Positions 1-45,249 of a DNA stretch of 45,249 nt are shown piece by piece. Source of the DNA: Gemmataceae bacterium (GTDB lineage: Bacteria > Planctomycetota > Planctomycetia > Gemmatales > Gemmataceae); contig SIAQ01000033.1 of assembly GCA_009697105.1 (NCBI GenBank), positions 1 through 45,249 of the forward strand, given 5' to 3'. The notes under the pieces are model-generated. The model saw only the letters and a program-made list of their open reading frames with translations. It was not told the origin of the DNA and searched no databases. A program made the translations under genes and the position numbers. The first letter of the stretch is position 1; each line of letters opens with the position of its first letter.

Positions 1-111
1 TGCGATGGTTTCCCCGGCTGGATCACGCTCTGGCGTGGCTGGCAGAAGCTTCAGGCCATGGTCGACGGTTATCGCGCCGCCCAACGCAAAACGAAAAAAA
101 AGTTGTGGTAA
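1..111 (+). CDS. C-terminal end of a probable IS4-like transposase (partial)
   Basis: An open frame enters from the left edge in frame 1 and stops with TAA at 109-111, leaving 36 residues. The peptide contains DGFPGWITLWRGWQKLQ and a lysine-rich end. A block of the form DG.PG...LWRG...L is, from memory, common at the C-terminus of IS4-type transposases in planctomycetes, so a transposase tail is the best guess. The catalytic DDE residues would lie outside the window. No terminal inverted repeat could be recognised in the 80 bases that follow, so the element boundary is not defined. The assignment rests on a short motif only. Confidence 0.45.
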   Translation, partial: CDGFPGWITLWRGWQKLQAMVDGYRAAQRKTKKKLW

Positions 112-190
112 AACTTAAGGCTGGCGCTCAGGCTCTGACCGGACAAATTTATCCGCTCGAAATACAATCAATCAACCTTTGTCAGCCTCA

Positions 191-1501
191 CTATGGCAAG
201 CTGACGGAAATCTTGGAGTTCTTGAATATCTGTCCGTCCTTGGGTCGCATGCTGTTGATCGTTTTCACGGCGTCGTTCAACTTGGTGGCATCGGTCGGGG
301 CGTAGGCCGACATGGTCTTGAATATGTCCTTGAATGCGTTGGCGAGCCTGTCGGCGTTGGCCTTCGCGGGTGTGTTTTTCGCACTTTCCGCCAGGTTGGC
401 CAAGGCCGTTTGAAAACGCTTCGCTTCCGTCTTGTACCCGATGATCGGAAGTTTTTTTGGATCGCCCGTGATACTCGTAAGGTCTTGATTGTAGTCCTTT
501 ACCAAGTCCTCAAGCGTCCGGCCTACCAAATAAATCGCGACATCCGGGTTGTAATCGGGCATTTTCGGATACTTGAAACTACATACACCGTGGGCCGCTT
601 CCAGCTTTTCTTGCAGACTTGGCGGTGGGTCGAGCTTGTCCGTGAGAATGCGTAACAGTGTCGGGGCGACGAGGCCTTCCATCTGAAATTCTCGCTTGGC
701 CGCTTTGACGATGACTTTCTTTGTCAGCGATGCCACCGCCGGTGTGCCGGCCTGTGCGAGCGACGTGATCGCTTCTCGACGAACGAATCGAATAACCGCG
801 AAATGCTCGGGCGGCACACCTTTGAGGTTCCTCGACTGCTCGATATAATTCGACAACGCCGCGACATTTTTCGCATCGAAGTCGAGACGTGCAACGAGGC
901 TCTTCGAGTCGAAGTCGGCATCATCGTCGACAGGAGTAATCGGCATCGATTCACGCAGCGCTTTCAAGGCGTTCACCCGAACCGCGTCGTGGGTTTTCGG
1001 GTTTTGCACAAGCTCGATCAGGTAATCGTTCGATTTTTCCTGGCGAAGCCTGGCGATTGCAGGCAGCATCATCGAGCCGACAATAATGAGCCGCGATTCC
1101 GCACGGATATCGCGATCGAGTAGCTGCTTCATGCTGCTCACGAAATGCGGTGCCAGCTGGTTGGCGAATTTCTTGGCGCCATCGTTCTTGGCGCGAGCCA
1201 CGTCATCGGCGAAACCCTCAAACTCTCTTTGGAGCTTGGCCGGATCATAGCTGATCCCGGCGTGCGCAAGACGAAAGACGTAATATTGCGCCGCCGCCTC
1301 CGCCACCTTGTCGTCGCCCTTGCCCGTTGGGACCACTTCGCCTCGCATGATTTCGGTTCGGCGTTTGTAGGTGTCGTTGAAGGCCCGCTCCAGATCTTTA
1401 GCAGTGGGAAAGTTGAACGGTTCCTGCGCCTGCACCAGGCAGACGGCCGCGAACCCGGCTAGCAACAACGTGACGAAATGTTTGCTGGACACGAAGCGCA
1501 T
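191..1501 (-). CDS. Secreted hypothetical protein with HEAT-like helical region
   Basis: This 436-residue protein has no recognised enzymatic family. The start is placed at the ATG ending at 1501 rather than at an ATG 60 bases further upstream. It is preceded by GGGAGG at good spacing, and the product then begins with a clear signal peptide (basic MRFVSSK, hydrophobic LLLAGFAAVCL, cleavage near VQAQ). The middle part (about residues 110-190) is rich in helices with a HEAT-repeat look, for example LIELVQNP followed by VRVNALKALRES. The remainder is helical and charged. Export to the periplasm and a protein-binding role are inferences. The gene diverges from the M24 peptidase gene, with a family A palindrome between them. 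Confidence 0.75.
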   Translation of the reverse strand: MRFVSSKHFVTLLLAGFAAVCLVQAQEPFNFPTAKDLERAFNDTYKRRTEIMRGEVVPTGKGDDKVAEAAAQYYVFRLAHAGISYDPAKLQREFEGFADDVARAKNDGAKKFANQLAPHFVSSMKQLLDRDIRAESRLIIVGSMMLPAIARLRQEKSNDYLIELVQNPKTHDAVRVNALKALRESMPITPVDDDADFDSKSLVARLDFDAKNVAALSNYIEQSRNLKGVPPEHFAVIRFVRREAITSLAQAGTPAVASLTKKVIVKAAKREFQMEGLVAPTLLRILTDKLDPPPSLQEKLEAAHGVCSFKYPKMPDYNPDVAIYLVGRTLEDLVKDYNQDLTSITGDPKKLPIIGYKTEAKRFQTALANLAESAKNTPAKANADRLANAFKDIFKTMSAYAPTDATKLNDAVKTINSMRPKDGQIFKNSKISVSLP

Positions 1502-1635
1502 GAAGAACCTCCCGAGGAACGAATACCAGAAAATGACAAAGGGCCGGCGACATCCCTTCATTCCAAATTATCCACAGTTCCGCGAAACTGTCAAGCATAT
1601 CTGCTCCCGCGTCGATAACATGATCCTTGGATTTC

Positions 1636-1688
1636 CCGCTTGCGGCTTAGCGCTCTCAACGAATCATCCGAGCGCCAAGCCGCAAGCG
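1636..1688. repeat. Family A nested palindrome (copy 1)
   Basis: The left arm at 1636-1655 is the consensus CCGCTTGCGGCTTAGCGCTC. The right arm at 1670-1688 is its reverse complement with one change (GAGCGCCAAG). The spacer is 14 bases. It lies in the divergent intergenic region, 39 bases before the M24 peptidase start. Confidence 0.85.
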
Positions 1689-1727
1689 AAATTTTGCATA
1701 TACAGAATCGACGATAGGAGATTCACC

Positions 1728-2918
1728 ATGTTCGACCTTGGCAAAATCCAGGCCGTGTTGCGGGAAGACAAACTCGATGGCTGGCTACTGTACGATTTTC
1801 GCGGTCTTAATGTCTTGGCTCGCCGTATCCTCGACATGCCCAGCGAAAAAATGCTGTCACGCCGCTGGTACTACTTCATCCCCGCGACAGGCGAACCGCG
1901 ACGGCTCGTGCACCGTATCGAGTCGGCGGCGCTCGACCATGTGCCGGGGTCGAAGGACATCTACCTTCGCTGGCAAGATTTAGAAAAATCGGTCGGCACG
2001 TTGGTGCAAGGCGTCACGCGAGTGGCGATGGAGTACGTGCCACGCAACGCCAATCCTTACGTCTCGCGCGTCGATGCCGGTACGGTCGAGCTCGTGCGAT
2101 CCTTTGGCGTGGACATCGTTCCCTCGGGCGATCTGATTCAGCGTTTTGAAGCCTGCTGGGACGACGACCAATGGGCCATGCACCTCGAAGCAGCCAAACA
2201 CACACGCTCGGCATATGACGTGGCCTTCGAGTTCATCGCCGACATGGTCCGCGACGGCATCCCGATCCGGGAGACCACAGTGCAGCAAGTCATCCTCGAT
2301 CATTTTGAACGCAATGGCGTCGCGGCGGATCACGCGCCGATCGTCGCCGTTGGCCCCAACAGCGGCGATCCCCATTATGAGCCGAAAGCGGGGGAAGATG
2401 CACCGATCCGCGAAGGCGACTTTGTGCTGATCGATCTATGGGCGAAATGCAAAAAGCCGCGGGCGGTGTATAGCGATCTGACGCGGACGGCGTTTGTGGG
2501 CAAGGAGGTGCCGCCGCGCTATCAGGAAATTTTCGCGATCGTCGCCGCTGCTCGTGACGCCGCCATCGCCAAGGTGCGTTCGGCCTTCGCCACGAAAACG
2601 CCGTTACTCGGCTGGGAGGTCGATCACGCTTGTCGCCAGGTTATCGAGAAGGCCGGCTATGGCGAGTATTTCTGTCATCGCACCGGACATTCGATAGGTC
2701 AGGAAGTCCACGGCAACGGCGCGAACATGGACAGCCTGGAGACCCGCGAAGATCGCCGAGTCATGCTGCGTACGTGTTTTTCGGTCGAGCCGGGCATTTA
2801 CCTGCCGGAGTTCGGCATCCGCAGCGAAGTCGACGTGTTCGTCGATAGCGATGGCAAGGTGCACGTCACCGGCGGCGACCCGCAAACCTTCGTGCCGGCG
2901 CTGCTGGCGGGGAAGTGA
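1728..2918 (+). CDS. M24-family metallopeptidase (Xaa-Pro aminopeptidase-like)
   Basis: This 396-residue protein is a creatinase/aminopeptidase P fold enzyme that would remove N-terminal residues next to proline, or act on a related substrate, in the cytoplasm. An N-terminal creatinase-like domain (about 1-150) is followed by the pita-bread catalytic domain. The five dinuclear-metal ligands can be placed: Asp in VLIDLWA, Asp in YSDLTRT, His in HRTGHSIGQEVHG, Glu in CFSVEPGIY and Glu in GIRSEVDVFV. The start is the ATG at 1728 with AGGAG at 1716-1720; the reading frame remains open far upstream, but that extension runs through the palindrome and is not credible. The exact substrate is not visible in the sequence. 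Confidence 0.9.
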   Translation: MFDLGKIQAVLREDKLDGWLLYDFRGLNVLARRILDMPSEKMLSRRWYYFIPATGEPRRLVHRIESAALDHVPGSKDIYLRWQDLEKSVGTLVQGVTRVAMEYVPRNANPYVSRVDAGTVELVRSFGVDIVPSGDLIQRFEACWDDDQWAMHLEAAKHTRSAYDVAFEFIADMVRDGIPIRETTVQQVILDHFERNGVAADHAPIVAVGPNSGDPHYEPKAGEDAPIREGDFVLIDLWAKCKKPRAVYSDLTRTAFVGKEVPPRYQEIFAIVAAARDAAIAKVRSAFATKTPLLGWEVDHACRQVIEKAGYGEYFCHRTGHSIGQEVHGNGANMDSLETREDRRVMLRTCFSVEPGIYLPEFGIRSEVDVFVDSDGKVHVTGGDPQTFVPALLAGK

Positions 2919-2925
2919 GATAAGA

Positions 2926-3046
2926 GTTGTCAGTTGTCAGTTGTCAGTAACGTTAATAAGCCGGAACGCTTTGGCTACGCCAGCTTTGGCCCGAACTGTT
3001 GATCAGTTAGTATTTGTTGGCTGCCTGACAACTGACAACTGACAAC
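2926..3046. repeat. Inverted repeat built of 7-bp TTGTCAG units
   Basis: The left arm at 2926-2947 holds three head-to-tail TTGTCAG units. The right arm at 3025-3046 is its exact 22-base reverse complement. They are separated by 77 bases without a gene. The element starts 7 bases after the M24 peptidase stop and ends 16 bases before the cupin start. Confidence 0.9.
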
Positions 3047-3062
3047 TAAACCAGAGAAATCC

Positions 3063-3425
3063 ATGCCAACCGCATCCTACCTCGCCATCGACGCCAACGC
3101 CATGCCCTGGGAAGAACGCTTCAACGAGCATATCGGGCGAGCGCTTTTCCGCAAGGAACTCTTCAGCGATCCCGAAACGGGCATGATGGTTCGGCTCGTG
3201 CGCTACCCGGCCGGCGTCATCAATCCGGACCACACGCATCCGTGCGGACATGGAATGTACGTGCTCGAAGGCACGCTCGTCACGCATCTCGGCCGCTACG
3301 GGCCGGGCAGTTTCGTCTGGTTTCCTGAAGGCGAAACGATGCAGCACGGTGCGAGTGCCGACGGCGATGTCGTCGTCGTGTTCATTACCAACAAGCCGTT
3401 TCGCATTGATTATGTCAAGCCATGA
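3063..3425 (+). CDS. Small cupin-domain protein (ChrR-like cupin)
   Basis: This 120-residue protein is a single beta-barrel cupin. The first metal-binding motif is visible as DHTHPCGHGMYVLEG (two or three His and a Glu around residues 59-71). The second is visible near GPGSFVWFPEGETMQHG. Small stand-alone cupins of this type act as metal-dependent dioxygenases, isomerases or sensors, and the substrate cannot be read from sequence. Its stop overlaps the start of the ATP-grasp gene by four bases (ATGA at 3422-3425), so the two are almost certainly co-translated. A link to the C1 pathway downstream is an inference from this coupling. Confidence 0.82.
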   Translation: MPTASYLAIDANAMPWEERFNEHIGRALFRKELFSDPETGMMVRLVRYPAGVINPDHTHPCGHGMYVLEGTLVTHLGRYGPGSFVWFPEGETMQHGASADGDVVVVFITNKPFRIDYVKP

Positions 3426-4561
3426 CGACCGCTAGCCGTACCCATTCGCCGACTGTGATCCTGATCGGCGCCAGCGTGCGTGCGGCGGCGGACTCGGCGG
3501 CGCGCGCAGGCTGGACGACGTGGTGTGCCGACCTGTTCGCGGATCGAGACCTGCGTCTTCACACCGATGCACGGGCAATTGCGAGCGAGCAGTATCCGCA
3601 TGCCTTCCTCGACCTACTCAAACACGCACCGGCAGCGCCGGTGATCTATACGGGTGCGTTGGAAAATCACCCGGCTCTGATCGCGAAGATCGATAGGCCG
3701 ATCTGGGGCAACCCGCCCGACGTGCTGTGCGAAGTGCGTGACCCATCGCTCTGGACGGCTGCTCTCGCCGATGCCAGGCAGCCTCACCCTCGCGTTGCAC
3801 GTGAACCCCAGACTACGGGACGCTGGCTCCTCAAGCCGATTCGCAGCGCGGCAGGGATAGGTATCGTTCCGTATCAGCGTCAAGTGTTCAATCCTCGCAC
3901 GCATTTCTTGCAACAACAGATCGAAGGCACACCCGTCTCGGCTCTCTGCCTCGGCCAGGGCGATACGGCGATCCTCCTCGGCGTCACCGCGCAACTTATC
4001 GGCACGCCCTGGCTGAACGCCAGCGGATTCCACTATGCGGGCAGCTATGGGCCGCTCTCGTTTGCGCAAAAGGAACTCGAACGCTGGGCGACTTTGGTCA
4101 GTGTCCTTGGCAAGCGATTCCGTCTTCGCGGCCTGTTCGGCATCGACGCGATCATGCAAAATGGTACGCCTTGGCCGATCGAGATTAATCCACGCTACAC
4201 GGCTTCGGTCGAAATCGTCGAACGTGCCACCGGAATCGCGTTGCTCGATTGGCATCGCCATGTCATTGAAGGCGACTCAACACGCACATTGGACACGCCG
4301 TGGCCGAAGACGTGTCACGGTAAAGCGGTGATGTACGCCAAAGAAACGTTCGACTTTCCGCACGATGGTCCGTGGATGAATTCGCTCGCACGTCGAACGG
4401 ATCTCGACAGCATCGCCTTCGCCGACATCCCCGACGCCGGCACAACAATCCTCGCGGGCCAACCCGTGCTGACGTTCTTCGCATCCGCGCTGAACACGTC
4501 CCAATGCGCCTCGCGGCTTGAAGAAATCGCCGCCACACTCGCCCGAACCTTGTGGGGATGA
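3422..4561 (+). CDS. ATP-grasp family protein, probably of the H4MPT C1-gene set
   Basis: This 379-residue protein has an N-terminal nucleotide-binding-like region (VILIGASVRAAADSA) followed by an ATP-grasp fold. The core signals are WLLKPIRSAAGIGI (ATP-binding lysine and loop, around residues 134-147), LQQQIEGTPVSAL, and the metal-binding end FGIDAIMQNG..PWPIEINPRYTAS. The EINPR motif is diagnostic for ATP-grasp ligases. Proteins of this architecture (COG2232-like, called orf17 in methylotrophs) are recurrent members of bacterial H4MPT-linked C1 gene clusters. The mch gene 188 bases downstream supports that assignment. Its reaction is not established; a carboxylate-amine ligation in cofactor synthesis is the usual guess. 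Its start overlaps the cupin stop. Confidence 0.8.
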   Translation: MTTASRTHSPTVILIGASVRAAADSAARAGWTTWCADLFADRDLRLHTDARAIASEQYPHAFLDLLKHAPAAPVIYTGALENHPALIAKIDRPIWGNPPDVLCEVRDPSLWTAALADARQPHPRVAREPQTTGRWLLKPIRSAAGIGIVPYQRQVFNPRTHFLQQQIEGTPVSALCLGQGDTAILLGVTAQLIGTPWLNASGFHYAGSYGPLSFAQKELERWATLVSVLGKRFRLRGLFGIDAIMQNGTPWPIEINPRYTASVEIVERATGIALLDWHRHVIEGDSTRTLDTPWPKTCHGKAVMYAKETFDFPHDGPWMNSLARRTDLDSIAFADIPDAGTTILAGQPVLTFFASALNTSQCASRLEEIAATLARTLWG

Positions 4562-4603
4562 TAAAACGAGTGGGGAGTGACATAAGACCAATGACCAAGC
4601 AAT

Positions 4604-4689
4604 TTGTAGGGTGTGTCAAGCGCCAGCGCCGACGCACCAGACCCCGCAAGGAATGGTGCGTCGGCGCTGGCGCTTGACACACCCTACAA
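4604..4689. repeat. Perfect 36-bp inverted repeat (large hairpin)
   Basis: Arms at 4604-4639 and 4654-4689 are exact reverse complements over 36 bases with a 14-base spacer. Each arm can itself fold, because GGTGTGTC near one end pairs with GACGCACC near the other. It lies between the ATP-grasp gene and mch, on the same strand. There is no T-tract. The GTAGGGTG...GCACC flavour recalls intergenic palindromes of other bacteria, from memory. Confidence 0.95.
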
Positions 4690-4749
4690 TCGCGGAATCG
4701 CTCAAGTTATTTATGCGCGGATCCTAACCACCGACCAAGGATTATTGAA

Positions 4750-5706
4750 GTGAGCACAACGCCGACATTGAACGAACGAGCCATGCGGCTCGCCGATTTC
4801 GCATCCAATAGCGCCGCGGCTTTGAGGCTGCAGGTACACTCGACCGCATCCGGGGCACGCATCATCGATTGCGGCGTCAAGTCGGCAGGCGGGCTTCAAG
4901 CCGGTTTGACGCTGGCACGCATCTGCCTCGCTGGCCAGGCGGAGGTCGGAATCGTGACTGGCGATGTCGCTGGTATCGGCTGCCCGCATGTAACGGTGAG
5001 CAGTGATAATCCGGTGCTCGCGTGCATGGCCTCGCAGTATGCCGGCTGGGCGGTCTCGGTCGGCAAGTTCTTCGCCATGGGCTCAGGGCCAATGCGAGCG
5101 GCACGCGGGACGGAAGAAGTCTTCGCGCATATCCCAGGCAAAGAACAATCGCCAGTCGCCGTCGGCACACTCGAATCGCGCAAGCTTCCCGACGATGCGG
5201 TGATCGAATATCTCGCCAGCGAATTGAAGCTTCCCGCGAACAAGCTCACGCTGCTCGTCGCTCCTGCCGCGAGTCAGGCGGGCAACCTACAAGTCGTAGC
5301 TCGTTCGCTCGAAACCGCGTTGCACAAATTGCACGAGTTGAAATTCGATCTCAATCAAGTCGTCTCCGGCTTCGGCTCCGCACCGCTGCCGCCCGTTGCG
5401 AAGGACGAACTCGTCGCCATTGGCCGCACCAATGATGCGATTCTCTACGGCGGTCGGGTCACGATCTGGGTACAAGCGTCTGACGAGCAACTCGCCGAAA
5501 TTGGGCCCAAGGTTCCCGCGTGTGCGTCAGCCGACTATGGCGAGCCGTTCGCATCGATCTTCGCACGCTACAATCACGACTTCTACAAAATCGACCCGAT
5601 GCTCTTCAGCCCCGCGGAGATCGTCTTCTGCAACCTGACGACCGGCCGCGCGTTCGCCTTTGGTCGCACGCGGTCGGAGGTGTTGCAGCAATCGTTTTTC
5701 GAGTGA
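4750..5706 (+). CDS. mch: Methenyltetrahydromethanopterin cyclohydrolase
   Basis: Mch (EC 3.5.4.27) interconverts methenyl-H4MPT and 5-formyl-H4MPT in cytoplasmic C1 transfer linked to the archaeal-type cofactor tetrahydromethanopterin. The 318-residue length matches the family. Recognisable blocks include LNERAMRLADFA at the N-terminus, DCGVKSAGGLQAGLTLARIC, PHVTVSSDNPVLACMASQYAGW, FFAMGSGPMRA, and the C-terminal FSPAEIVFCNLTTGRAF. The start is taken as GTG at 4750, because the LNE..R block near the N-terminus is part of the family; an internal ATG at 4781 would remove it. The Shine-Dalgarno is weak (AAGG at 4737-4740). The pathway is known in methanogens, methylotrophs and planctomycetes. 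The other pathway genes (fae, mtdB, fhc) are not in this window. Confidence 0.93.
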   Translation: MSTTPTLNERAMRLADFASNSAAALRLQVHSTASGARIIDCGVKSAGGLQAGLTLARICLAGQAEVGIVTGDVAGIGCPHVTVSSDNPVLACMASQYAGWAVSVGKFFAMGSGPMRAARGTEEVFAHIPGKEQSPVAVGTLESRKLPDDAVIEYLASELKLPANKLTLLVAPAASQAGNLQVVARSLETALHKLHELKFDLNQVVSGFGSAPLPPVAKDELVAIGRTNDAILYGGRVTIWVQASDEQLAEIGPKVPACASADYGEPFASIFARYNHDFYKIDPMLFSPAEIVFCNLTTGRAFAFGRTRSEVLQQSFFE

Positions 5707-5728
5707 TCGCCGGCGTTTCGCAATTCCC

Positions 5729-5823
5729 GTTTAGCCGCTCGCCTTTGGCGAGCGCGAACGCAGCGTATTTGCGATCGCCCGAAAAACGTCATGCCCTCGC
5801 TCGCCAAAGGCGAGCGGCTAAAC
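5729..5823. repeat. Family B nested palindrome (copy 1)
   Basis: Arms of 26 bases at 5729-5754 and 5798-5823 are perfect reverse complements. Each arm contains the hairpin core CGCTCGCCTTTGGCGAGCG (8-bp stem, 3-base loop) or its complement. The spacer is 43 bases. The element ends 29 bases before the permease start. Confidence 0.93.
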
Positions 5824-5852
5824 GACTCAAACGTTTACGACGAGACCACGTC

Positions 5853-7232
5853 ATGCAACCGCTTCAGGATTGGCTAGGCAAATTCTTGCTCCAGATGCTC
5901 AACGATTCCGTCAATCTCGTCGCGGGGTTGATCGGAGTCGCCGTCGTCCTCGCCGGGGCCACCTACGTCGTTGCCAAGCCGAAGTTGTTCCTGCTCGGCA
6001 TCAAAAATCTTCGCCGTCACCTCGTGCGCACCGCTCTCACCGCGATGGCGATTGCCGTGCTCGCATTCATGATTACGACAATCTGGACCGTCATCTACTT
6101 CATCGAACTCGCCACCAGGGAACGCGCGAAGGACCTCAAAATCATCATCACCGAACGCTGGCAGATTCCCAGCCAAATCCCATCGGCCTACGGCAAATAT
6201 CTCGATCCTTCGTCCACCAGCTTCCTTCCCGACCTGCAAGAGAATGGCAAACCCAAATTCTACGGCCCGAAAGATTTCATGTCGTGGTCCTTCTTCGGCG
6301 GCACGCTCGACCCGAACAAACGCTCGCCCGAGAATCTCATCTTCTTCTTCGCGATGAACCCCGACCACATCATCCCCATGATGGACGACCTCGGCGATCT
6401 TGACCCGAAACTTATCGACGCCCTCAAGAACAACCTGCGCGGCTGCCTGATGGGCTCGGAAAAAATGACGGCCGTTAACAAACGAGTCGGCGAACGCTTC
6501 AAGGTTTCCAGCATCAACTACAAGGGCATCGACAACGTCGAATTCGAGATCGTCGGCGCCTTACCCGATGGGCGCTACAATCAGAGTGCCATCATGAACA
6601 ACGACTATTTCCATAGACTGTTCGATGATTACAAAAACAAAAAACAAGAAGCCCATCCGCTGGCGAAGAAAAACCTCAACCTCGTCTGGATTCGCGTCGC
6701 CGACCGGGAACAGTTCGACCGCGTCGGCAACCTGCTCGAGAATTCGCCGTATCTCAAAGACCCGTCCGTAAAGGTCGAGACCGCGTCGTCGGGCATCAGT
6801 TCATTTCTCGACGCATACAAAGATTTGCTGCTCGCGATGAAGTACCTGCTCGTGCCTGGCATGATGGTCGTCATGTCGCTGGTGATGGCCAACGCGATCA
6901 GCATCACCGTACGCGAACGCCGCATGGAGATGGCGGTGATGAAGGTGCTCGGCTACAGCCCGAATCAGGTTTTGCTGCTCATCCTCGGCGAAGCGATGCT
7001 GATTGGCGCCATCGCCGGTTTCGCCGCCGCGCTGACGACGTATTTGTTCTTCAATCTGAAGTGGGGAGGCATCCCGTTCCGCATCGCGTTCTTCCCGGTC
7101 TTCCGCATCCCCGAGGCGTCGCTTTTCTGGGGCCTGGCGATCGGCTCCATCGCATCGTTCGCTGGCAGCATCGTCCCGGCATGGACGGCCCGCGAGGTGA
7201 AAGTGTCGGAAGTGTTCTCGAAGGTGGCGTGA
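5853..7232 (+). CDS. ABC transporter permease, FtsX/MacB type
   Basis: This 459-residue inner-membrane protein has an N-terminal membrane segment (about residues 17-40) and a second at about 57-83 (LTAMAIAVLAFMITTIW). A long extracytoplasmic region follows, then a C-terminal FtsX domain with three further segments. The signature turn RERRMEMAVMKVLGYSPNQV, between the second-last pair of segments, is typical of FtsX/LolC/MacB permeases. Such permeases work with a separate ATPase in lipoprotein release, macrolide export or cell-envelope signalling. No ATPase gene is adjacent here, so the partner must lie elsewhere. The ATG at 5853 gives a sensible N-terminus just after the palindrome; the frame is open further upstream but that part overlaps mch. 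Confidence 0.88.
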   Translation: MQPLQDWLGKFLLQMLNDSVNLVAGLIGVAVVLAGATYVVAKPKLFLLGIKNLRRHLVRTALTAMAIAVLAFMITTIWTVIYFIELATRERAKDLKIIITERWQIPSQIPSAYGKYLDPSSTSFLPDLQENGKPKFYGPKDFMSWSFFGGTLDPNKRSPENLIFFFAMNPDHIIPMMDDLGDLDPKLIDALKNNLRGCLMGSEKMTAVNKRVGERFKVSSINYKGIDNVEFEIVGALPDGRYNQSAIMNNDYFHRLFDDYKNKKQEAHPLAKKNLNLVWIRVADREQFDRVGNLLENSPYLKDPSVKVETASSGISSFLDAYKDLLLAMKYLLVPGMMVVMSLVMANAISITVRERRMEMAVMKVLGYSPNQVLLLILGEAMLIGAIAGFAAALTTYLFFNLKWGGIPFRIAFFPVFRIPEASLFWGLAIGSIASFAGSIVPAWTAREVKVSEVFSKVA

Positions 7233-7272
7233 ATTCTCATTGAACGGCAAACGAGCCATGGCTACATTCGGG

Positions 7273-7324
7273 GCTTGCGGCGTAGCGATCGCGTGGCGTT
7301 TTGTGAGCGCTAAGCCGCAAGCGG
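7273..7324. repeat. Family A nested palindrome, left arm degenerate (copy 2)
   Basis: The right arm at 7305-7324 matches the family consensus exactly (GAGCGCTAAGCCGCAAGCGG). The left arm at 7273-7290 keeps GCTTGCGG and then has two substitutions. It lies between the converging permease and methyltransferase genes. Confidence 0.75.
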
Positions 7325-7349
7325 CGACGCAGGGAAGTTGTTTTTCACA

Positions 7350-8150
7350 TCAGGCATTTCCCCACACCAGAAATCCCGTCATCGCGCTGAAGAAGCGACC
7401 TTCTCGCTGTAAGGCATCCATGTGGTCGAGCCAGGCGGCGGCTTCGTTCGGCGTAATCGTACCGTTCTTTTCCGCCAAATCGACGGTTGCTTGGCCCACA
7501 AGCAGTAGCGCGATCTCCGGCGTCAGGCTCAGCGTGTGCGGGACGGCGGCGACTTCCTTCAGACCGGCTTCGTGAAACAAGCGCGGGATGCGACGGCCTA
7601 GCCAACCGTTGCGCACGCTGTCGCTCCACGCATTGATGATCTTGCGGCCCAGCACGCGGTCGGCGGCGTCGATCATGAGGGCACCGAAATCGACTTCGAA
7701 CACGACGACCCTGCCGCCGGGCTTCGTCACACGCTTCATTTCGGCAATGGCCAGTGCGGGATCGGGCACATGCATCAGGCTACGGTCGGCGCGCGTCGCA
7801 TCGAAGCTGCCGTCGGTATAAGGCAGCGCCAGAGTGTCGGCGATTTTAAACGCGGTCGGCAGCTTTGTGCCAACGGAACGTTTGTCGGCCTCGGCGATCA
7901 TCGCTCGGCTATTGTCCACGCCGACGGCCTGGCCACCTGGCGCGACGAGTTTCGCCATGATGCGCACGTCATCGCCCGTGCCACACCCGACGTCGAGTAC
8001 GCGCGAGCCGGGCTTGAGTTCGAGCAACTCGTTCATGCGGTTCTTGTACGCTTGAAAGGTCGCTTCCGCACAGGCGGCATCGAGAAAACGGATGAAGTAG
8101 TCGGCGTTGGCCGTGTTATCGATGCGGCCAAACTGTGCGAGGTGGGACAT
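7350..8150 (-). CDS. Class I SAM-dependent methyltransferase (UbiE/Methyltransf_11-like)
   Basis: This 266-residue protein is a cytoplasmic S-adenosylmethionine-dependent methyltransferase. Motif I is VLDVGCGTGDDVRIMA (about residues 51-66), with a following acidic strand end in VGVDNSRAMI. The post-core block DRSLMHVPDPALAIAEMKRV and the strand GGRVVVFEVDFG fit the Methyltransf_11/UbiE class. The start is placed at the ATG ending at 8150 (MSHLAQFGRI). A longer frame to 8204 begins inside a family A palindrome and would add an artefactual SAKPQA peptide. The substrate is unknown; small-molecule methylation is likely from the fold. Confidence 0.87.
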   Translation of the reverse strand: MSHLAQFGRIDNTANADYFIRFLDAACAEATFQAYKNRMNELLELKPGSRVLDVGCGTGDDVRIMAKLVAPGGQAVGVDNSRAMIAEADKRSVGTKLPTAFKIADTLALPYTDGSFDATRADRSLMHVPDPALAIAEMKRVTKPGGRVVVFEVDFGALMIDAADRVLGRKIINAWSDSVRNGWLGRRIPRLFHEAGLKEVAAVPHTLSLTPEIALLLVGQATVDLAEKNGTITPNEAAAWLDHMDALQREGRFFSAMTGFLVWGNA

Positions 8151-8182
8151 TTTGAAAATCCAATCGCGGGAGATTCTGTATT

Positions 8183-8236
8183 CCGCTTGCGGCTTAGCGC
8201 TCACTTGGGTTGAAGTGCGCGTTAAGCCGCAAGCGG
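8183..8236. repeat. Family A nested palindrome (copy 3)
   Basis: The left arm at 8183-8202 is the exact consensus. The right arm at 8217-8236 differs at its first few bases (GCGCGTTAAG) and is otherwise complementary. It sits in the divergent region between the methyltransferase and the DUF1080 gene. Confidence 0.85.
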
Positions 8237-8333
8237 CGAAATCGAAAGTCCCATTTTACAATCCCGCGTGATTGGCGTCTGCGTACAATATCATCCATTC
8301 CGAAACCGTATCACTCTTATCACGAGGTGTCAC

Positions 8334-8978
8334 ATGAATGCTTTTCGCCGGTTCGCCTGTTTTACGATTCTCGCCTTCGCGCTGATCGGCGCGAGCCAAG
8401 GCCAGGAAAAAGCGGCCTGGGTCAATCTGCTCGAAGGCAAGGACCTGGCCAAGAACTGGACCACCAAAGGCAACTGGATTCTCGGCGATGACGGCGTCGT
8501 CGCCCTCGTGCCGCGCAACGGCGAATCGGGCTGGCAGCGCTATGACGCCTATCTCTGGGCCAAGGAGCAGTACAAGGAATTCGAGTGCGAATTCGAATAC
8601 AAGGTCGCCAAGAACGGCAACAGCGGGTTCTACTTCCACGTCAGCGATGTCAAAAGCCCCGTCGCCAAGGGCATCGAAGTCCAACTCTACGATTCCGCGT
8701 CGAGACCGAAGGGCGCCAAGCTGAACGATCACGATTCCGGCGGCATCATCCCCGGCATCCCGCCGACCAAGAACACAGCCAAACCCGCCGGCGAATGGAA
8801 TAAGATGCTCGTCACTGTAAAGGGCAACAAGGTCGTCGTGTCGCTGAACGGCGAAGTCGTCAACGATGTGCCGCTCGATGCCAAAACGCTCAAAGGCCGA
8901 CCGACCACCGGCACCATCGGCTTCCAGGATCACGGCCTGCCGTTGTGGCTGCGCAACATCAAGGTGCGCGGGTTGTAA
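8334..8978 (+). CDS. Secreted DUF1080 protein (3-keto-disaccharide hydrolase/LamG-like)
   Basis: This 214-residue protein begins with a signal peptide (MNAFRRFACFTILAFALIGASQGQ), so it acts outside the cytoplasm. The mature part is a single DUF1080 concanavalin-like beta-sandwich. It shows the typical opening WVNLLEGKDLAKNW, the central EFECEFEYKVAKNGNSGFYF, the GIEVQLYD strand and the closing IGFQDHGLPLWLRNIKVRGL. DUF1080 is greatly expanded in planctomycetes; some members hydrolyse 3-keto-glycosides and others are probably carbohydrate-binding. The ATG at 8334 has GAGG at 8324-8327. An upstream in-frame ATG would destroy the signal peptide. Confidence 0.92.
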   Translation: MNAFRRFACFTILAFALIGASQGQEKAAWVNLLEGKDLAKNWTTKGNWILGDDGVVALVPRNGESGWQRYDAYLWAKEQYKEFECEFEYKVAKNGNSGFYFHVSDVKSPVAKGIEVQLYDSASRPKGAKLNDHDSGGIIPGIPPTKNTAKPAGEWNKMLVTVKGNKVVVSLNGEVVNDVPLDAKTLKGRPTTGTIGFQDHGLPLWLRNIKVRGL

Positions 8979-8988
8979 AGAGGGCTGT

Positions 8989-9069
8989 GTTTAGCCGCTC
9001 GCCTTTGGCGAGCGCGAACAGGTGCTACACATTCTGCAGGTCACGCTCGCCGAAGGCGAGCGGCTAAAC
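8989..9069. repeat. Family B nested palindrome (copy 2)
   Basis: Arms at 8989-9014 and 9044-9069 (26 bases each) are reverse complements with one difference, which falls in the small loop (TTT on one side, TTC on the other). The spacer is 29 bases. It fills nearly all the space between the DUF1080 stop and the next start, 14 bases downstream. Confidence 0.93.
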
Positions 9070-9082
9070 GAGGAGTATCAAA

Positions 9083-9958
9083 ATGAATCGTCCCCGCATC
9101 AGTGTCTTCCCCAAATGCTACTTCGACGAACTGTACTCCGGAAAAATGGATTATCTCGATTGGCTCCGCACCGCTGCAACGCTCGGCGGCGAAGGCGTCG
9201 AGCACTACGACGGCTTCTTCAAAGCGGGCGTCGAACCCGTCAATCGCGTGCTGCGCGAGACCGGACAGATATCGTCGATGCTCTGCTTCTCGCCCGACTT
9301 CACGCATCCCGATGCCGCCGAGCGCGCTCGCCAAGTGAAACGGCAGCACGCGGCGATCGACCTGTGCGTCGCGCTCGGCATCCGCAATTGCCGAACGCTC
9401 AGCGGGCAACGCTTCCCTGGCATGACGCGCAAGGAAGGCATAGAGCGCACGGTCGAAGGCGTTCGCCGATCGCTCGAATATGCCGAATCGCACGATGTCG
9501 TTCTTTGCATGGAGAACCATTACAAAGACGGCAATTGGCAGTACCCCGAATTCGCGCAACCGGAGGACATCTTCCTGGAGATCATTGGCCGAATCAATTC
9601 GCCCTATTTCGGCGTGCAGTATGACCCGTCGAATGCGGTCGTGGGCGGGTTCGATCCCGTTGCGTTTTTGGAGAAGATCAAGACGCGCGTGGTGACGATA
9701 CACGCTTCGGATCGCTACCTCGTCGACGGCGCGACGATCGACGAGCTTCGCCAATCCGATGGCACGATCGGCTACTCCGACAAGCTCCGCCACGGCGAGA
9801 CGGGTAAGGGCCTGAACGACTACGACGCGATCTTTCGCATTCTGCGCAGCGTCAATTACAGCGGCTGGATCTCGGTCGAAGATGGCATGAACGGCTTGGA
9901 TGAGCTACGGGGTTCCGTGGAGTTTCTCAAACAAAAGCGCGGCGAGTATTATTCCTGA
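9083..9958 (+). CDS. Sugar phosphate isomerase/epimerase family TIM barrel
   Basis: This 291-residue protein belongs to the AP endonuclease 2/xylose isomerase-like TIM-barrel superfamily (COG1082). Signals are the strand LGGEGVEHYDGFF, the conserved VVLCMENHYKDG with a metal-binding Glu and neighbouring His, YFGVQYDPSNAVVGG, VVTIHASDRYLV (metal His and Asp), and the final strand GWISVEDGMNG with Glu. These residues form a divalent-metal site used for ketose/aldose isomerisation or epimerisation. There is no signal peptide, so the site of action is cytoplasmic. It follows the DUF1080 gene on the same strand, separated by a palindrome. A shared role in carbohydrate breakdown is possible but inferred. 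Confidence 0.9.
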   Translation: MNRPRISVFPKCYFDELYSGKMDYLDWLRTAATLGGEGVEHYDGFFKAGVEPVNRVLRETGQISSMLCFSPDFTHPDAAERARQVKRQHAAIDLCVALGIRNCRTLSGQRFPGMTRKEGIERTVEGVRRSLEYAESHDVVLCMENHYKDGNWQYPEFAQPEDIFLEIIGRINSPYFGVQYDPSNAVVGGFDPVAFLEKIKTRVVTIHASDRYLVDGATIDELRQSDGTIGYSDKLRHGETGKGLNDYDAIFRILRSVNYSGWISVEDGMNGLDELRGSVEFLKQKRGEYYS

Positions 9959-9988
9959 GGAGCACCGTAACTTCCCGATTTCGTTTTT

Positions 9989-10042
9989 CCGCTTACGGCT
10001 TAGCGCTCATATGGCACCCTGCGAGTGCTAAGCCGCGAGCGG
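9989..10042. repeat. Family A nested palindrome (copy 4)
   Basis: The left arm at 9989-10008 has one change from consensus (CTTACGG), and the right arm at 10023-10042 has two (GAGTGCTAAG, CGCGAGCGG). The spacer contains the frequent ATGGCACCC motif. It lies between two converging genes. Confidence 0.85.
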
Positions 10043-10110
10043 CAAATCAGGAAGTTATTGTTTCGGTTTTCCCAAGCGGGGAGAAGGCATCCTGAAGGAC
10101 GCGTCGCCAT

Positions 10111-11202
10111 TCATTTCGCGTAGAGTTCGTAGTTATTGAAGAGCAGGTTCTTCTCGCCCTTCTTGTTTTTTGCCGGCACAGGTTTCTGAAAGGCATCGCG
10201 CCAAATGTAGAGCGTATCCGCATCACGGCGGAGCCACTCGTTGGCACGCTCGCCGACCACGTTGTCAAAATATTTGACGATGGACTCATCCAGCCCAGTT
10301 TTCAGTAGCTTTACGCCGACTAGGTTTGTCTCCAATTCGGAGACGCCGATCAATTCGTGCTTCTTGCTTTTCTTGAGTTTGACGCTCTTTTCAACGGTCT
10401 TGGCGAAGTCGCGCATTTTGGTGTCTTCCTTACCGCAGAAGAACACGGCTGCGGTGGCGTGCTCCAAGCACGCCTTTTTTAGGATGTTGGAAACGCCGAA
10501 GGTACGGCTTCCGATCGTCGGCTGAAGCGTCAGGAAGGCCGCGCCGATGATATCATGCCCTTCGGAACGTTTTTCTACAGTCGGTAGTTTGCCGAACATG
10601 GACGGCGGCGTCAGCCTGTAGCGGTTCCATTCCGCGTTCATCCAGATGGCGCCGAGCGTGGCGCCGCTTTCGGCGCCGAGGACCAGGATATTCGAGGTGC
10701 TGCATGCGCCGTCATCGTTTTTGCGATCGAGATATGCTCGAATCGCGGCGATATCGTTGACCAGGACCGGCATGTAAGCGATCGATTTGATGTAGTCCTT
10801 GACTTCAATGGCGGCGGAATCCTTGGTTTTGACGTTGTTTCTGTTCACGGGGTGAATCCGAAAATCGTCAGGAACGTCGATGGTCGTGCTCTCGCCGTGC
10901 CCGCGGAAGTCAAAGGTGACGACGGAGTAGCCTTTTTTTTGCAAGGTCTCGGCAAGCTTCTTCCAATCCTGCACACGCGAGCTTTTGCCTTCGCCGATCG
11001 GATGGAGCATGATGACAACGGGGGCATTCTTCTTGGCGCTTTGAAAAAAGTTACCTCGCAGCTTGACGCCGTCGATAGTAGTGATGTTGATCGGTTCCGT
11101 ATTTGCCACTTGGCCTTGGGCCGAGAGGTCGGGCACAATCCCGATTACGAGCAACGAAAACGCCAACAATACAAAGCATAGCGGCCTGGAAACGCAGGAC
11201 AT
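10111..11202 (-). CDS. Secreted alpha/beta hydrolase-fold protein
   Basis: This 363-residue protein starts with a hydrophobic export signal (CFVLLAFSLLVIGIV, processing near LSAQ). The fold is visible as APVVIMLHPIGEGKS (oxyanion region, about 60-74), GYSVVTFDFRGHGES (strand and turn, about 91-105) and NILVLGAESGATLG (nucleophile elbow, Ser179). The elbow reads A-E-S-G-A instead of the classic G-x-S-x-G, which is tolerated in the fold. A late acid/His pair could not be placed with confidence, so activity is uncertain. The C-terminal third is lysine-rich and has no recognised motif. The protein is probably a periplasmic esterase-like enzyme. Confidence 0.78.
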   Translation of the reverse strand: MSCVSRPLCFVLLAFSLLVIGIVPDLSAQGQVANTEPINITTIDGVKLRGNFFQSAKKNAPVVIMLHPIGEGKSSRVQDWKKLAETLQKKGYSVVTFDFRGHGESTTIDVPDDFRIHPVNRNNVKTKDSAAIEVKDYIKSIAYMPVLVNDIAAIRAYLDRKNDDGACSTSNILVLGAESGATLGAIWMNAEWNRYRLTPPSMFGKLPTVEKRSEGHDIIGAAFLTLQPTIGSRTFGVSNILKKACLEHATAAVFFCGKEDTKMRDFAKTVEKSVKLKKSKKHELIGVSELETNLVGVKLLKTGLDESIVKYFDNVVGERANEWLRRDADTLYIWRDAFQKPVPAKNKKGEKNLLFNNYELYAK

Positions 11203-11993
11203 GATGTATCTCCCTCTGCTTGCACCAACGCCAACCCTACTCTTGGATGATAAAGGGAAACGGCTACGAGGTCAAGAATACGATTTCGTAATGATTGGAA
11301 GTTGCCAGGCGAAGCAGAGGCGTCACGCGGAATGATGAAAAAAACCGCCCTTTCCGCGCGGCCTGGGGCCGATCACGGCGGAGAGTGCGGTAGGACCCGA
11401 AAGTTCCCAGCTTGCGGGTCACGGTCGGCAAGGCGCGGTTCTCCGAGCGAATCATCTTGCTTCCGGAATCCGGAAGGCGACTGCTCCCACGCCGTGCCAA
11501 CCTTGCCAAGGCCAAGTCCTTGCGAAAAAACCGCGCCTTATACAGGCTCTGTCGAGGGAACGCCTCCAGCGCCCCAGTCCCGCGACTTTGGTTTCGTCTG
11601 ACACCGAACCGCGGCAACAATCGCCCAATCCTAGGGCAGATTCGCTACCGCCCGAAGTTCCACGGAACCTCGATCTTGGTATCCGTAATTATGGTGGGCG
11701 GAGCGAAACCCGCCACTGTTCAAACCGCTACAGCGAAAATCCACCTAAGCGTGCCGATAAAACAGGAATTGCGGCATCTTCATGGGGGATGCGGCTTTCC
11801 GAAAATTGGGCTACGTGAGGAATCAGTGATTTCCCCGATCTGCTTTTCGGTTATCTTTTTTTGGATTATTGAAATTGAGGACGGGTCATCGAACAGCTGA
11901 AGATCGACCTGCTCGTAATTCACAAATAGCCCGCCCTTTATGGCGGGGCCTCTTGTAAATCGCGTTATTAATGCTGGGTAATGTACAGACCGG
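11203..11993. other. Gene-poor stretch of about 790 bases
   Basis: No convincing gene was found. Open frames of 118 residues (minus, 11264-11620) and 162 residues (plus, 11412-11900) overlap one another, lack Shine-Dalgarno sequences and have arginine-rich low-information products. A perfect 17-base palindrome centred on one A (CTTCCGGAATCCGGAAG) lies at 11460-11476. A small GC hairpin lies near 11930. The base composition turns AT-rich toward 11850. The stretch could be a decayed mobile element or a structured untranslated region. Confidence 0.5.
11928..11949 (-). terminator. Possible terminator of the small gene at 11994-12488
   Basis: The hairpin AGCCCGCC / GGCGGGGC has a loop of about six bases and lies 45 bases after the stop of the minus-strand gene. 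In that direction it is followed by a short T-rich CTATTTG. The T-tract is weak, so this is tentative. Confidence 0.35.
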
Positions 11994-12488
11994 TCACTTC
12001 GGTTGCTGTTGTTCTTGCAGTTTCGCGGCCTGGTCGTTTTGGTGTGCTGCTTCGGAAAGGGGACCGATGATACCGAGCAGGTGGCTGAGTTGCCCGACGC
12101 GCATTCCATAGCGGTCGATGAATTCCTGAAGGGCGAATTCGCTGTCCAGCGTGTCGTCGCCGTTCTGCGCAAGATCGTCCACCATGGAGGCCAATAAGCG
12201 GACGTACACTTTCTCGATGATTGGATAAGCGGATTTGCAGTTGGCTGCGAAATCGGGTTGTTCCTCGTCAAAACGCCCGAGAATGTTCCGCCAACGGGAA
12301 ACCGAATCGGCCGCCTTAGCCTGGGCGAATTTCAGTTGCTCGCGTTGCACGGCCAACATTTGCGAGAAACCATCACGCTGCAGTTCCAACATTTGGTAGA
12401 GAACCTGAGTGACGGCATCGCTGCCGGTCGGTGGTTGCGTCGGTGAAGCCGGCCTGACGTTTGAACCAATATCGAATTGAAACTGCAT
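11994..12488 (-). CDS. Hypothetical protein, helical, 164 residues
   Basis: I do not recognise this protein. It has no signal peptide or membrane segment. Residues 25-65 (VTQVLYQMLELQRDGFSQML and following) look like a coiled coil with regular leucine/glutamine spacing. The middle is acidic, and the C-terminus ends in a glutamine-rich tail (QEQQQPK). It lies immediately downstream of the Ser/Thr kinase on the same strand with 260 bases between them, so it could be a partner or substrate, but nothing in the sequence proves it. The ATG ending at 12488 is preceded by GAAAGGG, an acceptable ribosome site. Confidence 0.65.
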   Translation of the reverse strand: MQFQFDIGSNVRPASPTQPPTGSDAVTQVLYQMLELQRDGFSQMLAVQREQLKFAQAKAADSVSRWRNILGRFDEEQPDFAANCKSAYPIIEKVYVRLLASMVDDLAQNGDDTLDSEFALQEFIDRYGMRVGQLSHLLGIIGPLSEAAHQNDQAAKLQEQQQPK

Positions 12489-12650
12489 GGTAGCCCTTTC
12501 GCGACAACGACAGTGGCCCGCAACGCCCGTTCCACTACCGCTGCTTTTTGTTATACGCGAAGTTCGCCGAAATCAGTAGTTGCGAGGGATCGAGTTGCAA
12601 GTTCTCTTATTTAACGCGTTGCAAACGCAACGAAGTGACTGAATTGTCAG

Positions 12651-12702
12651 AGCCGGTAGCGTAAACGACGGTTGAAAGCCACCGTCGTTAACACTTCCGG
12701 CA
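12651..12702. repeat. Imperfect 22-bp inverted repeat
   Basis: Arms at 12651-12672 and 12681-12702 pair over 18 of 22 positions, with an 8-base spacer. The pairing is strongest next to the loop (AACGACGGT against ACCGTCGTT). It lies between the kinase stop and the start of the small helical gene. Confidence 0.85.
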
Positions 12703-12748
12703 CTCGCGGGATGATCCGATCGCAACGCCGCAAGCGAAAATCAGGCCC

Positions 12749-14065
12749 CTACTGATTCCACAGCAACAACGCCGCGAGACCCACTGTCAGCGTGATTCCC
12801 AAGAGCACGCCGACGCTGCCGATGACCAGCGAACGGACCCAACGACGGCGTTGTTGTCCCTGTTCATCGACCCAATCGAGGAGCGATTGTTCATTCGTAA
12901 CCTGCGTCGGCGCCTGGGCTTTTGGCTCGGTGTCGAATGCCTGATCGACGAGTGCTGGGTAATCATCCGTTCCCGCGTCGTTGGTCGTTCGCGGCGCTAC
13001 AATCGGCCAATCCATAACACTCGGGGCTGCGTGCGGCGCGAGCGCCTCCATTAACTCGTCAGGCGTTTGGTACCGATGGGCGGGATTCTTCGCCATCAGC
13101 CTGCGCACAATCTTGACGATGCTGCGATGAAGATCCGAACGTAATTCGTCAATCGGCATCGGCTCTGAGTTGTTGTGATGCCTGACCTTGTCGATGGTCG
13201 ATCCACCCGGGAACGGCACTCGGCCCGTCAACAGAAAATAGAACGTGCAGCCGAGACTATAGAGGTCAGCACGAATGTCGAGATCGTGCAAGCTGCGTGA
13301 TTGTTCCGGCGAGAGGAAGTCGGGCGTGCCCATCACGGTATTTTGCTTGGTGAGGATCGTGTCTTCTGTCGCGCCATCGGCGATATTGAGCCGAGCAAGG
13401 CCAAAATCGAGTATCTTTACCTGAACTGTCACTGAATTATTTTCTTGTTGCAGAAGGAGATTGGCCGGCTTGATGTCGCGATGGACCATGCCCTTTTCAA
13501 AAGCGTGTTGCAGTCCGTTGGCGACCTGAAACACGATCTCGCAGGCAAGACCTGGATGAAGCGGACCGTGTTTCTTCACGTGTTGGTCAAGATTGGGGCC
13601 GTTGACATATTCCATCGCAAGATAATGTCGGCCGCTGACTTCGTTGGCGTCGAAGGCCATGACGATGTTTGGATGGGCCAGCTGGGCGGTCGCCTGGGCC
13701 TCGCGTAGAAATAATTCTTTGGCGCGTTCCGAATTAACAACATGGGCCGACAGCACTTTAAGCGCAACAACGCGATTCATTGTCTGATGGACGGCCTTGT
13801 AGACTCGCCCCATGCCGCCTTGGCCGAGCAGCTCCATGATGCGGTACGGTCCAATAAAGAATCCACTGCTCTTGCCCTGAAGCAACATCTTGGCATGAAA
13901 TTTGGTTAGCAAATTCCAGGACACCAGAGCCTTGGCGATCTCGCGCGGTTCTTCCACGTCGCTGAGTTTGTCAATCACCACGCGAAACTGCTGGCTGGTG
14001 AGCAACTTGCTCATTCGCAAGTTGTGCAAAAATACGTCGCGATCGACAATAATCGGATCGGCCAT
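12749..14065 (-). CDS. Membrane-anchored Ser/Thr protein kinase (PknB-type)
   Basis: This 438-residue Hanks-type kinase phosphorylates Ser/Thr residues of unknown targets. An N-terminal helical segment (about 10-68) typical of planctomycete kinases precedes the kinase domain. Key residues are the Gly loop GQGGMG (81-86), Lys103 in ALKVL, HRDIKPAN with catalytic Asp197, and DFGLA with Asp220. The activation segment TPDFLSPEQS is also present. All are intact, so activity is expected. A single C-terminal membrane segment (about 412-435) ends the protein with almost nothing outside, so it is not a classical sensor kinase with an external domain. The start is placed at MADPIIVD (ATG ending at 14065); an upstream ATG at 14119 adds 18 unlikely residues. 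Confidence 0.93.
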   Translation of the reverse strand: MADPIIVDRDVFLHNLRMSKLLTSQQFRVVIDKLSDVEEPREIAKALVSWNLLTKFHAKMLLQGKSSGFFIGPYRIMELLGQGGMGRVYKAVHQTMNRVVALKVLSAHVVNSERAKELFLREAQATAQLAHPNIVMAFDANEVSGRHYLAMEYVNGPNLDQHVKKHGPLHPGLACEIVFQVANGLQHAFEKGMVHRDIKPANLLLQQENNSVTVQVKILDFGLARLNIADGATEDTILTKQNTVMGTPDFLSPEQSRSLHDLDIRADLYSLGCTFYFLLTGRVPFPGGSTIDKVRHHNNSEPMPIDELRSDLHRSIVKIVRRLMAKNPAHRYQTPDELMEALAPHAAPSVMDWPIVAPRTTNDAGTDDYPALVDQAFDTEPKAQAPTQVTNEQSLLDWVDEQGQQRRRWVRSLVIGSVGVLLGITLTVGLAALLLWNQ

Positions 14066-14548
14066 GGGAACACATCTCTCATCCTCGCCATGTTGGGCCA
14101 TTCGATGCGCCAACGCCAATCCATCATTGTATACACGTCAGACGCTCAAAAGAAAAAAACGTTCATTAAACTTCTGTGAAGCAGGCATGACAGTCCCTAA
14201 TTTCCGCTTGCGGCTTAGCGCTCGGGACATCCCAAGCGACCTCTCTTGAGCGAGGTTATTGGGCGAACACGCATGCAGATGGCAAATCATCGTAGCCTGC
14301 GCGTCCCGATAACGACCGCCGGCCAAGAAAAAAAAAAGTCATTTTTCCTGTCGCATTGACGCGCAAAAGTCGGTAAACTGAAAATAAGAAAATCCTGCCG
14401 AGTGATTGTCCTACCTGCGACACGAGCGCATTTTGCCCGTTGAACGCTGATTTTTCCAGGACAATTCGGGTCCGCCATTGTGGGATTGTCCATTAACGAG
14501 AAACCCAAAGAAGCACGAAATTGCTCCAACCGAGGAGGTTTGAATCCA
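14066..14548. other. Divergent intergenic region without a gene
   Basis: These 483 bases separate the kinase and the DUF1549/DUF1553 gene, which point away from each other, so both promoters should lie here. Visible items are a half family A element at 14204-14223, an A-run at about 14328-14337, and the strong Shine-Dalgarno GAGGAGG at 14532-14538 of the downstream gene. No good -35/-10 pair with 16-18 base spacing was found. Confidence 0.6.
14204..14223. repeat. Family A half element (copy 5)
   Basis: The left arm matches the consensus CCGCTTGCGGCTTAGCGCTC exactly. The spacer GGGACATCCC is conserved in style, but the right arm has decayed beyond recognition. Confidence 0.85.
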
Positions 14549-17050
14549 ATGACGTTGCGATCCCTTTCCATCCGATCGTGTTTGTTGACGGCGCTGCTCG
14601 CCAGCTGGACTGGCGCTGCCTTCGCTGATCTGCCGACCGACCCCGTGGCCCGCGCGAAGGTCGTTGGCACACCGAAGTCACTGACCGTAAGCCCGGCAAC
14701 GCTGGTGCTCACGGGAGCCCGGGCCACAGCGCAGCCCGTCGTCACCGGCATTTACGCCGACGGCACGGTGCGCGACCTGACGCACTTCGCCGACATCAAG
14801 GCCGATGGCGATATCGTCGCTGTCGATGCCGACCGCTTCGTCACCGCACGTAAGAACGGCGCCTCGACGCTGGCCATCACCGCCGGCGGACAAAACGTGA
14901 AAGTGCCTGTCGAAGTCAAGGGAATGGACCAGCAGATCCCCGTCAGCTTCCGCAACGACGTGATCGCCGCCCTCAACGTCGGCGGCTGCAACAGCGGTGC
15001 CTGCCACGGTACGCCAACGGGCAAGAACGGGTTCAAGCTCAGCCTTCGTGGCTATGAGCCAAGCTCCGACTTCCTCCAGCTGACTCGTGACATTCTCGGC
15101 CGCCGTGTCGATCGCTTGAATCCGCACGCCAGCCTGGTCATGCTCAAGAGTCTGGGCCAGGTTGCCCATGAAGGCGGCGCACGCTTCCCGACCACGAGCA
15201 TTCCCGCGAAGACGATCGCCGCCTGGATGAGTGAGGGCCTTGCCGACGACGCTCCGGGTCTTCCTGCCGTCAAGAAGGTCGATGTCCTTCCCGGTAGCCG
15301 AGTCCTCAATGAACCGAGCAAGTATCAACAACTCTCCGTGCTCGCCACGTTCACCGATGGTTCGATGCGTGATGTCACACGCCTCACCGTGTTTTCATCG
15401 AGCGATCCCGCGATTGCCAACGTCAACGCGAATGGCCTAGTCGAATTCGCTCAGTCGGGCGAAGTCGCGATCCTGTGCCGATACCTCGAAGAACTCGTGC
15501 CGGTCCGCCTGACGTACCTCGAACCGAAGCTCGGGTTCAAATGGACGAATCCCACCGAGAACAACTATGTTGACAAGCACGTGTTCTCGAAGCTGAAGAT
15601 GCTCAACATTCTGCCGTCTGATCTGTGCACCGATCAAGAGTTCATTCGTCGCGCCTACCTCGATCTGTGCGGCGTTCTGCCGACGCCGGTCGAAGTGGCG
15701 CGATTCATGGGCAGCAAGGAAGCCGACAAGCGAGCGAAGCTGGTTGACGAATTGCTCGAACGGCCCGAATACGCCGACTTCTTCACGCTGAAATGGTCGG
15801 ATGTGTTCCGCTCGACGCGCAAGACGATCCAGGTCAAGGGCACGCACGTATTCCAGAAATGGATGCGCAATCACGTCACCCAGAACACCGGTTTCGACAA
15901 GGTCGTATACGAAGTCATCACCTCCGGTGGTAGCACGTTCTCGAGCCCGGCGGCGAACTACTACCGCATCTCTCGCGATCCGACGACTCTCGCTGAGACG
16001 ACCGCCCAGCTGTTCTTCGGCATTCGCATGCAATGTGCGAAATGCCACAACCATCCATTCGAACGCTGGACGCAAGATGACTATTACAGCATGGCCGCGT
16101 TCTTCAGCCGAGTGAAATATCGCTCCGACCCCCTCGACGGCGGCGATCCGAAGAAGAAAGACGGCGCCGAATATGTTTACGTCGAACGCGTCGGCGAAGT
16201 AATTCAGCCGCGAACGAGCAAGGTCGCCCCGCCGAAGTTCATGGGTGGCGCGATCCCGGAAATCGCACCAGGCCGTGATCGCCGCGAATCGCTCGGCAAA
16301 TGGATGTCGTCGCCGACGAATCCGTTCGTGCCGAAATCGATCGTCAATCGCGTCTGGTTCCATGTGATGGGCCGCGGCATTGTCGATCCGGTCGATGATT
16401 TCCGCGATTCCAACCCGTCGGCGAATGATGCACTGCTCGACGACCTGGCGAAAGATTTCGTCGCCAAGGGGTGGGATATCAAGCACCTGATTCGCACGAT
16501 CATGGTGTCGCGCACTTATCAATTGAGCGCGATGACGAACGACTTTAACAAAGACGACAACAAGTATTTCTCGCACGCCGTCACGAAACTGCTGACCGCC
16601 GAGCAACTGTTCGACGCGCTCTGCCAGGTGACGGAAGTGCCCGAAAAGTTCGCCGGCATGCCGATGGGCACGCGAGCCGTTCAGCTGCCCGATGGTGAAG
16701 TGAACCACCCGTTCCTGAAGACGTTCGGCCAACCCGCCCGTGAGTTGGCCTGCGAATGCGAACGCGAAAGCGACTCGAACCTCGCGCAAGCGTTGCAGCT
16801 CATCAACGGCCCCGCCGTCAACGACCGTCTGCGCAATGTGAACAACCGCATTGGCAAACTTGTCGCCGCCAAGAAGACCGACAAGGAAATCCTGGGCGAC
16901 CTCTTCCTGACGACGCTATCGCGCACACCGACCGAAACCGAAGAAAGCGCGATGCTCGGCCACGTCTCCAGCGCAATGGACCGCCGTCGTGCCTGGGAAG
17001 ATGTGCACTGGGCGTTGATCAACTCGAAGGAGTTTTTGTTTAGGCATTAA
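14549..17050 (+). CDS. Secreted c-type-cytochrome-like/DUF1549/DUF1553 protein with Ig-like domains
   Basis: This 833-residue exported protein has the domain order signal peptide (about 1-27), bacterial Ig-like domain (about 42-125), heme-like motif CNSGACHG (Cys147, Cys152, His153), second Ig-like domain (about 265-330), DUF1549 (about 340-560) and DUF1553 (about 590-830). DUF1549 carries a second site, CAKCHNHPFERW (Cys496, Cys499, His500). DUF1553 shows the typical NRVWFHVMGRGIVDPVDDFR and the ending WALINSKEFLFRH. The family is massively expanded in planctomycetes and usually paired with a secreted DUF1501 protein; no such partner follows here. The function is unproven; a role in surface redox or polysaccharide handling is commonly suggested. 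The start ATG at 14549 has GAGGAGG ten bases upstream. Confidence 0.93.
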   Translation: MTLRSLSIRSCLLTALLASWTGAAFADLPTDPVARAKVVGTPKSLTVSPATLVLTGARATAQPVVTGIYADGTVRDLTHFADIKADGDIVAVDADRFVTARKNGASTLAITAGGQNVKVPVEVKGMDQQIPVSFRNDVIAALNVGGCNSGACHGTPTGKNGFKLSLRGYEPSSDFLQLTRDILGRRVDRLNPHASLVMLKSLGQVAHEGGARFPTTSIPAKTIAAWMSEGLADDAPGLPAVKKVDVLPGSRVLNEPSKYQQLSVLATFTDGSMRDVTRLTVFSSSDPAIANVNANGLVEFAQSGEVAILCRYLEELVPVRLTYLEPKLGFKWTNPTENNYVDKHVFSKLKMLNILPSDLCTDQEFIRRAYLDLCGVLPTPVEVARFMGSKEADKRAKLVDELLERPEYADFFTLKWSDVFRSTRKTIQVKGTHVFQKWMRNHVTQNTGFDKVVYEVITSGGSTFSSPAANYYRISRDPTTLAETTAQLFFGIRMQCAKCHNHPFERWTQDDYYSMAAFFSRVKYRSDPLDGGDPKKKDGAEYVYVERVGEVIQPRTSKVAPPKFMGGAIPEIAPGRDRRESLGKWMSSPTNPFVPKSIVNRVWFHVMGRGIVDPVDDFRDSNPSANDALLDDLAKDFVAKGWDIKHLIRTIMVSRTYQLSAMTNDFNKDDNKYFSHAVTKLLTAEQLFDALCQVTEVPEKFAGMPMGTRAVQLPDGEVNHPFLKTFGQPARELACECERESDSNLAQALQLINGPAVNDRLRNVNNRIGKLVAAKKTDKEILGDLFLTTLSRTPTETEESAMLGHVSSAMDRRRAWEDVHWALINSKEFLFRH

Positions 17051-17070
17051 CATTTGGATGTTGAATAGCG

Positions 17071-17100
17071 ACGCCCACCGCCGAAATGCGGTGGGCGTTT
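17071..17100 (+). terminator. Hairpin terminator after the DUF1549/DUF1553 gene
   Basis: A perfect 11-bp stem (ACGCCCACCGC / GCGGTGGGCGT) with a six-base loop lies 20 bases after the stop codon. It is followed by TTTGCGATTT, a weak T-rich tail. Confidence 0.65.
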
Positions 17101-17181
17101 GCGATTTAGGGCGGTTCATTTCTCACGCAATTCGCCAGAATCGATGCCTCGACATTAGAAAAAATCCTTGTCTCTGTTTAG

Positions 17182-17268
17182 CTTTGGCGAGCCTAGCCGC
17201 ATTAACGGCAGGTTGAACGTACTATTGCTCGCGTCAACCTGCCGCTTACGCGGTTAGGCTCGCCAAAG
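17182..17268. repeat. Imperfect 35-bp inverted repeat
   Basis: Arms at 17182-17216 and 17234-17268 pair with only a few mismatches and a 17-base spacer. The arm can fold on itself (GCCG / CGGC in its middle). It ends 36 bases before the start of the amidinotransferase-like gene. Confidence 0.92.
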
Positions 17269-17304
17269 TTTCATTATTGACCGCATGAAAAGCAACAGTG
17301 AGCC

Positions 17305-18129
17305 ATGACCACCCCACACATCCTCATGTGTCCGCCGGACCATTACGGCATCGAATATGAGATCAATCCGTGGATGTCACGAACTCGCGGCGCCTCACCC
17401 GATCATGCCCGTCAGCAATGGCGTAACCTGCACGATACGCTCGTCCAACTTGGCGTGCAGATCGAACTGATGACGCCGCAACCGGGGCTGCCCGATCTCG
17501 TCTTCACGGCCAACGCCGGGCTGGTGTTTGGCAATCGCTTCTTCAGTTCGCAGTTCACCCATCCCGAACGCCAATGCGAAACGCCCCACTTCGATGCCTG
17601 GTTCGCCGCCCACGGTTTCACAGTCGAATATCTTCCCGAAGGCGTTTACTTCGAAGGCGCCGGCGACGCCCTTTTCTGCGGGCCAACGCTCTATGCCGGC
17701 TATCGAATCCGCAGCCATGCCGCGGGCCACATCCACCTCGGCAATGTGCTGCAGCGCATGGTGCTGCCGTTGGAGCTCGTCGATAAACGGTTCTACCATC
17801 TCGATACCTGCTTCTGTCCATTAGCGCCAGGCCAGGCGATCTACTTTCCCGGCGCGTTCGACAACTATGGCCGCACGGTGTTGGAGAAACATATCCCGCA
17901 CCTGATTCCCGTGATCGAAAGCGAGGCCGAGCGCTTCGCCTGCAATGCTGTTGTGGTTGGCAAGAAAGTCGTCATCAACGCCGGCAGCGACCGTCTGGCG
18001 GCGGATCTGCACGCCGCAGGATATGAATGTCATTTCGTGAAACTCGACGAGTTCATCAAGGCCGGCGGCAGCGCGAAATGCTTGACGCTGCGTCTCGACG
18101 GAGAAGACGCGGCGGTATGGGGCGACTGA
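17305..18129 (+). CDS. DDAH/amidinotransferase-superfamily enzyme (arginine-dihydrolase ArgZ-like)
   Basis: This 274-residue protein has the five-bladed propeller fold of guanidine-modifying enzymes, which hydrolyse arginine, dimethylarginine or related guanidino compounds. Diagnostic parts are the N-terminal LMCPPDHYGIEYEINPWM, PDLVFTANAGLVFGNRF (substrate acidic residue), the FEGAGDALF turn, the catalytic His165 in FYHLDTCF and the nucleophile Cys259 in GGSAKCLTL close to the C-terminus. All catalytic elements are present. The N-terminal block is the form seen in ArgZ-type arginine dihydrolases and in the N-terminal part of some bacterial ornithine cyclodeaminase fusions. Here it stands alone. 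Dimethylarginine versus arginine cannot be decided from sequence. It is a cytoplasmic protein. Confidence 0.87.
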   Translation: MTTPHILMCPPDHYGIEYEINPWMSRTRGASPDHARQQWRNLHDTLVQLGVQIELMTPQPGLPDLVFTANAGLVFGNRFFSSQFTHPERQCETPHFDAWFAAHGFTVEYLPEGVYFEGAGDALFCGPTLYAGYRIRSHAAGHIHLGNVLQRMVLPLELVDKRFYHLDTCFCPLAPGQAIYFPGAFDNYGRTVLEKHIPHLIPVIESEAERFACNAVVVGKKVVINAGSDRLAADLHAAGYECHFVKLDEFIKAGGSAKCLTLRLDGEDAAVWGD

Positions 18130-18143
18130 GCAATTCGCATATT

Positions 18144-18197
18144 CCGCTTGCGGCTTAGCGCTCGGATTATTCCACGCGAGCGCTAAGCCGCAAGCGG
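18144..18197. repeat. Family A nested palindrome, perfect (copy 6)
   Basis: Arms at 18144-18163 and 18178-18197 match the 20-base consensus and its reverse complement exactly, with a 14-base spacer. The element starts 15 bases after the preceding stop. Confidence 0.95.
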
Positions 18198-18323
18198 AGG
18201 TGCATGATGCCTACTCAGAATGATCGGTTTGCCCATTTCATTCGTCTTTTCTATGTGTAAATGGAAGAGAACCCGACATCGTTATGGTTTCCTCGCATAT
18301 CCCAGCCATGAAACGGATGAACC

Positions 18324-20726
18324 ATGAGACGCATTCTGTCGCTTGCCGTTGCTGCTTTTGCGCTAAGCGTGACGCCAGTATCCGCCCAACCGGACGACCC
18401 GCTGCCGCCTCGCGCGTTTCAGAAGATCGGCACCAGCAAATTCCGGCACGGGTCACGCATCCTGAGCCTTGCCTATTCGCCCGATGGGCAGACATTGATC
18501 GCCGGCGGAGGCAACGATCCGGTGCGATTCTGGAACGCCAAGACCGGCCAAGTCATTCGTGAAATCAACGAACCGTGGGTCAATTCATTCGCATTCAGCC
18601 CGAGCGGCGAGACGCTCGTCATGGGCGGGTATCAGAAAATCGTCCGCATGTGGAGCCTGAAGCTCAACAAGGAGATCGGCCGACTCGACGGGCACAAGGC
18701 ACCCATCAAGGCTGTCGCTGTCGCACCCGACACGTCGACTATTGCATCGGCAAGCCAAGACGGGTTGATCTACTTGTGGGACTGGAACACGAAAAGCAAG
18801 GTCACCGAACTACGAGGCCACACCGACGAGGTGACGGCGATCGCATTTTCACACGACCGCGACAGCACCTATTTCGCCTCGGGCGGCAGCGATCGCACGA
18901 TCGTTCTTTGGGACCTGACCGACAACAAAATCATGCGCAAACTCGACACGGGCTGTGCCGTGCTCGCCATCGATTTCGCCGCCGATGGCAAGACGCTGTT
19001 CTCGGCCGGCGACGATCACCTGATCCGCCGATGGGATGTCGCGGCGGGCAAACTCATCGACACGCTCCGTGGGCATGAAAACACCATCGTCTCGCTCGTC
19101 GTGGCGGGTGATAGCGTCATCACGGGATCGCTCGACCAGTCGATCCGCATCTGGGACGCCAAAACGGGCAACGTCGTCCGAACGATCCGGCGCGGCGCCG
19201 GTGCCGTTGACGCGCTTGCCGTCAGCAAGTCGGGCTCCATCGCGACGGCCGGATTGAGCGCGACGATCCGCCAATTCGACGCCAAGACCGGCGCCGAGAT
19301 TCTGCCTCACGCTGGCCCCGCTTCGAGCTTGCACTCCTTGTTTTTGACGCGCGACAACAAGCGTCTCGTCGGCGTTGCTTTCGATGGACAAGCGTTCGTC
19401 TGGGAAGCGACCGGCGGCAAGCTCGTTCGCCAATGGGATACCAAATTATCGGGCGACACGATCTGCGCGCTGGCCAACGACGGCAAATCGCTCGCCGTGG
19501 CCGGGGATTCCGTGCGCGTCTTTGACGCGTCCACCGGCATTGCGCTCGCAAGCCTCACGACTGAACCCGTCGTCGCCCTGGCATGGTCGCCCGATGGCGC
19601 CGCGCTCGCCATCGGCGTTCGCAGCGGGCAGATCGACCTCTGGAACTTGGCCGCGAAGAAAGTCGATCGCTCACTCAAATATCCGGGCTTGCTCCAAGCG
19701 GTCGCTTGGTCGCCCGATGGAGAAAAACTCGTCGCGGCGGGCGGCCAAAAGATGCACGTCTGGAACGCAATCTCGGGCGATCTGACGCGCTCATTCGACA
19801 TCAAGGACGGCCCGGCGCCGAAGCACCCGATCGTCGCGTCCCTCGTCTTCAGCCCGGACAGCAAGACGATTGCGGCCGGTCTGTTCGATGCATCCATCCG
19901 CGTCTTCAATGTGGGGGCACGCATCCCGTCCGACCCGCTGTTCCATCGCTCCTGCGAAGGGCATGCCAGCGTCGCCTATGCCCTGGCGTTTTCTCCCGAC
20001 GGCCGCACCCTGATTTCAGGCAGCTTCGATAGGACGGTTCGACTTTTCGAGGCGTTCAGCGGCAAGACAATCGCGACGTTCAAAGGCCACGGCGGTACCG
20101 TCGTCGGCGTCGCGTTCACACCCGATGGCCGCGCCGCCTTCTCCGGTAGCGCCGATACCGTCGTCTATCAATGGGACGTGCCCGGCTTGACAGGCAAAGG
20201 CACGCTGCCCGACCTCACGCTCACCCCGCAGGAAGTCGCCGATACCTGGACGCAGCTTACCATCGAGGATACAGCAAAAGGCCACGAGACCCTGTGGCGA
20301 GCAATCGCGTCGCCCAAACAGGCCGTGCCTAGCCTGACGAATAAGATTTACCTGGTGGAACCGGAGAACGTGCGGAAACTGTTCAAGGAACTTGATTCAG
20401 GCAACTTCGCAACTCGCAATGCCGCGATGGTCAAACTCATCGATTATGGCCGCTGGATGGAAGGACGCTATGACGAGGCATTGATCGACCCGCCGTCGCT
20501 AGAGTACAAGCGTCGCGTCGAGATATTGAAGGATAAGCTGAACCAGACCAATTCGCCGTCACTCGTGCAAGAACGATTGCGTCTACGCCGCTTCATGCTC
20601 ATCTGCGAACAGGTGGGCAGCGTTGAAGCAATCGAAGCACTGCAACTGATCGCGGCACGGGGACCGGAAGAGGACCTGCGCGATGAAGCCAAGGGATCGG
20701 TGGAAAGGTTGAAGAAGCGGAAATAG
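18324..20726 (+). CDS. Secreted WD40-repeat protein
   Basis: This 800-residue protein has a signal peptide (MRRILSLAVAAFALSVTPVSA) followed by roughly a dozen WD40 units (about residues 35-630). Examples are ILSLAYSPDGQTLIAGGG, IKAVAVAPDTSTIASASQ and VVGVAFTPDGRAAFSGSA. They should form two beta-propellers for protein-protein contacts. The C-terminal 170 residues are helical (LWRAIASPKQAVP, FKELDSGNFATRNAAMVKL) and match a tail frequently found on planctomycete WD40 proteins that I cannot name. The protein probably acts as a periplasmic scaffold. The ATG at 18324 is the start that preserves the signal peptide. The next gene starts 51 bases later but has its own strong ribosome site. Confidence 0.92.
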   Translation: MRRILSLAVAAFALSVTPVSAQPDDPLPPRAFQKIGTSKFRHGSRILSLAYSPDGQTLIAGGGNDPVRFWNAKTGQVIREINEPWVNSFAFSPSGETLVMGGYQKIVRMWSLKLNKEIGRLDGHKAPIKAVAVAPDTSTIASASQDGLIYLWDWNTKSKVTELRGHTDEVTAIAFSHDRDSTYFASGGSDRTIVLWDLTDNKIMRKLDTGCAVLAIDFAADGKTLFSAGDDHLIRRWDVAAGKLIDTLRGHENTIVSLVVAGDSVITGSLDQSIRIWDAKTGNVVRTIRRGAGAVDALAVSKSGSIATAGLSATIRQFDAKTGAEILPHAGPASSLHSLFLTRDNKRLVGVAFDGQAFVWEATGGKLVRQWDTKLSGDTICALANDGKSLAVAGDSVRVFDASTGIALASLTTEPVVALAWSPDGAALAIGVRSGQIDLWNLAAKKVDRSLKYPGLLQAVAWSPDGEKLVAAGGQKMHVWNAISGDLTRSFDIKDGPAPKHPIVASLVFSPDSKTIAAGLFDASIRVFNVGARIPSDPLFHRSCEGHASVAYALAFSPDGRTLISGSFDRTVRLFEAFSGKTIATFKGHGGTVVGVAFTPDGRAAFSGSADTVVYQWDVPGLTGKGTLPDLTLTPQEVADTWTQLTIEDTAKGHETLWRAIASPKQAVPSLTNKIYLVEPENVRKLFKELDSGNFATRNAAMVKLIDYGRWMEGRYDEALIDPPSLEYKRRVEILKDKLNQTNSPSLVQERLRLRRFMLICEQVGSVEAIEALQLIAARGPEEDLRDEAKGSVERLKKRK

Positions 20727-20777
20727 CTTCGCGGATAGTGCAAATTTGCTCCAAAGTACCTTAAGGAGGTGCAATCA

Positions 20778-21845
20778 ATGATCACATTCTTGGCCGTTGT
20801 CTGTGGATTGCTAGTCTGGTTTGTAGTCCGGTATGTGCTTACCGGATTCTTTGTCATCGATCAAAATGAGCGTGCCGTGCTCACGAGTTTCGGCCGCGCG
20901 CAGCGACTGGGGGATGCGACGACGCTCGATATCCCCATCTCGGAATCCCTCGATGAAGAAGAAAAACAACGTTACGCCTGGCCCCAGGTTCTTGTCATCC
21001 AGCCGGGGTTTCATTGGAAGCTGCCGTGGCAGGAAGTGCATCGAATCTCGATTGCCACGGGAACGATGAATATGGCGACCGATCCCGAATCTTCCCTCGC
21101 CAACAAACACGGCACGGTTCTGGAAGCCGTCACGAAGGACCAGCTGAACATCGGACTCGACGGTCAGATTCGTTTCCGCGTCTCCGAAACCAATCTCTAT
21201 GCCTACATCTTCGGCGTGAAACACCCGATGGCCCACGTCATGGGCTATTTCGTTTCCGTTCTTCGCGAAAGAATCGCCAATTTTGAATCGCCGCCGGTGG
21301 CATTCATTCCTGCACCAAGCGATACGAAACCGGCCGATGCAGGCGAAGAAAAATTCGGGGCGTCGTTCCGGGCCGATGAACGGGTTGCCAGCGATACGCA
21401 ATCGATTGACGCCGCCGTATCCTTTGGTGTCTCCATCAACGATCTGCGGAAGAATCTACGGGACCTGAATGAGCACATGGACCGCGAGTGCCGATCCTCG
21501 GCGGCGCGGTATGGCATGATTCTTGATGCGTCGTTGATTACCGGCATCGACCCGCCGCCGGAAGTCGAATCCGCTCTGGCTGCCATCAACACCGCGCATA
21601 ATACGGTTTCGTCCGACATCAGTTTGGCGCAGGCGGCGGCTGATCAAAAACTCGTCCAGTCCAAACGAGCGGTCGAGATCGAAACGTTGAAAGCGCAAGC
21701 CGAGATCGAACCGCTGGAACGCATGGCGACCCAGCTGGAGCTACTCAAGCGAACAGGGCCTGGGATTCTCGAAGCGTATGTTCGCAACGTCAAAATGTCA
21801 TTGTTCACCCGATCCGAACGGGCCTTTGTGGAGGTGCAATCATGA
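20778..21845 (+). CDS. SPFH/Band 7 membrane protein (HflK-like), first of a pair
   Basis: This 355-residue protein has one N-terminal membrane anchor (LAVVCGLLVWFVVRYVLTGF) followed by an SPFH domain. The domain is recognisable by FVIDQNERAVLTSFG, VLVIQPGFHWKLPWQEVHRI and TKDQLNIGLDGQIRFRV. An acidic coiled-coil-like stretch follows, about 245-330, rich in Ala/Glu. Such proteins oligomerise into membrane cages that organise microdomains or restrain proteases such as FtsH. The start is ATG at 20778, eight bases after AAGGAGG (20763-20769); a GTG inside that ribosome site is rejected. The stop overlaps the next SPFH gene by four bases (ATGA). Confidence 0.9.
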   Translation: MITFLAVVCGLLVWFVVRYVLTGFFVIDQNERAVLTSFGRAQRLGDATTLDIPISESLDEEEKQRYAWPQVLVIQPGFHWKLPWQEVHRISIATGTMNMATDPESSLANKHGTVLEAVTKDQLNIGLDGQIRFRVSETNLYAYIFGVKHPMAHVMGYFVSVLRERIANFESPPVAFIPAPSDTKPADAGEEKFGASFRADERVASDTQSIDAAVSFGVSINDLRKNLRDLNEHMDRECRSSAARYGMILDASLITGIDPPPEVESALAAINTAHNTVSSDISLAQAAADQKLVQSKRAVEIETLKAQAEIEPLERMATQLELLKRTGPGILEAYVRNVKMSLFTRSERAFVEVQS

Positions 21846-22741
21846 ATTTCCTCACGGTTTTCGGCGGGACGTTTCTCGGGGCACTCATCGTAGTTCCCAC
21901 GCTGTTTTCGATGGCAAAACTGTTTGGCATCTACGCGATCGTTCCGGAACGTCGTTGCTATGTCTATGTGCTGTTCGGACAGGTAGAAGCCAAGATCGAT
22001 GAGCCTGGCCTTTGGTTTTTGTGGCCAATCATCGGCTGGAAGGCGTTGATCGTGAATTGGCTGGGAACCTGTTACGTTCTCGATATGCGACTGGACCAGG
22101 TTTACATTCGCAGCGCGCCCGTCAACTCGGAGGAAGGCGCGCCGATGGGAATCGGGATCTGGTACGAGATGTACATCAGCGACCCGGTTGCCTACCTGTT
22201 CAAAAACACCGATCCAAGAGGCTCGCTGGGGGCCAACGTCGGTAATTCCACAGTCCGGTGCCTCAGCAATTTACCGTTGGCCAACATGATGGTAAATCGG
22301 CATGGCATGAGCCGAACCGTTCGCGACGAAGTTTCGCCCAAGTCCCATGAATGGGGTTATCGACTGGGGTCGGTCTACATTCGCAAGGTGCATTTTCGCG
22401 ACCACGAAATGATTCGGCAGATCGAAAGCAAAGTCGTCAACCGCCTACGCCAGGTCACATCGGCGATCAAGCAGGATGGAACCAACCAGGTGAACATCAT
22501 CACCAGTACCGCCGACCGCAAGGCGGCAATCGAATTCGCCAAAGCCGCCGCGATTCGCCCGCAATTGGTCGGCGAGGCGCTGCAGAAAATCTGCCAGGAT
22601 TCCGAGACCTCTGAAGCGTTGTTCACCATTCTGGAAACGCAGAAGCTGCTCGATGGCAAATCGCGATTGACGTTGGTTCCACAACAAAGCGGATTGCTGA
22701 CGGAGTTGCTTGCTGCGAGAGATTCGCCGGGAGTGACGTGA
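21842..22741 (+). CDS. SPFH/Band 7 membrane protein (HflC-like), second of a pair
   Basis: This 299-residue protein has an N-terminal membrane segment (FGGTFLGALIVVPTLFSMAK) and an SPFH domain with YAIVPERRCYVYVLFGQVEA, GLWFLWPIIGWKALIVNWLG and a C-terminal helical region. The short HflC-like length and the ATGA overlap with the preceding SPFH gene point to a hetero-oligomeric pair made in fixed ratio, as for HflK/HflC. The ribosome site GGAGG lies inside the previous gene. Sequence similarity to classical HflC is not strong by eye, so the pair is named by fold and arrangement only. It faces both membrane and cytoplasm or periplasm, depending on orientation. Confidence 0.87.
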   Translation: MNFLTVFGGTFLGALIVVPTLFSMAKLFGIYAIVPERRCYVYVLFGQVEAKIDEPGLWFLWPIIGWKALIVNWLGTCYVLDMRLDQVYIRSAPVNSEEGAPMGIGIWYEMYISDPVAYLFKNTDPRGSLGANVGNSTVRCLSNLPLANMMVNRHGMSRTVRDEVSPKSHEWGYRLGSVYIRKVHFRDHEMIRQIESKVVNRLRQVTSAIKQDGTNQVNIITSTADRKAAIEFAKAAAIRPQLVGEALQKICQDSETSEALFTILETQKLLDGKSRLTLVPQQSGLLTELLAARDSPGVT

Positions 22742-22755
22742 TGGCGATGATGTTG

Positions 22756-22810
22756 CCGCTTGCGGCTTAGCGCTCGCATGGTGCCATGCTGAGCGCTAAG
22801 CCGCAAGCGG
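22756..22810. repeat. Family A nested palindrome, perfect (copy 7)
   Basis: Arms at 22756-22775 and 22791-22810 are exact, and the spacer itself contains the palindrome GCATGGTGCCATGC, so the whole element is nested. It lies between the converging SPFH and pgi genes. Confidence 0.95.
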
Positions 22811-22828
22811 CAATGCAAATCGAGACGA

Positions 22829-24298
22829 CTACTGCGCCGCCGACGTCTTCAGCAACGCCTGCATGTTCTTCTTGTACATTTCCACACCCGGTTGGCCGTA
22901 GGGATTCACGCCCATCAGACGGCCTTCGACGACTGTGGCGAGCATCAGCATCTGCATCAACTGGCCCATCGTGTGCTCGCTGATCGTCGGCATGACGATG
23001 TCGGCAGTCGGGCGTGACACGTCTGCGTAGGCCTTGCTCGTGCCCTGCAACGCCGCCTGCATCACGTCTGGCAAGCCTTTGCGGTTGTACTGGTTCAGGT
23101 CGTCTTCGTTGCGGTCGGCCATGCCCACCATGATCGGCGGTTGCGAGACTGCCTTTACGACAAGATTGTTGATGACCTTGTCGCGTGCCCCTTCTTGATG
23201 TTGCTGACCGCGTGAGTGCAGGTCACGGGTTTGCACGGCGGTGATCGGCGTCGGCCCCTGGCCTTGCTTGCCTAGGCTCTCTGCGAGGAGCTGATCGTAC
23301 CAAAGGCCCAGCGCTTCGAGCTTTTTCGACCAGATCGACATTACGCGGATCGGTTTCTGATACTGCGTGTTCATCAGATAATTGACAGTAGCATATTGCA
23401 AAACGGGATTGGTCTCGAACCGCTCTTCGAGAAATCGCTTCGTCATCGCCGCCGCGCCGAGCAGCAAGGCGCGAACGTCCAGGCCCATGACGGCGGCGGG
23501 CAGCAGGCCGACCGGCGTGAAGATCGAAAACCGCCCGCCGACGTCGTCGGGAATCGTCAACACATCTTCCTCAGCGAAGCCGTCGGCCTTGCATAGGTTG
23601 CGGAGTTTGCCCGTCGCGCCGGTGATCGGCGCGATCAGTTTCTTCGTCATCGGCGAATGCAGGCCGTAGTATTCCGCCATCTCGCGGCGAATCGCGCGGT
23701 AAGCAACGGCGGTTTCCAACGTGCCGCCCGATTTGCTGATGACGGTCACGCCCCAGCGTTCATCGCGTTTGTCGGGATCGACGCAGGTGATCGACAGCAT
23801 CTCAAAGAGTTCGTGCAGCGAGTCGCTGTCGGCGTTGTTGCCTTCGAAGTAGATGCGTGGCGTGCCGGAGCGATCCTTCGCGGGCAATTCGTTGTGATAG
23901 GTGCTGCGCAGCGCGTCGAACAATGCCCGCGTGCCCATGTACGAGCCGCCGATGCCGAGTATGACGAAGCGATCCACCGATTCGCGCATGCGCTGAGCGA
24001 TGCGCATCACTTGGCCGAGTGTGCTGGCGTCGGGCGATTTTCGGCTTTGGTCGAGAAGGTTTTGCGGCAGGTCGATGAAGCCGGAATCGAGCGGTTGCAT
24101 CTCGAGCGGGACCTGGCGCAGCTCGCGTTCGGTCGCCACCTGGCTGCGAACCTGGAGCACACGCTGTGTGAGATCACGCAGTTTTCCCGGCGACAGAAAA
24201 TGCTGCTGGTGCATTTCCGCCGCGGGCGTCCAGTCCTCGATGGCCGGTGCAAGCAGATTGCGATAGTCGTACGAAATGGCTTCATCGGGTAGCTGCAT
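22829..24298 (-). CDS. pgi: Glucose-6-phosphate isomerase
   Basis: Pgi (EC 5.3.1.9) interconverts glucose-6-phosphate and fructose-6-phosphate in cytoplasmic glycolysis and gluconeogenesis. The 489-residue length is that of the shorter bacterial form. Two SIS domains are visible: the first with VILGIGGSYMGTRALFDAL (about 112-130) and VTVISKSGGTLETAVAYRA, the second leading to GGRFSIFTPVGLLPAAVMGL, a PGI signature. The C-terminal signature region reads MPTISEHTMGQLMQMLMLAT followed by NPYGQPGVEMYK, where the active-site Lys is expected. The start is the ATG ending at 24298. The gene diverges from apgM, so two glycolytic genes share a 152-base control region. Confidence 0.95.
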   Translation of the reverse strand: MQLPDEAISYDYRNLLAPAIEDWTPAAEMHQQHFLSPGKLRDLTQRVLQVRSQVATERELRQVPLEMQPLDSGFIDLPQNLLDQSRKSPDASTLGQVMRIAQRMRESVDRFVILGIGGSYMGTRALFDALRSTYHNELPAKDRSGTPRIYFEGNNADSDSLHELFEMLSITCVDPDKRDERWGVTVISKSGGTLETAVAYRAIRREMAEYYGLHSPMTKKLIAPITGATGKLRNLCKADGFAEEDVLTIPDDVGGRFSIFTPVGLLPAAVMGLDVRALLLGAAAMTKRFLEERFETNPVLQYATVNYLMNTQYQKPIRVMSIWSKKLEALGLWYDQLLAESLGKQGQGPTPITAVQTRDLHSRGQQHQEGARDKVINNLVVKAVSQPPIMVGMADRNEDDLNQYNRKGLPDVMQAALQGTSKAYADVSRPTADIVMPTISEHTMGQLMQMLMLATVVEGRLMGVNPYGQPGVEMYKKNMQALLKTSAAQ

Positions 24299-24331
24299 GG
24301 CGTCGGTCCTGGTTGTTTCGCGCGATTCCTT

Positions 24332-24381
24332 GTTTAGCTGGTTAAATGCCTCGCTAGCGTGACATTGCGCGGGCGCTAAAC
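24332..24381. repeat. Degenerate palindrome in the pgi/apgM promoter region
   Basis: GTTTAGC at 24332-24338 and GCTAAAC at 24375-24381 are the outer ends of a family B-like element. The inner parts differ (TCGCTAGCG between) and do not pair well. It is probably a diverged copy or a related family. Confidence 0.5.
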
Positions 24382-24450
24382 GAGATCAATCCGGTTTTTA
24401 TATCATATCCCATAACGGTACTCTTTTTCCACCGAACGGTAAATTCCACC

Positions 24451-25656
24451 ATGAATCTTCATCAATTGATGCGCGATCTTCGCGAGAACAACGGCAGCAA
24501 AATCGTTTTCCTGGTTGCAGACGGACTCGGCGGCCTTCCCTTGGAAGTGGGCGGCAAAACCGAACTCGAAACCGCTCGCACCGCCAACCTCGACGGCATG
24601 GTCCGCGAAGCCGTTTGCGGCCTCTCTATTCCCGTCCTTCCAGGTATCGCGCCGGGCAGCGGTCCGGGCCATCTCGGCCTATTCGGTTACGATCCGCTCG
24701 AATACCAGATCGGCCGCGGCATCCTTGAAGCGCTGGGCATCAACTTCCAAGTCGGCCCTCGCGATGTCGCCGTCCGTGGCAACTTCTGCACTGTCAACGA
24801 CAAAGGCCTCATCACCGATCGCCGCGCTGGCAGGCCGGCCACGGAACGCTGCATTGAGATGTGTAAGAAAATGCAAGCGATCAAAATTCCCGGCATTGAA
24901 ATCTTCGTCGAGCCGGTGCGTGAGCATCGCTTCGTCGTCGTTTTCCGCGGCGACAACCTCGGCGACGCCGTCAACGACACCGATCCGCAGGCCCTCAACG
25001 TCGCACCATTGCATGCCGTCGGCGAGGACGCGAATTCGCAGAACACCGCGAAAGCCGTCAATACGTTCATCGCCGAGGCTAGCAAGTTGTTGAAGAATGA
25101 CGCCCCGACGAACATGGTCACGCTGCGTGGGTTTGCGCGGTACCCCAAGATCGCCACGATGCAAGACATTTACGGTTTGCGCTGTGCCTGCATCGCCGTC
25201 TACCCGATGTACAAGGGCCTGGCGCGGCTCGTCGGCATGGACATCCTCGACGCCGGCGCGACGCTCAACGATCAAATCGAAACCCTGAAGAAGGTGTGGA
25301 AGGACTACGACTTTTTCTTCATGCACTACAAGTACACCGACAGCACCGGCGAAGATGGCAACTTCGCAGGGAAGGTCGAGAAGATCGAGCAACTCGACGC
25401 CGAGATCCCACGCATCCGCGCCCTTAATCCCGATGTGTTCATCGTCACAGGCGACCACAGCACGCCGAGCAAAATGCTGAGCCACAGTTGGCATCCGGTA
25501 CCGACCGTGCTGTGGGCGAAAACGGTGCGTCCCGACGGCGTCGTCGAGTTCGGCGAATCATTCTGCCTTCGCGGCGGGCTTGGCCAATTCGAGGCCAAGT
25601 ATCTGATGTCGCTAGCGATGGCCCACGCGGGGCGGCTGGCGAAGTATGGGGCTTGA
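24451..25656 (+). CDS. apgM: 2,3-bisphosphoglycerate-independent phosphoglycerate mutase, archaeal type
   Basis: This 401-residue protein is an alkaline-phosphatase-superfamily phosphoglycerate mutase of the ApgM branch (COG3635), which interconverts 3- and 2-phosphoglycerate. The metal-binding start is KIVFLVADGLGGLPLE. The nucleophile serine is in GIAPGSGPGHLGLFGYDP, and the late metal site is VTGDHSTPSKMLSHSWHPVP. The segment TDSTGEDGNFAGKVEKIEQ replaces the more usual histidine-containing version. Some members of this branch have been annotated as homoserine kinase, so the assignment relies on the conserved metal and nucleophile blocks and the divergent pgi neighbour. The start ATG at 24451 leaves a 152-base region shared with pgi. 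Confidence 0.9.
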   Translation: MNLHQLMRDLRENNGSKIVFLVADGLGGLPLEVGGKTELETARTANLDGMVREAVCGLSIPVLPGIAPGSGPGHLGLFGYDPLEYQIGRGILEALGINFQVGPRDVAVRGNFCTVNDKGLITDRRAGRPATERCIEMCKKMQAIKIPGIEIFVEPVREHRFVVVFRGDNLGDAVNDTDPQALNVAPLHAVGEDANSQNTAKAVNTFIAEASKLLKNDAPTNMVTLRGFARYPKIATMQDIYGLRCACIAVYPMYKGLARLVGMDILDAGATLNDQIETLKKVWKDYDFFFMHYKYTDSTGEDGNFAGKVEKIEQLDAEIPRIRALNPDVFIVTGDHSTPSKMLSHSWHPVPTVLWAKTVRPDGVVEFGESFCLRGGLGQFEAKYLMSLAMAHAGRLAKYGA

Positions 25657-25660
25657 AACA

Positions 25661-25677
25661 TTGCAGATTGCAGATTG
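25661..25677. repeat. Short tandem of TTGCAGA units
   Basis: TTGCAGATTGCAGATTG directly follows the apgM stop codon. The period is 7 bases, like the TTGTCAG array at 2926, but no inverted partner is present. Confidence 0.6.
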
Positions 25678-25809
25678 AAGGATCGATTGACAACGCGCCG
25701 GCGCGGTTGTGGATTTCGGCACGATAATTACCAGGCAGGCCATTGGAGCTTTCGGCTTCAACCTGATTCGTTCTCGTTCTTGGCAATTGACCAAATTGGA
25801 GGTCCAGCA

Positions 25810-26424
25810 ATGCGGCTATTTCTTTCAACTCTGTTGGCGTTCCTGCTTTCATTCTTCGGCCTGTTCGCCGAAAAGGTTCAGGCACAGAAAAAAACGCTCG
25901 ACAAAGATATGCCTGGAAAAATAAAAACTCTCCAGGCCGAACGTGACAAGCTCCTGAAACGATTGGCGCAGGTTGACGCGGAATTGGCAGACCTCACTCG
26001 GCCTGAGTGGACATTGGACCTGGCCAAGATGAAGGTTCCAAATGCCCCCGTTGTCGGAAGTATCCTGGGCGAAAATTTCAAACCCGAAAAAGTGAAACTC
26101 TCGCCCTTCGGGACATTGGAATTGGAGCAGGGCCGGAGTCGATTGATTATTTTTCTTCCCATCAAAGCCGGGCAAGCCATTGAAGGAAAGTCATTTGAAT
26201 TCGGTCCCGACGACAAACAGATTGGGAAAAGGCCGTCAATTCATGTACTTATCCTAACCGAAAAGCTGTCCAGGCCGAAGATGCAAGCCTTTTCGTCCGA
26301 TTATTCGCTACGACTGGAATTCGGCAAGCAGCAGAATGACGCAGTTGTCGGGCGGATTTACCTTTGCCTGAACGACGGGGGCAGAAGCGTAATCGCCGGC
26401 ACGTTCACTCTTGATCTGAAATAA
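25810..26424 (+). CDS. Secreted hypothetical protein
   Basis: This 204-residue protein is of unknown function. It starts with a signal peptide (MRLFLSTLLAFLLSFFGLFA, processing near VQAQ). A charged helical or coiled-coil segment follows (about 35-70, KIKTLQAERDKLLKRLAQVD), then a beta-rich C-terminal domain (about 85-204) with alternating hydrophobic strands such as SRLIIFLPIK and SIHVLILTEKL. No family is recognised. The ATG at 25810 has GGAGG at about 25798-25802. Export to the periplasm is the only supported statement. It lies alone between apgM and the converging SRPBCC gene. Confidence 0.72.
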   Translation: MRLFLSTLLAFLLSFFGLFAEKVQAQKKTLDKDMPGKIKTLQAERDKLLKRLAQVDAELADLTRPEWTLDLAKMKVPNAPVVGSILGENFKPEKVKLSPFGTLELEQGRSRLIIFLPIKAGQAIEGKSFEFGPDDKQIGKRPSIHVLILTEKLSRPKMQAFSSDYSLRLEFGKQQNDAVVGRIYLCLNDGGRSVIAGTFTLDLK

Positions 26425-26448
26425 GCAAGATTGTCGTTGTTGAACGGC

Positions 26449-26892
26449 TCACCTCGCTGCCAGCTTTTCCGCCACGCCGCTCCAGCCGTCTTCGATGACC
26501 CGTTGGGCAGCGCCGCGGATCAAACCGGCGGGGACCATTTTTAGCAACCCGCCGAGATTTTTGATCTCCGACCGCCAGACCACTTTGGACCCAGTATCGT
26601 GAGCGGTAAGCGTCAGGGACGTTTCGACTTGGCTGCTGCTGCCGATGCCTTTGCTGAGCTGTGAATAGCGCAGAGTGGTCGGCTCGTCGCCGCCGAGGAC
26701 TTCGATGGTCACATCCAGGCTACCGCGCATGAAAGTGAATCCCGGCCGCACCGTACAACCGGCACGATCGCGGGTGGCACCATCGTGGGGCAACCCATCG
26801 GGCATACAGGTCGCCAGAAAAGCGGCATCGCGCAGCTTGGGCCAAAGCTGTGCGGGCGGCAGTGGGAATATCCGTTCGCCTTCAAAGTGCAT
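26449..26892 (-). CDS. SRPBCC-fold protein, CoxG-like (carbon monoxide dehydrogenase subunit G family)
   Basis: This 147-residue protein has the START/SRPBCC helix-grip fold typical of the CoxG/DUF3211 group. Signals are MHFEGERIFPLPPAQLWPKL at the start, the strand/turn FLATCMPDG (the usual position of a C-x-P-G motif), an Ig-like run of beta strands, and the C-terminal helix GLIRGAAQRVIEDGWSGVA. CoxG proteins assist maturation or membrane attachment of molybdenum hydroxylases, but many homologues are generic lipid-binding proteins, and no CO dehydrogenase gene is nearby. The start is placed at the ATG ending at 26892 with GGAG eight bases upstream, rather than a GTG at 26916. It lies 20 bases after the transglutaminase gene, probably in one operon. 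Confidence 0.82.
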   Translation of the reverse strand: MHFEGERIFPLPPAQLWPKLRDAAFLATCMPDGLPHDGATRDRAGCTVRPGFTFMRGSLDVTIEVLGGDEPTTLRYSQLSKGIGSSSQVETSLTLTAHDTGSKVVWRSEIKNLGGLLKMVPAGLIRGAAQRVIEDGWSGVAEKLAAR

Positions 26893-26912
26893 GACACATT
26901 CTCCGATTGCGT

Positions 26913-28376
26913 TCACGGCGCCGTTTTCGATTCGATCACGCGAAATGAGATCTTTCCCAGCGACTGCAATACGCTGGTGGACGCAATGCGTTTCTCACCC
27001 TGCGAGATATGACCGGCGTCGACTTCAGTTTGATTGAGCGACGCATCGACCGGAACCCAGACGCCGCCCAACACGACTTCGTTCCAGGCGTGACCGCCGA
27101 ACGCTTGCACGTCGTCGCCCATGTAGACGAGGCCGGCAACTTCGCGTGACGGCACACCGGCGGCGCGGCACAATGTCGTCGTCAGCAGAGCGTAGCATTT
27201 GCAATCGCCGACTTTCTTCTCCAAAAGGTCGGGCAGAGTCGGCAGACTGGCGACCATCTTCGGGCGGATGAAGCCGTGCACGAACGCAACGATGTTCTTG
27301 ACCTTCTCTTCCGGAGTTTTGGCGTCGCCGACGGCTTGCTTGGCCAGGGCGATCACCTTCGGATCATTGAGGAGATAGTCGGCTGATTCCGCAAGGTTTT
27401 CCTTGGCTTCCTTGGCATCGACCTTCTGCGGATGGCCGAACTTCCTGCCGATTTTGATGACGTGCGTCCCGTTCGCTTTCACAGCAACGGTTTGCAGAGG
27501 GCCGTTCTTGAAGACGTCGCCTTCCTTGGCATCGACTTCGACGATCAATCCGCGGAGCTTCGTGGCATGGCCGATCTTCTTGTCCGCATTGGCCATGCCG
27601 AGCACGAACAGATCGCGGCTGAACTCGGTATTCTTCGCCTCGGCCTCGGTCTCCCGGCGAAGCTCGAAGATCGCGATCTGCGTGGAGATAAGTTTGCCAT
27701 CGGTGCCGATGCGTTGAAGGTATTTGAGTGCGGTGCGTTTGCTCAGGCTTTCGATTTCGGTGAACTTCACCTCGACGCCGTTGACAAGGCTGGTTTTTAT
27801 CGCCTTCACGACGTGAGAGGTCGTATCAACTTTCCAATCTTTGGCGTCAATCGTGCGTGTCTCCAATTTACTGCCGACGGCCGGTTTGGAATGCACCCAA
27901 ATATCAAGCCCAAGGCTGTCGGCAAGCGTAAGGTTGACATCCTCGACGGTGGTGGCGCGTAGCTGCTTGCCGATGGTAATGCGGTGCTCGAACCCTTTTT
28001 CCGTGCGCTGAACACGTGTTCGCGTGGTCGATCCGCCGGCCTCCTCCTCCGAGGTGACATCCATCAGGCGGTAAGGCGCTTTGCCCTCGAATGACAGTGT
28101 TTGGCTCATCTTCAGCTCGATCTTTTGCATGAAGGAGGCGAGCTTCAGGCTCATCGTCATCGTTTCTTCGACGCGGTCCCCAGCGCGAACCAAGAATTGA
28201 TGAGCGAAGCCGATCTTCTTGCCTTGCAGGTAGACGCCGTACCAATCGGAGCCGAGGTTGGCGTCGATTTCCTTGGCCGAGATCGCCGGAAGTTTCGGCT
28301 GATCCTGAGCCGCGATGTGGCCCGTGGAAAGGAATAGAACGCTGGTGAAAAGTAGGGAAGCAATGATTCGCGACAT
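26913..28376 (-). CDS. Secreted transglutaminase-like protein
   Basis: This 487-residue exported protein (signal peptide MSRIIASLLFTSVLFLSTG, processing near AAQ) has a long beta-rich N-terminal region of unknown family. It is followed by a transglutaminase/papain-like core at about 345-450. The catalytic triad is visible: Cys392 in GDCKCYALL, His429 in GGHAWNEVVL and Asp444 in VPVDASLNQ, with the typical LCRAAGVPSREV between. Such domains act as cysteine peptidases or amide-bond-modifying enzymes in the periplasm. The substrate is not predictable. It is the first gene of a two-gene minus-strand unit with the SRPBCC gene. All catalytic residues are present. Confidence 0.9.
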   Translation of the reverse strand: MSRIIASLLFTSVLFLSTGHIAAQDQPKLPAISAKEIDANLGSDWYGVYLQGKKIGFAHQFLVRAGDRVEETMTMSLKLASFMQKIELKMSQTLSFEGKAPYRLMDVTSEEEAGGSTTRTRVQRTEKGFEHRITIGKQLRATTVEDVNLTLADSLGLDIWVHSKPAVGSKLETRTIDAKDWKVDTTSHVVKAIKTSLVNGVEVKFTEIESLSKRTALKYLQRIGTDGKLISTQIAIFELRRETEAEAKNTEFSRDLFVLGMANADKKIGHATKLRGLIVEVDAKEGDVFKNGPLQTVAVKANGTHVIKIGRKFGHPQKVDAKEAKENLAESADYLLNDPKVIALAKQAVGDAKTPEEKVKNIVAFVHGFIRPKMVASLPTLPDLLEKKVGDCKCYALLTTTLCRAAGVPSREVAGLVYMGDDVQAFGGHAWNEVVLGGVWVPVDASLNQTEVDAGHISQGEKRIASTSVLQSLGKISFRVIESKTAP

Positions 28377-28489
28377 GAAGACTCCTTCGGGTCAGGCGTT
28401 GGACCGACGTGGTCGTTGTAGGTAGTGCTATTTTACCGGAAAATCGCGATCGTGTCATAAGCAAATGAAGGAGCAGTAGGCGAACAAAG

Positions 28490-28687
28490 AATTCACCACA
28501 GAGACACAGAGAAGGGAAGAGAAGGGAAGAGAAGAGAAGAGAAGAGAAGAGAAGAGAAGAGAAGAGAAGAGAAGAGAAGAGAAGAATAGGCAAGTTGGAC
28601 TATACTCACTGTCAGGTGAGCGGGGATTCACCATGCCACGTCATCCCTGTTGGCTTTCTCTGTGCCTTCGCGCCTCTATGGTGAATG
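28490..28687. repeat. Inverted repeat of the ACAGAGACACAGAGAA type
   Basis: The left end at 28490-28514 (AATTCACCACAGAGACACAG...) is complementary, with several mismatches and one insertion, to the right end at 28654-28687 (CTTTCTCTGTGCC...ATGGTGAATGA). About 140 bases lie between, including the GAAGA array. Sequences of this kind occur in many unrelated bacteria, from memory. Confidence 0.7.
28511..28585. repeat. Pentanucleotide microsatellite (GAAGA/GAAGG), 15 units
   Basis: Fifteen uninterrupted 5-base units run from 28511 to 28585. The first and third are GAAGG and the rest GAAGA. Such arrays are prone to slipped-strand length change. It lies about 135 bases upstream of the transglutaminase start and 178 bases upstream of the transporter start. 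Confidence 0.95.
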
Positions 28688-28763
28688 ATCTTCTTTTTCG
28701 TTTTTGATCCGTGGCTAATTCTGGGAACTTTAGATTGGCATCGCGCCTGCTTGGCCATATCTC

Positions 28764-29522
28764 ATGGGGATGGAAACCATCTGGCTATGTCTGGCCGCGG
28801 TCGCTGCCGGTGCGGTGAATGCAATCGCTGGCGGAGGGACGCTGTTGACGTTCCCGGCATTGGAGGCGTTCGGGCCTGCGCATTTCGCCAACGGCACGAG
28901 CACGGTCGCGCTGTTTCCCGGCTCATTCGCGAGCATGATCGGCTACCGCGATCGGCTCGGCGGATGCAAACGCTGGATAATATGGCTTACGCCGCCGAGC
29001 GTCCTGGGCGGCTCGCTCGGTGTTTTCCTGATCGAGGAGAATAGCTTTCGCGCCCTCGTACCGTTTCTCATCCTGACAGCGGCGATCTTGTTCATGCTTC
29101 AGCCCGCCATCGCACGCTGGGTGAAGCAACCCGTCACGCCGCAGGCGCCGACTGGAAAGACGCTGGCGGTGGTCGTTGGCATCCAATTCGTCATCGGCAT
29201 CTATGGCGGCTATTTCGGCGCCGGCATCGGCATTCTGATGCTCAGTTCGCTTTCGTTTCTCGGCCTGAAAGACGTGCATCAAACCAACGCGCTGAAAACA
29301 TTGCTCGCGTTTGGCATCAACATGTCAGGCGCGATCATGATTATCCTGCGCGGGTTTGTGGTTTGGGATTACGCCCTCGCCATGATGGTAGCTGCCATTA
29401 TCGGCGGATACCTCGGTGCGCGGTTATCGCTTAAGCTCAAGCCGGCGGTCGTTCGCACCGTCATCATCGTGATCGGTTTCGGCCTGTCGGCGTACTATTT
29501 TGCGAAGGGATTTTGGTTCTGA
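28764..29522 (+). CDS. TauE/SafE (TSUP) family membrane transporter
   Basis: This 252-residue inner-membrane protein has about eight hydrophobic segments arranged as two repeats of the TSUP fold. The first repeat opens with LCLAAVAAGAVNAIAGGGTLLTFPAL and contains NGTSTVALFPGSFASMIGY. The second opens with FVIGIYGGYFGAGIGILMLS and contains TNALKTLLAFGINMSGA. The GGG.L and GG.FGAG.G turns are the family signatures. TSUP proteins export sulfite, sulfoacetate or related organosulfur anions, or take up sulfur compounds; the substrate is undefined. The start is ATG at 28764, with an alternative ATG at 28770. There is no sulfur-metabolism gene nearby. Confidence 0.9.
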   Translation: MGMETIWLCLAAVAAGAVNAIAGGGTLLTFPALEAFGPAHFANGTSTVALFPGSFASMIGYRDRLGGCKRWIIWLTPPSVLGGSLGVFLIEENSFRALVPFLILTAAILFMLQPAIARWVKQPVTPQAPTGKTLAVVVGIQFVIGIYGGYFGAGIGILMLSSLSFLGLKDVHQTNALKTLLAFGINMSGAIMIILRGFVVWDYALAMMVAAIIGGYLGARLSLKLKPAVVRTVIIVIGFGLSAYYFAKGFWF

Positions 29523-29607
29523 CGACGGCAACATGAACGATGATTAACCGCTACAATGAAGCTTCACGGGCAGGCATTTTCATCGACACCGCCAAAATGG
29601 GGCATTT

Positions 29608-30003
29608 ATGACGCTCGGTACGCGGCAACGAAAACGCAGTAATAAGCCGACTATGCCGACGCGCGAACGGCTTAGCAAGATCGAGCGTGAGTTGGCAGTG
29701 CTCCAGAGCAAGATCGTCGGCAACGAAACCTATTCCGTGCCGATCGAATCGCTTGCACCGGACCCGATTGCCGTTCGTAAAACGATCTCGATGGTTATTC
29801 GACCCTCTGATGGCGAGTTCCTGGCGACCTTCTTCGACGCCAACATCAGCACGACCGGCGATACCCCCGAAGAGGCTATAGGCAATCTAAAATCGTTGAT
29901 CGTTGACATTTTCGAAAATCTCGAAACGAACGAGCGTGTTTTAGGTCCAGAACCGAAACGGCAGTTGGCCGTTCTTCGTGATTTTCTGAAGCGGCGGAAA
30001 TGA
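29608..30003 (+). CDS. HicB-like putative antitoxin
   Basis: This 131-residue protein (or 116 if the ATG at 29653 is used) has a short N-terminal coiled segment (LSKIERELAVLQSKI) and a HicB-like core in its second half. The strand/turn GEFLATFFDANISTTGDTPE and the helix EAIGNLKSLIVDIFENLE are the hallmark of the partial RNase H fold of HicB antitoxins. There is no obvious DNA-binding tail after the core, only a short basic end (FLKRRK). The next small gene starts one base after its stop, as in toxin-antitoxin operons. Antitoxin is therefore an inference from fold and arrangement. Confidence 0.62.
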   Translation: MTLGTRQRKRSNKPTMPTRERLSKIERELAVLQSKIVGNETYSVPIESLAPDPIAVRKTISMVIRPSDGEFLATFFDANISTTGDTPEEAIGNLKSLIVDIFENLETNERVLGPEPKRQLAVLRDFLKRRK

Positions 30004-30004
30004 T

Positions 30005-30292
30005 ATGGCCCGAATCATCACCAAAGAGCTTGCGCTTCAGATAGCCAAGAAGCTTCACGCCATCGTGCAATCCAAGAAAAATCGTCCGCACGACCTTTAT
30101 TCGGTTTACGTCGATGGTCTATTGGTTGCGCAATTTGGAATCCGCCGGGGATCGGAGAAAGATAAAGGACATGACCATATCCCAAGCCAGATATTTCTAA
30201 GCCCGCATGAGGCCAAGAAACTTGGCATTTGCACGATGTCGTATGACGACTGGATCACCAGAATGAAGGAAAAAGAGCGAATACCAACGTAG
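30005..30292 (+). CDS. Small partner protein, putative HicA-like toxin
   Basis: This 95-residue basic protein is translated directly after the HicB-like gene (TGA, one base, ATG). It has an N-terminal helix (IITKELALQIAKKLHAI), strands around DLYSVYVDGLLVAQFGIRRG, the conserved-looking HDHIPSQIFLSPHEAKKLGI and a C-terminal helix. The His-x-x-Pro followed by a helix-start is reminiscent of the double-stranded-RNA-binding-like fold of HicA mRNA interferases, but the classical HicA motif is absent. I remember similar pairs in other bacteria as unnamed proteins. Toxicity has no direct support in the sequence. Confidence 0.58.
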   Translation: MARIITKELALQIAKKLHAIVQSKKNRPHDLYSVYVDGLLVAQFGIRRGSEKDKGHDHIPSQIFLSPHEAKKLGICTMSYDDWITRMKEKERIPT

Positions 30293-30303
30293 AGCCTAGA
30301 CAC

Positions 30304-31224
30304 CTACCCCCGCGGATGAAACTGCCGATGGATCGATTGCAAGCGGGTGCGGTCGACATGCGTGTAGTGCTGGGTTGTGCGGATGTTGGCATGGCCTAGC
30401 AGTTCTTGCACGGTGCGAAGGTCCGCGCCGCCGGCGAGCAGGTGCGTCGCGAAGCTATGCCGAAGCGTGTGCGGGCTGACCTTGGCGTTCAGGCCCGCTC
30501 GGCGAACATATTTCTTCACCAAAATCCACAACATCTCGCGCGTCAGCTGGCGGCCGCCTTTGCTGACGAAAACCCAGGGATTCTCGGTGCTGCCTTGCGT
30601 CAGCAACGGGCGCAAATCGTGCAAATAGATTCGCAACGCGGAGATCGCCGGCGCCCCCAGCGGGATGATGCGCTGCTTGTTGCCTTTGCCTGTGCATTTG
30701 CAAAACGAGGAGTCGAGATGGACATCGGCAAGTTGCAACGTCACGACCTCCGTAGCTCGGCTGCCCGTGGCGTAGAGCGTTTCTAATATCGCGCGATCAC
30801 GCAGATAGAAGCGATCCTCGTTGCGTGGCGCTAGCAACAATTTCTCGACGCTCTCCGGGCTTAGCACCTGCGGGATGCGCTCCCACAGGCGAGGCGAACT
30901 TAGCAACTCAACGGTATTTTGCTGGACGCGCTCCTCGAGGCGAAGGAAGCGGTAGAACATTTTCGTCGCGATCAAGTTCCTGGCTATCGAAGCAGCGGCG
31001 AGTCCGGCTTCCTTGAGATATCCGATATAATTCGTCAACTCGCGCACGCTCGGCGCGAGGTAGTTCGGCTGCGTGCCGGTGGTGACCCATTCGCGAAATT
31101 TCGTCAGGTCGCGTTGGTAGGCGAGCACGGTGTTCTTGGCCATGCCTCGCTCAGCGGCCAAATAATCGTGATACGCGCTCAGGTCGGCGTTCAGCGCGGA
31201 CAAACGTGCATTGGGATTGGCCAT
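30304..31224 (-). CDS. xerD: Tyrosine recombinase XerD/XerC
   Basis: This 306-residue protein is a chromosome-dimer-resolution type tyrosine recombinase. An N-terminal SAM-like core-binding domain (about 12-100, LSAYHDYLAAERGMAKNTVL) precedes the catalytic domain (about 120-300). The full catalytic set is visible: Arg156 in TGSRATEV, Lys180 in GKGNKQR, His252 and Arg255 in HTLRHSFATHLL, His278 in LLGHANI and Tyr287 in TQHYTHVD. The length and lack of extra domains fit XerC/XerD rather than phage integrases; which of the two is not decided by eye. The neighbouring genes show no sign of a prophage or integron. A short hairpin lies just upstream of its start. Confidence 0.92.
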   Translation of the reverse strand: MANPNARLSALNADLSAYHDYLAAERGMAKNTVLAYQRDLTKFREWVTTGTQPNYLAPSVRELTNYIGYLKEAGLAAASIARNLIATKMFYRFLRLEERVQQNTVELLSSPRLWERIPQVLSPESVEKLLLAPRNEDRFYLRDRAILETLYATGSRATEVVTLQLADVHLDSSFCKCTGKGNKQRIIPLGAPAISALRIYLHDLRPLLTQGSTENPWVFVSKGGRQLTREMLWILVKKYVRRAGLNAKVSPHTLRHSFATHLLAGGADLRTVQELLGHANIRTTQHYTHVDRTRLQSIHRQFHPRG

Positions 31225-31230
31225 AGTGTT

Positions 31231-31262
31231 CTCCGATACGAAAACGAGGTGTCGTATCGGAG
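31231..31262. promoter_or_regulatory. Hairpin in the leader of xerD
   Basis: A perfect 10-bp stem, CTCCGATACG at 31231-31240 and CGTATCGGAG at 31253-31262, with a 12-base loop, lies 7-38 bases upstream of the xerD start codon. It overlaps the place where a ribosome site would be, so it could be an operator or a translational control element. No function is shown. Confidence 0.5.
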
Positions 31263-31352
31263 AGTATCGGCACGGAGCAAGTCATCGATTTCAGGATAAT
31301 CGCATCGAGATAGGAATTCGTGGGGTGCCGGCGCGGTGTTGTCGGCATTTTC

Positions 31353-31378
31353 GTTTAGCCGCTCGCCTTTGGCAAGCG
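31353..31378. repeat. Family B half element (copy 4)
   Basis: The left arm is present with one substitution (GGCAAGCG). No right arm follows before the STAS gene ends 10 bases later at 31388. It may be a truncated element. Confidence 0.8.
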
Positions 31379-31387
31379 TAGACTCGT

Positions 31388-31759
31388 TTACGCACCGGAG
31401 TTCAGCGCTTGCACCGCCGACTGTTGATCGGGATAGAAGCGGAAGTATTTTTCGATGCCGGCGATACGGAACATGTCGCGTGTTGTTTCGGAAAGATCGG
31501 ACAACGCCAACGCTCCACCGGCACTGGTCAAGCGGCGCTGGAGATTGATTAACTTAGCGAGGAAGACACTGACGAGAAAGTCCGGGTCGGCGGGGCCGAG
31601 TTGCAGGACCATCTTCTTGCAGTTTTCTTCATCGAGCAGGCGTGCTAACTCGGCGCCGAAGTCACCCATGTGATGATCTTCGATCTGGGTCTTTGTCAGG
31701 TTGACGCGAAATATTTCGCCGACGCGATCGAATGCGATGTAGTCATACGAACGTTGCAT
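31388..31759 (-). CDS. STAS-domain protein (anti-sigma-factor-antagonist-like)
   Basis: This 123-residue protein is a single STAS domain. Its strands and helices read YIAFDRVGEIFRVNLTKTQ, then HHMGDFGAELARLLDEENCK, then MVLQLGPADPDFLVSVFLAKL and LALSDLSETTRDMFRIAGI. In SpoIIAA/RsbV-type proteins a Ser at the DxS motif is phosphorylated by an anti-sigma kinase; here the corresponding site reads GPADPDF, so the usual phospho-acceptor appears missing. The start is the ATG ending at 31759; the longer open frame runs through a family A element and into mtaB. No anti-sigma or sigma gene is adjacent. Several STAS proteins of this kind occur in planctomycetes. Confidence 0.8.
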   Translation of the reverse strand: MQRSYDYIAFDRVGEIFRVNLTKTQIEDHHMGDFGAELARLLDEENCKKMVLQLGPADPDFLVSVFLAKLINLQRRLTSAGGALALSDLSETTRDMFRIAGIEKYFRFYPDQQSAVQALNSGA

Positions 31760-31792
31760 GCGCGCGAATCTCCGAGAGTTCCACTGGGTTTT

Positions 31793-31811
31793 CGCTTGCG
31801 GCTTAGCGCTC
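31793..31811. repeat. Family A half element (copy 8)
   Basis: The left arm CGCTTGCGGCTTAGCGCTC is intact. The spacer GTGTGGGATATTCC and only a GAGCG remnant of the right arm follow. It lies between mtaB and the STAS gene. Confidence 0.85.
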
Positions 31812-31851
31812 GTGTGGGATATTCCGAGCGTCTCAACAGTTGTACGACATT

Positions 31852-33171
31852 TTACGCCAACGGCAGGCGGGGCCAATACGATTCCGCATTCGGTGCACCG
31901 ATCAGGACGCCGTCGTCGATCGATTTGACAACAATCGGCACAATCTTGCGCATCAACACTGGCGCGTGTCCGGGGAACGCCACGGGCAGGTAACGGCACG
32001 AGGTCCCCATCGCGAAGCCCTCGCGATTTGGGACCGCCCCTTCGACGAGCACGTCAAGCGTGCGGCCAATTATTCGCCGTTGGTACTGCGCTGTCAACTC
32101 GCGTTCCAGGTCAAACAATCGCTGGCGGCGTTCCTGAATTATTTGCGGTGCGACGGCATCGCGCATCTCGGCTGCCGGCGTTCCGGCGCGGGCGCTGTAC
32201 GAGAAAACGTGTATCTTGGCAAAGCCGACCTCGCGGACCACATTGCAGGTTTCTGCAAAATCAGCGTCCGTCTCGCCTGGGAAGCCAACAATCACGTCGG
32301 TCGTGAACGCTGGCGTGTCGAGCGCGTGCTTGATGCGATCCACCCTTCGAAGAAAACCCGCGGCGGAATAACGCCGCTTCATCGCCATGAGAATGCGATC
32401 GGACCCACTTTGCAGGCAAAGATGCAGGTGGGGTACAACTCGCTTCAAATTCGCCATTGCACGCACAAGATCGTCCCGCGCTTCCGCAGCCTCCAGGCTG
32501 CTAAGGCGAACGCGAAAATTGCCCGGCATCTCATCCAAGGCCTCCAACAAATGCCAAAGCCGGCGCCATTGCGATTTCGGTCGGCCTTTGCTCAGGTCGA
32601 TCCCGTAGTGCCCCAAATGCACGCCCGTCAGCACAACTTCGTGGTACCCGTTCGCAATAATATCGGCAACCTCGCGCGTGATCGCATCGACGTCGCGGCT
32701 GCGGACAACGGGCCTGACGCTGGGAATGATGCAATAGGAGCAATTGAGGAGACAGCCATCCTGCACTTTCACGAACGCGCGTTGGTGATCGTCGAAGCGT
32801 GTGATACCCGCCGGCATCTCGGTAACGCCAAAGTCACGCAGCTCATCGGCGAGTTTGGCTTTGTCGGTGACAATGCGCGTCACGCCGGGCAGCTTCGCGA
32901 TCGCCGCCGGATCGCGGGTGGCGTAGCATCCCATGACAACGATCTGTGCCGACGGGTTGCGCTGATGCAATCGGCGAATTGCGGTTCGGCTTTTGGCGTC
33001 ACCTTCGCCGGTCACGGTGCAGGTGTTGACGACGCACAGGTCAGCGGACTCGGCGTCGTTGGCCTCGCGGTAGCCGTTGATTTCGAGCGTCTCCTTGACG
33101 TACTGCGTTTCGTATTGATTTACCTTGCAGCCCAGCGTCACAAGCGTGCAGGTGCGTTCTGCTATTGGCAT
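31852..33171 (-). CDS. mtaB: tRNA (N6-threonylcarbamoyladenosine) methylthiotransferase
   Basis: MtaB is a radical-SAM methylthiotransferase that adds a methylthio group to t6A37 of ANN-decoding tRNAs. The 439-residue protein has an N-terminal UPF0004 domain binding one iron-sulfur cluster through Cys15 (TLGCKVNQYE), Cys51 (VVNTCTVT) and Cys82 (VMGCYATR). The radical-SAM domain has CLLNCSYCIIP (Cys140, Cys144, Cys147), and the C-terminus has a TRAM-like domain. The TLGCKVNQYE opening distinguishes MtaB from MiaB and RimO. All six cluster cysteines are present. The ATG ending at 33171 starts right before the family opening motif. It is a housekeeping-type gene with no functional link to its neighbours. 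Confidence 0.93.
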   Translation of the reverse strand: MPIAERTCTLVTLGCKVNQYETQYVKETLEINGYREANDAESADLCVVNTCTVTGEGDAKSRTAIRRLHQRNPSAQIVVMGCYATRDPAAIAKLPGVTRIVTDKAKLADELRDFGVTEMPAGITRFDDHQRAFVKVQDGCLLNCSYCIIPSVRPVVRSRDVDAITREVADIIANGYHEVVLTGVHLGHYGIDLSKGRPKSQWRRLWHLLEALDEMPGNFRVRLSSLEAAEARDDLVRAMANLKRVVPHLHLCLQSGSDRILMAMKRRYSAAGFLRRVDRIKHALDTPAFTTDVIVGFPGETDADFAETCNVVREVGFAKIHVFSYSARAGTPAAEMRDAVAPQIIQERRQRLFDLERELTAQYQRRIIGRTLDVLVEGAVPNREGFAMGTSCRYLPVAFPGHAPVLMRKIVPIVVKSIDDGVLIGAPNAESYWPRLPLA

Positions 33172-33193
33172 GTTGCGATAATTTTCCTGTATG

Positions 33194-33246
33194 CCGCTTA
33201 CGGCTTAGCGCTCGAAAAAACACACGAGAGCGCTAAGCCGCAAGCG
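33194..33246. repeat. Family A nested palindrome (copy 9)
   Basis: The left arm at 33194-33213 has one change (CTTACGG), and the right arm at 33228-33246 is complementary. The spacer is 14 bases and A-rich. It lies between the large hydrolase-like gene and mtaB, both on the minus strand. Confidence 0.9.
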
Positions 33247-33258
33247 AAAATCGTGGCC

Positions 33259-35703
33259 TCAAAGCTTAATATCAATCTTAGCGATATACAACCGCTGGCG
33301 GTCCCCTGTGTGAAAGAGTTCCTCGAGCATCGTGTCCAGGTTAGGCTCGATTCGGCGTGGCTGGCCGACGAATTGGCCGTTGACGACGATGCGGAGTTCG
33401 TTGGCATCGGTGATGAGCCCGGGCGTGATCCAGAAGCTGACGTTCTTCAAGCCGTAGACGCGCAGGTTGAGCTGTGTCCAGATTTCCGGTTTGCCATTGG
33501 CCCCTTTCTTGTTGCCAAGGGAGATATTGCCCTGAAATGTCGCGGGTTTGTATCCACCTGCCCACATGATGTCGGTATGGCTGTGCTGCGTGCGAAGTAG
33601 TATTTCGTCTGTCCGCAGCCAATAGAACTGGGTATCGGTGTGACGCGATGAGCGAAACTCTTGGCCCAGCCCGGGCAGAGGGTCAGTGCGTCCAAGATCT
33701 TTCATCGGCTCGGCTCGGCGTTTTCGGTTCATCCAGTCGAGCATTTTTGGAACCTCGACTGCATAGAAATCAACGCCTCGGCCGTGATATTCGACATAGA
33801 GCGCCTGGTACGGATCGCGCGTCCATTTCTTGAAGAGATCGCGGATGCGGTCGGGGTTTTTGGCATAACGGTCGCCATCGACGATGTAGAACGGCAGGTA
33901 TTGGGCGTTCGGCCAATAGAACTGGCGGGCAAAATTGGCGTACACGCCATTCATGATGGCGACGCCGGCAAAGAGATCGGGATGCCCGAGCGCTACATCA
34001 TACGCCATCGTGCCGCCGGCTTCCCAGCCGAACAGAAAAACGCGATTGGAGTCCACCTGAAATCGCCGGCGCACGTCGCGCAGAGCATCGAGTGCCACGG
34101 CCTGTTCCTTGTCGCGGAAATTGTAGCGTATTGGGAGGCCTGCGTTGCCCGCCCACAGCGGCGCGACCAATATCATGCCTTGGGTGGAGGCTTCGTCGCT
34201 GAATCGTTTGAGCGTGTCCTCGGCTTTTTCGCGCGTACTTTGAAGCACCATCAACACGGGATACGAGCGCAGCGGGTGATAGTCCGGCGGGAGCTGCACC
34301 AGGTACGACCCTTCGCCGCCGTCGGGCACTTTGATCGTCATCGTCCGCACGTTCGTATCGCACGTCGCCGGGTCGTGTCCCGGCGGCGGCATCATCGTGA
34401 GCATCCGCGCGATCACGTCGATCGGCATCGCGTTGTCACGCCGAAACGCGCTGAGCAAATTGGTGCGTTTGAGGTTGTTGTCGCATTGAAAGAATCCGTG
34501 CAGAAATTCGCGCGTGCGAAGCAACCGCTGGGCTGACTTGACATCGTTCTCCGCCGATTGCTTGCCTTGTAGCCAGCCCGAAACGGCAATGGCGAGCAAC
34601 TCGTCGGCAGACACACTCGGCTTGCGTTTTTGCATGCGGTCGGCCTGAAACTGCTCGCCAAAGGTGAGGAATCGATCGAGCCGATCGACGGTGTCGTAAT
34701 TGAGTTCGCTGTCGATGAATTCCGCCGCCTTGGCCCAAACTGCGCCATTCCTCGCCAAGGGGACCGCATCCTTGAAATAGAGGCGGACCTTGTCCAGGTC
34801 GGATTTGCTTTTTTCGTACTTCGATTTGTAATCGACGATGTTCAGCCGTGCGTCATCGGAAACGATCTTATCCTGCCCGGAGTTGATGAACGCATCGATG
34901 CGATCCTGGGCGACGCCATGTTGGCCGACGGCAACGGCCTTCAGGATCGCCTCGGCCCGCACATCGGCCCAATCTTTGCGAAGCCTTGTCAACGCTTCCT
35001 CGGCGGCCTTGCGCTCGGCGGGAAAATTCTCGGCGACACTTTTCAACTCAATCTCGGCTTCTTTGAAGAAACCCGCTTCCTTCAAAAACTGTCCGATCAG
35101 AATAAACTTCTCGCCGTCTTTCTTAACTTTCAGGTCTTTCTTTTCGTTGAAAACGTGCATAATGATTTTCCGCAGGTTGGTCGGATCGAATTCCTGCGTG
35201 TAGTAGCCCAAGTCCCATTGATATTTTTCCGACCGTGCGAAGATCTGTTGCGACGTAAGCACGGCAATTTTCTGGTTGACCGCTTTTGGCCCCGACCGCG
35301 TTGTTGCGTTAATGACGCGGTCGCCCTTATCGTCCCAAACTCCTGTGGTTGGAAAGACCCAATCGGGGTATATCTGATAGAGTTGCGAGATATTCGTGAA
35401 CCGCGTGATGCGGATCGGTTCCTTGATTTGACCTGCCTGAATCGGGATCACTTTCTGCACTTGCCCCGAGCTGAACATCACACTCGTTGTATGGTCCTCG
35501 AGAAAAAAATCGCCGGAAAGAATCGGAAACGCCCGCCCGCTCTTGGAGTCGAACAGCACCTCGCGGACCTTCTCGTTGACCATGCCCTTGATGGTGTAGC
35601 CGTCTTTGAAAATCACATGGGCATTGCGTCCCGCCTGGCCGGCAGCGATGGCGGTGCTGAAAACGAACAGACCGGCAATCATCAAACCACGGCGTAAGAA
35701 CAT
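33259..35703 (-). CDS. Large exported protein with a catalytically degenerate alpha/beta-hydrolase domain
   Basis: This 814-residue protein has a signal peptide (FLRRGLMIAGLFVFSTAIAA), a long N-terminal region (about 30-450) and a C-terminal poly-3-hydroxybutyrate-depolymerase/esterase-like domain (about 465-720). The N-terminal region includes a helical TPR-like part around FLKEAGFFKEAEIELKSVAE. The nucleophile elbow reads FLFGWEAGGTMAYDVALGHP: Glu561 sits where the catalytic Ser of GxSxG should be. The usual late GRGH motif reads GRGVDFYAVE, with Val644 in place of the catalytic His. The fold is otherwise well preserved, for example GSYLVQLPPDYHPLRSYPVL. It is therefore probably a pseudo-hydrolase with a binding role. 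Start ATG ends at 35703, GAGG upstream. The last 100 residues form a beta-rich tail. Confidence 0.85.
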   Translation of the reverse strand: MFLRRGLMIAGLFVFSTAIAAGQAGRNAHVIFKDGYTIKGMVNEKVREVLFDSKSGRAFPILSGDFFLEDHTTSVMFSSGQVQKVIPIQAGQIKEPIRITRFTNISQLYQIYPDWVFPTTGVWDDKGDRVINATTRSGPKAVNQKIAVLTSQQIFARSEKYQWDLGYYTQEFDPTNLRKIIMHVFNEKKDLKVKKDGEKFILIGQFLKEAGFFKEAEIELKSVAENFPAERKAAEEALTRLRKDWADVRAEAILKAVAVGQHGVAQDRIDAFINSGQDKIVSDDARLNIVDYKSKYEKSKSDLDKVRLYFKDAVPLARNGAVWAKAAEFIDSELNYDTVDRLDRFLTFGEQFQADRMQKRKPSVSADELLAIAVSGWLQGKQSAENDVKSAQRLLRTREFLHGFFQCDNNLKRTNLLSAFRRDNAMPIDVIARMLTMMPPPGHDPATCDTNVRTMTIKVPDGGEGSYLVQLPPDYHPLRSYPVLMVLQSTREKAEDTLKRFSDEASTQGMILVAPLWAGNAGLPIRYNFRDKEQAVALDALRDVRRRFQVDSNRVFLFGWEAGGTMAYDVALGHPDLFAGVAIMNGVYANFARQFYWPNAQYLPFYIVDGDRYAKNPDRIRDLFKKWTRDPYQALYVEYHGRGVDFYAVEVPKMLDWMNRKRRAEPMKDLGRTDPLPGLGQEFRSSRHTDTQFYWLRTDEILLRTQHSHTDIMWAGGYKPATFQGNISLGNKKGANGKPEIWTQLNLRVYGLKNVSFWITPGLITDANELRIVVNGQFVGQPRRIEPNLDTMLEELFHTGDRQRLYIAKIDIKL

Positions 35704-35847
35704 GGAAACCTCACAGATCGAGCGTTCGGCATGCAAACCTGATCACGCCGCCGTATAACATTGGGTGGAGAGAAACTCTCTTGATTGATTCTCGCCGATT
35801 GGTCATTCTGATGCAAGGATGGTTTGGGAAAAAAGAGAAATTTGGTC

Positions 35848-36240
35848 ATGCCAATTCGATTTCGCTGTGCATACTGCAACCAGTTGATGGGCATCGCAGT
35901 CCGCAAGGCCGGGACGGTGGTGCGGTGTCCGAAATGCGCGGGCGATATTATCGTACCGACGCTGGAACCCGGAGTGGTGCCGGAACCGGATGATGCCGAC
36001 GATAAATTCGAGGATTCGGATTTCGAGCGTAAGCTGCAAGACATCGACGCAAAGACGACAAAGGAACTGCCGGGTTCGCCGACGAAACGAGTCGTACCCA
36101 CGCCCATCCCTGTCCCGCCTCGCCGCGGCATCTTTCTGTCGACGGGCATGTTATTCTTGTCGATCAGCGTAATCGTCGTGCTGCTCGTACTCGTCTTCAT
36201 CCTCGGCGTTGCCGTAAGCCGCAATTCGGCGGGACCGTAA
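35848..36240 (+). CDS. Zinc-ribbon protein with C-terminal membrane segment
   Basis: This 130-residue protein opens with a four-cysteine zinc ribbon (RCAYCNQLMG and VRCPKCAGDI). It continues with an acidic low-complexity linker (about 45-85) and a proline-rich stretch (VVPTPIPVPPRRG). It ends with one membrane segment (LFLSISVIVVLLVLVFILGV). This zinc-ribbon, linker and membrane-anchor plan is common in planctomycetes, with unknown function. The ATG at 35848 places the ribbon at the very N-terminus; an in-frame upstream ATG at 35824 would add eight basic residues. It converges with the glycosyltransferase gene, with a palindrome between them. Confidence 0.8.
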   Translation: MPIRFRCAYCNQLMGIAVRKAGTVVRCPKCAGDIIVPTLEPGVVPEPDDADDKFEDSDFERKLQDIDAKTTKELPGSPTKRVVPTPIPVPPRRGIFLSTGMLFLSISVIVVLLVLVFILGVAVSRNSAGP

Positions 36241-36242
36241 TT

Positions 36243-36308
36243 TTCCGAGTCTGAGCGCCAGCGCCAGCGAAGGGCGTGGAGTGCCCTTCGCTGGCGCTCA
36301 GGCTCGGA
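36243..36308. repeat. Inverted repeat between convergent genes
   Basis: The left arm at 36243-36275 and the right arm at 36282-36308 pair closely; the left arm carries an extra tandem GCGCCA. The spacer is six bases. It begins two bases after one stop codon and ends six bases before the other, so it could serve as a bidirectional terminator, although no T-tracts flank it. Confidence 0.92.
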
Positions 36309-36314
36309 ATCAAC

Positions 36315-37586
36315 TCAGACCGTCGAGTGTGTCGCGTCTTTCTGTTGCGCGGTGGTCGGCTCGTACGGCTCGTATTTTTCCATCACAATATCGCCAGGCC
36401 CATTGATCGTATAGTTGATCCCACGCCAGGCAACACGACGGAGCACGTTCGCCTTCACCAGCAAGTACATGCAGATCACTTGGGTGAAAAAGAAGCCAGG
36501 CACCATCCGCCAGGTCCAGACGATAGGCGGCGGCACCAATCCACGAATCCGCCAGTTACGCCGCACGATGACCTCCGCCATCGTTAGCCCACCATACATT
36601 GCACCCGCGAATAGCCCGACGAAGCCAACAGACAGCGCCAGCCAATCCCAACGTTCCAGCCAGCTCGCGGCCCCGGCGATGCCCAACAACGACGCGATGG
36701 CGACGACATTCGCCATGTTGCAGCTGAGCAACGTCGGCCAATCGACATGGTCCAGCCGAACACACAACAACTGCCGTTGAATGAAGCGCACTGACGCAGA
36801 AAACGTGATGGTCTCGTGGTTGATGTTCGTCGCCGCCGGGGCGAACACCAGTTTGTAACCCAATTCACGCAATGGGCCGGTGACCGCGCTGTCCTCGCAC
36901 AGCGCTCGACTCCAGCGTTCTTTGATGCTCGATCGTCGGAAGACATCCATGCGGATTGCCGTCGAACCGCCCCAGGCATGGTCAAACGCGAACATTTGCG
37001 GATACGACCCGCTGTTGAAAATGTGCCGCATGATCGATCCCCACCCGCAATCGATCGGCGCGAACCAGCGCATGCCGGTCGTCGCACCGATTGTCGGATC
37101 GGCAAACGGCTCGACCATCGCGCGCAGCCAATCGGGAGCGGGGATCGAATCGGCGTCGATCAGAACGACGACATCCATCTCGGGCCCGAGACGCGATACG
37201 GTTTGGAGCTGGGCGCAGCACTTGAGGCTGCACTTCGCGCATGGTTTCTCTAGCACGCTGACTTCGACGTTCACCCGGTCGGGATAGCCGCGTGCAAGGA
37301 TATCATGCACCTTCGCCCAGGCCGAGTCGTCGCGGTTGTCCACGACGATGCGAATCTGATAACGAGGAAAGTCTTGATTGAGCAAACCCTGAAGACAGGC
37401 GTCCAATGACGGATCGGCGCCGCGCAGACACAGGAGCACCGCGACATTCGGATAGGTCTCGCCCACCGGCGGCGTCGCTCGGCTTCGCTTGGTGTAGACG
37501 ATGATCATGCACCATGCCCAATAAGCCGGCAACTGCGTAACAAGACCCAGTGCGATTATCACCGCGTACATCACGAGATCAGACAT
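36315..37586 (-). CDS. Family 2 glycosyltransferase, ceramide-glucosyltransferase-like (GT21-type)
   Basis: This 423-residue membrane-bound processive-type glycosyltransferase has one N-terminal membrane segment (about 5-31). A cytoplasmic GT-A domain follows, then two or three C-terminal segments (about 284-305, 313-335, 360-380). Catalytic features are the metal/nucleotide-binding DAD (Asp144-Asp146 in VLIDADS), the base-type Asp in CEDSAVTGPL and the QRQLL motif near residue 270 corresponding to Q/RxxRW. A cysteine-rich run, CAKCSLKCC, at 116-124 precedes DAD and could bind a metal, or simply be a lineage feature. Acceptors are likely lipids. No glycolipid partner gene is close. Confidence 0.88.
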   Translation of the reverse strand: MSDLVMYAVIIALGLVTQLPAYWAWCMIIVYTKRSRATPPVGETYPNVAVLLCLRGADPSLDACLQGLLNQDFPRYQIRIVVDNRDDSAWAKVHDILARGYPDRVNVEVSVLEKPCAKCSLKCCAQLQTVSRLGPEMDVVVLIDADSIPAPDWLRAMVEPFADPTIGATTGMRWFAPIDCGWGSIMRHIFNSGSYPQMFAFDHAWGGSTAIRMDVFRRSSIKERWSRALCEDSAVTGPLRELGYKLVFAPAATNINHETITFSASVRFIQRQLLCVRLDHVDWPTLLSCNMANVVAIASLLGIAGAASWLERWDWLALSVGFVGLFAGAMYGGLTMAEVIVRRNWRIRGLVPPPIVWTWRMVPGFFFTQVICMYLLVKANVLRRVAWRGINYTINGPGDIVMEKYEPYEPTTAQQKDATHSTV

Positions 37587-37740
37587 GGCGAAGTAAGTTC
37601 CTGCAAGTTTGTGAGAATCGCGATGGCAGAATTGCTTATCTTACAGACATTCAACGCGATTTTCATGCCACGTTGACGCGCCGGTGATCGACTGCAATGA
37701 TAAACTAAATTGCATGCGACAGGAAATGACCCATTTCGTT

Positions 37741-37811
37741 TCCCGCATATAGCTCGCCATTTATGGCGGGTTCCGCACTTACTCGCCATAAATGACGAGC
37801 CGTATGCGGGA
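37741..37811. repeat. 28-bp inverted repeat upstream of a zinc-ribbon gene
   Basis: Arms at 37741-37768 and 37784-37811 pair with few mismatches across 28 bases. Within the left arm CGCCAT/ATGGCG forms its own hairpin. It ends 21 bases before the ATG at 37833, inside the leader or promoter. Confidence 0.92.
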
Positions 37812-37832
37812 CGAAAACAGACGAGAGAAATC

Positions 37833-38504
37833 ATGGCCGATATTGCTGCCGTCACTTGTCCGGAATGCGACAAAAAATTCAAGCCGAAAGCAGACGTGCG
37901 CGGCAAGAAGATCAAGTGCCCGTTCTGCAAGGAACCGTTTACCGTGCCTGCCGAGAAAAAAAGCAAAGCAGGGGCCGCGAAACCCAAGAAGCAAAAAGCG
38001 GATGAACCCATAAGCCTGGTAGACGATGTGAAGCCGCCGGAACCGCCCGAGCCTGCGAAGCCGGAGAGAGACACGCAATTCGATAACGATCCAGACCCCT
38101 ATGGCGTGAAGTCACAGGATTTGACGCCACGCTGTCCCGATTGTGCAGGCGAATTGGAGAGCGCCACCTCCATCATCTGCCTGTACTGCGGCTACAATTC
38201 ATTGACCCGCGAGCGAGGGCAGACGAAGAAGGTAAAAAGCATCACCGCGAGCAAACAGCTCGCTTATCTTGGGCCCGCCATCGGGGCGGCGGCGTTCGTG
38301 TTTTCCGGCATCGTGTTCCTCATCTACTTCGCGGTAGTCAGTCCCTACCACGTCGATGGCGTCCCCATCCTCAACTACACCGATCACGAATCGATTCGCA
38401 TGTGGTTCACGGTAATTTCTCTCGGCATCCTTTGGGGCGCCGGCGTGTTTTGTTTCAAGAAATTCATCGAAAAGCCGAACCCCGATGAAGAGGAGCTGGA
38501 TTAA
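37833..38504 (+). CDS. Double zinc-ribbon membrane protein
   Basis: This 223-residue protein has a first zinc ribbon at the N-terminus (VTCPECDKKF and IKCPFCKEPF, about 7-31). A Lys/Pro/Glu-rich linker follows (about 38-85), then a second ribbon (PRCPDCAGEL and IICLYCGYNS, about 100-125). Two membrane segments are present (about 147-172 and 193-213). It ends with an acidic tail (DEEELD). The function is unknown. It shares the ribbon-linker-membrane plan with the 130-residue protein at 35848-36240, with the intervening glycosyltransferase on the other strand. The ATG at 37833 follows the GAGAG ribosome site at about 37823-37827. Confidence 0.82.
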   Translation: MADIAAVTCPECDKKFKPKADVRGKKIKCPFCKEPFTVPAEKKSKAGAAKPKKQKADEPISLVDDVKPPEPPEPAKPERDTQFDNDPDPYGVKSQDLTPRCPDCAGELESATSIICLYCGYNSLTRERGQTKKVKSITASKQLAYLGPAIGAAAFVFSGIVFLIYFAVVSPYHVDGVPILNYTDHESIRMWFTVISLGILWGAGVFCFKKFIEKPNPDEEELD

Positions 38505-38552
38505 TCTCACATCATCATGCAGCGATTCGTATTCGCGTTGTCGACGCCTAAT

Positions 38553-38614
38553 GTCAGAGCCGCGCTCGCAGTAAGCGGATTTTCCAAACCGCATACTGCG
38601 TGCGCGGCTCTGAC
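38553..38614. repeat. 26-bp inverted repeat between convergent genes
   Basis: Arms at 38553-38578 and 38589-38614 pair over 24 of 26 bases. Each arm contains a small hairpin (GAGC/GCTC). It lies six bases after the CDGSH stop on the minus side and 48 bases after the zinc-ribbon gene. Confidence 0.92.
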
Positions 38615-38619
38615 AGACA

Positions 38620-38853
38620 TCACACAATCGGAGCTGGCACCGGCGCCGTCTCTGCAGCCTGGAAGCCGCACGCCTTGTGCGAGCCGTCGCAGAACGGCTT
38701 GTTCTTCGACGCCCCGCATCGGCATAGAGCAATGTTCTCCTTCCCCGCAGGCAACGGGAAGGCATTCCCCAAATGATCCACAAGCAGAAACTTCGCCGGC
38801 AGAACGAACGGCCCATGCTCCCGACAGCGAATTGTCAATTTTTCGTCGGACAT
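38620..38853 (-). CDS. CDGSH iron-sulfur domain protein
   Basis: This 77-residue protein is a single CDGSH domain that binds one redox-active [2Fe-2S] cluster through three Cys and one His: Cys44, Cys46, Cys55 and His59 in CRCGASKNKPFCDGSHK. The first half (KLTIRCREHGPFVLP) corresponds to the N-terminal beta part of bacterial CDGSH proteins. The protein is cytoplasmic, with a likely role in electron transfer or cluster handling; the partner is unknown. The ATG ending at 38853 follows the ribosome site GGAG (minus strand). It is small but its motif is complete. Confidence 0.93.
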   Translation of the reverse strand: MSDEKLTIRCREHGPFVLPAKFLLVDHLGNAFPLPAGKENIALCRCGASKNKPFCDGSHKACGFQAAETAPVPAPIV

Positions 38854-38871
38854 ATTCCAATCTCCTTTTTT

Positions 38872-38923
38872 CGCTTGTCGTTTTGCGCTCGGAATAACCC
38901 ATGCGAGCGCTAAACGACAAGCC
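38872..38923. repeat. Family A-like palindrome, diverged inner part (copy 10)
   Basis: Arms at 38872-38890 (CGCTTGTCGTTTTGCGCTC) and 38905-38923 (GAGCGCTAAACGACAAGCC) pair at nearly every position, but the middle of the arm differs from the consensus (TTGTCGTTTTGCG). It is a sub-family with coordinated changes in both arms. It is close to the CDGSH start. Confidence 0.88.
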
Positions 38924-38935
38924 GAAGGTAATGAT

Positions 38936-40804
38936 CTACTTCCCCAATACCCCTACCGTGATTCGGCTCGCTCGTTCCCCCGAGCGATACACGCGATGCG
39001 TCGCCGAGATGAAGTCAGCATCATCGGCTAAGAAGATGTTCGGCACGAACTTTTGCGGATTCCTATCCGTGATCGGAAACCAACTGCTGTGCACCTGCAC
39101 CATCACGCGATGGCCCTTCTTGAACGTGTGCAACACATCCTGCAATGTCAGCTTGATCATCGCGGGTTCGTTGGGCACGAACGGCTCCGGCTTCTCGAAG
39201 CTGTTGCGGAATCGGCCACGGATCACCTCGCTGCGGACGTGCATCTGATAGCCTCGCATGTCCTTGCTGGATTTCGCGTCGGCAGACTTCCCCTGATAAT
39301 TGTCTGGGAAAACGTCAATGACTTTGACGATCCAATCGGCATCGGTCCCGGTGGTTGCTACATGCAACTCCGTCTGGATCGGACCGGCCAGCGTCAGGTC
39401 TTTGGTGAGGACGTCCGTCTCGAACGTCAGCACATCAGGCCGCATTGAGGCATAACGCATGTCATCGGTCATGTACGACGGATGCATGCCCCAGGTAATG
39501 CGCTCGGTGAATGGCACCGGTTTCTTCGGATCGCTGACGAAGCTATCGAAATCATCGCTGTCCTTCGGAGCGTCCATTCGCAGCTTGCCCTTCGCGCCAA
39601 AATAGAACGTCTTCGCCTGCGTATCCCTCGGCGGCCAATGCTCGAACTTGTGCCACTTGTTCGCGCCGGTCTCGAACACGTAGGCTTCGGGCAGGCCGTG
39701 CTTGCCTTTGCCTTTGAGAAAGTGGTTGAAAAACGGCAACTCGATACTCTTCTGATAGAACTCCGCCGTGTTCGAGCCGAAGCCGATATGACCAAGGCTT
39801 GTGGCGTTGTCGTTTGACCATTGCCCATGCGCCCACGGGCCGACGACGAGCACGTTGAAGACACCCGGATTCTGTTTTTCGATCGCGTCGTACGTGCGGA
39901 AGGTGCCGTAGAGATCCTCGGCGTCGAACCATCCGCCGACGGTCATCACGGCCGGCGCGACCTTCTTTAAGTGTGGTAGAAGATTACGATCCTGCCAAAA
40001 TTTGTCGTAGTTTGGGTGGGCCATCATCGTATCCCAAAACGTGATTTTGTTCTTGTAATAGCGTGAGTTCACGTTCTTGAGCGGGCCAATGTCGACGAAG
40101 AAGCGATAGCCATCCTCCGTGCCGTACTTCGGCGGTGTTTTGCGCTGTGTCGTCAACTCCGGGCGTGGATCGCCGAAGCGATCGAAGAAGCCGAAAGCGT
40201 GTGGTAGGAAGAACGCGCCATGGTGGAAGAAATCGTCGAAGAACCAGTCCGCAATCGGCGCTTGCGGCGACGACGCCTTGAGTGCGGGATGGGCGTTAAT
40301 CATGCCCGCGGAGGTGTAGAAGCCGGGATACGAGATGCCAAATTGGCCGACGCTGCCGTTGTGGTTCGGCACGTTCTTGATGAGGTATTCGATGGTGTCA
40401 TAGGTATCCGTGCTTTCGTCGATGTCGTTCTTGCCGCCTGGCTTCTGCAACTGCGGTCTCATGTTATCGAATAGGCCCTCGGACATATATCGGCCACGCA
40501 CGTCCTGATAGGCGAAGATGTAACCTTCCTTGGCAAAATACTTGTTTGGCCCGAGCGAGAAACGATGGAGGTTCTCCTCATACGGATGAATGCCGTACGG
40601 CGTGCGCATCATCAGGATGGGATAATCCGTGGTGGCATCTTTCGGCGAGTAGACAATCGTGTGCAGATGCTTACCATCGCGCATCGGAATTTTATAAGTC
40701 TTGCGCGTATAGTTTTCACGAACGTAAGCGCCCGTGCCCGCTTCCTGGGCCTGGACGATCAACGGAAAAAGCAGCAACAAGATGGCAGTGGTAGCGAGTC
40801 GCAT
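38936..40804 (-). CDS. Exported CocE/NonD-type hydrolase (X-Pro dipeptidyl-peptidase-like)
   Basis: This 622-residue protein has a signal peptide (MRLATTAILLLLFPLIVQAQ) and the peptidase S15/CocE alpha/beta-hydrolase fold. After YKIPMRDGKHLHTIVYSP the fold shows ILMMRTPYGIHPYEE. The nucleophile Ser is in SVGQFGISYPGFYTSAG (about residues 150-166). An Asp region follows in VGGWFDAEDLYGTF and the His candidate in WAHGQWSNDN. A C-terminal jelly-roll (about 410-610) ends with GHRVMVQVHSSWFPI, as in CocE. Members hydrolyse acyl esters, amides or Xaa-Pro dipeptides in the periplasm. The start ATG ends at 40804 with GGAG upstream; longer frames are not supported. It is 55 bases from the DCC gene on the same strand. 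Confidence 0.92.
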   Translation of the reverse strand: MRLATTAILLLLFPLIVQAQEAGTGAYVRENYTRKTYKIPMRDGKHLHTIVYSPKDATTDYPILMMRTPYGIHPYEENLHRFSLGPNKYFAKEGYIFAYQDVRGRYMSEGLFDNMRPQLQKPGGKNDIDESTDTYDTIEYLIKNVPNHNGSVGQFGISYPGFYTSAGMINAHPALKASSPQAPIADWFFDDFFHHGAFFLPHAFGFFDRFGDPRPELTTQRKTPPKYGTEDGYRFFVDIGPLKNVNSRYYKNKITFWDTMMAHPNYDKFWQDRNLLPHLKKVAPAVMTVGGWFDAEDLYGTFRTYDAIEKQNPGVFNVLVVGPWAHGQWSNDNATSLGHIGFGSNTAEFYQKSIELPFFNHFLKGKGKHGLPEAYVFETGANKWHKFEHWPPRDTQAKTFYFGAKGKLRMDAPKDSDDFDSFVSDPKKPVPFTERITWGMHPSYMTDDMRYASMRPDVLTFETDVLTKDLTLAGPIQTELHVATTGTDADWIVKVIDVFPDNYQGKSADAKSSKDMRGYQMHVRSEVIRGRFRNSFEKPEPFVPNEPAMIKLTLQDVLHTFKKGHRVMVQVHSSWFPITDRNPQKFVPNIFLADDADFISATHRVYRSGERASRITVGVLGK

Positions 40805-40859
40805 GCGGCGCTCCGGCGTGAGAAAGGATGATGGATAACGACGCCGGTTAGTATATGGC

Positions 40860-41255
40860 TCATGGCTGAGTGCGTGGCGGAATCGTGCAGACGCCGTGCT
40901 CGCAGGGGATGATCTTGAAACGGTTACGTGCGACCCACATATAGATTTTTTGGCCAAGCCAGGTCATGCCCGGCAGAAAGAGAAACGGCGCGATCAGCCA
41001 GATCGCCGGCAATCGCCACGCCAGGAAACGTAACGCAGAGTAACCGCCCAGGATGCGACTGCTATCGCTAGGCAAGACGTGCATTTGTTCGAGCAACGGC
41101 GATTTCGCAATCAGCGGTTCGCTGAGAATCGATTGTGACGTATCGCGCACATTGACGTATTCCACCTTACTCAGCCAATCGAGGCGGGTCAGCAGCGCAA
41201 TCGACTTGCGGCAGAACGCACAATCGCCATCGTACAACACGCGGATTTTGGTCAT
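40860..41255 (-). CDS. DCC-family thiol-disulfide oxidoreductase (DUF393)
   Basis: This 131-residue protein belongs to the thioredoxin-like DCC family (named for its D-x-D-x-x-C-x-x-C element). The motif YDGDCAFCRKS places the CxxC pair at Cys12 and Cys15. The segment LRFLAWRLPAIWLIAPFLFLP is strongly hydrophobic and the following GQKIYMWVARNRFKI matches the family end. DCC proteins are thought to act as thiol-redox enzymes, often near membrane proteins; the substrate is unknown. It is followed 55 bases later by the CocE-type gene and preceded by a family B palindrome. Confidence 0.9.
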   Translation of the reverse strand: MTKIRVLYDGDCAFCRKSIALLTRLDWLSKVEYVNVRDTSQSILSEPLIAKSPLLEQMHVLPSDSSRILGGYSALRFLAWRLPAIWLIAPFLFLPGMTWLGQKIYMWVARNRFKIIPCEHGVCTIPPRTQP

Positions 41256-41268
41256 GATATCACTCGCC

Positions 41269-41349
41269 GTTTAGCCGCTCGCCTTCAGCGAGTGCGACCT
41301 GCATATCTTGCTACACCTGTTCGCGCTCGCCGAAGGCGAGCGGCTAAAC
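41269..41349. repeat. Family B nested palindrome (copy 5)
   Basis: The left arm at 41269-41294 and right arm at 41324-41349 (26 bases each) pair with two mismatches. Core changes (CTTCAGCGAG) mark a sub-variant. The spacer is 29 bases. It fills the gap between the hydrolase at 41353-42534 and the DCC gene, both on the minus strand. Confidence 0.93.
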
Positions 41350-41352
41350 ATT

Positions 41353-42534
41353 TCACTTCTTCTTCAACCGCAGACGCTGGATATTTTCAACCGCCTTTTG
41401 CCCGATGGTTGTGCCTTCGTAGTTGGCCGCGAGTAGTTCCCAGATCGTGATGGCCTTCTGAAAATCGCCGAATCGTTCCAACGCTTTAGCTTGCGAGGCG
41501 AGCGAATTGACCTCGTCAGCGGCGCCTTGCTTCTCCACGAGTTGCAGGATCGCGTTGTCCTCGGTGACTTTTTTCAGCACGGCTCGCGCTTGATTGGCGG
41601 CATCGGACTTGGGCCAACGTTGGGTCACGCCTTGGAGAAGTGTGATGCCTCGCCAGGTCCGCTCGGGATCGCTGAGATTTTCGAGGCTCGCTGCAAATTG
41701 TCGCTTGGCCTGATCTGTAGGGTTTGGCGTATCGCTCGCGCCGACCGCGAGCTTCGCATTCGCTTTCACGTGTTCCCGGCGGCGCTTCAAATCCTCAGTC
41801 AGCCAAGTGTACACCTCAGCGACTACTGAAGCTGACGGCACGGCATGCCCCAATCCCGGAACGACCCACAGCTTCGAGCGGATGCCCAACTCCACGAACC
41901 ACGGAGCCATGTAGGCTTCGTTTTCCTTACGATTGAAGTCTTTTTCACCCGTGACAAACGCGACCGAGAGCCGATCCTCGATGCGATGGCGTAGATAGGT
42001 CGGCCCGCTGATCGGGTTCGTGCCACACAGTGGGATGACGCCGCCGAAATACTCGGGCAAGGCGAAGGCGATCGCACAGGCCATGCGTCCGCCGCCGGAG
42101 AAGCCGGTGAGGTAGGTCTGATCGGGGTCGATGGCGTATTGCTGACGGATGTCGTCGAGCGTATCGAGTACGATGCGCGTGCGCGGCCCGGCCGGCGTGT
42201 TGTTGCCAGCGCCGCTGGGAGAGGCGAAGAGCAGCCCGTGTTTCTCGCACGTCTCCTGCCAGGCCTTTACGCTGCCAGGCCCGTCGGCGGGTGAGATGAA
42301 CAGAATGAGGCCCGCCGGTTTGTCCTTGGCGACACCCTTCGGAACGAAGAGTTGATATTTCTGCTTGGTCGAATCGTAACCCGCGGGGAGCTTCGCCGCA
42401 CCTTTGCCGAACCCGCTGCACGCAAATTCCCAGTCGAGGCGCGTCGGGCCGGCGACTTTGCGTTCGGTCTGCGCATTGGCTGTAGTAACCGCGACAAATA
42501 ACGAACAGAGGACTGCAAATCGGTGTGGCTTCAT
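41353..42534 (-). CDS. Exported alpha/beta-hydrolase (PHB-depolymerase-like) with helical tail
   Basis: This 393-residue protein has a signal peptide (MKPHRFAVLCSLFVAVTTANAQ) and an alpha/beta-hydrolase domain (about 30-260) of the depolymerase/feruloyl-esterase type. The oxyanion side is LILFISPADGPGS, the nucleophile Ser lies in LTGFSGGGRMACAIAFALPE, and the His candidate is in VVPGLGHAVPSASVV. Unlike the large paralogue-like protein at 33259-35703, its GxSxG and GH motifs are intact. About 110 C-terminal residues form helices with a TPR-like look (AITIWELLAANYEGTTIGQK). It is likely a periplasmic esterase. The ATG ending at 42534 is chosen because it starts the signal peptide. Confidence 0.88.
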   Translation of the reverse strand: MKPHRFAVLCSLFVAVTTANAQTERKVAGPTRLDWEFACSGFGKGAAKLPAGYDSTKQKYQLFVPKGVAKDKPAGLILFISPADGPGSVKAWQETCEKHGLLFASPSGAGNNTPAGPRTRIVLDTLDDIRQQYAIDPDQTYLTGFSGGGRMACAIAFALPEYFGGVIPLCGTNPISGPTYLRHRIEDRLSVAFVTGEKDFNRKENEAYMAPWFVELGIRSKLWVVPGLGHAVPSASVVAEVYTWLTEDLKRRREHVKANAKLAVGASDTPNPTDQAKRQFAASLENLSDPERTWRGITLLQGVTQRWPKSDAANQARAVLKKVTEDNAILQLVEKQGAADEVNSLASQAKALERFGDFQKAITIWELLAANYEGTTIGQKAVENIQRLRLKKK

Positions 42535-42641
42535 CGTAATTATCTCGGCAGGTGGGAAGAACGAGCGTTGAAATGATTGTATCTGATTTGCCTTCGGCGA
42601 TGTTTCAAGTCTAACGAGACCGACAAAAGGCATCTCTCCAT

Positions 42642-42698
42642 CGGAGGCTGAAGCGTAAGCGAGGCATTCAGACTGCCTCGCTTACGCTTCAGCCTCGG
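42642..42698. repeat. 25-bp inverted repeat
   Basis: Arms at 42642-42666 and 42674-42698 pair over 24 of 25 bases with a seven-base spacer. The core reads GGCTGAAGCGTAAGCGAGGC. The right arm overlaps the last codons and stop of the possible small ORF at 42682-42813. Confidence 0.95.
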
Positions 42699-42813
42699 AA
42701 ATCACATTTTGCTTGACGAACTCGTTGCGCCAGCGTTTCGGCACCGTTGCAAAGGCGTGCTCATACGTCGCTTCGAGCGGCAGTTCAACGCAGCCGTCCG
42801 GTTCGAGGAACAC
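42682..42813 (-). CDS. Possible 43-residue ORF or gene remnant
   Basis: A GTG-started frame ending with TAA encodes a peptide with protein-like composition (LEPDGCVELPLEATYEHAF, then ATVPKRWRNEFVKQN) and GC-rich third positions like its neighbours. It starts 18 bases after the stop of the hydrolase gene at 42831. Its last five codons (SEAEA) and stop come from the right arm of a palindrome. There is an in-frame stop just upstream of the GTG and no clear ribosome site. It could be a very short gene or the end of a longer gene cut by the palindrome's arrival. Confidence 0.3.
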   Translation of the reverse strand: MFLEPDGCVELPLEATYEHAFATVPKRWRNEFVKQNVISEAEA

Positions 42814-42830
42814 ACGGATTCACCACGGCG

Positions 42831-43874
42831 TCACTTCGCCTCAGCGCGCGGCCCATTCGAGTTCTCGCGCACAAATTGCATGATCGTCTGCAGCACCAGA
42901 TCATCCCGGCTGGCAGCCTGGAATAAGATCGTGTTATGGTTGCGGCGATCCACTTTCATGAACTGCGATCGGCATTGATGCTCCATCAGCTTGCGGTGCA
43001 TCTGCTCGGCCATTTCGGGAAGCAGCGGCAGGTCGTTCTCGGCGACCATCAGCAGAAACGGCGGCAGACCGGCGCGCACGTGCGTCACGGGCGAAGCGGC
43101 GCGGCGAGCCTCGGCGCTGTCGCCGAACGCGGGACCGAAGATGTTCAGGCTGATCGGCAAGCCCGGCCCATCAAACACCCGTTTGCGTGGCGGATCGCTC
43201 TCGCCTCGCAACGGCGTCATGGATGCCAATCGCAGCGAGTCCGGCGATGAGCCGAACAAGTGCACGTCGGTCTTGCCCGGCGGGATCGCATAGACGCCGC
43301 TCAGGCCAACGACGCCCCGGATATCGTTGATGCTTCGCCCCTCGGCTTTGAGATATTGCTCATCGGTCGAAAGCAGCGTGACGAGATGCCCGCCGGCGGA
43401 ATGCCCGACCAGGAAGAGCTGATTCGGATCGCCGCCATGCTTGGCGATATTGGCGTGCGTCCAGGCGAAGACACGGGCGATATCGCGAATATGCTCCGGG
43501 TGTTTGATCGTCGGCGAAAGGCGATAGTTCGGCATGACGACGCCGACGCCCTGTCTGGCCAAGCATTCGCCGACGCTCGAATACAGCCCGCAGCAACGGT
43601 TGTCGCCCAACAACCACGCGCCGCCGTGAACGAGCATAACGACGGGGAAGTCAGTGCGACCCTTGGGCAAGAAGAGGTCGAATTTATGCCGTGTTCGATC
43701 GAGTTGAGGCCCGTCATAATAGGCGACATCGCGGAGATGCTCGACTTCGCACTCGCCTTTGCCTTGCTTGGTCAAAGGCCGCCAAAGCGTCATGTCGGTA
43801 ACGCGACAGGCCGACAGCGAAGCCAACATGCCAGCGCATATTGCCGAGACTACCAATGAGGTTCGAAATACCAT
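42831..43874 (-). CDS. Lipoprotein alpha/beta-hydrolase (BD-FAE/carboxylesterase-like)
   Basis: This 347-residue protein has a lipoprotein signal peptide (MVFRTSLVVSAICAGMLA then LSAC, the lipobox with Cys23), so it is likely anchored in a membrane facing the periplasm. The hydrolase core shows the oxyanion motif VMLVHGGAWLLGDNR (HGGAW), the nucleophile elbow LFLVGHSAGGHLV (GHSAGG), and a C-terminal acid/His region around FLLMVAENDLPLLPEM and KVDRRNHNTILF. The HGGAW form places it with hormone-sensitive-lipase-like or BD-FAE esterases. The start ATG ends at 43874 with GGAGG upstream. A possible small ORF follows it. Confidence 0.9.
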   Translation of the reverse strand: MVFRTSLVVSAICAGMLASLSACRVTDMTLWRPLTKQGKGECEVEHLRDVAYYDGPQLDRTRHKFDLFLPKGRTDFPVVMLVHGGAWLLGDNRCCGLYSSVGECLARQGVGVVMPNYRLSPTIKHPEHIRDIARVFAWTHANIAKHGGDPNQLFLVGHSAGGHLVTLLSTDEQYLKAEGRSINDIRGVVGLSGVYAIPPGKTDVHLFGSSPDSLRLASMTPLRGESDPPRKRVFDGPGLPISLNIFGPAFGDSAEARRAASPVTHVRAGLPPFLLMVAENDLPLLPEMAEQMHRKLMEHQCRSQFMKVDRRNHNTILFQAASRDDLVLQTIMQFVRENSNGPRAEAK

Positions 43875-43949
43875 CGCGCTTTCCTCCCTGATCAACCGAG
43901 CGGTATCGGCGAAACGTGGGAGAAAGTCAAGTCGAATTGGATTTGCCTG

Positions 43950-43969
43950 CCGCTTGCGGCTTAGCGCTC
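43950..43969. repeat. Family A half element (copy 11)
   Basis: An exact left arm (CCGCTTGCGGCTTAGCGCTC) and the spacer ACAGGACGCCATGCG are present. The right arm is decayed to CGACCGTAAG. It lies between the SET gene and the lipoprotein hydrolase. Confidence 0.88.
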
Positions 43970-44018
43970 ACAGGACGCCATGCGACCGTAAGAACCCGAT
44001 GCAATAACAACAAAACGC

Positions 44019-44480
44019 TCACCCCTCGCGCAAGAACGCCAGAGCCACGGGCCGCAGCCGATCGCGATCCCGTGCCGACAATTCGAACCACGGCCGAATC
44101 ACGCCGCGACAACTCGCCGACCCGCACAGGCAGCGCAGTTGCCAGCCCGCCTCGGCGATGGATGTCGAATAATCCCACGCGATTTGGTCGCCCGCGGCGA
44201 TATCATGCAGAGCGAACAGTGCCGGTTCGCCGGTAACGAAGCCAGCGTTCGGGTCGCAGGAGTGATTGATGTAATCGTCGAGATTCCCGCCAGCAGAGCA
44301 CAGCCATTCATCGGGGCCGACTTGCATCGCATGCCAATCGTCGTCCAGTTTATCGCTTGGCGCGATCCAGCCCTGGCATACGACCAGGCATGTCCCGCGG
44401 GCGATCGCTTCTGTAGCATAGACGCCACGACCCGTGTTGGGCGTATCGCGGATTTCAAGAGGTGGCGTCGCTGCGGACAT
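44019..44480 (-). CDS. SET-domain protein (putative protein lysine methyltransferase)
   Basis: This 153-residue protein is a compact SET domain with its cysteine-rich post-SET part, a fold that methylates lysine residues using S-adenosylmethionine. The N-terminal turn GRGVYATEAIARGT (about 17-30), the pseudo-knot motif YINHSCDPNAGF (Asn72-His73-Ser74-Cys75) and the catalytic AWDYST with Tyr104 are present. The post-SET block CLCGSASCRG (Cys117, Cys119, Cys124) together with Cys75 would bind one zinc ion. No DNA-binding or chromatin module is fused. Bacterial SET proteins occur sporadically, with unknown targets. The start ATG ends at 44480, next to a family B palindrome and divergent from the Deg-like gene. 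Confidence 0.92.
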   Translation of the reverse strand: MSAATPPLEIRDTPNTGRGVYATEAIARGTCLVVCQGWIAPSDKLDDDWHAMQVGPDEWLCSAGGNLDDYINHSCDPNAGFVTGEPALFALHDIAAGDQIAWDYSTSIAEAGWQLRCLCGSASCRGVIRPWFELSARDRDRLRPVALAFLREG

Positions 44481-44497
44481 ATGTGGGATACCATTTA

Positions 44498-44605
44498 GTT
44501 TAGCCGCTCGCCTTTGGCGAGCGCGTGCTGGTTGTTTGCTGTTATTTGCGGAATATCGCCACGTCCGCGCTCGCGCTCGCGCTCGCCAAAGGCGAGCGGC
44601 TAAAC
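44498..44605. repeat. Family B nested palindrome with longer spacer (copy 6)
   Basis: Arms at 44498-44523 and 44580-44605 (26 bases each) are exact reverse complements. The 56-base spacer ends in a partial tandem of CGCGCT units. It occupies most of the divergent region between the SET gene and the Deg-like gene. Confidence 0.95.
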
Positions 44606-44626
44606 ATATGATACGGAAATACTCTT

Positions 44627-45249
44627 ATGCGAACATTTCTGCTGAACATTGTTCTTGCGACTCTATTCGCCTCACCGACGGTCCACGCTCAAACAACCAG
44701 CGAATTCCTGCGCACGAATCCCAAATTTCTCGCCGCGTTCTCCGAGGTCACTGCCAAATTCGCTCCATCGACGGTTCGCGTACAAGCAGACGGCAAGGAC
44801 ACCTACCTCGGCGTCATCATCTCTTCCGACGGCTGGATTCTCACCAAGGCTCACGAGCTTCGCGGCAAAATCACCTGCGTCTTGCACGATGGCCAAAAAC
44901 TCGACGCGAAACTCATCGGTGTTCACGAACTGAATGACCTCGCCATGCTCAAAGTCGCGGCACGATCGCTCTCCCCAATAACTTTCACGTCGAGCAATGT
45001 CATCAAGCCGGGCGCCTGGGTCGCCTCGGTTGGCCAAGCGAAGGAACCCGTCGCCGTTGGCGTGGTCGGCACGGCGGCACGCAAGGTGTACGAGGCCTAC
45101 CTCGGCGTGCTCGTCGAGACCACGCCGCGCGGGTTGACCGTGCTCAACATCGCGCCGAAGTCCGCTGCCTTCAAAGCGGGGCTGACGCCGAAGGATATTT
45201 TGCTGCAGATCGACAAACGAAAACTCGCCAACCCCGACGAATTGATGGA
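44627..45249 (+). CDS. Exported Deg-like protein without catalytic serine, PDZ domain (partial at right edge)
   Basis: The 207 visible residues start with a signal peptide (MRTFLLNIVLATLFASPTVHAQ). A trypsin-like S1C barrel follows at about 45-150 with the catalytic His76 (LTKAHELRG) and Asp104 (NDLAMLKV). The third triad residue is missing: after ASVGQAKEPVAVGVVGTAAR the sequence passes straight to the PDZ domain (YLGVLVETTPRGLTV onward, about 158-207), so the GNSGGP loop with the Ser has been lost. The PDZ domain continues beyond the window. It is therefore probably a non-proteolytic periplasmic binding or chaperone-like protein. The ATG at 44627 is chosen to give the signal peptide. Confidence 0.87.
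   Translation, partial: MRTFLLNIVLATLFASPTVHAQTTSEFLRTNPKFLAAFSEVTAKFAPSTVRVQADGKDTYLGVIISSDGWILTKAHELRGKITCVLHDGQKLDAKLIGVHELNDLAMLKVAARSLSPITFTSSNVIKPGAWVASVGQAKEPVAVGVVGTAARKVYEAYLGVLVETTPRGLTVLNIAPKSAAFKAGLTPKDILLQIDKRKLANPDELM

Follow-up and report, generated by a model that had tools for sequence, protein, structure and literature searches.

What are the inverted palindromes that occupy the gaps between genes in this Gemmataceae genome, and do their many sequences share one principle of mobilization? The window, meaning the whole 45,249-nt stretch analyzed here, holds 20 inverted palindrome pairs (eight of family A, four of family B and eight single sites), fewer than the roughly 26 sites of a preliminary description. 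All single sites named in that description are real, with starts off by only a few bases, and its arms of about 20-36 bp and spacers of about 6-77 bp become 19-36 nt and 1-77 nt when measured. All but one of the pairs (19/20) lie between called genes. The remaining pair, 1637-1688, falls within a gene call with a start probably set too early; genes were called with a small purpose-made codon model rather than a standard caller, and some starts are wrong. The pairs, all unstranded, are listed with their state in the relative G006, which is 89-97% identical to the window, with the HUH/Y1 genes of REP-associated tyrosine transposase (RAYT) type (L numbers) that their families flank, and with some cluster sizes in an 828-kb genome sample.

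1637..1688, family A pair (CGCTTGCGGCTTAGCGCTC); kept in G006; family A flanks RAYT L030/L119
2925..3047, tandem array of period 7 (AGTTGTC x3.4) in inverted arrangement, of another class; G006 interval holds a family A pair
4604..4689, GTAG-footed REP pair with perfect 36-nt arms; cluster of 7 pairs/828 kb; G006 interval holds a family B pair
5728..5824, family B pair (GTTTAGCC plus hairpin); kept in G006; family B flanks RAYT L035
7268..7327, family A pair, degraded; kept in G006
8183..8236, family A pair; related variant in G006, both arms changed
8989..9069, family B pair; kept in G006
9985..10046, family A pair; no alignment to G006 (contig end)
12649..12704, GAGCC-footed pair (GAGCCGGAAGCGTAAGCGACGG family); family flanks RAYTs L082-L085; kept in G006
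17182..17268, GGCGAGCC-footed pair; cluster of 8 pairs/828 kb; foot as in T24 RAYT flanks
18143..18198, family A pair; G006 interval holds an unrelated palindrome
22753..22813, family A pair; kept in G006
33195..33246, family A pair; kept in G006, there below the score threshold
36243..36311, GAGCC-footed pair (GAGCCTGAGCGCCAGCGAAGG family); close variants flank RAYTs L089, L090 and L093; G006 interval holds a family A pair
37741..37811, ATATAGCCCGCC pair, no RAYT found; cluster of 11 pairs/828 kb; kept in G006
38552..38615, GAGCC-footed pair (AGAGCCGCGCACGCAGTAAGCGG family); family flanks RAYTs L094, L096 and L104; kept in G006
38873..38922, family A pair with variant arms; kept in G006
41269..41349, family B pair; kept in G006
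42641..42699, GAGGC-footed pair; close variants flank RAYTs L023 and L038; absent from G006
44498..44605, family B pair; one arm largely lost in G006

Seventeen window pairs have a stem score of at least 16; in three dinucleotide-Markov randomizations of the window there were 0, 1 and 2 sites, all scoring 13. At a stem score cut-off of 15, the 828-kb sample contains 318 pairs, 298 of them intergenic, against 0 in one null sequence. Together, these comparisons rule out chance palindromes. All nine window pairs tested for folding as ssDNA folded better than 200/200 shuffles. Left out of the count were 31230-31263, an intergenic candidate scoring 12 with 12-nt arms, and the score-11 candidates 11430 and 17071, at the level expected by chance. 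The small hairpin that many arms were said to contain is borne out in tested arms of family B (1/200 shuffles as good) and 4604 (9/200), is weak in 17182 (24/200) and 37741 (35/200), and is no better than shuffles in tested arms of 38552 (105/200) and of family A (86/200).

The pairs belong to repeat families of this genome. The family A arm has 400 + 393 matches genome-wide (control 0), and 19/20 window pairs fall in families that are multi-copy in their own genome, in clusters of 7 to 67 pairs each in 828 kb. The exception is 2925-3047, which is another kind of object. Single-site palindromes present only once per genome, and at one locus shared by relatives, would have counted as local structures in the preliminary description; all are multi-copy apart from this one. 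Among the unrelated families to which it ascribed one plan (at least eight), this site does not belong, and the sites that it placed at 12651, 36243, 38553 and 42642 go with one RAYT type. The gene gaps of this genome hold more than 10 sequence families. Neighboring sites share a family in 44/277 cases, compared with 42.8 when shuffled, and local hopping was rejected. Nested elements also occur among the pairs.

No RAYT-type gene is present in the window, as first described, or on the rest of its contig. RAYT genes flanked by matching arms, which the preliminary description proposed to look for, were found in relatives. Among the matches listed, we identified 150 distinct loci of RAYT-type HUH/Y1 genes in the genus and family, and both flanks carry a pair in 77 of them, a single flank in 52 and neither in 21, a flank at a contig end being scored as missing too. 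These loci resemble seven representatives; Y1_Tnp matches unlike them (IS200-like, e.g. L009-L011 and L014-L018) were set aside. The left and right arms at one RAYT locus have a median similarity of 0.90, and reach at least 0.6 in 69/77 loci, while arm similarity between loci is 0.30 within a type and 0.24 to other types. Sixteen window pairs correspond to pairs beside RAYT genes in relatives, either identically or as close variants. For 4604 and 17182, no RAYT was seen flanked by the exact family, and only the foot motif is in common with RAYT flanks (GTAG and GGCGAGC, respectively); for 37741 and 2925 no RAYT was found.

Because family labels and head-motif regular expressions were written after viewing the arms and partly overlap (the T24 head motif also matches 8/20 T29 loci), the link to RAYTs rests on a label-free Mantel test. 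Palindrome and RAYT divergence are correlated over 128 loci (r 0.517; top of 2000 permutations 0.084), and the correlation is positive inside each of six RAYT types. The palindromes diverge along with the RAYTs, which rules out one RAYT serving all families. The proposal that several families share one mobilization principle is thus supported by the association of pairs with RAYT flanks.

Profile matches of the RAYT-type proteins are to IS200-type TnpA, and H106, H108 and Y168 of the HUH motif and catalytic Tyr are the same in all 12 rows, which represent six types. An AlphaFold2 model of one type (pLDDT 91) has as its top Foldseek match 4er8, TnpA-REP with bound REP hairpin (E 4.6e-5), consistent with a TnpA-REP/IS200 fold. 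The model also matches further folds of the Thg1 type. All seven proteins searched match NCBIfam NF047646 (REP_Tyr_transpos), each below its 80-bit cut-off (18.9-65.6). The types differ in their tyrosine motif: Y---N occurs in 15/20 T29, 11/11 T12 and 16/30 T37 proteins, and Y---Q in 25/40 T24 proteins.

We found only three RAYT-type genes in this assembly. No pair lies near C164 or C174, and beside C67 there is a single weak one (score 13), on one flank only. None of the three is of the type that goes with families A, GAGCC, GGCGAGC and GTRG. With three such genes only, ~61% of pairs are without a matching transposase in this assembly, and most pairs are probably orphans in this genome, members of classes with no matching RAYT. 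The assembly is ~92% complete in 187 contigs, so some RAYT genes could be missing from it.

Taken together, the window pairs are likely REPIN/BIME-type elements that several divergent lineages of RAYT have dispersed. Judging from the TnpA-REP fold, the matched flanks and the HUH and Tyr residues, each RAYT type may recognize its own family by hairpin and foot, on ssDNA, and then move the pair, or a copy of it, to a new intergenic location. There, a newcomer would displace the resident, or a second insertion in the interval would be selected against; either way, all families would draw on a single limited pool of slots. We consider this whole explanation, from non-autonomous elements and divergent RAYT lineages to the shared slot set, to be well supported and probably correct.

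The slots themselves produced two unexpected results, single occupancy and family swaps. The 298 intergenic pairs occupy 277/510 intergenic intervals, and only 19 intervals have two or more, compared with 60-67 under random placement (minimum 43 in 2000). This holds whatever the family. Exclusion as an artefact of the stem finder was rejected, as an independent arm count agrees: among 293 intervals with arms, 211 have two, 53 one, 20 three and nine four. The result was replicated in G006, with 12 double intervals against 39-45 at random, using 37/40 stretches after three overlapping ones were dropped (overlaps of ~3 kb and ~0.6 kb remain). Exclusion is lost where residual sequence exceeds 400 bp (11 doubles vs 13.6 at random).

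At the stem score cut-off of 14 used for the slot test, matched intervals hold a different family in G006 in 53/320 cases, where 30.9 were expected after stratification by residual length and orientation (Mantel-Haenszel OR 8.4). A local alignment score of 12 separated 'same family' (93) from 'different' (53). Going by family label, 12 of the 93 'same' differ and five of the 53 'different' agree (48/53 differ), and at thresholds of 8-11, 45-53 intervals stay different. In 34/50 swapped pairs, the distance from one flanking gene is within 10 bp of the same value, against 20.9 with random placement (maximum 29 of 2000) and 17.7 when re-paired between slots (maximum 27). Flanks are less conserved at swapped slots (median 0.72) than at shared slots (0.97), so the swaps do not follow the element borders cleanly. 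Deep slot conservation was rejected: in a small, biased set of five congeners of ~78% identity, a pair is present at 7/25 gene ends, namely 5/13 where this genome has a pair and 2/12 where the same script saw none.

One way to read these results is that the intergenic space of this genome is a shared niche under competitive exclusion, with a community of more than 10 RAYT-type families and one occupant per permissive gap, in which newcomers replace residents and the slot is inherited while the sequence is not. A newcomer might, for instance, insert into the hairpin loop of the resident. We put this forward tentatively, and slot coupling could also arise without a replacement mechanism, from permissive intervals and purifying selection.

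A neutral account goes further in this direction: pairs insert into permissive (non-operon) intervals and a second insertion is purged for space, with neither replacement nor function. We take it as a serious possibility, if short of an even chance. By an arithmetic estimate, the counts would be reproduced if ~2/3 of matched intervals were permissive and most of these filled, and the vanishing of exclusion beyond 400 bp of residual sequence also speaks for it. Against it, the coupling persists within residual-length bins (odds ratio 15 above 200 bp; the 60-100 bp bin alone gives p 0.051), swapped pairs share their offset beyond the random 20.9, and nested elements exist.

Alternatively, the intervals may need one long hairpin, as a transcription end, mRNA stabilizer or insulator, whichever family supplies it. 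Between same-strand genes, elements start a median of 16 bp past the stop and end 79 bp before the next start (14 and 70.5 in G006), and divergent gaps are poorer than their length predicts (53 pairs vs 72.6). Occupancy is conserved though the occupant changes, and paired double changes in the arms number 14 vs ~1.2 expected. U-tract terminators are rare in occupied and empty intervals (tandem 5/182 and 6/147; convergent 3/46 and 3/26). Yet among 80-400 bp intervals, divergent ones, which contain no gene end, are filled in 31/53 cases, compared with 140/233 tandem and 28/42 convergent, and the distant congeners lack a pair at 18/25 of the same gene ends. Nor are arms followed by a T-rich stretch: over 151 pairs, the first 8 nt beyond the right arm contain 2.1 T on average, compared with 2.0 further on. 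We consider a host requirement for a hairpin unlikely. Classical terminators were rejected separately, as a consensus scan of window positions 1-20000 gave 16 hits vs 21.7 in shuffles (sd 4.7) and no T run was seen, and so was a terminator-only function, divergent intervals being filled about equally per interval, though under length expectation.

An origin as MITEs of ordinary cut-and-paste transposons, rather than as RAYT elements, is very improbable. In the one set of alignments read by eye, we saw 8-bp direct repeats flanking a 58-bp insert in G006 (interval matching L062:11974-12172) and bounding one family A pair (L057 interval 14757), as target duplication would leave; the arms, in contrast, match the flanks of HUH/Y1 transposases and diverge with them. 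Chance or local structures without family relation, which nothing but the diversity of sequences favors, can be dismissed almost entirely, being refuted for 19/20 sites by multi-copy families and by 0 null sites vs 318.

REP elements have mostly been studied family by family, in proteobacteria, with GTAG feet. Like REPIN/BIME elements with their RAYT (TnpA-REP), the pairs described here are inverted short palindromes, intergenic and multi-copy, and an HUH/Y1 gene has one and the same sequence to its left and right. Unlike them, many families occur in one genome and most, families A and B included, carry feet other than GT[AG]G (GTTTAGCC, GCGCTAAG, GAGCC, GGCGAGC and AAGCCC). Relative to known REP/RAYT systems, this is a variant mostly without the GTAG foot: many other-footed families, linked to divergent lineages of RAYT, exist side by side and occupy gene gaps singly. 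If slots really are exchanged between families, they would form a measurable intragenomic community with competition, and whether REPs are selfish or useful to the host would become decidable with strain series and Term-seq. The set of RAYTs and palindromes with differing presumed recognition feet should also be useful for studying target reading by single-strand transposases.

That one genome can hold several REP families, each paired with a RAYT of its own, has been published, and the passages of that report on REPIN/BIME do not describe one element per interval or the family swaps in orthologous intervals found here (PMC6006769). In the literature searched, which mostly leaves out subscription journals, we found no description of either. 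Turnover of REP classes between relatives resembles what is reported for Pseudomonas and Stenotrophomonas, where orthologous RAYTs are flanked by different REP classes (PMC3686654); in that account turnover is at the RAYT gene's own flanks, whereas here it is at ordinary intergenic intervals of the sampled genome. Class 3 TnpA-Y1 genes are described as mainly planctomycetal, with CnGA-footed structures and high-copy atypical hairpins (PMC6006769). Our T38 proteins are similar to that description in their high-copy atypical hairpins and in a Y----Q motif (21/27; not in types T29, T12 or T37). CnGAGCC feet occur at 10/26 flanked T38 loci, and other types have Y---N or mostly Y---Q. GTAG- and CGTC-tagged palindromic repeats have likewise been noted in Planctomycetes (PMC3733652). 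As far as that account describes them, five of the six RAYT types here differ in going with other feet, while the inverted dimers at site 4604 and at most T37 flanks agree in being GTAG/GTGG-footed, with GT[AG]G at 17/23 flanked T37 loci.

A stem search of the window, which is one entire contig (C96) of a draft genome of 5.4 Mb in 187 contigs, recovered 20 inverted pairs, each made of two inverted copies of a palindromic arm. Eight belong to family A, with CGCTTGCGGCTTAGCGCTC arms, and four to family B, whose arms consist of GTTTAGCC and then a GC hairpin. The remaining eight are the single sites named in the preliminary description, all of which are present, while its count of about 26 palindromes drops to 20; three more intergenic candidates, with stem scores of only 11-12, were left out. 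Seventeen sites score at least 16, compared with at most 2 sites, of score 13, in Markov versions of the window (n=3). When folded as single strands, each of nine pairs was better than 200/200 shuffles.

We then took a family census from 40 additional stretches of this genome, searching 828 kb in total at a score of at least 15. This yielded 318 pairs, against 0 in one Markov null. They group by sequence into 43 clusters, and 15 clusters have at least four members. Every window site that passes the threshold, except 2925-3047, falls in a multi-copy cluster, which bears out the view of these palindromes as a multi-copy class; in this clustering, 38552 is fused with family B (jointly 44 pairs) and 12651 lies below threshold. 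Arms were counted separately by consensus pattern.

Arms per palindrome family in 828 kb, by consensus-pattern search; families are named by letter, window site or foot motif, and hits may be common to similar patterns
Family A: 185 arms
Family B: 87 arms
AAGCCC family: 78 arms
36243 family: 51 arms
12651 family: 80 arms
38553 family: 26 arms
42642 family: 44 arms
17182 family: 20 arms
4604 family: 17 arms
Second GTAG family: 22 arms
37741 family: 57 arms

Genome-wide, with up to 2 mismatches allowed, the arm of family A matches 400 times forward and 393 times reverse, and its reversed control pattern 0 times.

The genome contains five Pfam Y1_Tnp matches, two of which (contigs C41 and C33) have inverted pairs on both sides. 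A profile of RAYT-type proteins (REP-associated tyrosine transposases) identifies three RAYT genes, on C41, C33 and C38, flanked by a GTTTAGCCGC family, a CCCGCAGGC family and the AAGCCCAGGGG family, the last of which is abundant in this genome. RAYT genes bordered by matching arms, for which a search had been proposed, were found in relatives when seven genomes of the genus, including this one, were compared: they lie between pairs of family A (locus L030) and family B (L035), both in the close relative G006, between near-42642 pairs (L023, L038), and between others. Both G006 genes, flanked by A (C145; L119/L030) and by B (C126; L035), carry an in-frame stop, in view of which these palindrome families may outlive their enzymes. 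By our own labels, the assembly has no matching RAYT for the classes that make up about 61% of pairs (193/318). At L037:700-1050, a GTAG direct-repeat cluster lies upstream of a RAYT, and the open frame takes in part of it as an N-terminal repeat.

Five RAYT queries against 95 genomes of the bacterial family found relatives in 59, 56, 44, 63 and 47 genomes, counts that overlap because the types are related to each other. The matches listed, up to 30 for each search, gave 150 distinct loci, in six main types plus two outliers, with pairs within 330 bp of the RAYT on both sides at 77, on one side at 52 and on neither at 21. Left and right arms have a median similarity of 0.90 at the same locus, 0.30 between loci of the same type and 0.24 between types. 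RAYT protein similarity correlates with palindrome similarity (Mantel r 0.517, 128 loci), also inside each of the six types (0/2000 permutations reached the value in five, 1/2000 in one). Palindromes and transposases thus diverge together, and this, with the matching flanks, supports by association the earlier suggestion that several families share one mobilisation principle, here a probable RAYT-based one. Sites 12651, 36243, 38553 and 42642, described as unrelated, all go with one RAYT type, T38, whose flanks carry the family of the site or a near variant of it. Among 79 named loci that encode relatives of the family A transposase, 65 are of the family A type, 13 of the family B type and 1 of another, and 77 bear planctomycete titles; Phycisphaerae and the isolate Alienimonas chondri are represented. 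Pairs lie on each side of the gene at 20 of these loci, on a single side at 41 and on no side at 18.

The proteins themselves have an invariant HxH and tyrosine (12 rows, six RAYT types), and their PDB profile matches are IS200-type TnpA proteins. The best Foldseek match of a family A-type model (pLDDT 91) is 4er8, a TnpA-REP bound to a REP hairpin. All seven proteins compared with the NCBIfam REP-associated tyrosine transposase model match it below its cut-off, so automatic annotation would probably miss the RAYT name. T38 resembles the published class 3 in its Y----Q motif (21/27 proteins); class 3 TnpA-Y1 proteins occur mainly in Planctomycetes and have CnGA-footed hairpins, according to passages of PMC6006769. 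CnGAGCC occurs at 10/26 flanked T38 loci.

For the placement of pairs we relied on our own family labels, score thresholds and gene caller, the last built on a codon model and calling 562 genes (80% coding). By these, 298 of the 318 pairs are intergenic, 10 lie inside called genes and 10 at stretch ends. Among intervals of 80-400 bp, 140/233 tandem, 28/42 convergent and 31/53 divergent ones are occupied; divergent gaps hold 53 pairs, compared with 72.6 expected by total length, and in tandem gaps the pair starts a median of 16 bp past the upstream stop. The 298 pairs sit in 277 of 510 intervals, and only 19 intervals hold two or more, against 60-67 under random placement (minimum 43; 2000 runs, three weightings). 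This shortage is strong below 400 bp of residual length and gone above it, and 16 of the 19 doubles combine different families. When arms are counted in place of stems, the 293 intervals with arms have exactly two (211), one (53), three (20) or four (9). G006 is also short of doubles, with 12 among 203 intergenic pairs against 39-45 at random.

G006 aligns with the window at 89-97% identity. The alignments read cover 19 window sites: 14 have the same family or a variant (one partly lost, one an arm variant), four have an unrelated palindrome in the same interval (2925, 4604, 18143, 36243), and the 42642 pair is missing at its aligned site. In the larger sample, 36 of 40 stretches were located in G006 and 320 of 510 intervals matched: 93 with the same family, 53 with different families, 34 occupied in our genome only, 21 in G006 only (part of these one-genome intervals having pairs decayed below threshold in the other) and 119 in neither. 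Among the 227 intervals without a common family, 53 different-family intervals compare with 28.4 expected under independence, or 30.9 with strata of residual length and gene orientation (Mantel-Haenszel odds ratio 8.4), an excess that a mix of permissive and forbidden gaps can imitate. Family labels differ in 48 of the 53, and other thresholds give 45-53. In 34 of 50 swapped single pairs, the offset of one border from a flanking gene agrees to within 10 bp between the two genomes, compared with 20.9 by random placement (maximum 29 in 2000) and 17.7 with offsets re-paired between slots (maximum 27). Flank conservation has a median of 0.72 for swapped and 0.97 for common pairs.

A scan of occupied intervals for outer arms that enclose an inner pair yielded 19 hits at 14 places, and at several (among them L050:4240, L059:18364, L070:9220, L069:4697) the inner pair lies in the spacer of a different family. 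A pair inserted into the loop of a resident would leave such nesting, and these four are possible swap intermediates. At L046:8066-8130 and in the L060 intervals from 4265 and from 16543, both arms differ from G006 in a matching way, as if each had been corrected against the other; at L046:8066 the spacer is largely retained. Window positions 28508-28585 hold an AGAGA array of 15.6 copies, and the G006 gap there has a GAGCC-footed pair.

One pair per gap would follow if residents are replaced, if second insertions are removed, or if each gap needs one hairpin. An essential role is less likely, given the patchy occupancy in more distant congeners, with a pair at 7/25 gene ends (5/13 where our genome has one, 2/12 elsewhere), and a pure terminator role is at odds with the frequent occupation of divergent gaps. 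We infer that the RAYT of each type would act on single-stranded hairpins of its own family, the action described for the E. coli, Stenotrophomonas and Marinomonas enzymes in part of PMC8266576, where a role of the GTAG foot in cleavage-site choice is shown for the Marinomonas enzyme and postulated for others. Since the foot varies with RAYT type, the recognised foot would be expected to differ as well. Sections of PMC6006769 and PMC3686654 report that one genome can hold several REP families with a RAYT for each, that class 3 occurs in Planctomycetes, and that the REP class can change at orthologous RAYTs. Our literature search found no account of one-per-gap exclusion across families or of family exchange at orthologous ordinary gaps.

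Other repeat classes are present as well. In a second class of inverted pair, represented by window 2925-3047, each arm is built from tandem repeats of a 7-nt unit. More occur at L040:4971, L042:16667, L047:17820, L049:12829 and L074:14813, with a unit that differs from place to place, in the same kind of gene gaps as RAYT-type pairs; no RAYT was found for them. Of 14 sites with periodic arms across the 828 kb, 6 have period 7. At L059:2499, L073:4103, L047:6512, L048:15279 and other places, long spacers separate inverted arrays of CACAGAGG type and CACGAAAG type, whose period is 8-9. The G006 interval matching L062:11974-12172 contains a 58-bp palindrome insert, flanked by 8-bp direct repeats and missing from our genome, that looks like a fresh MITE insertion, another kind of element.
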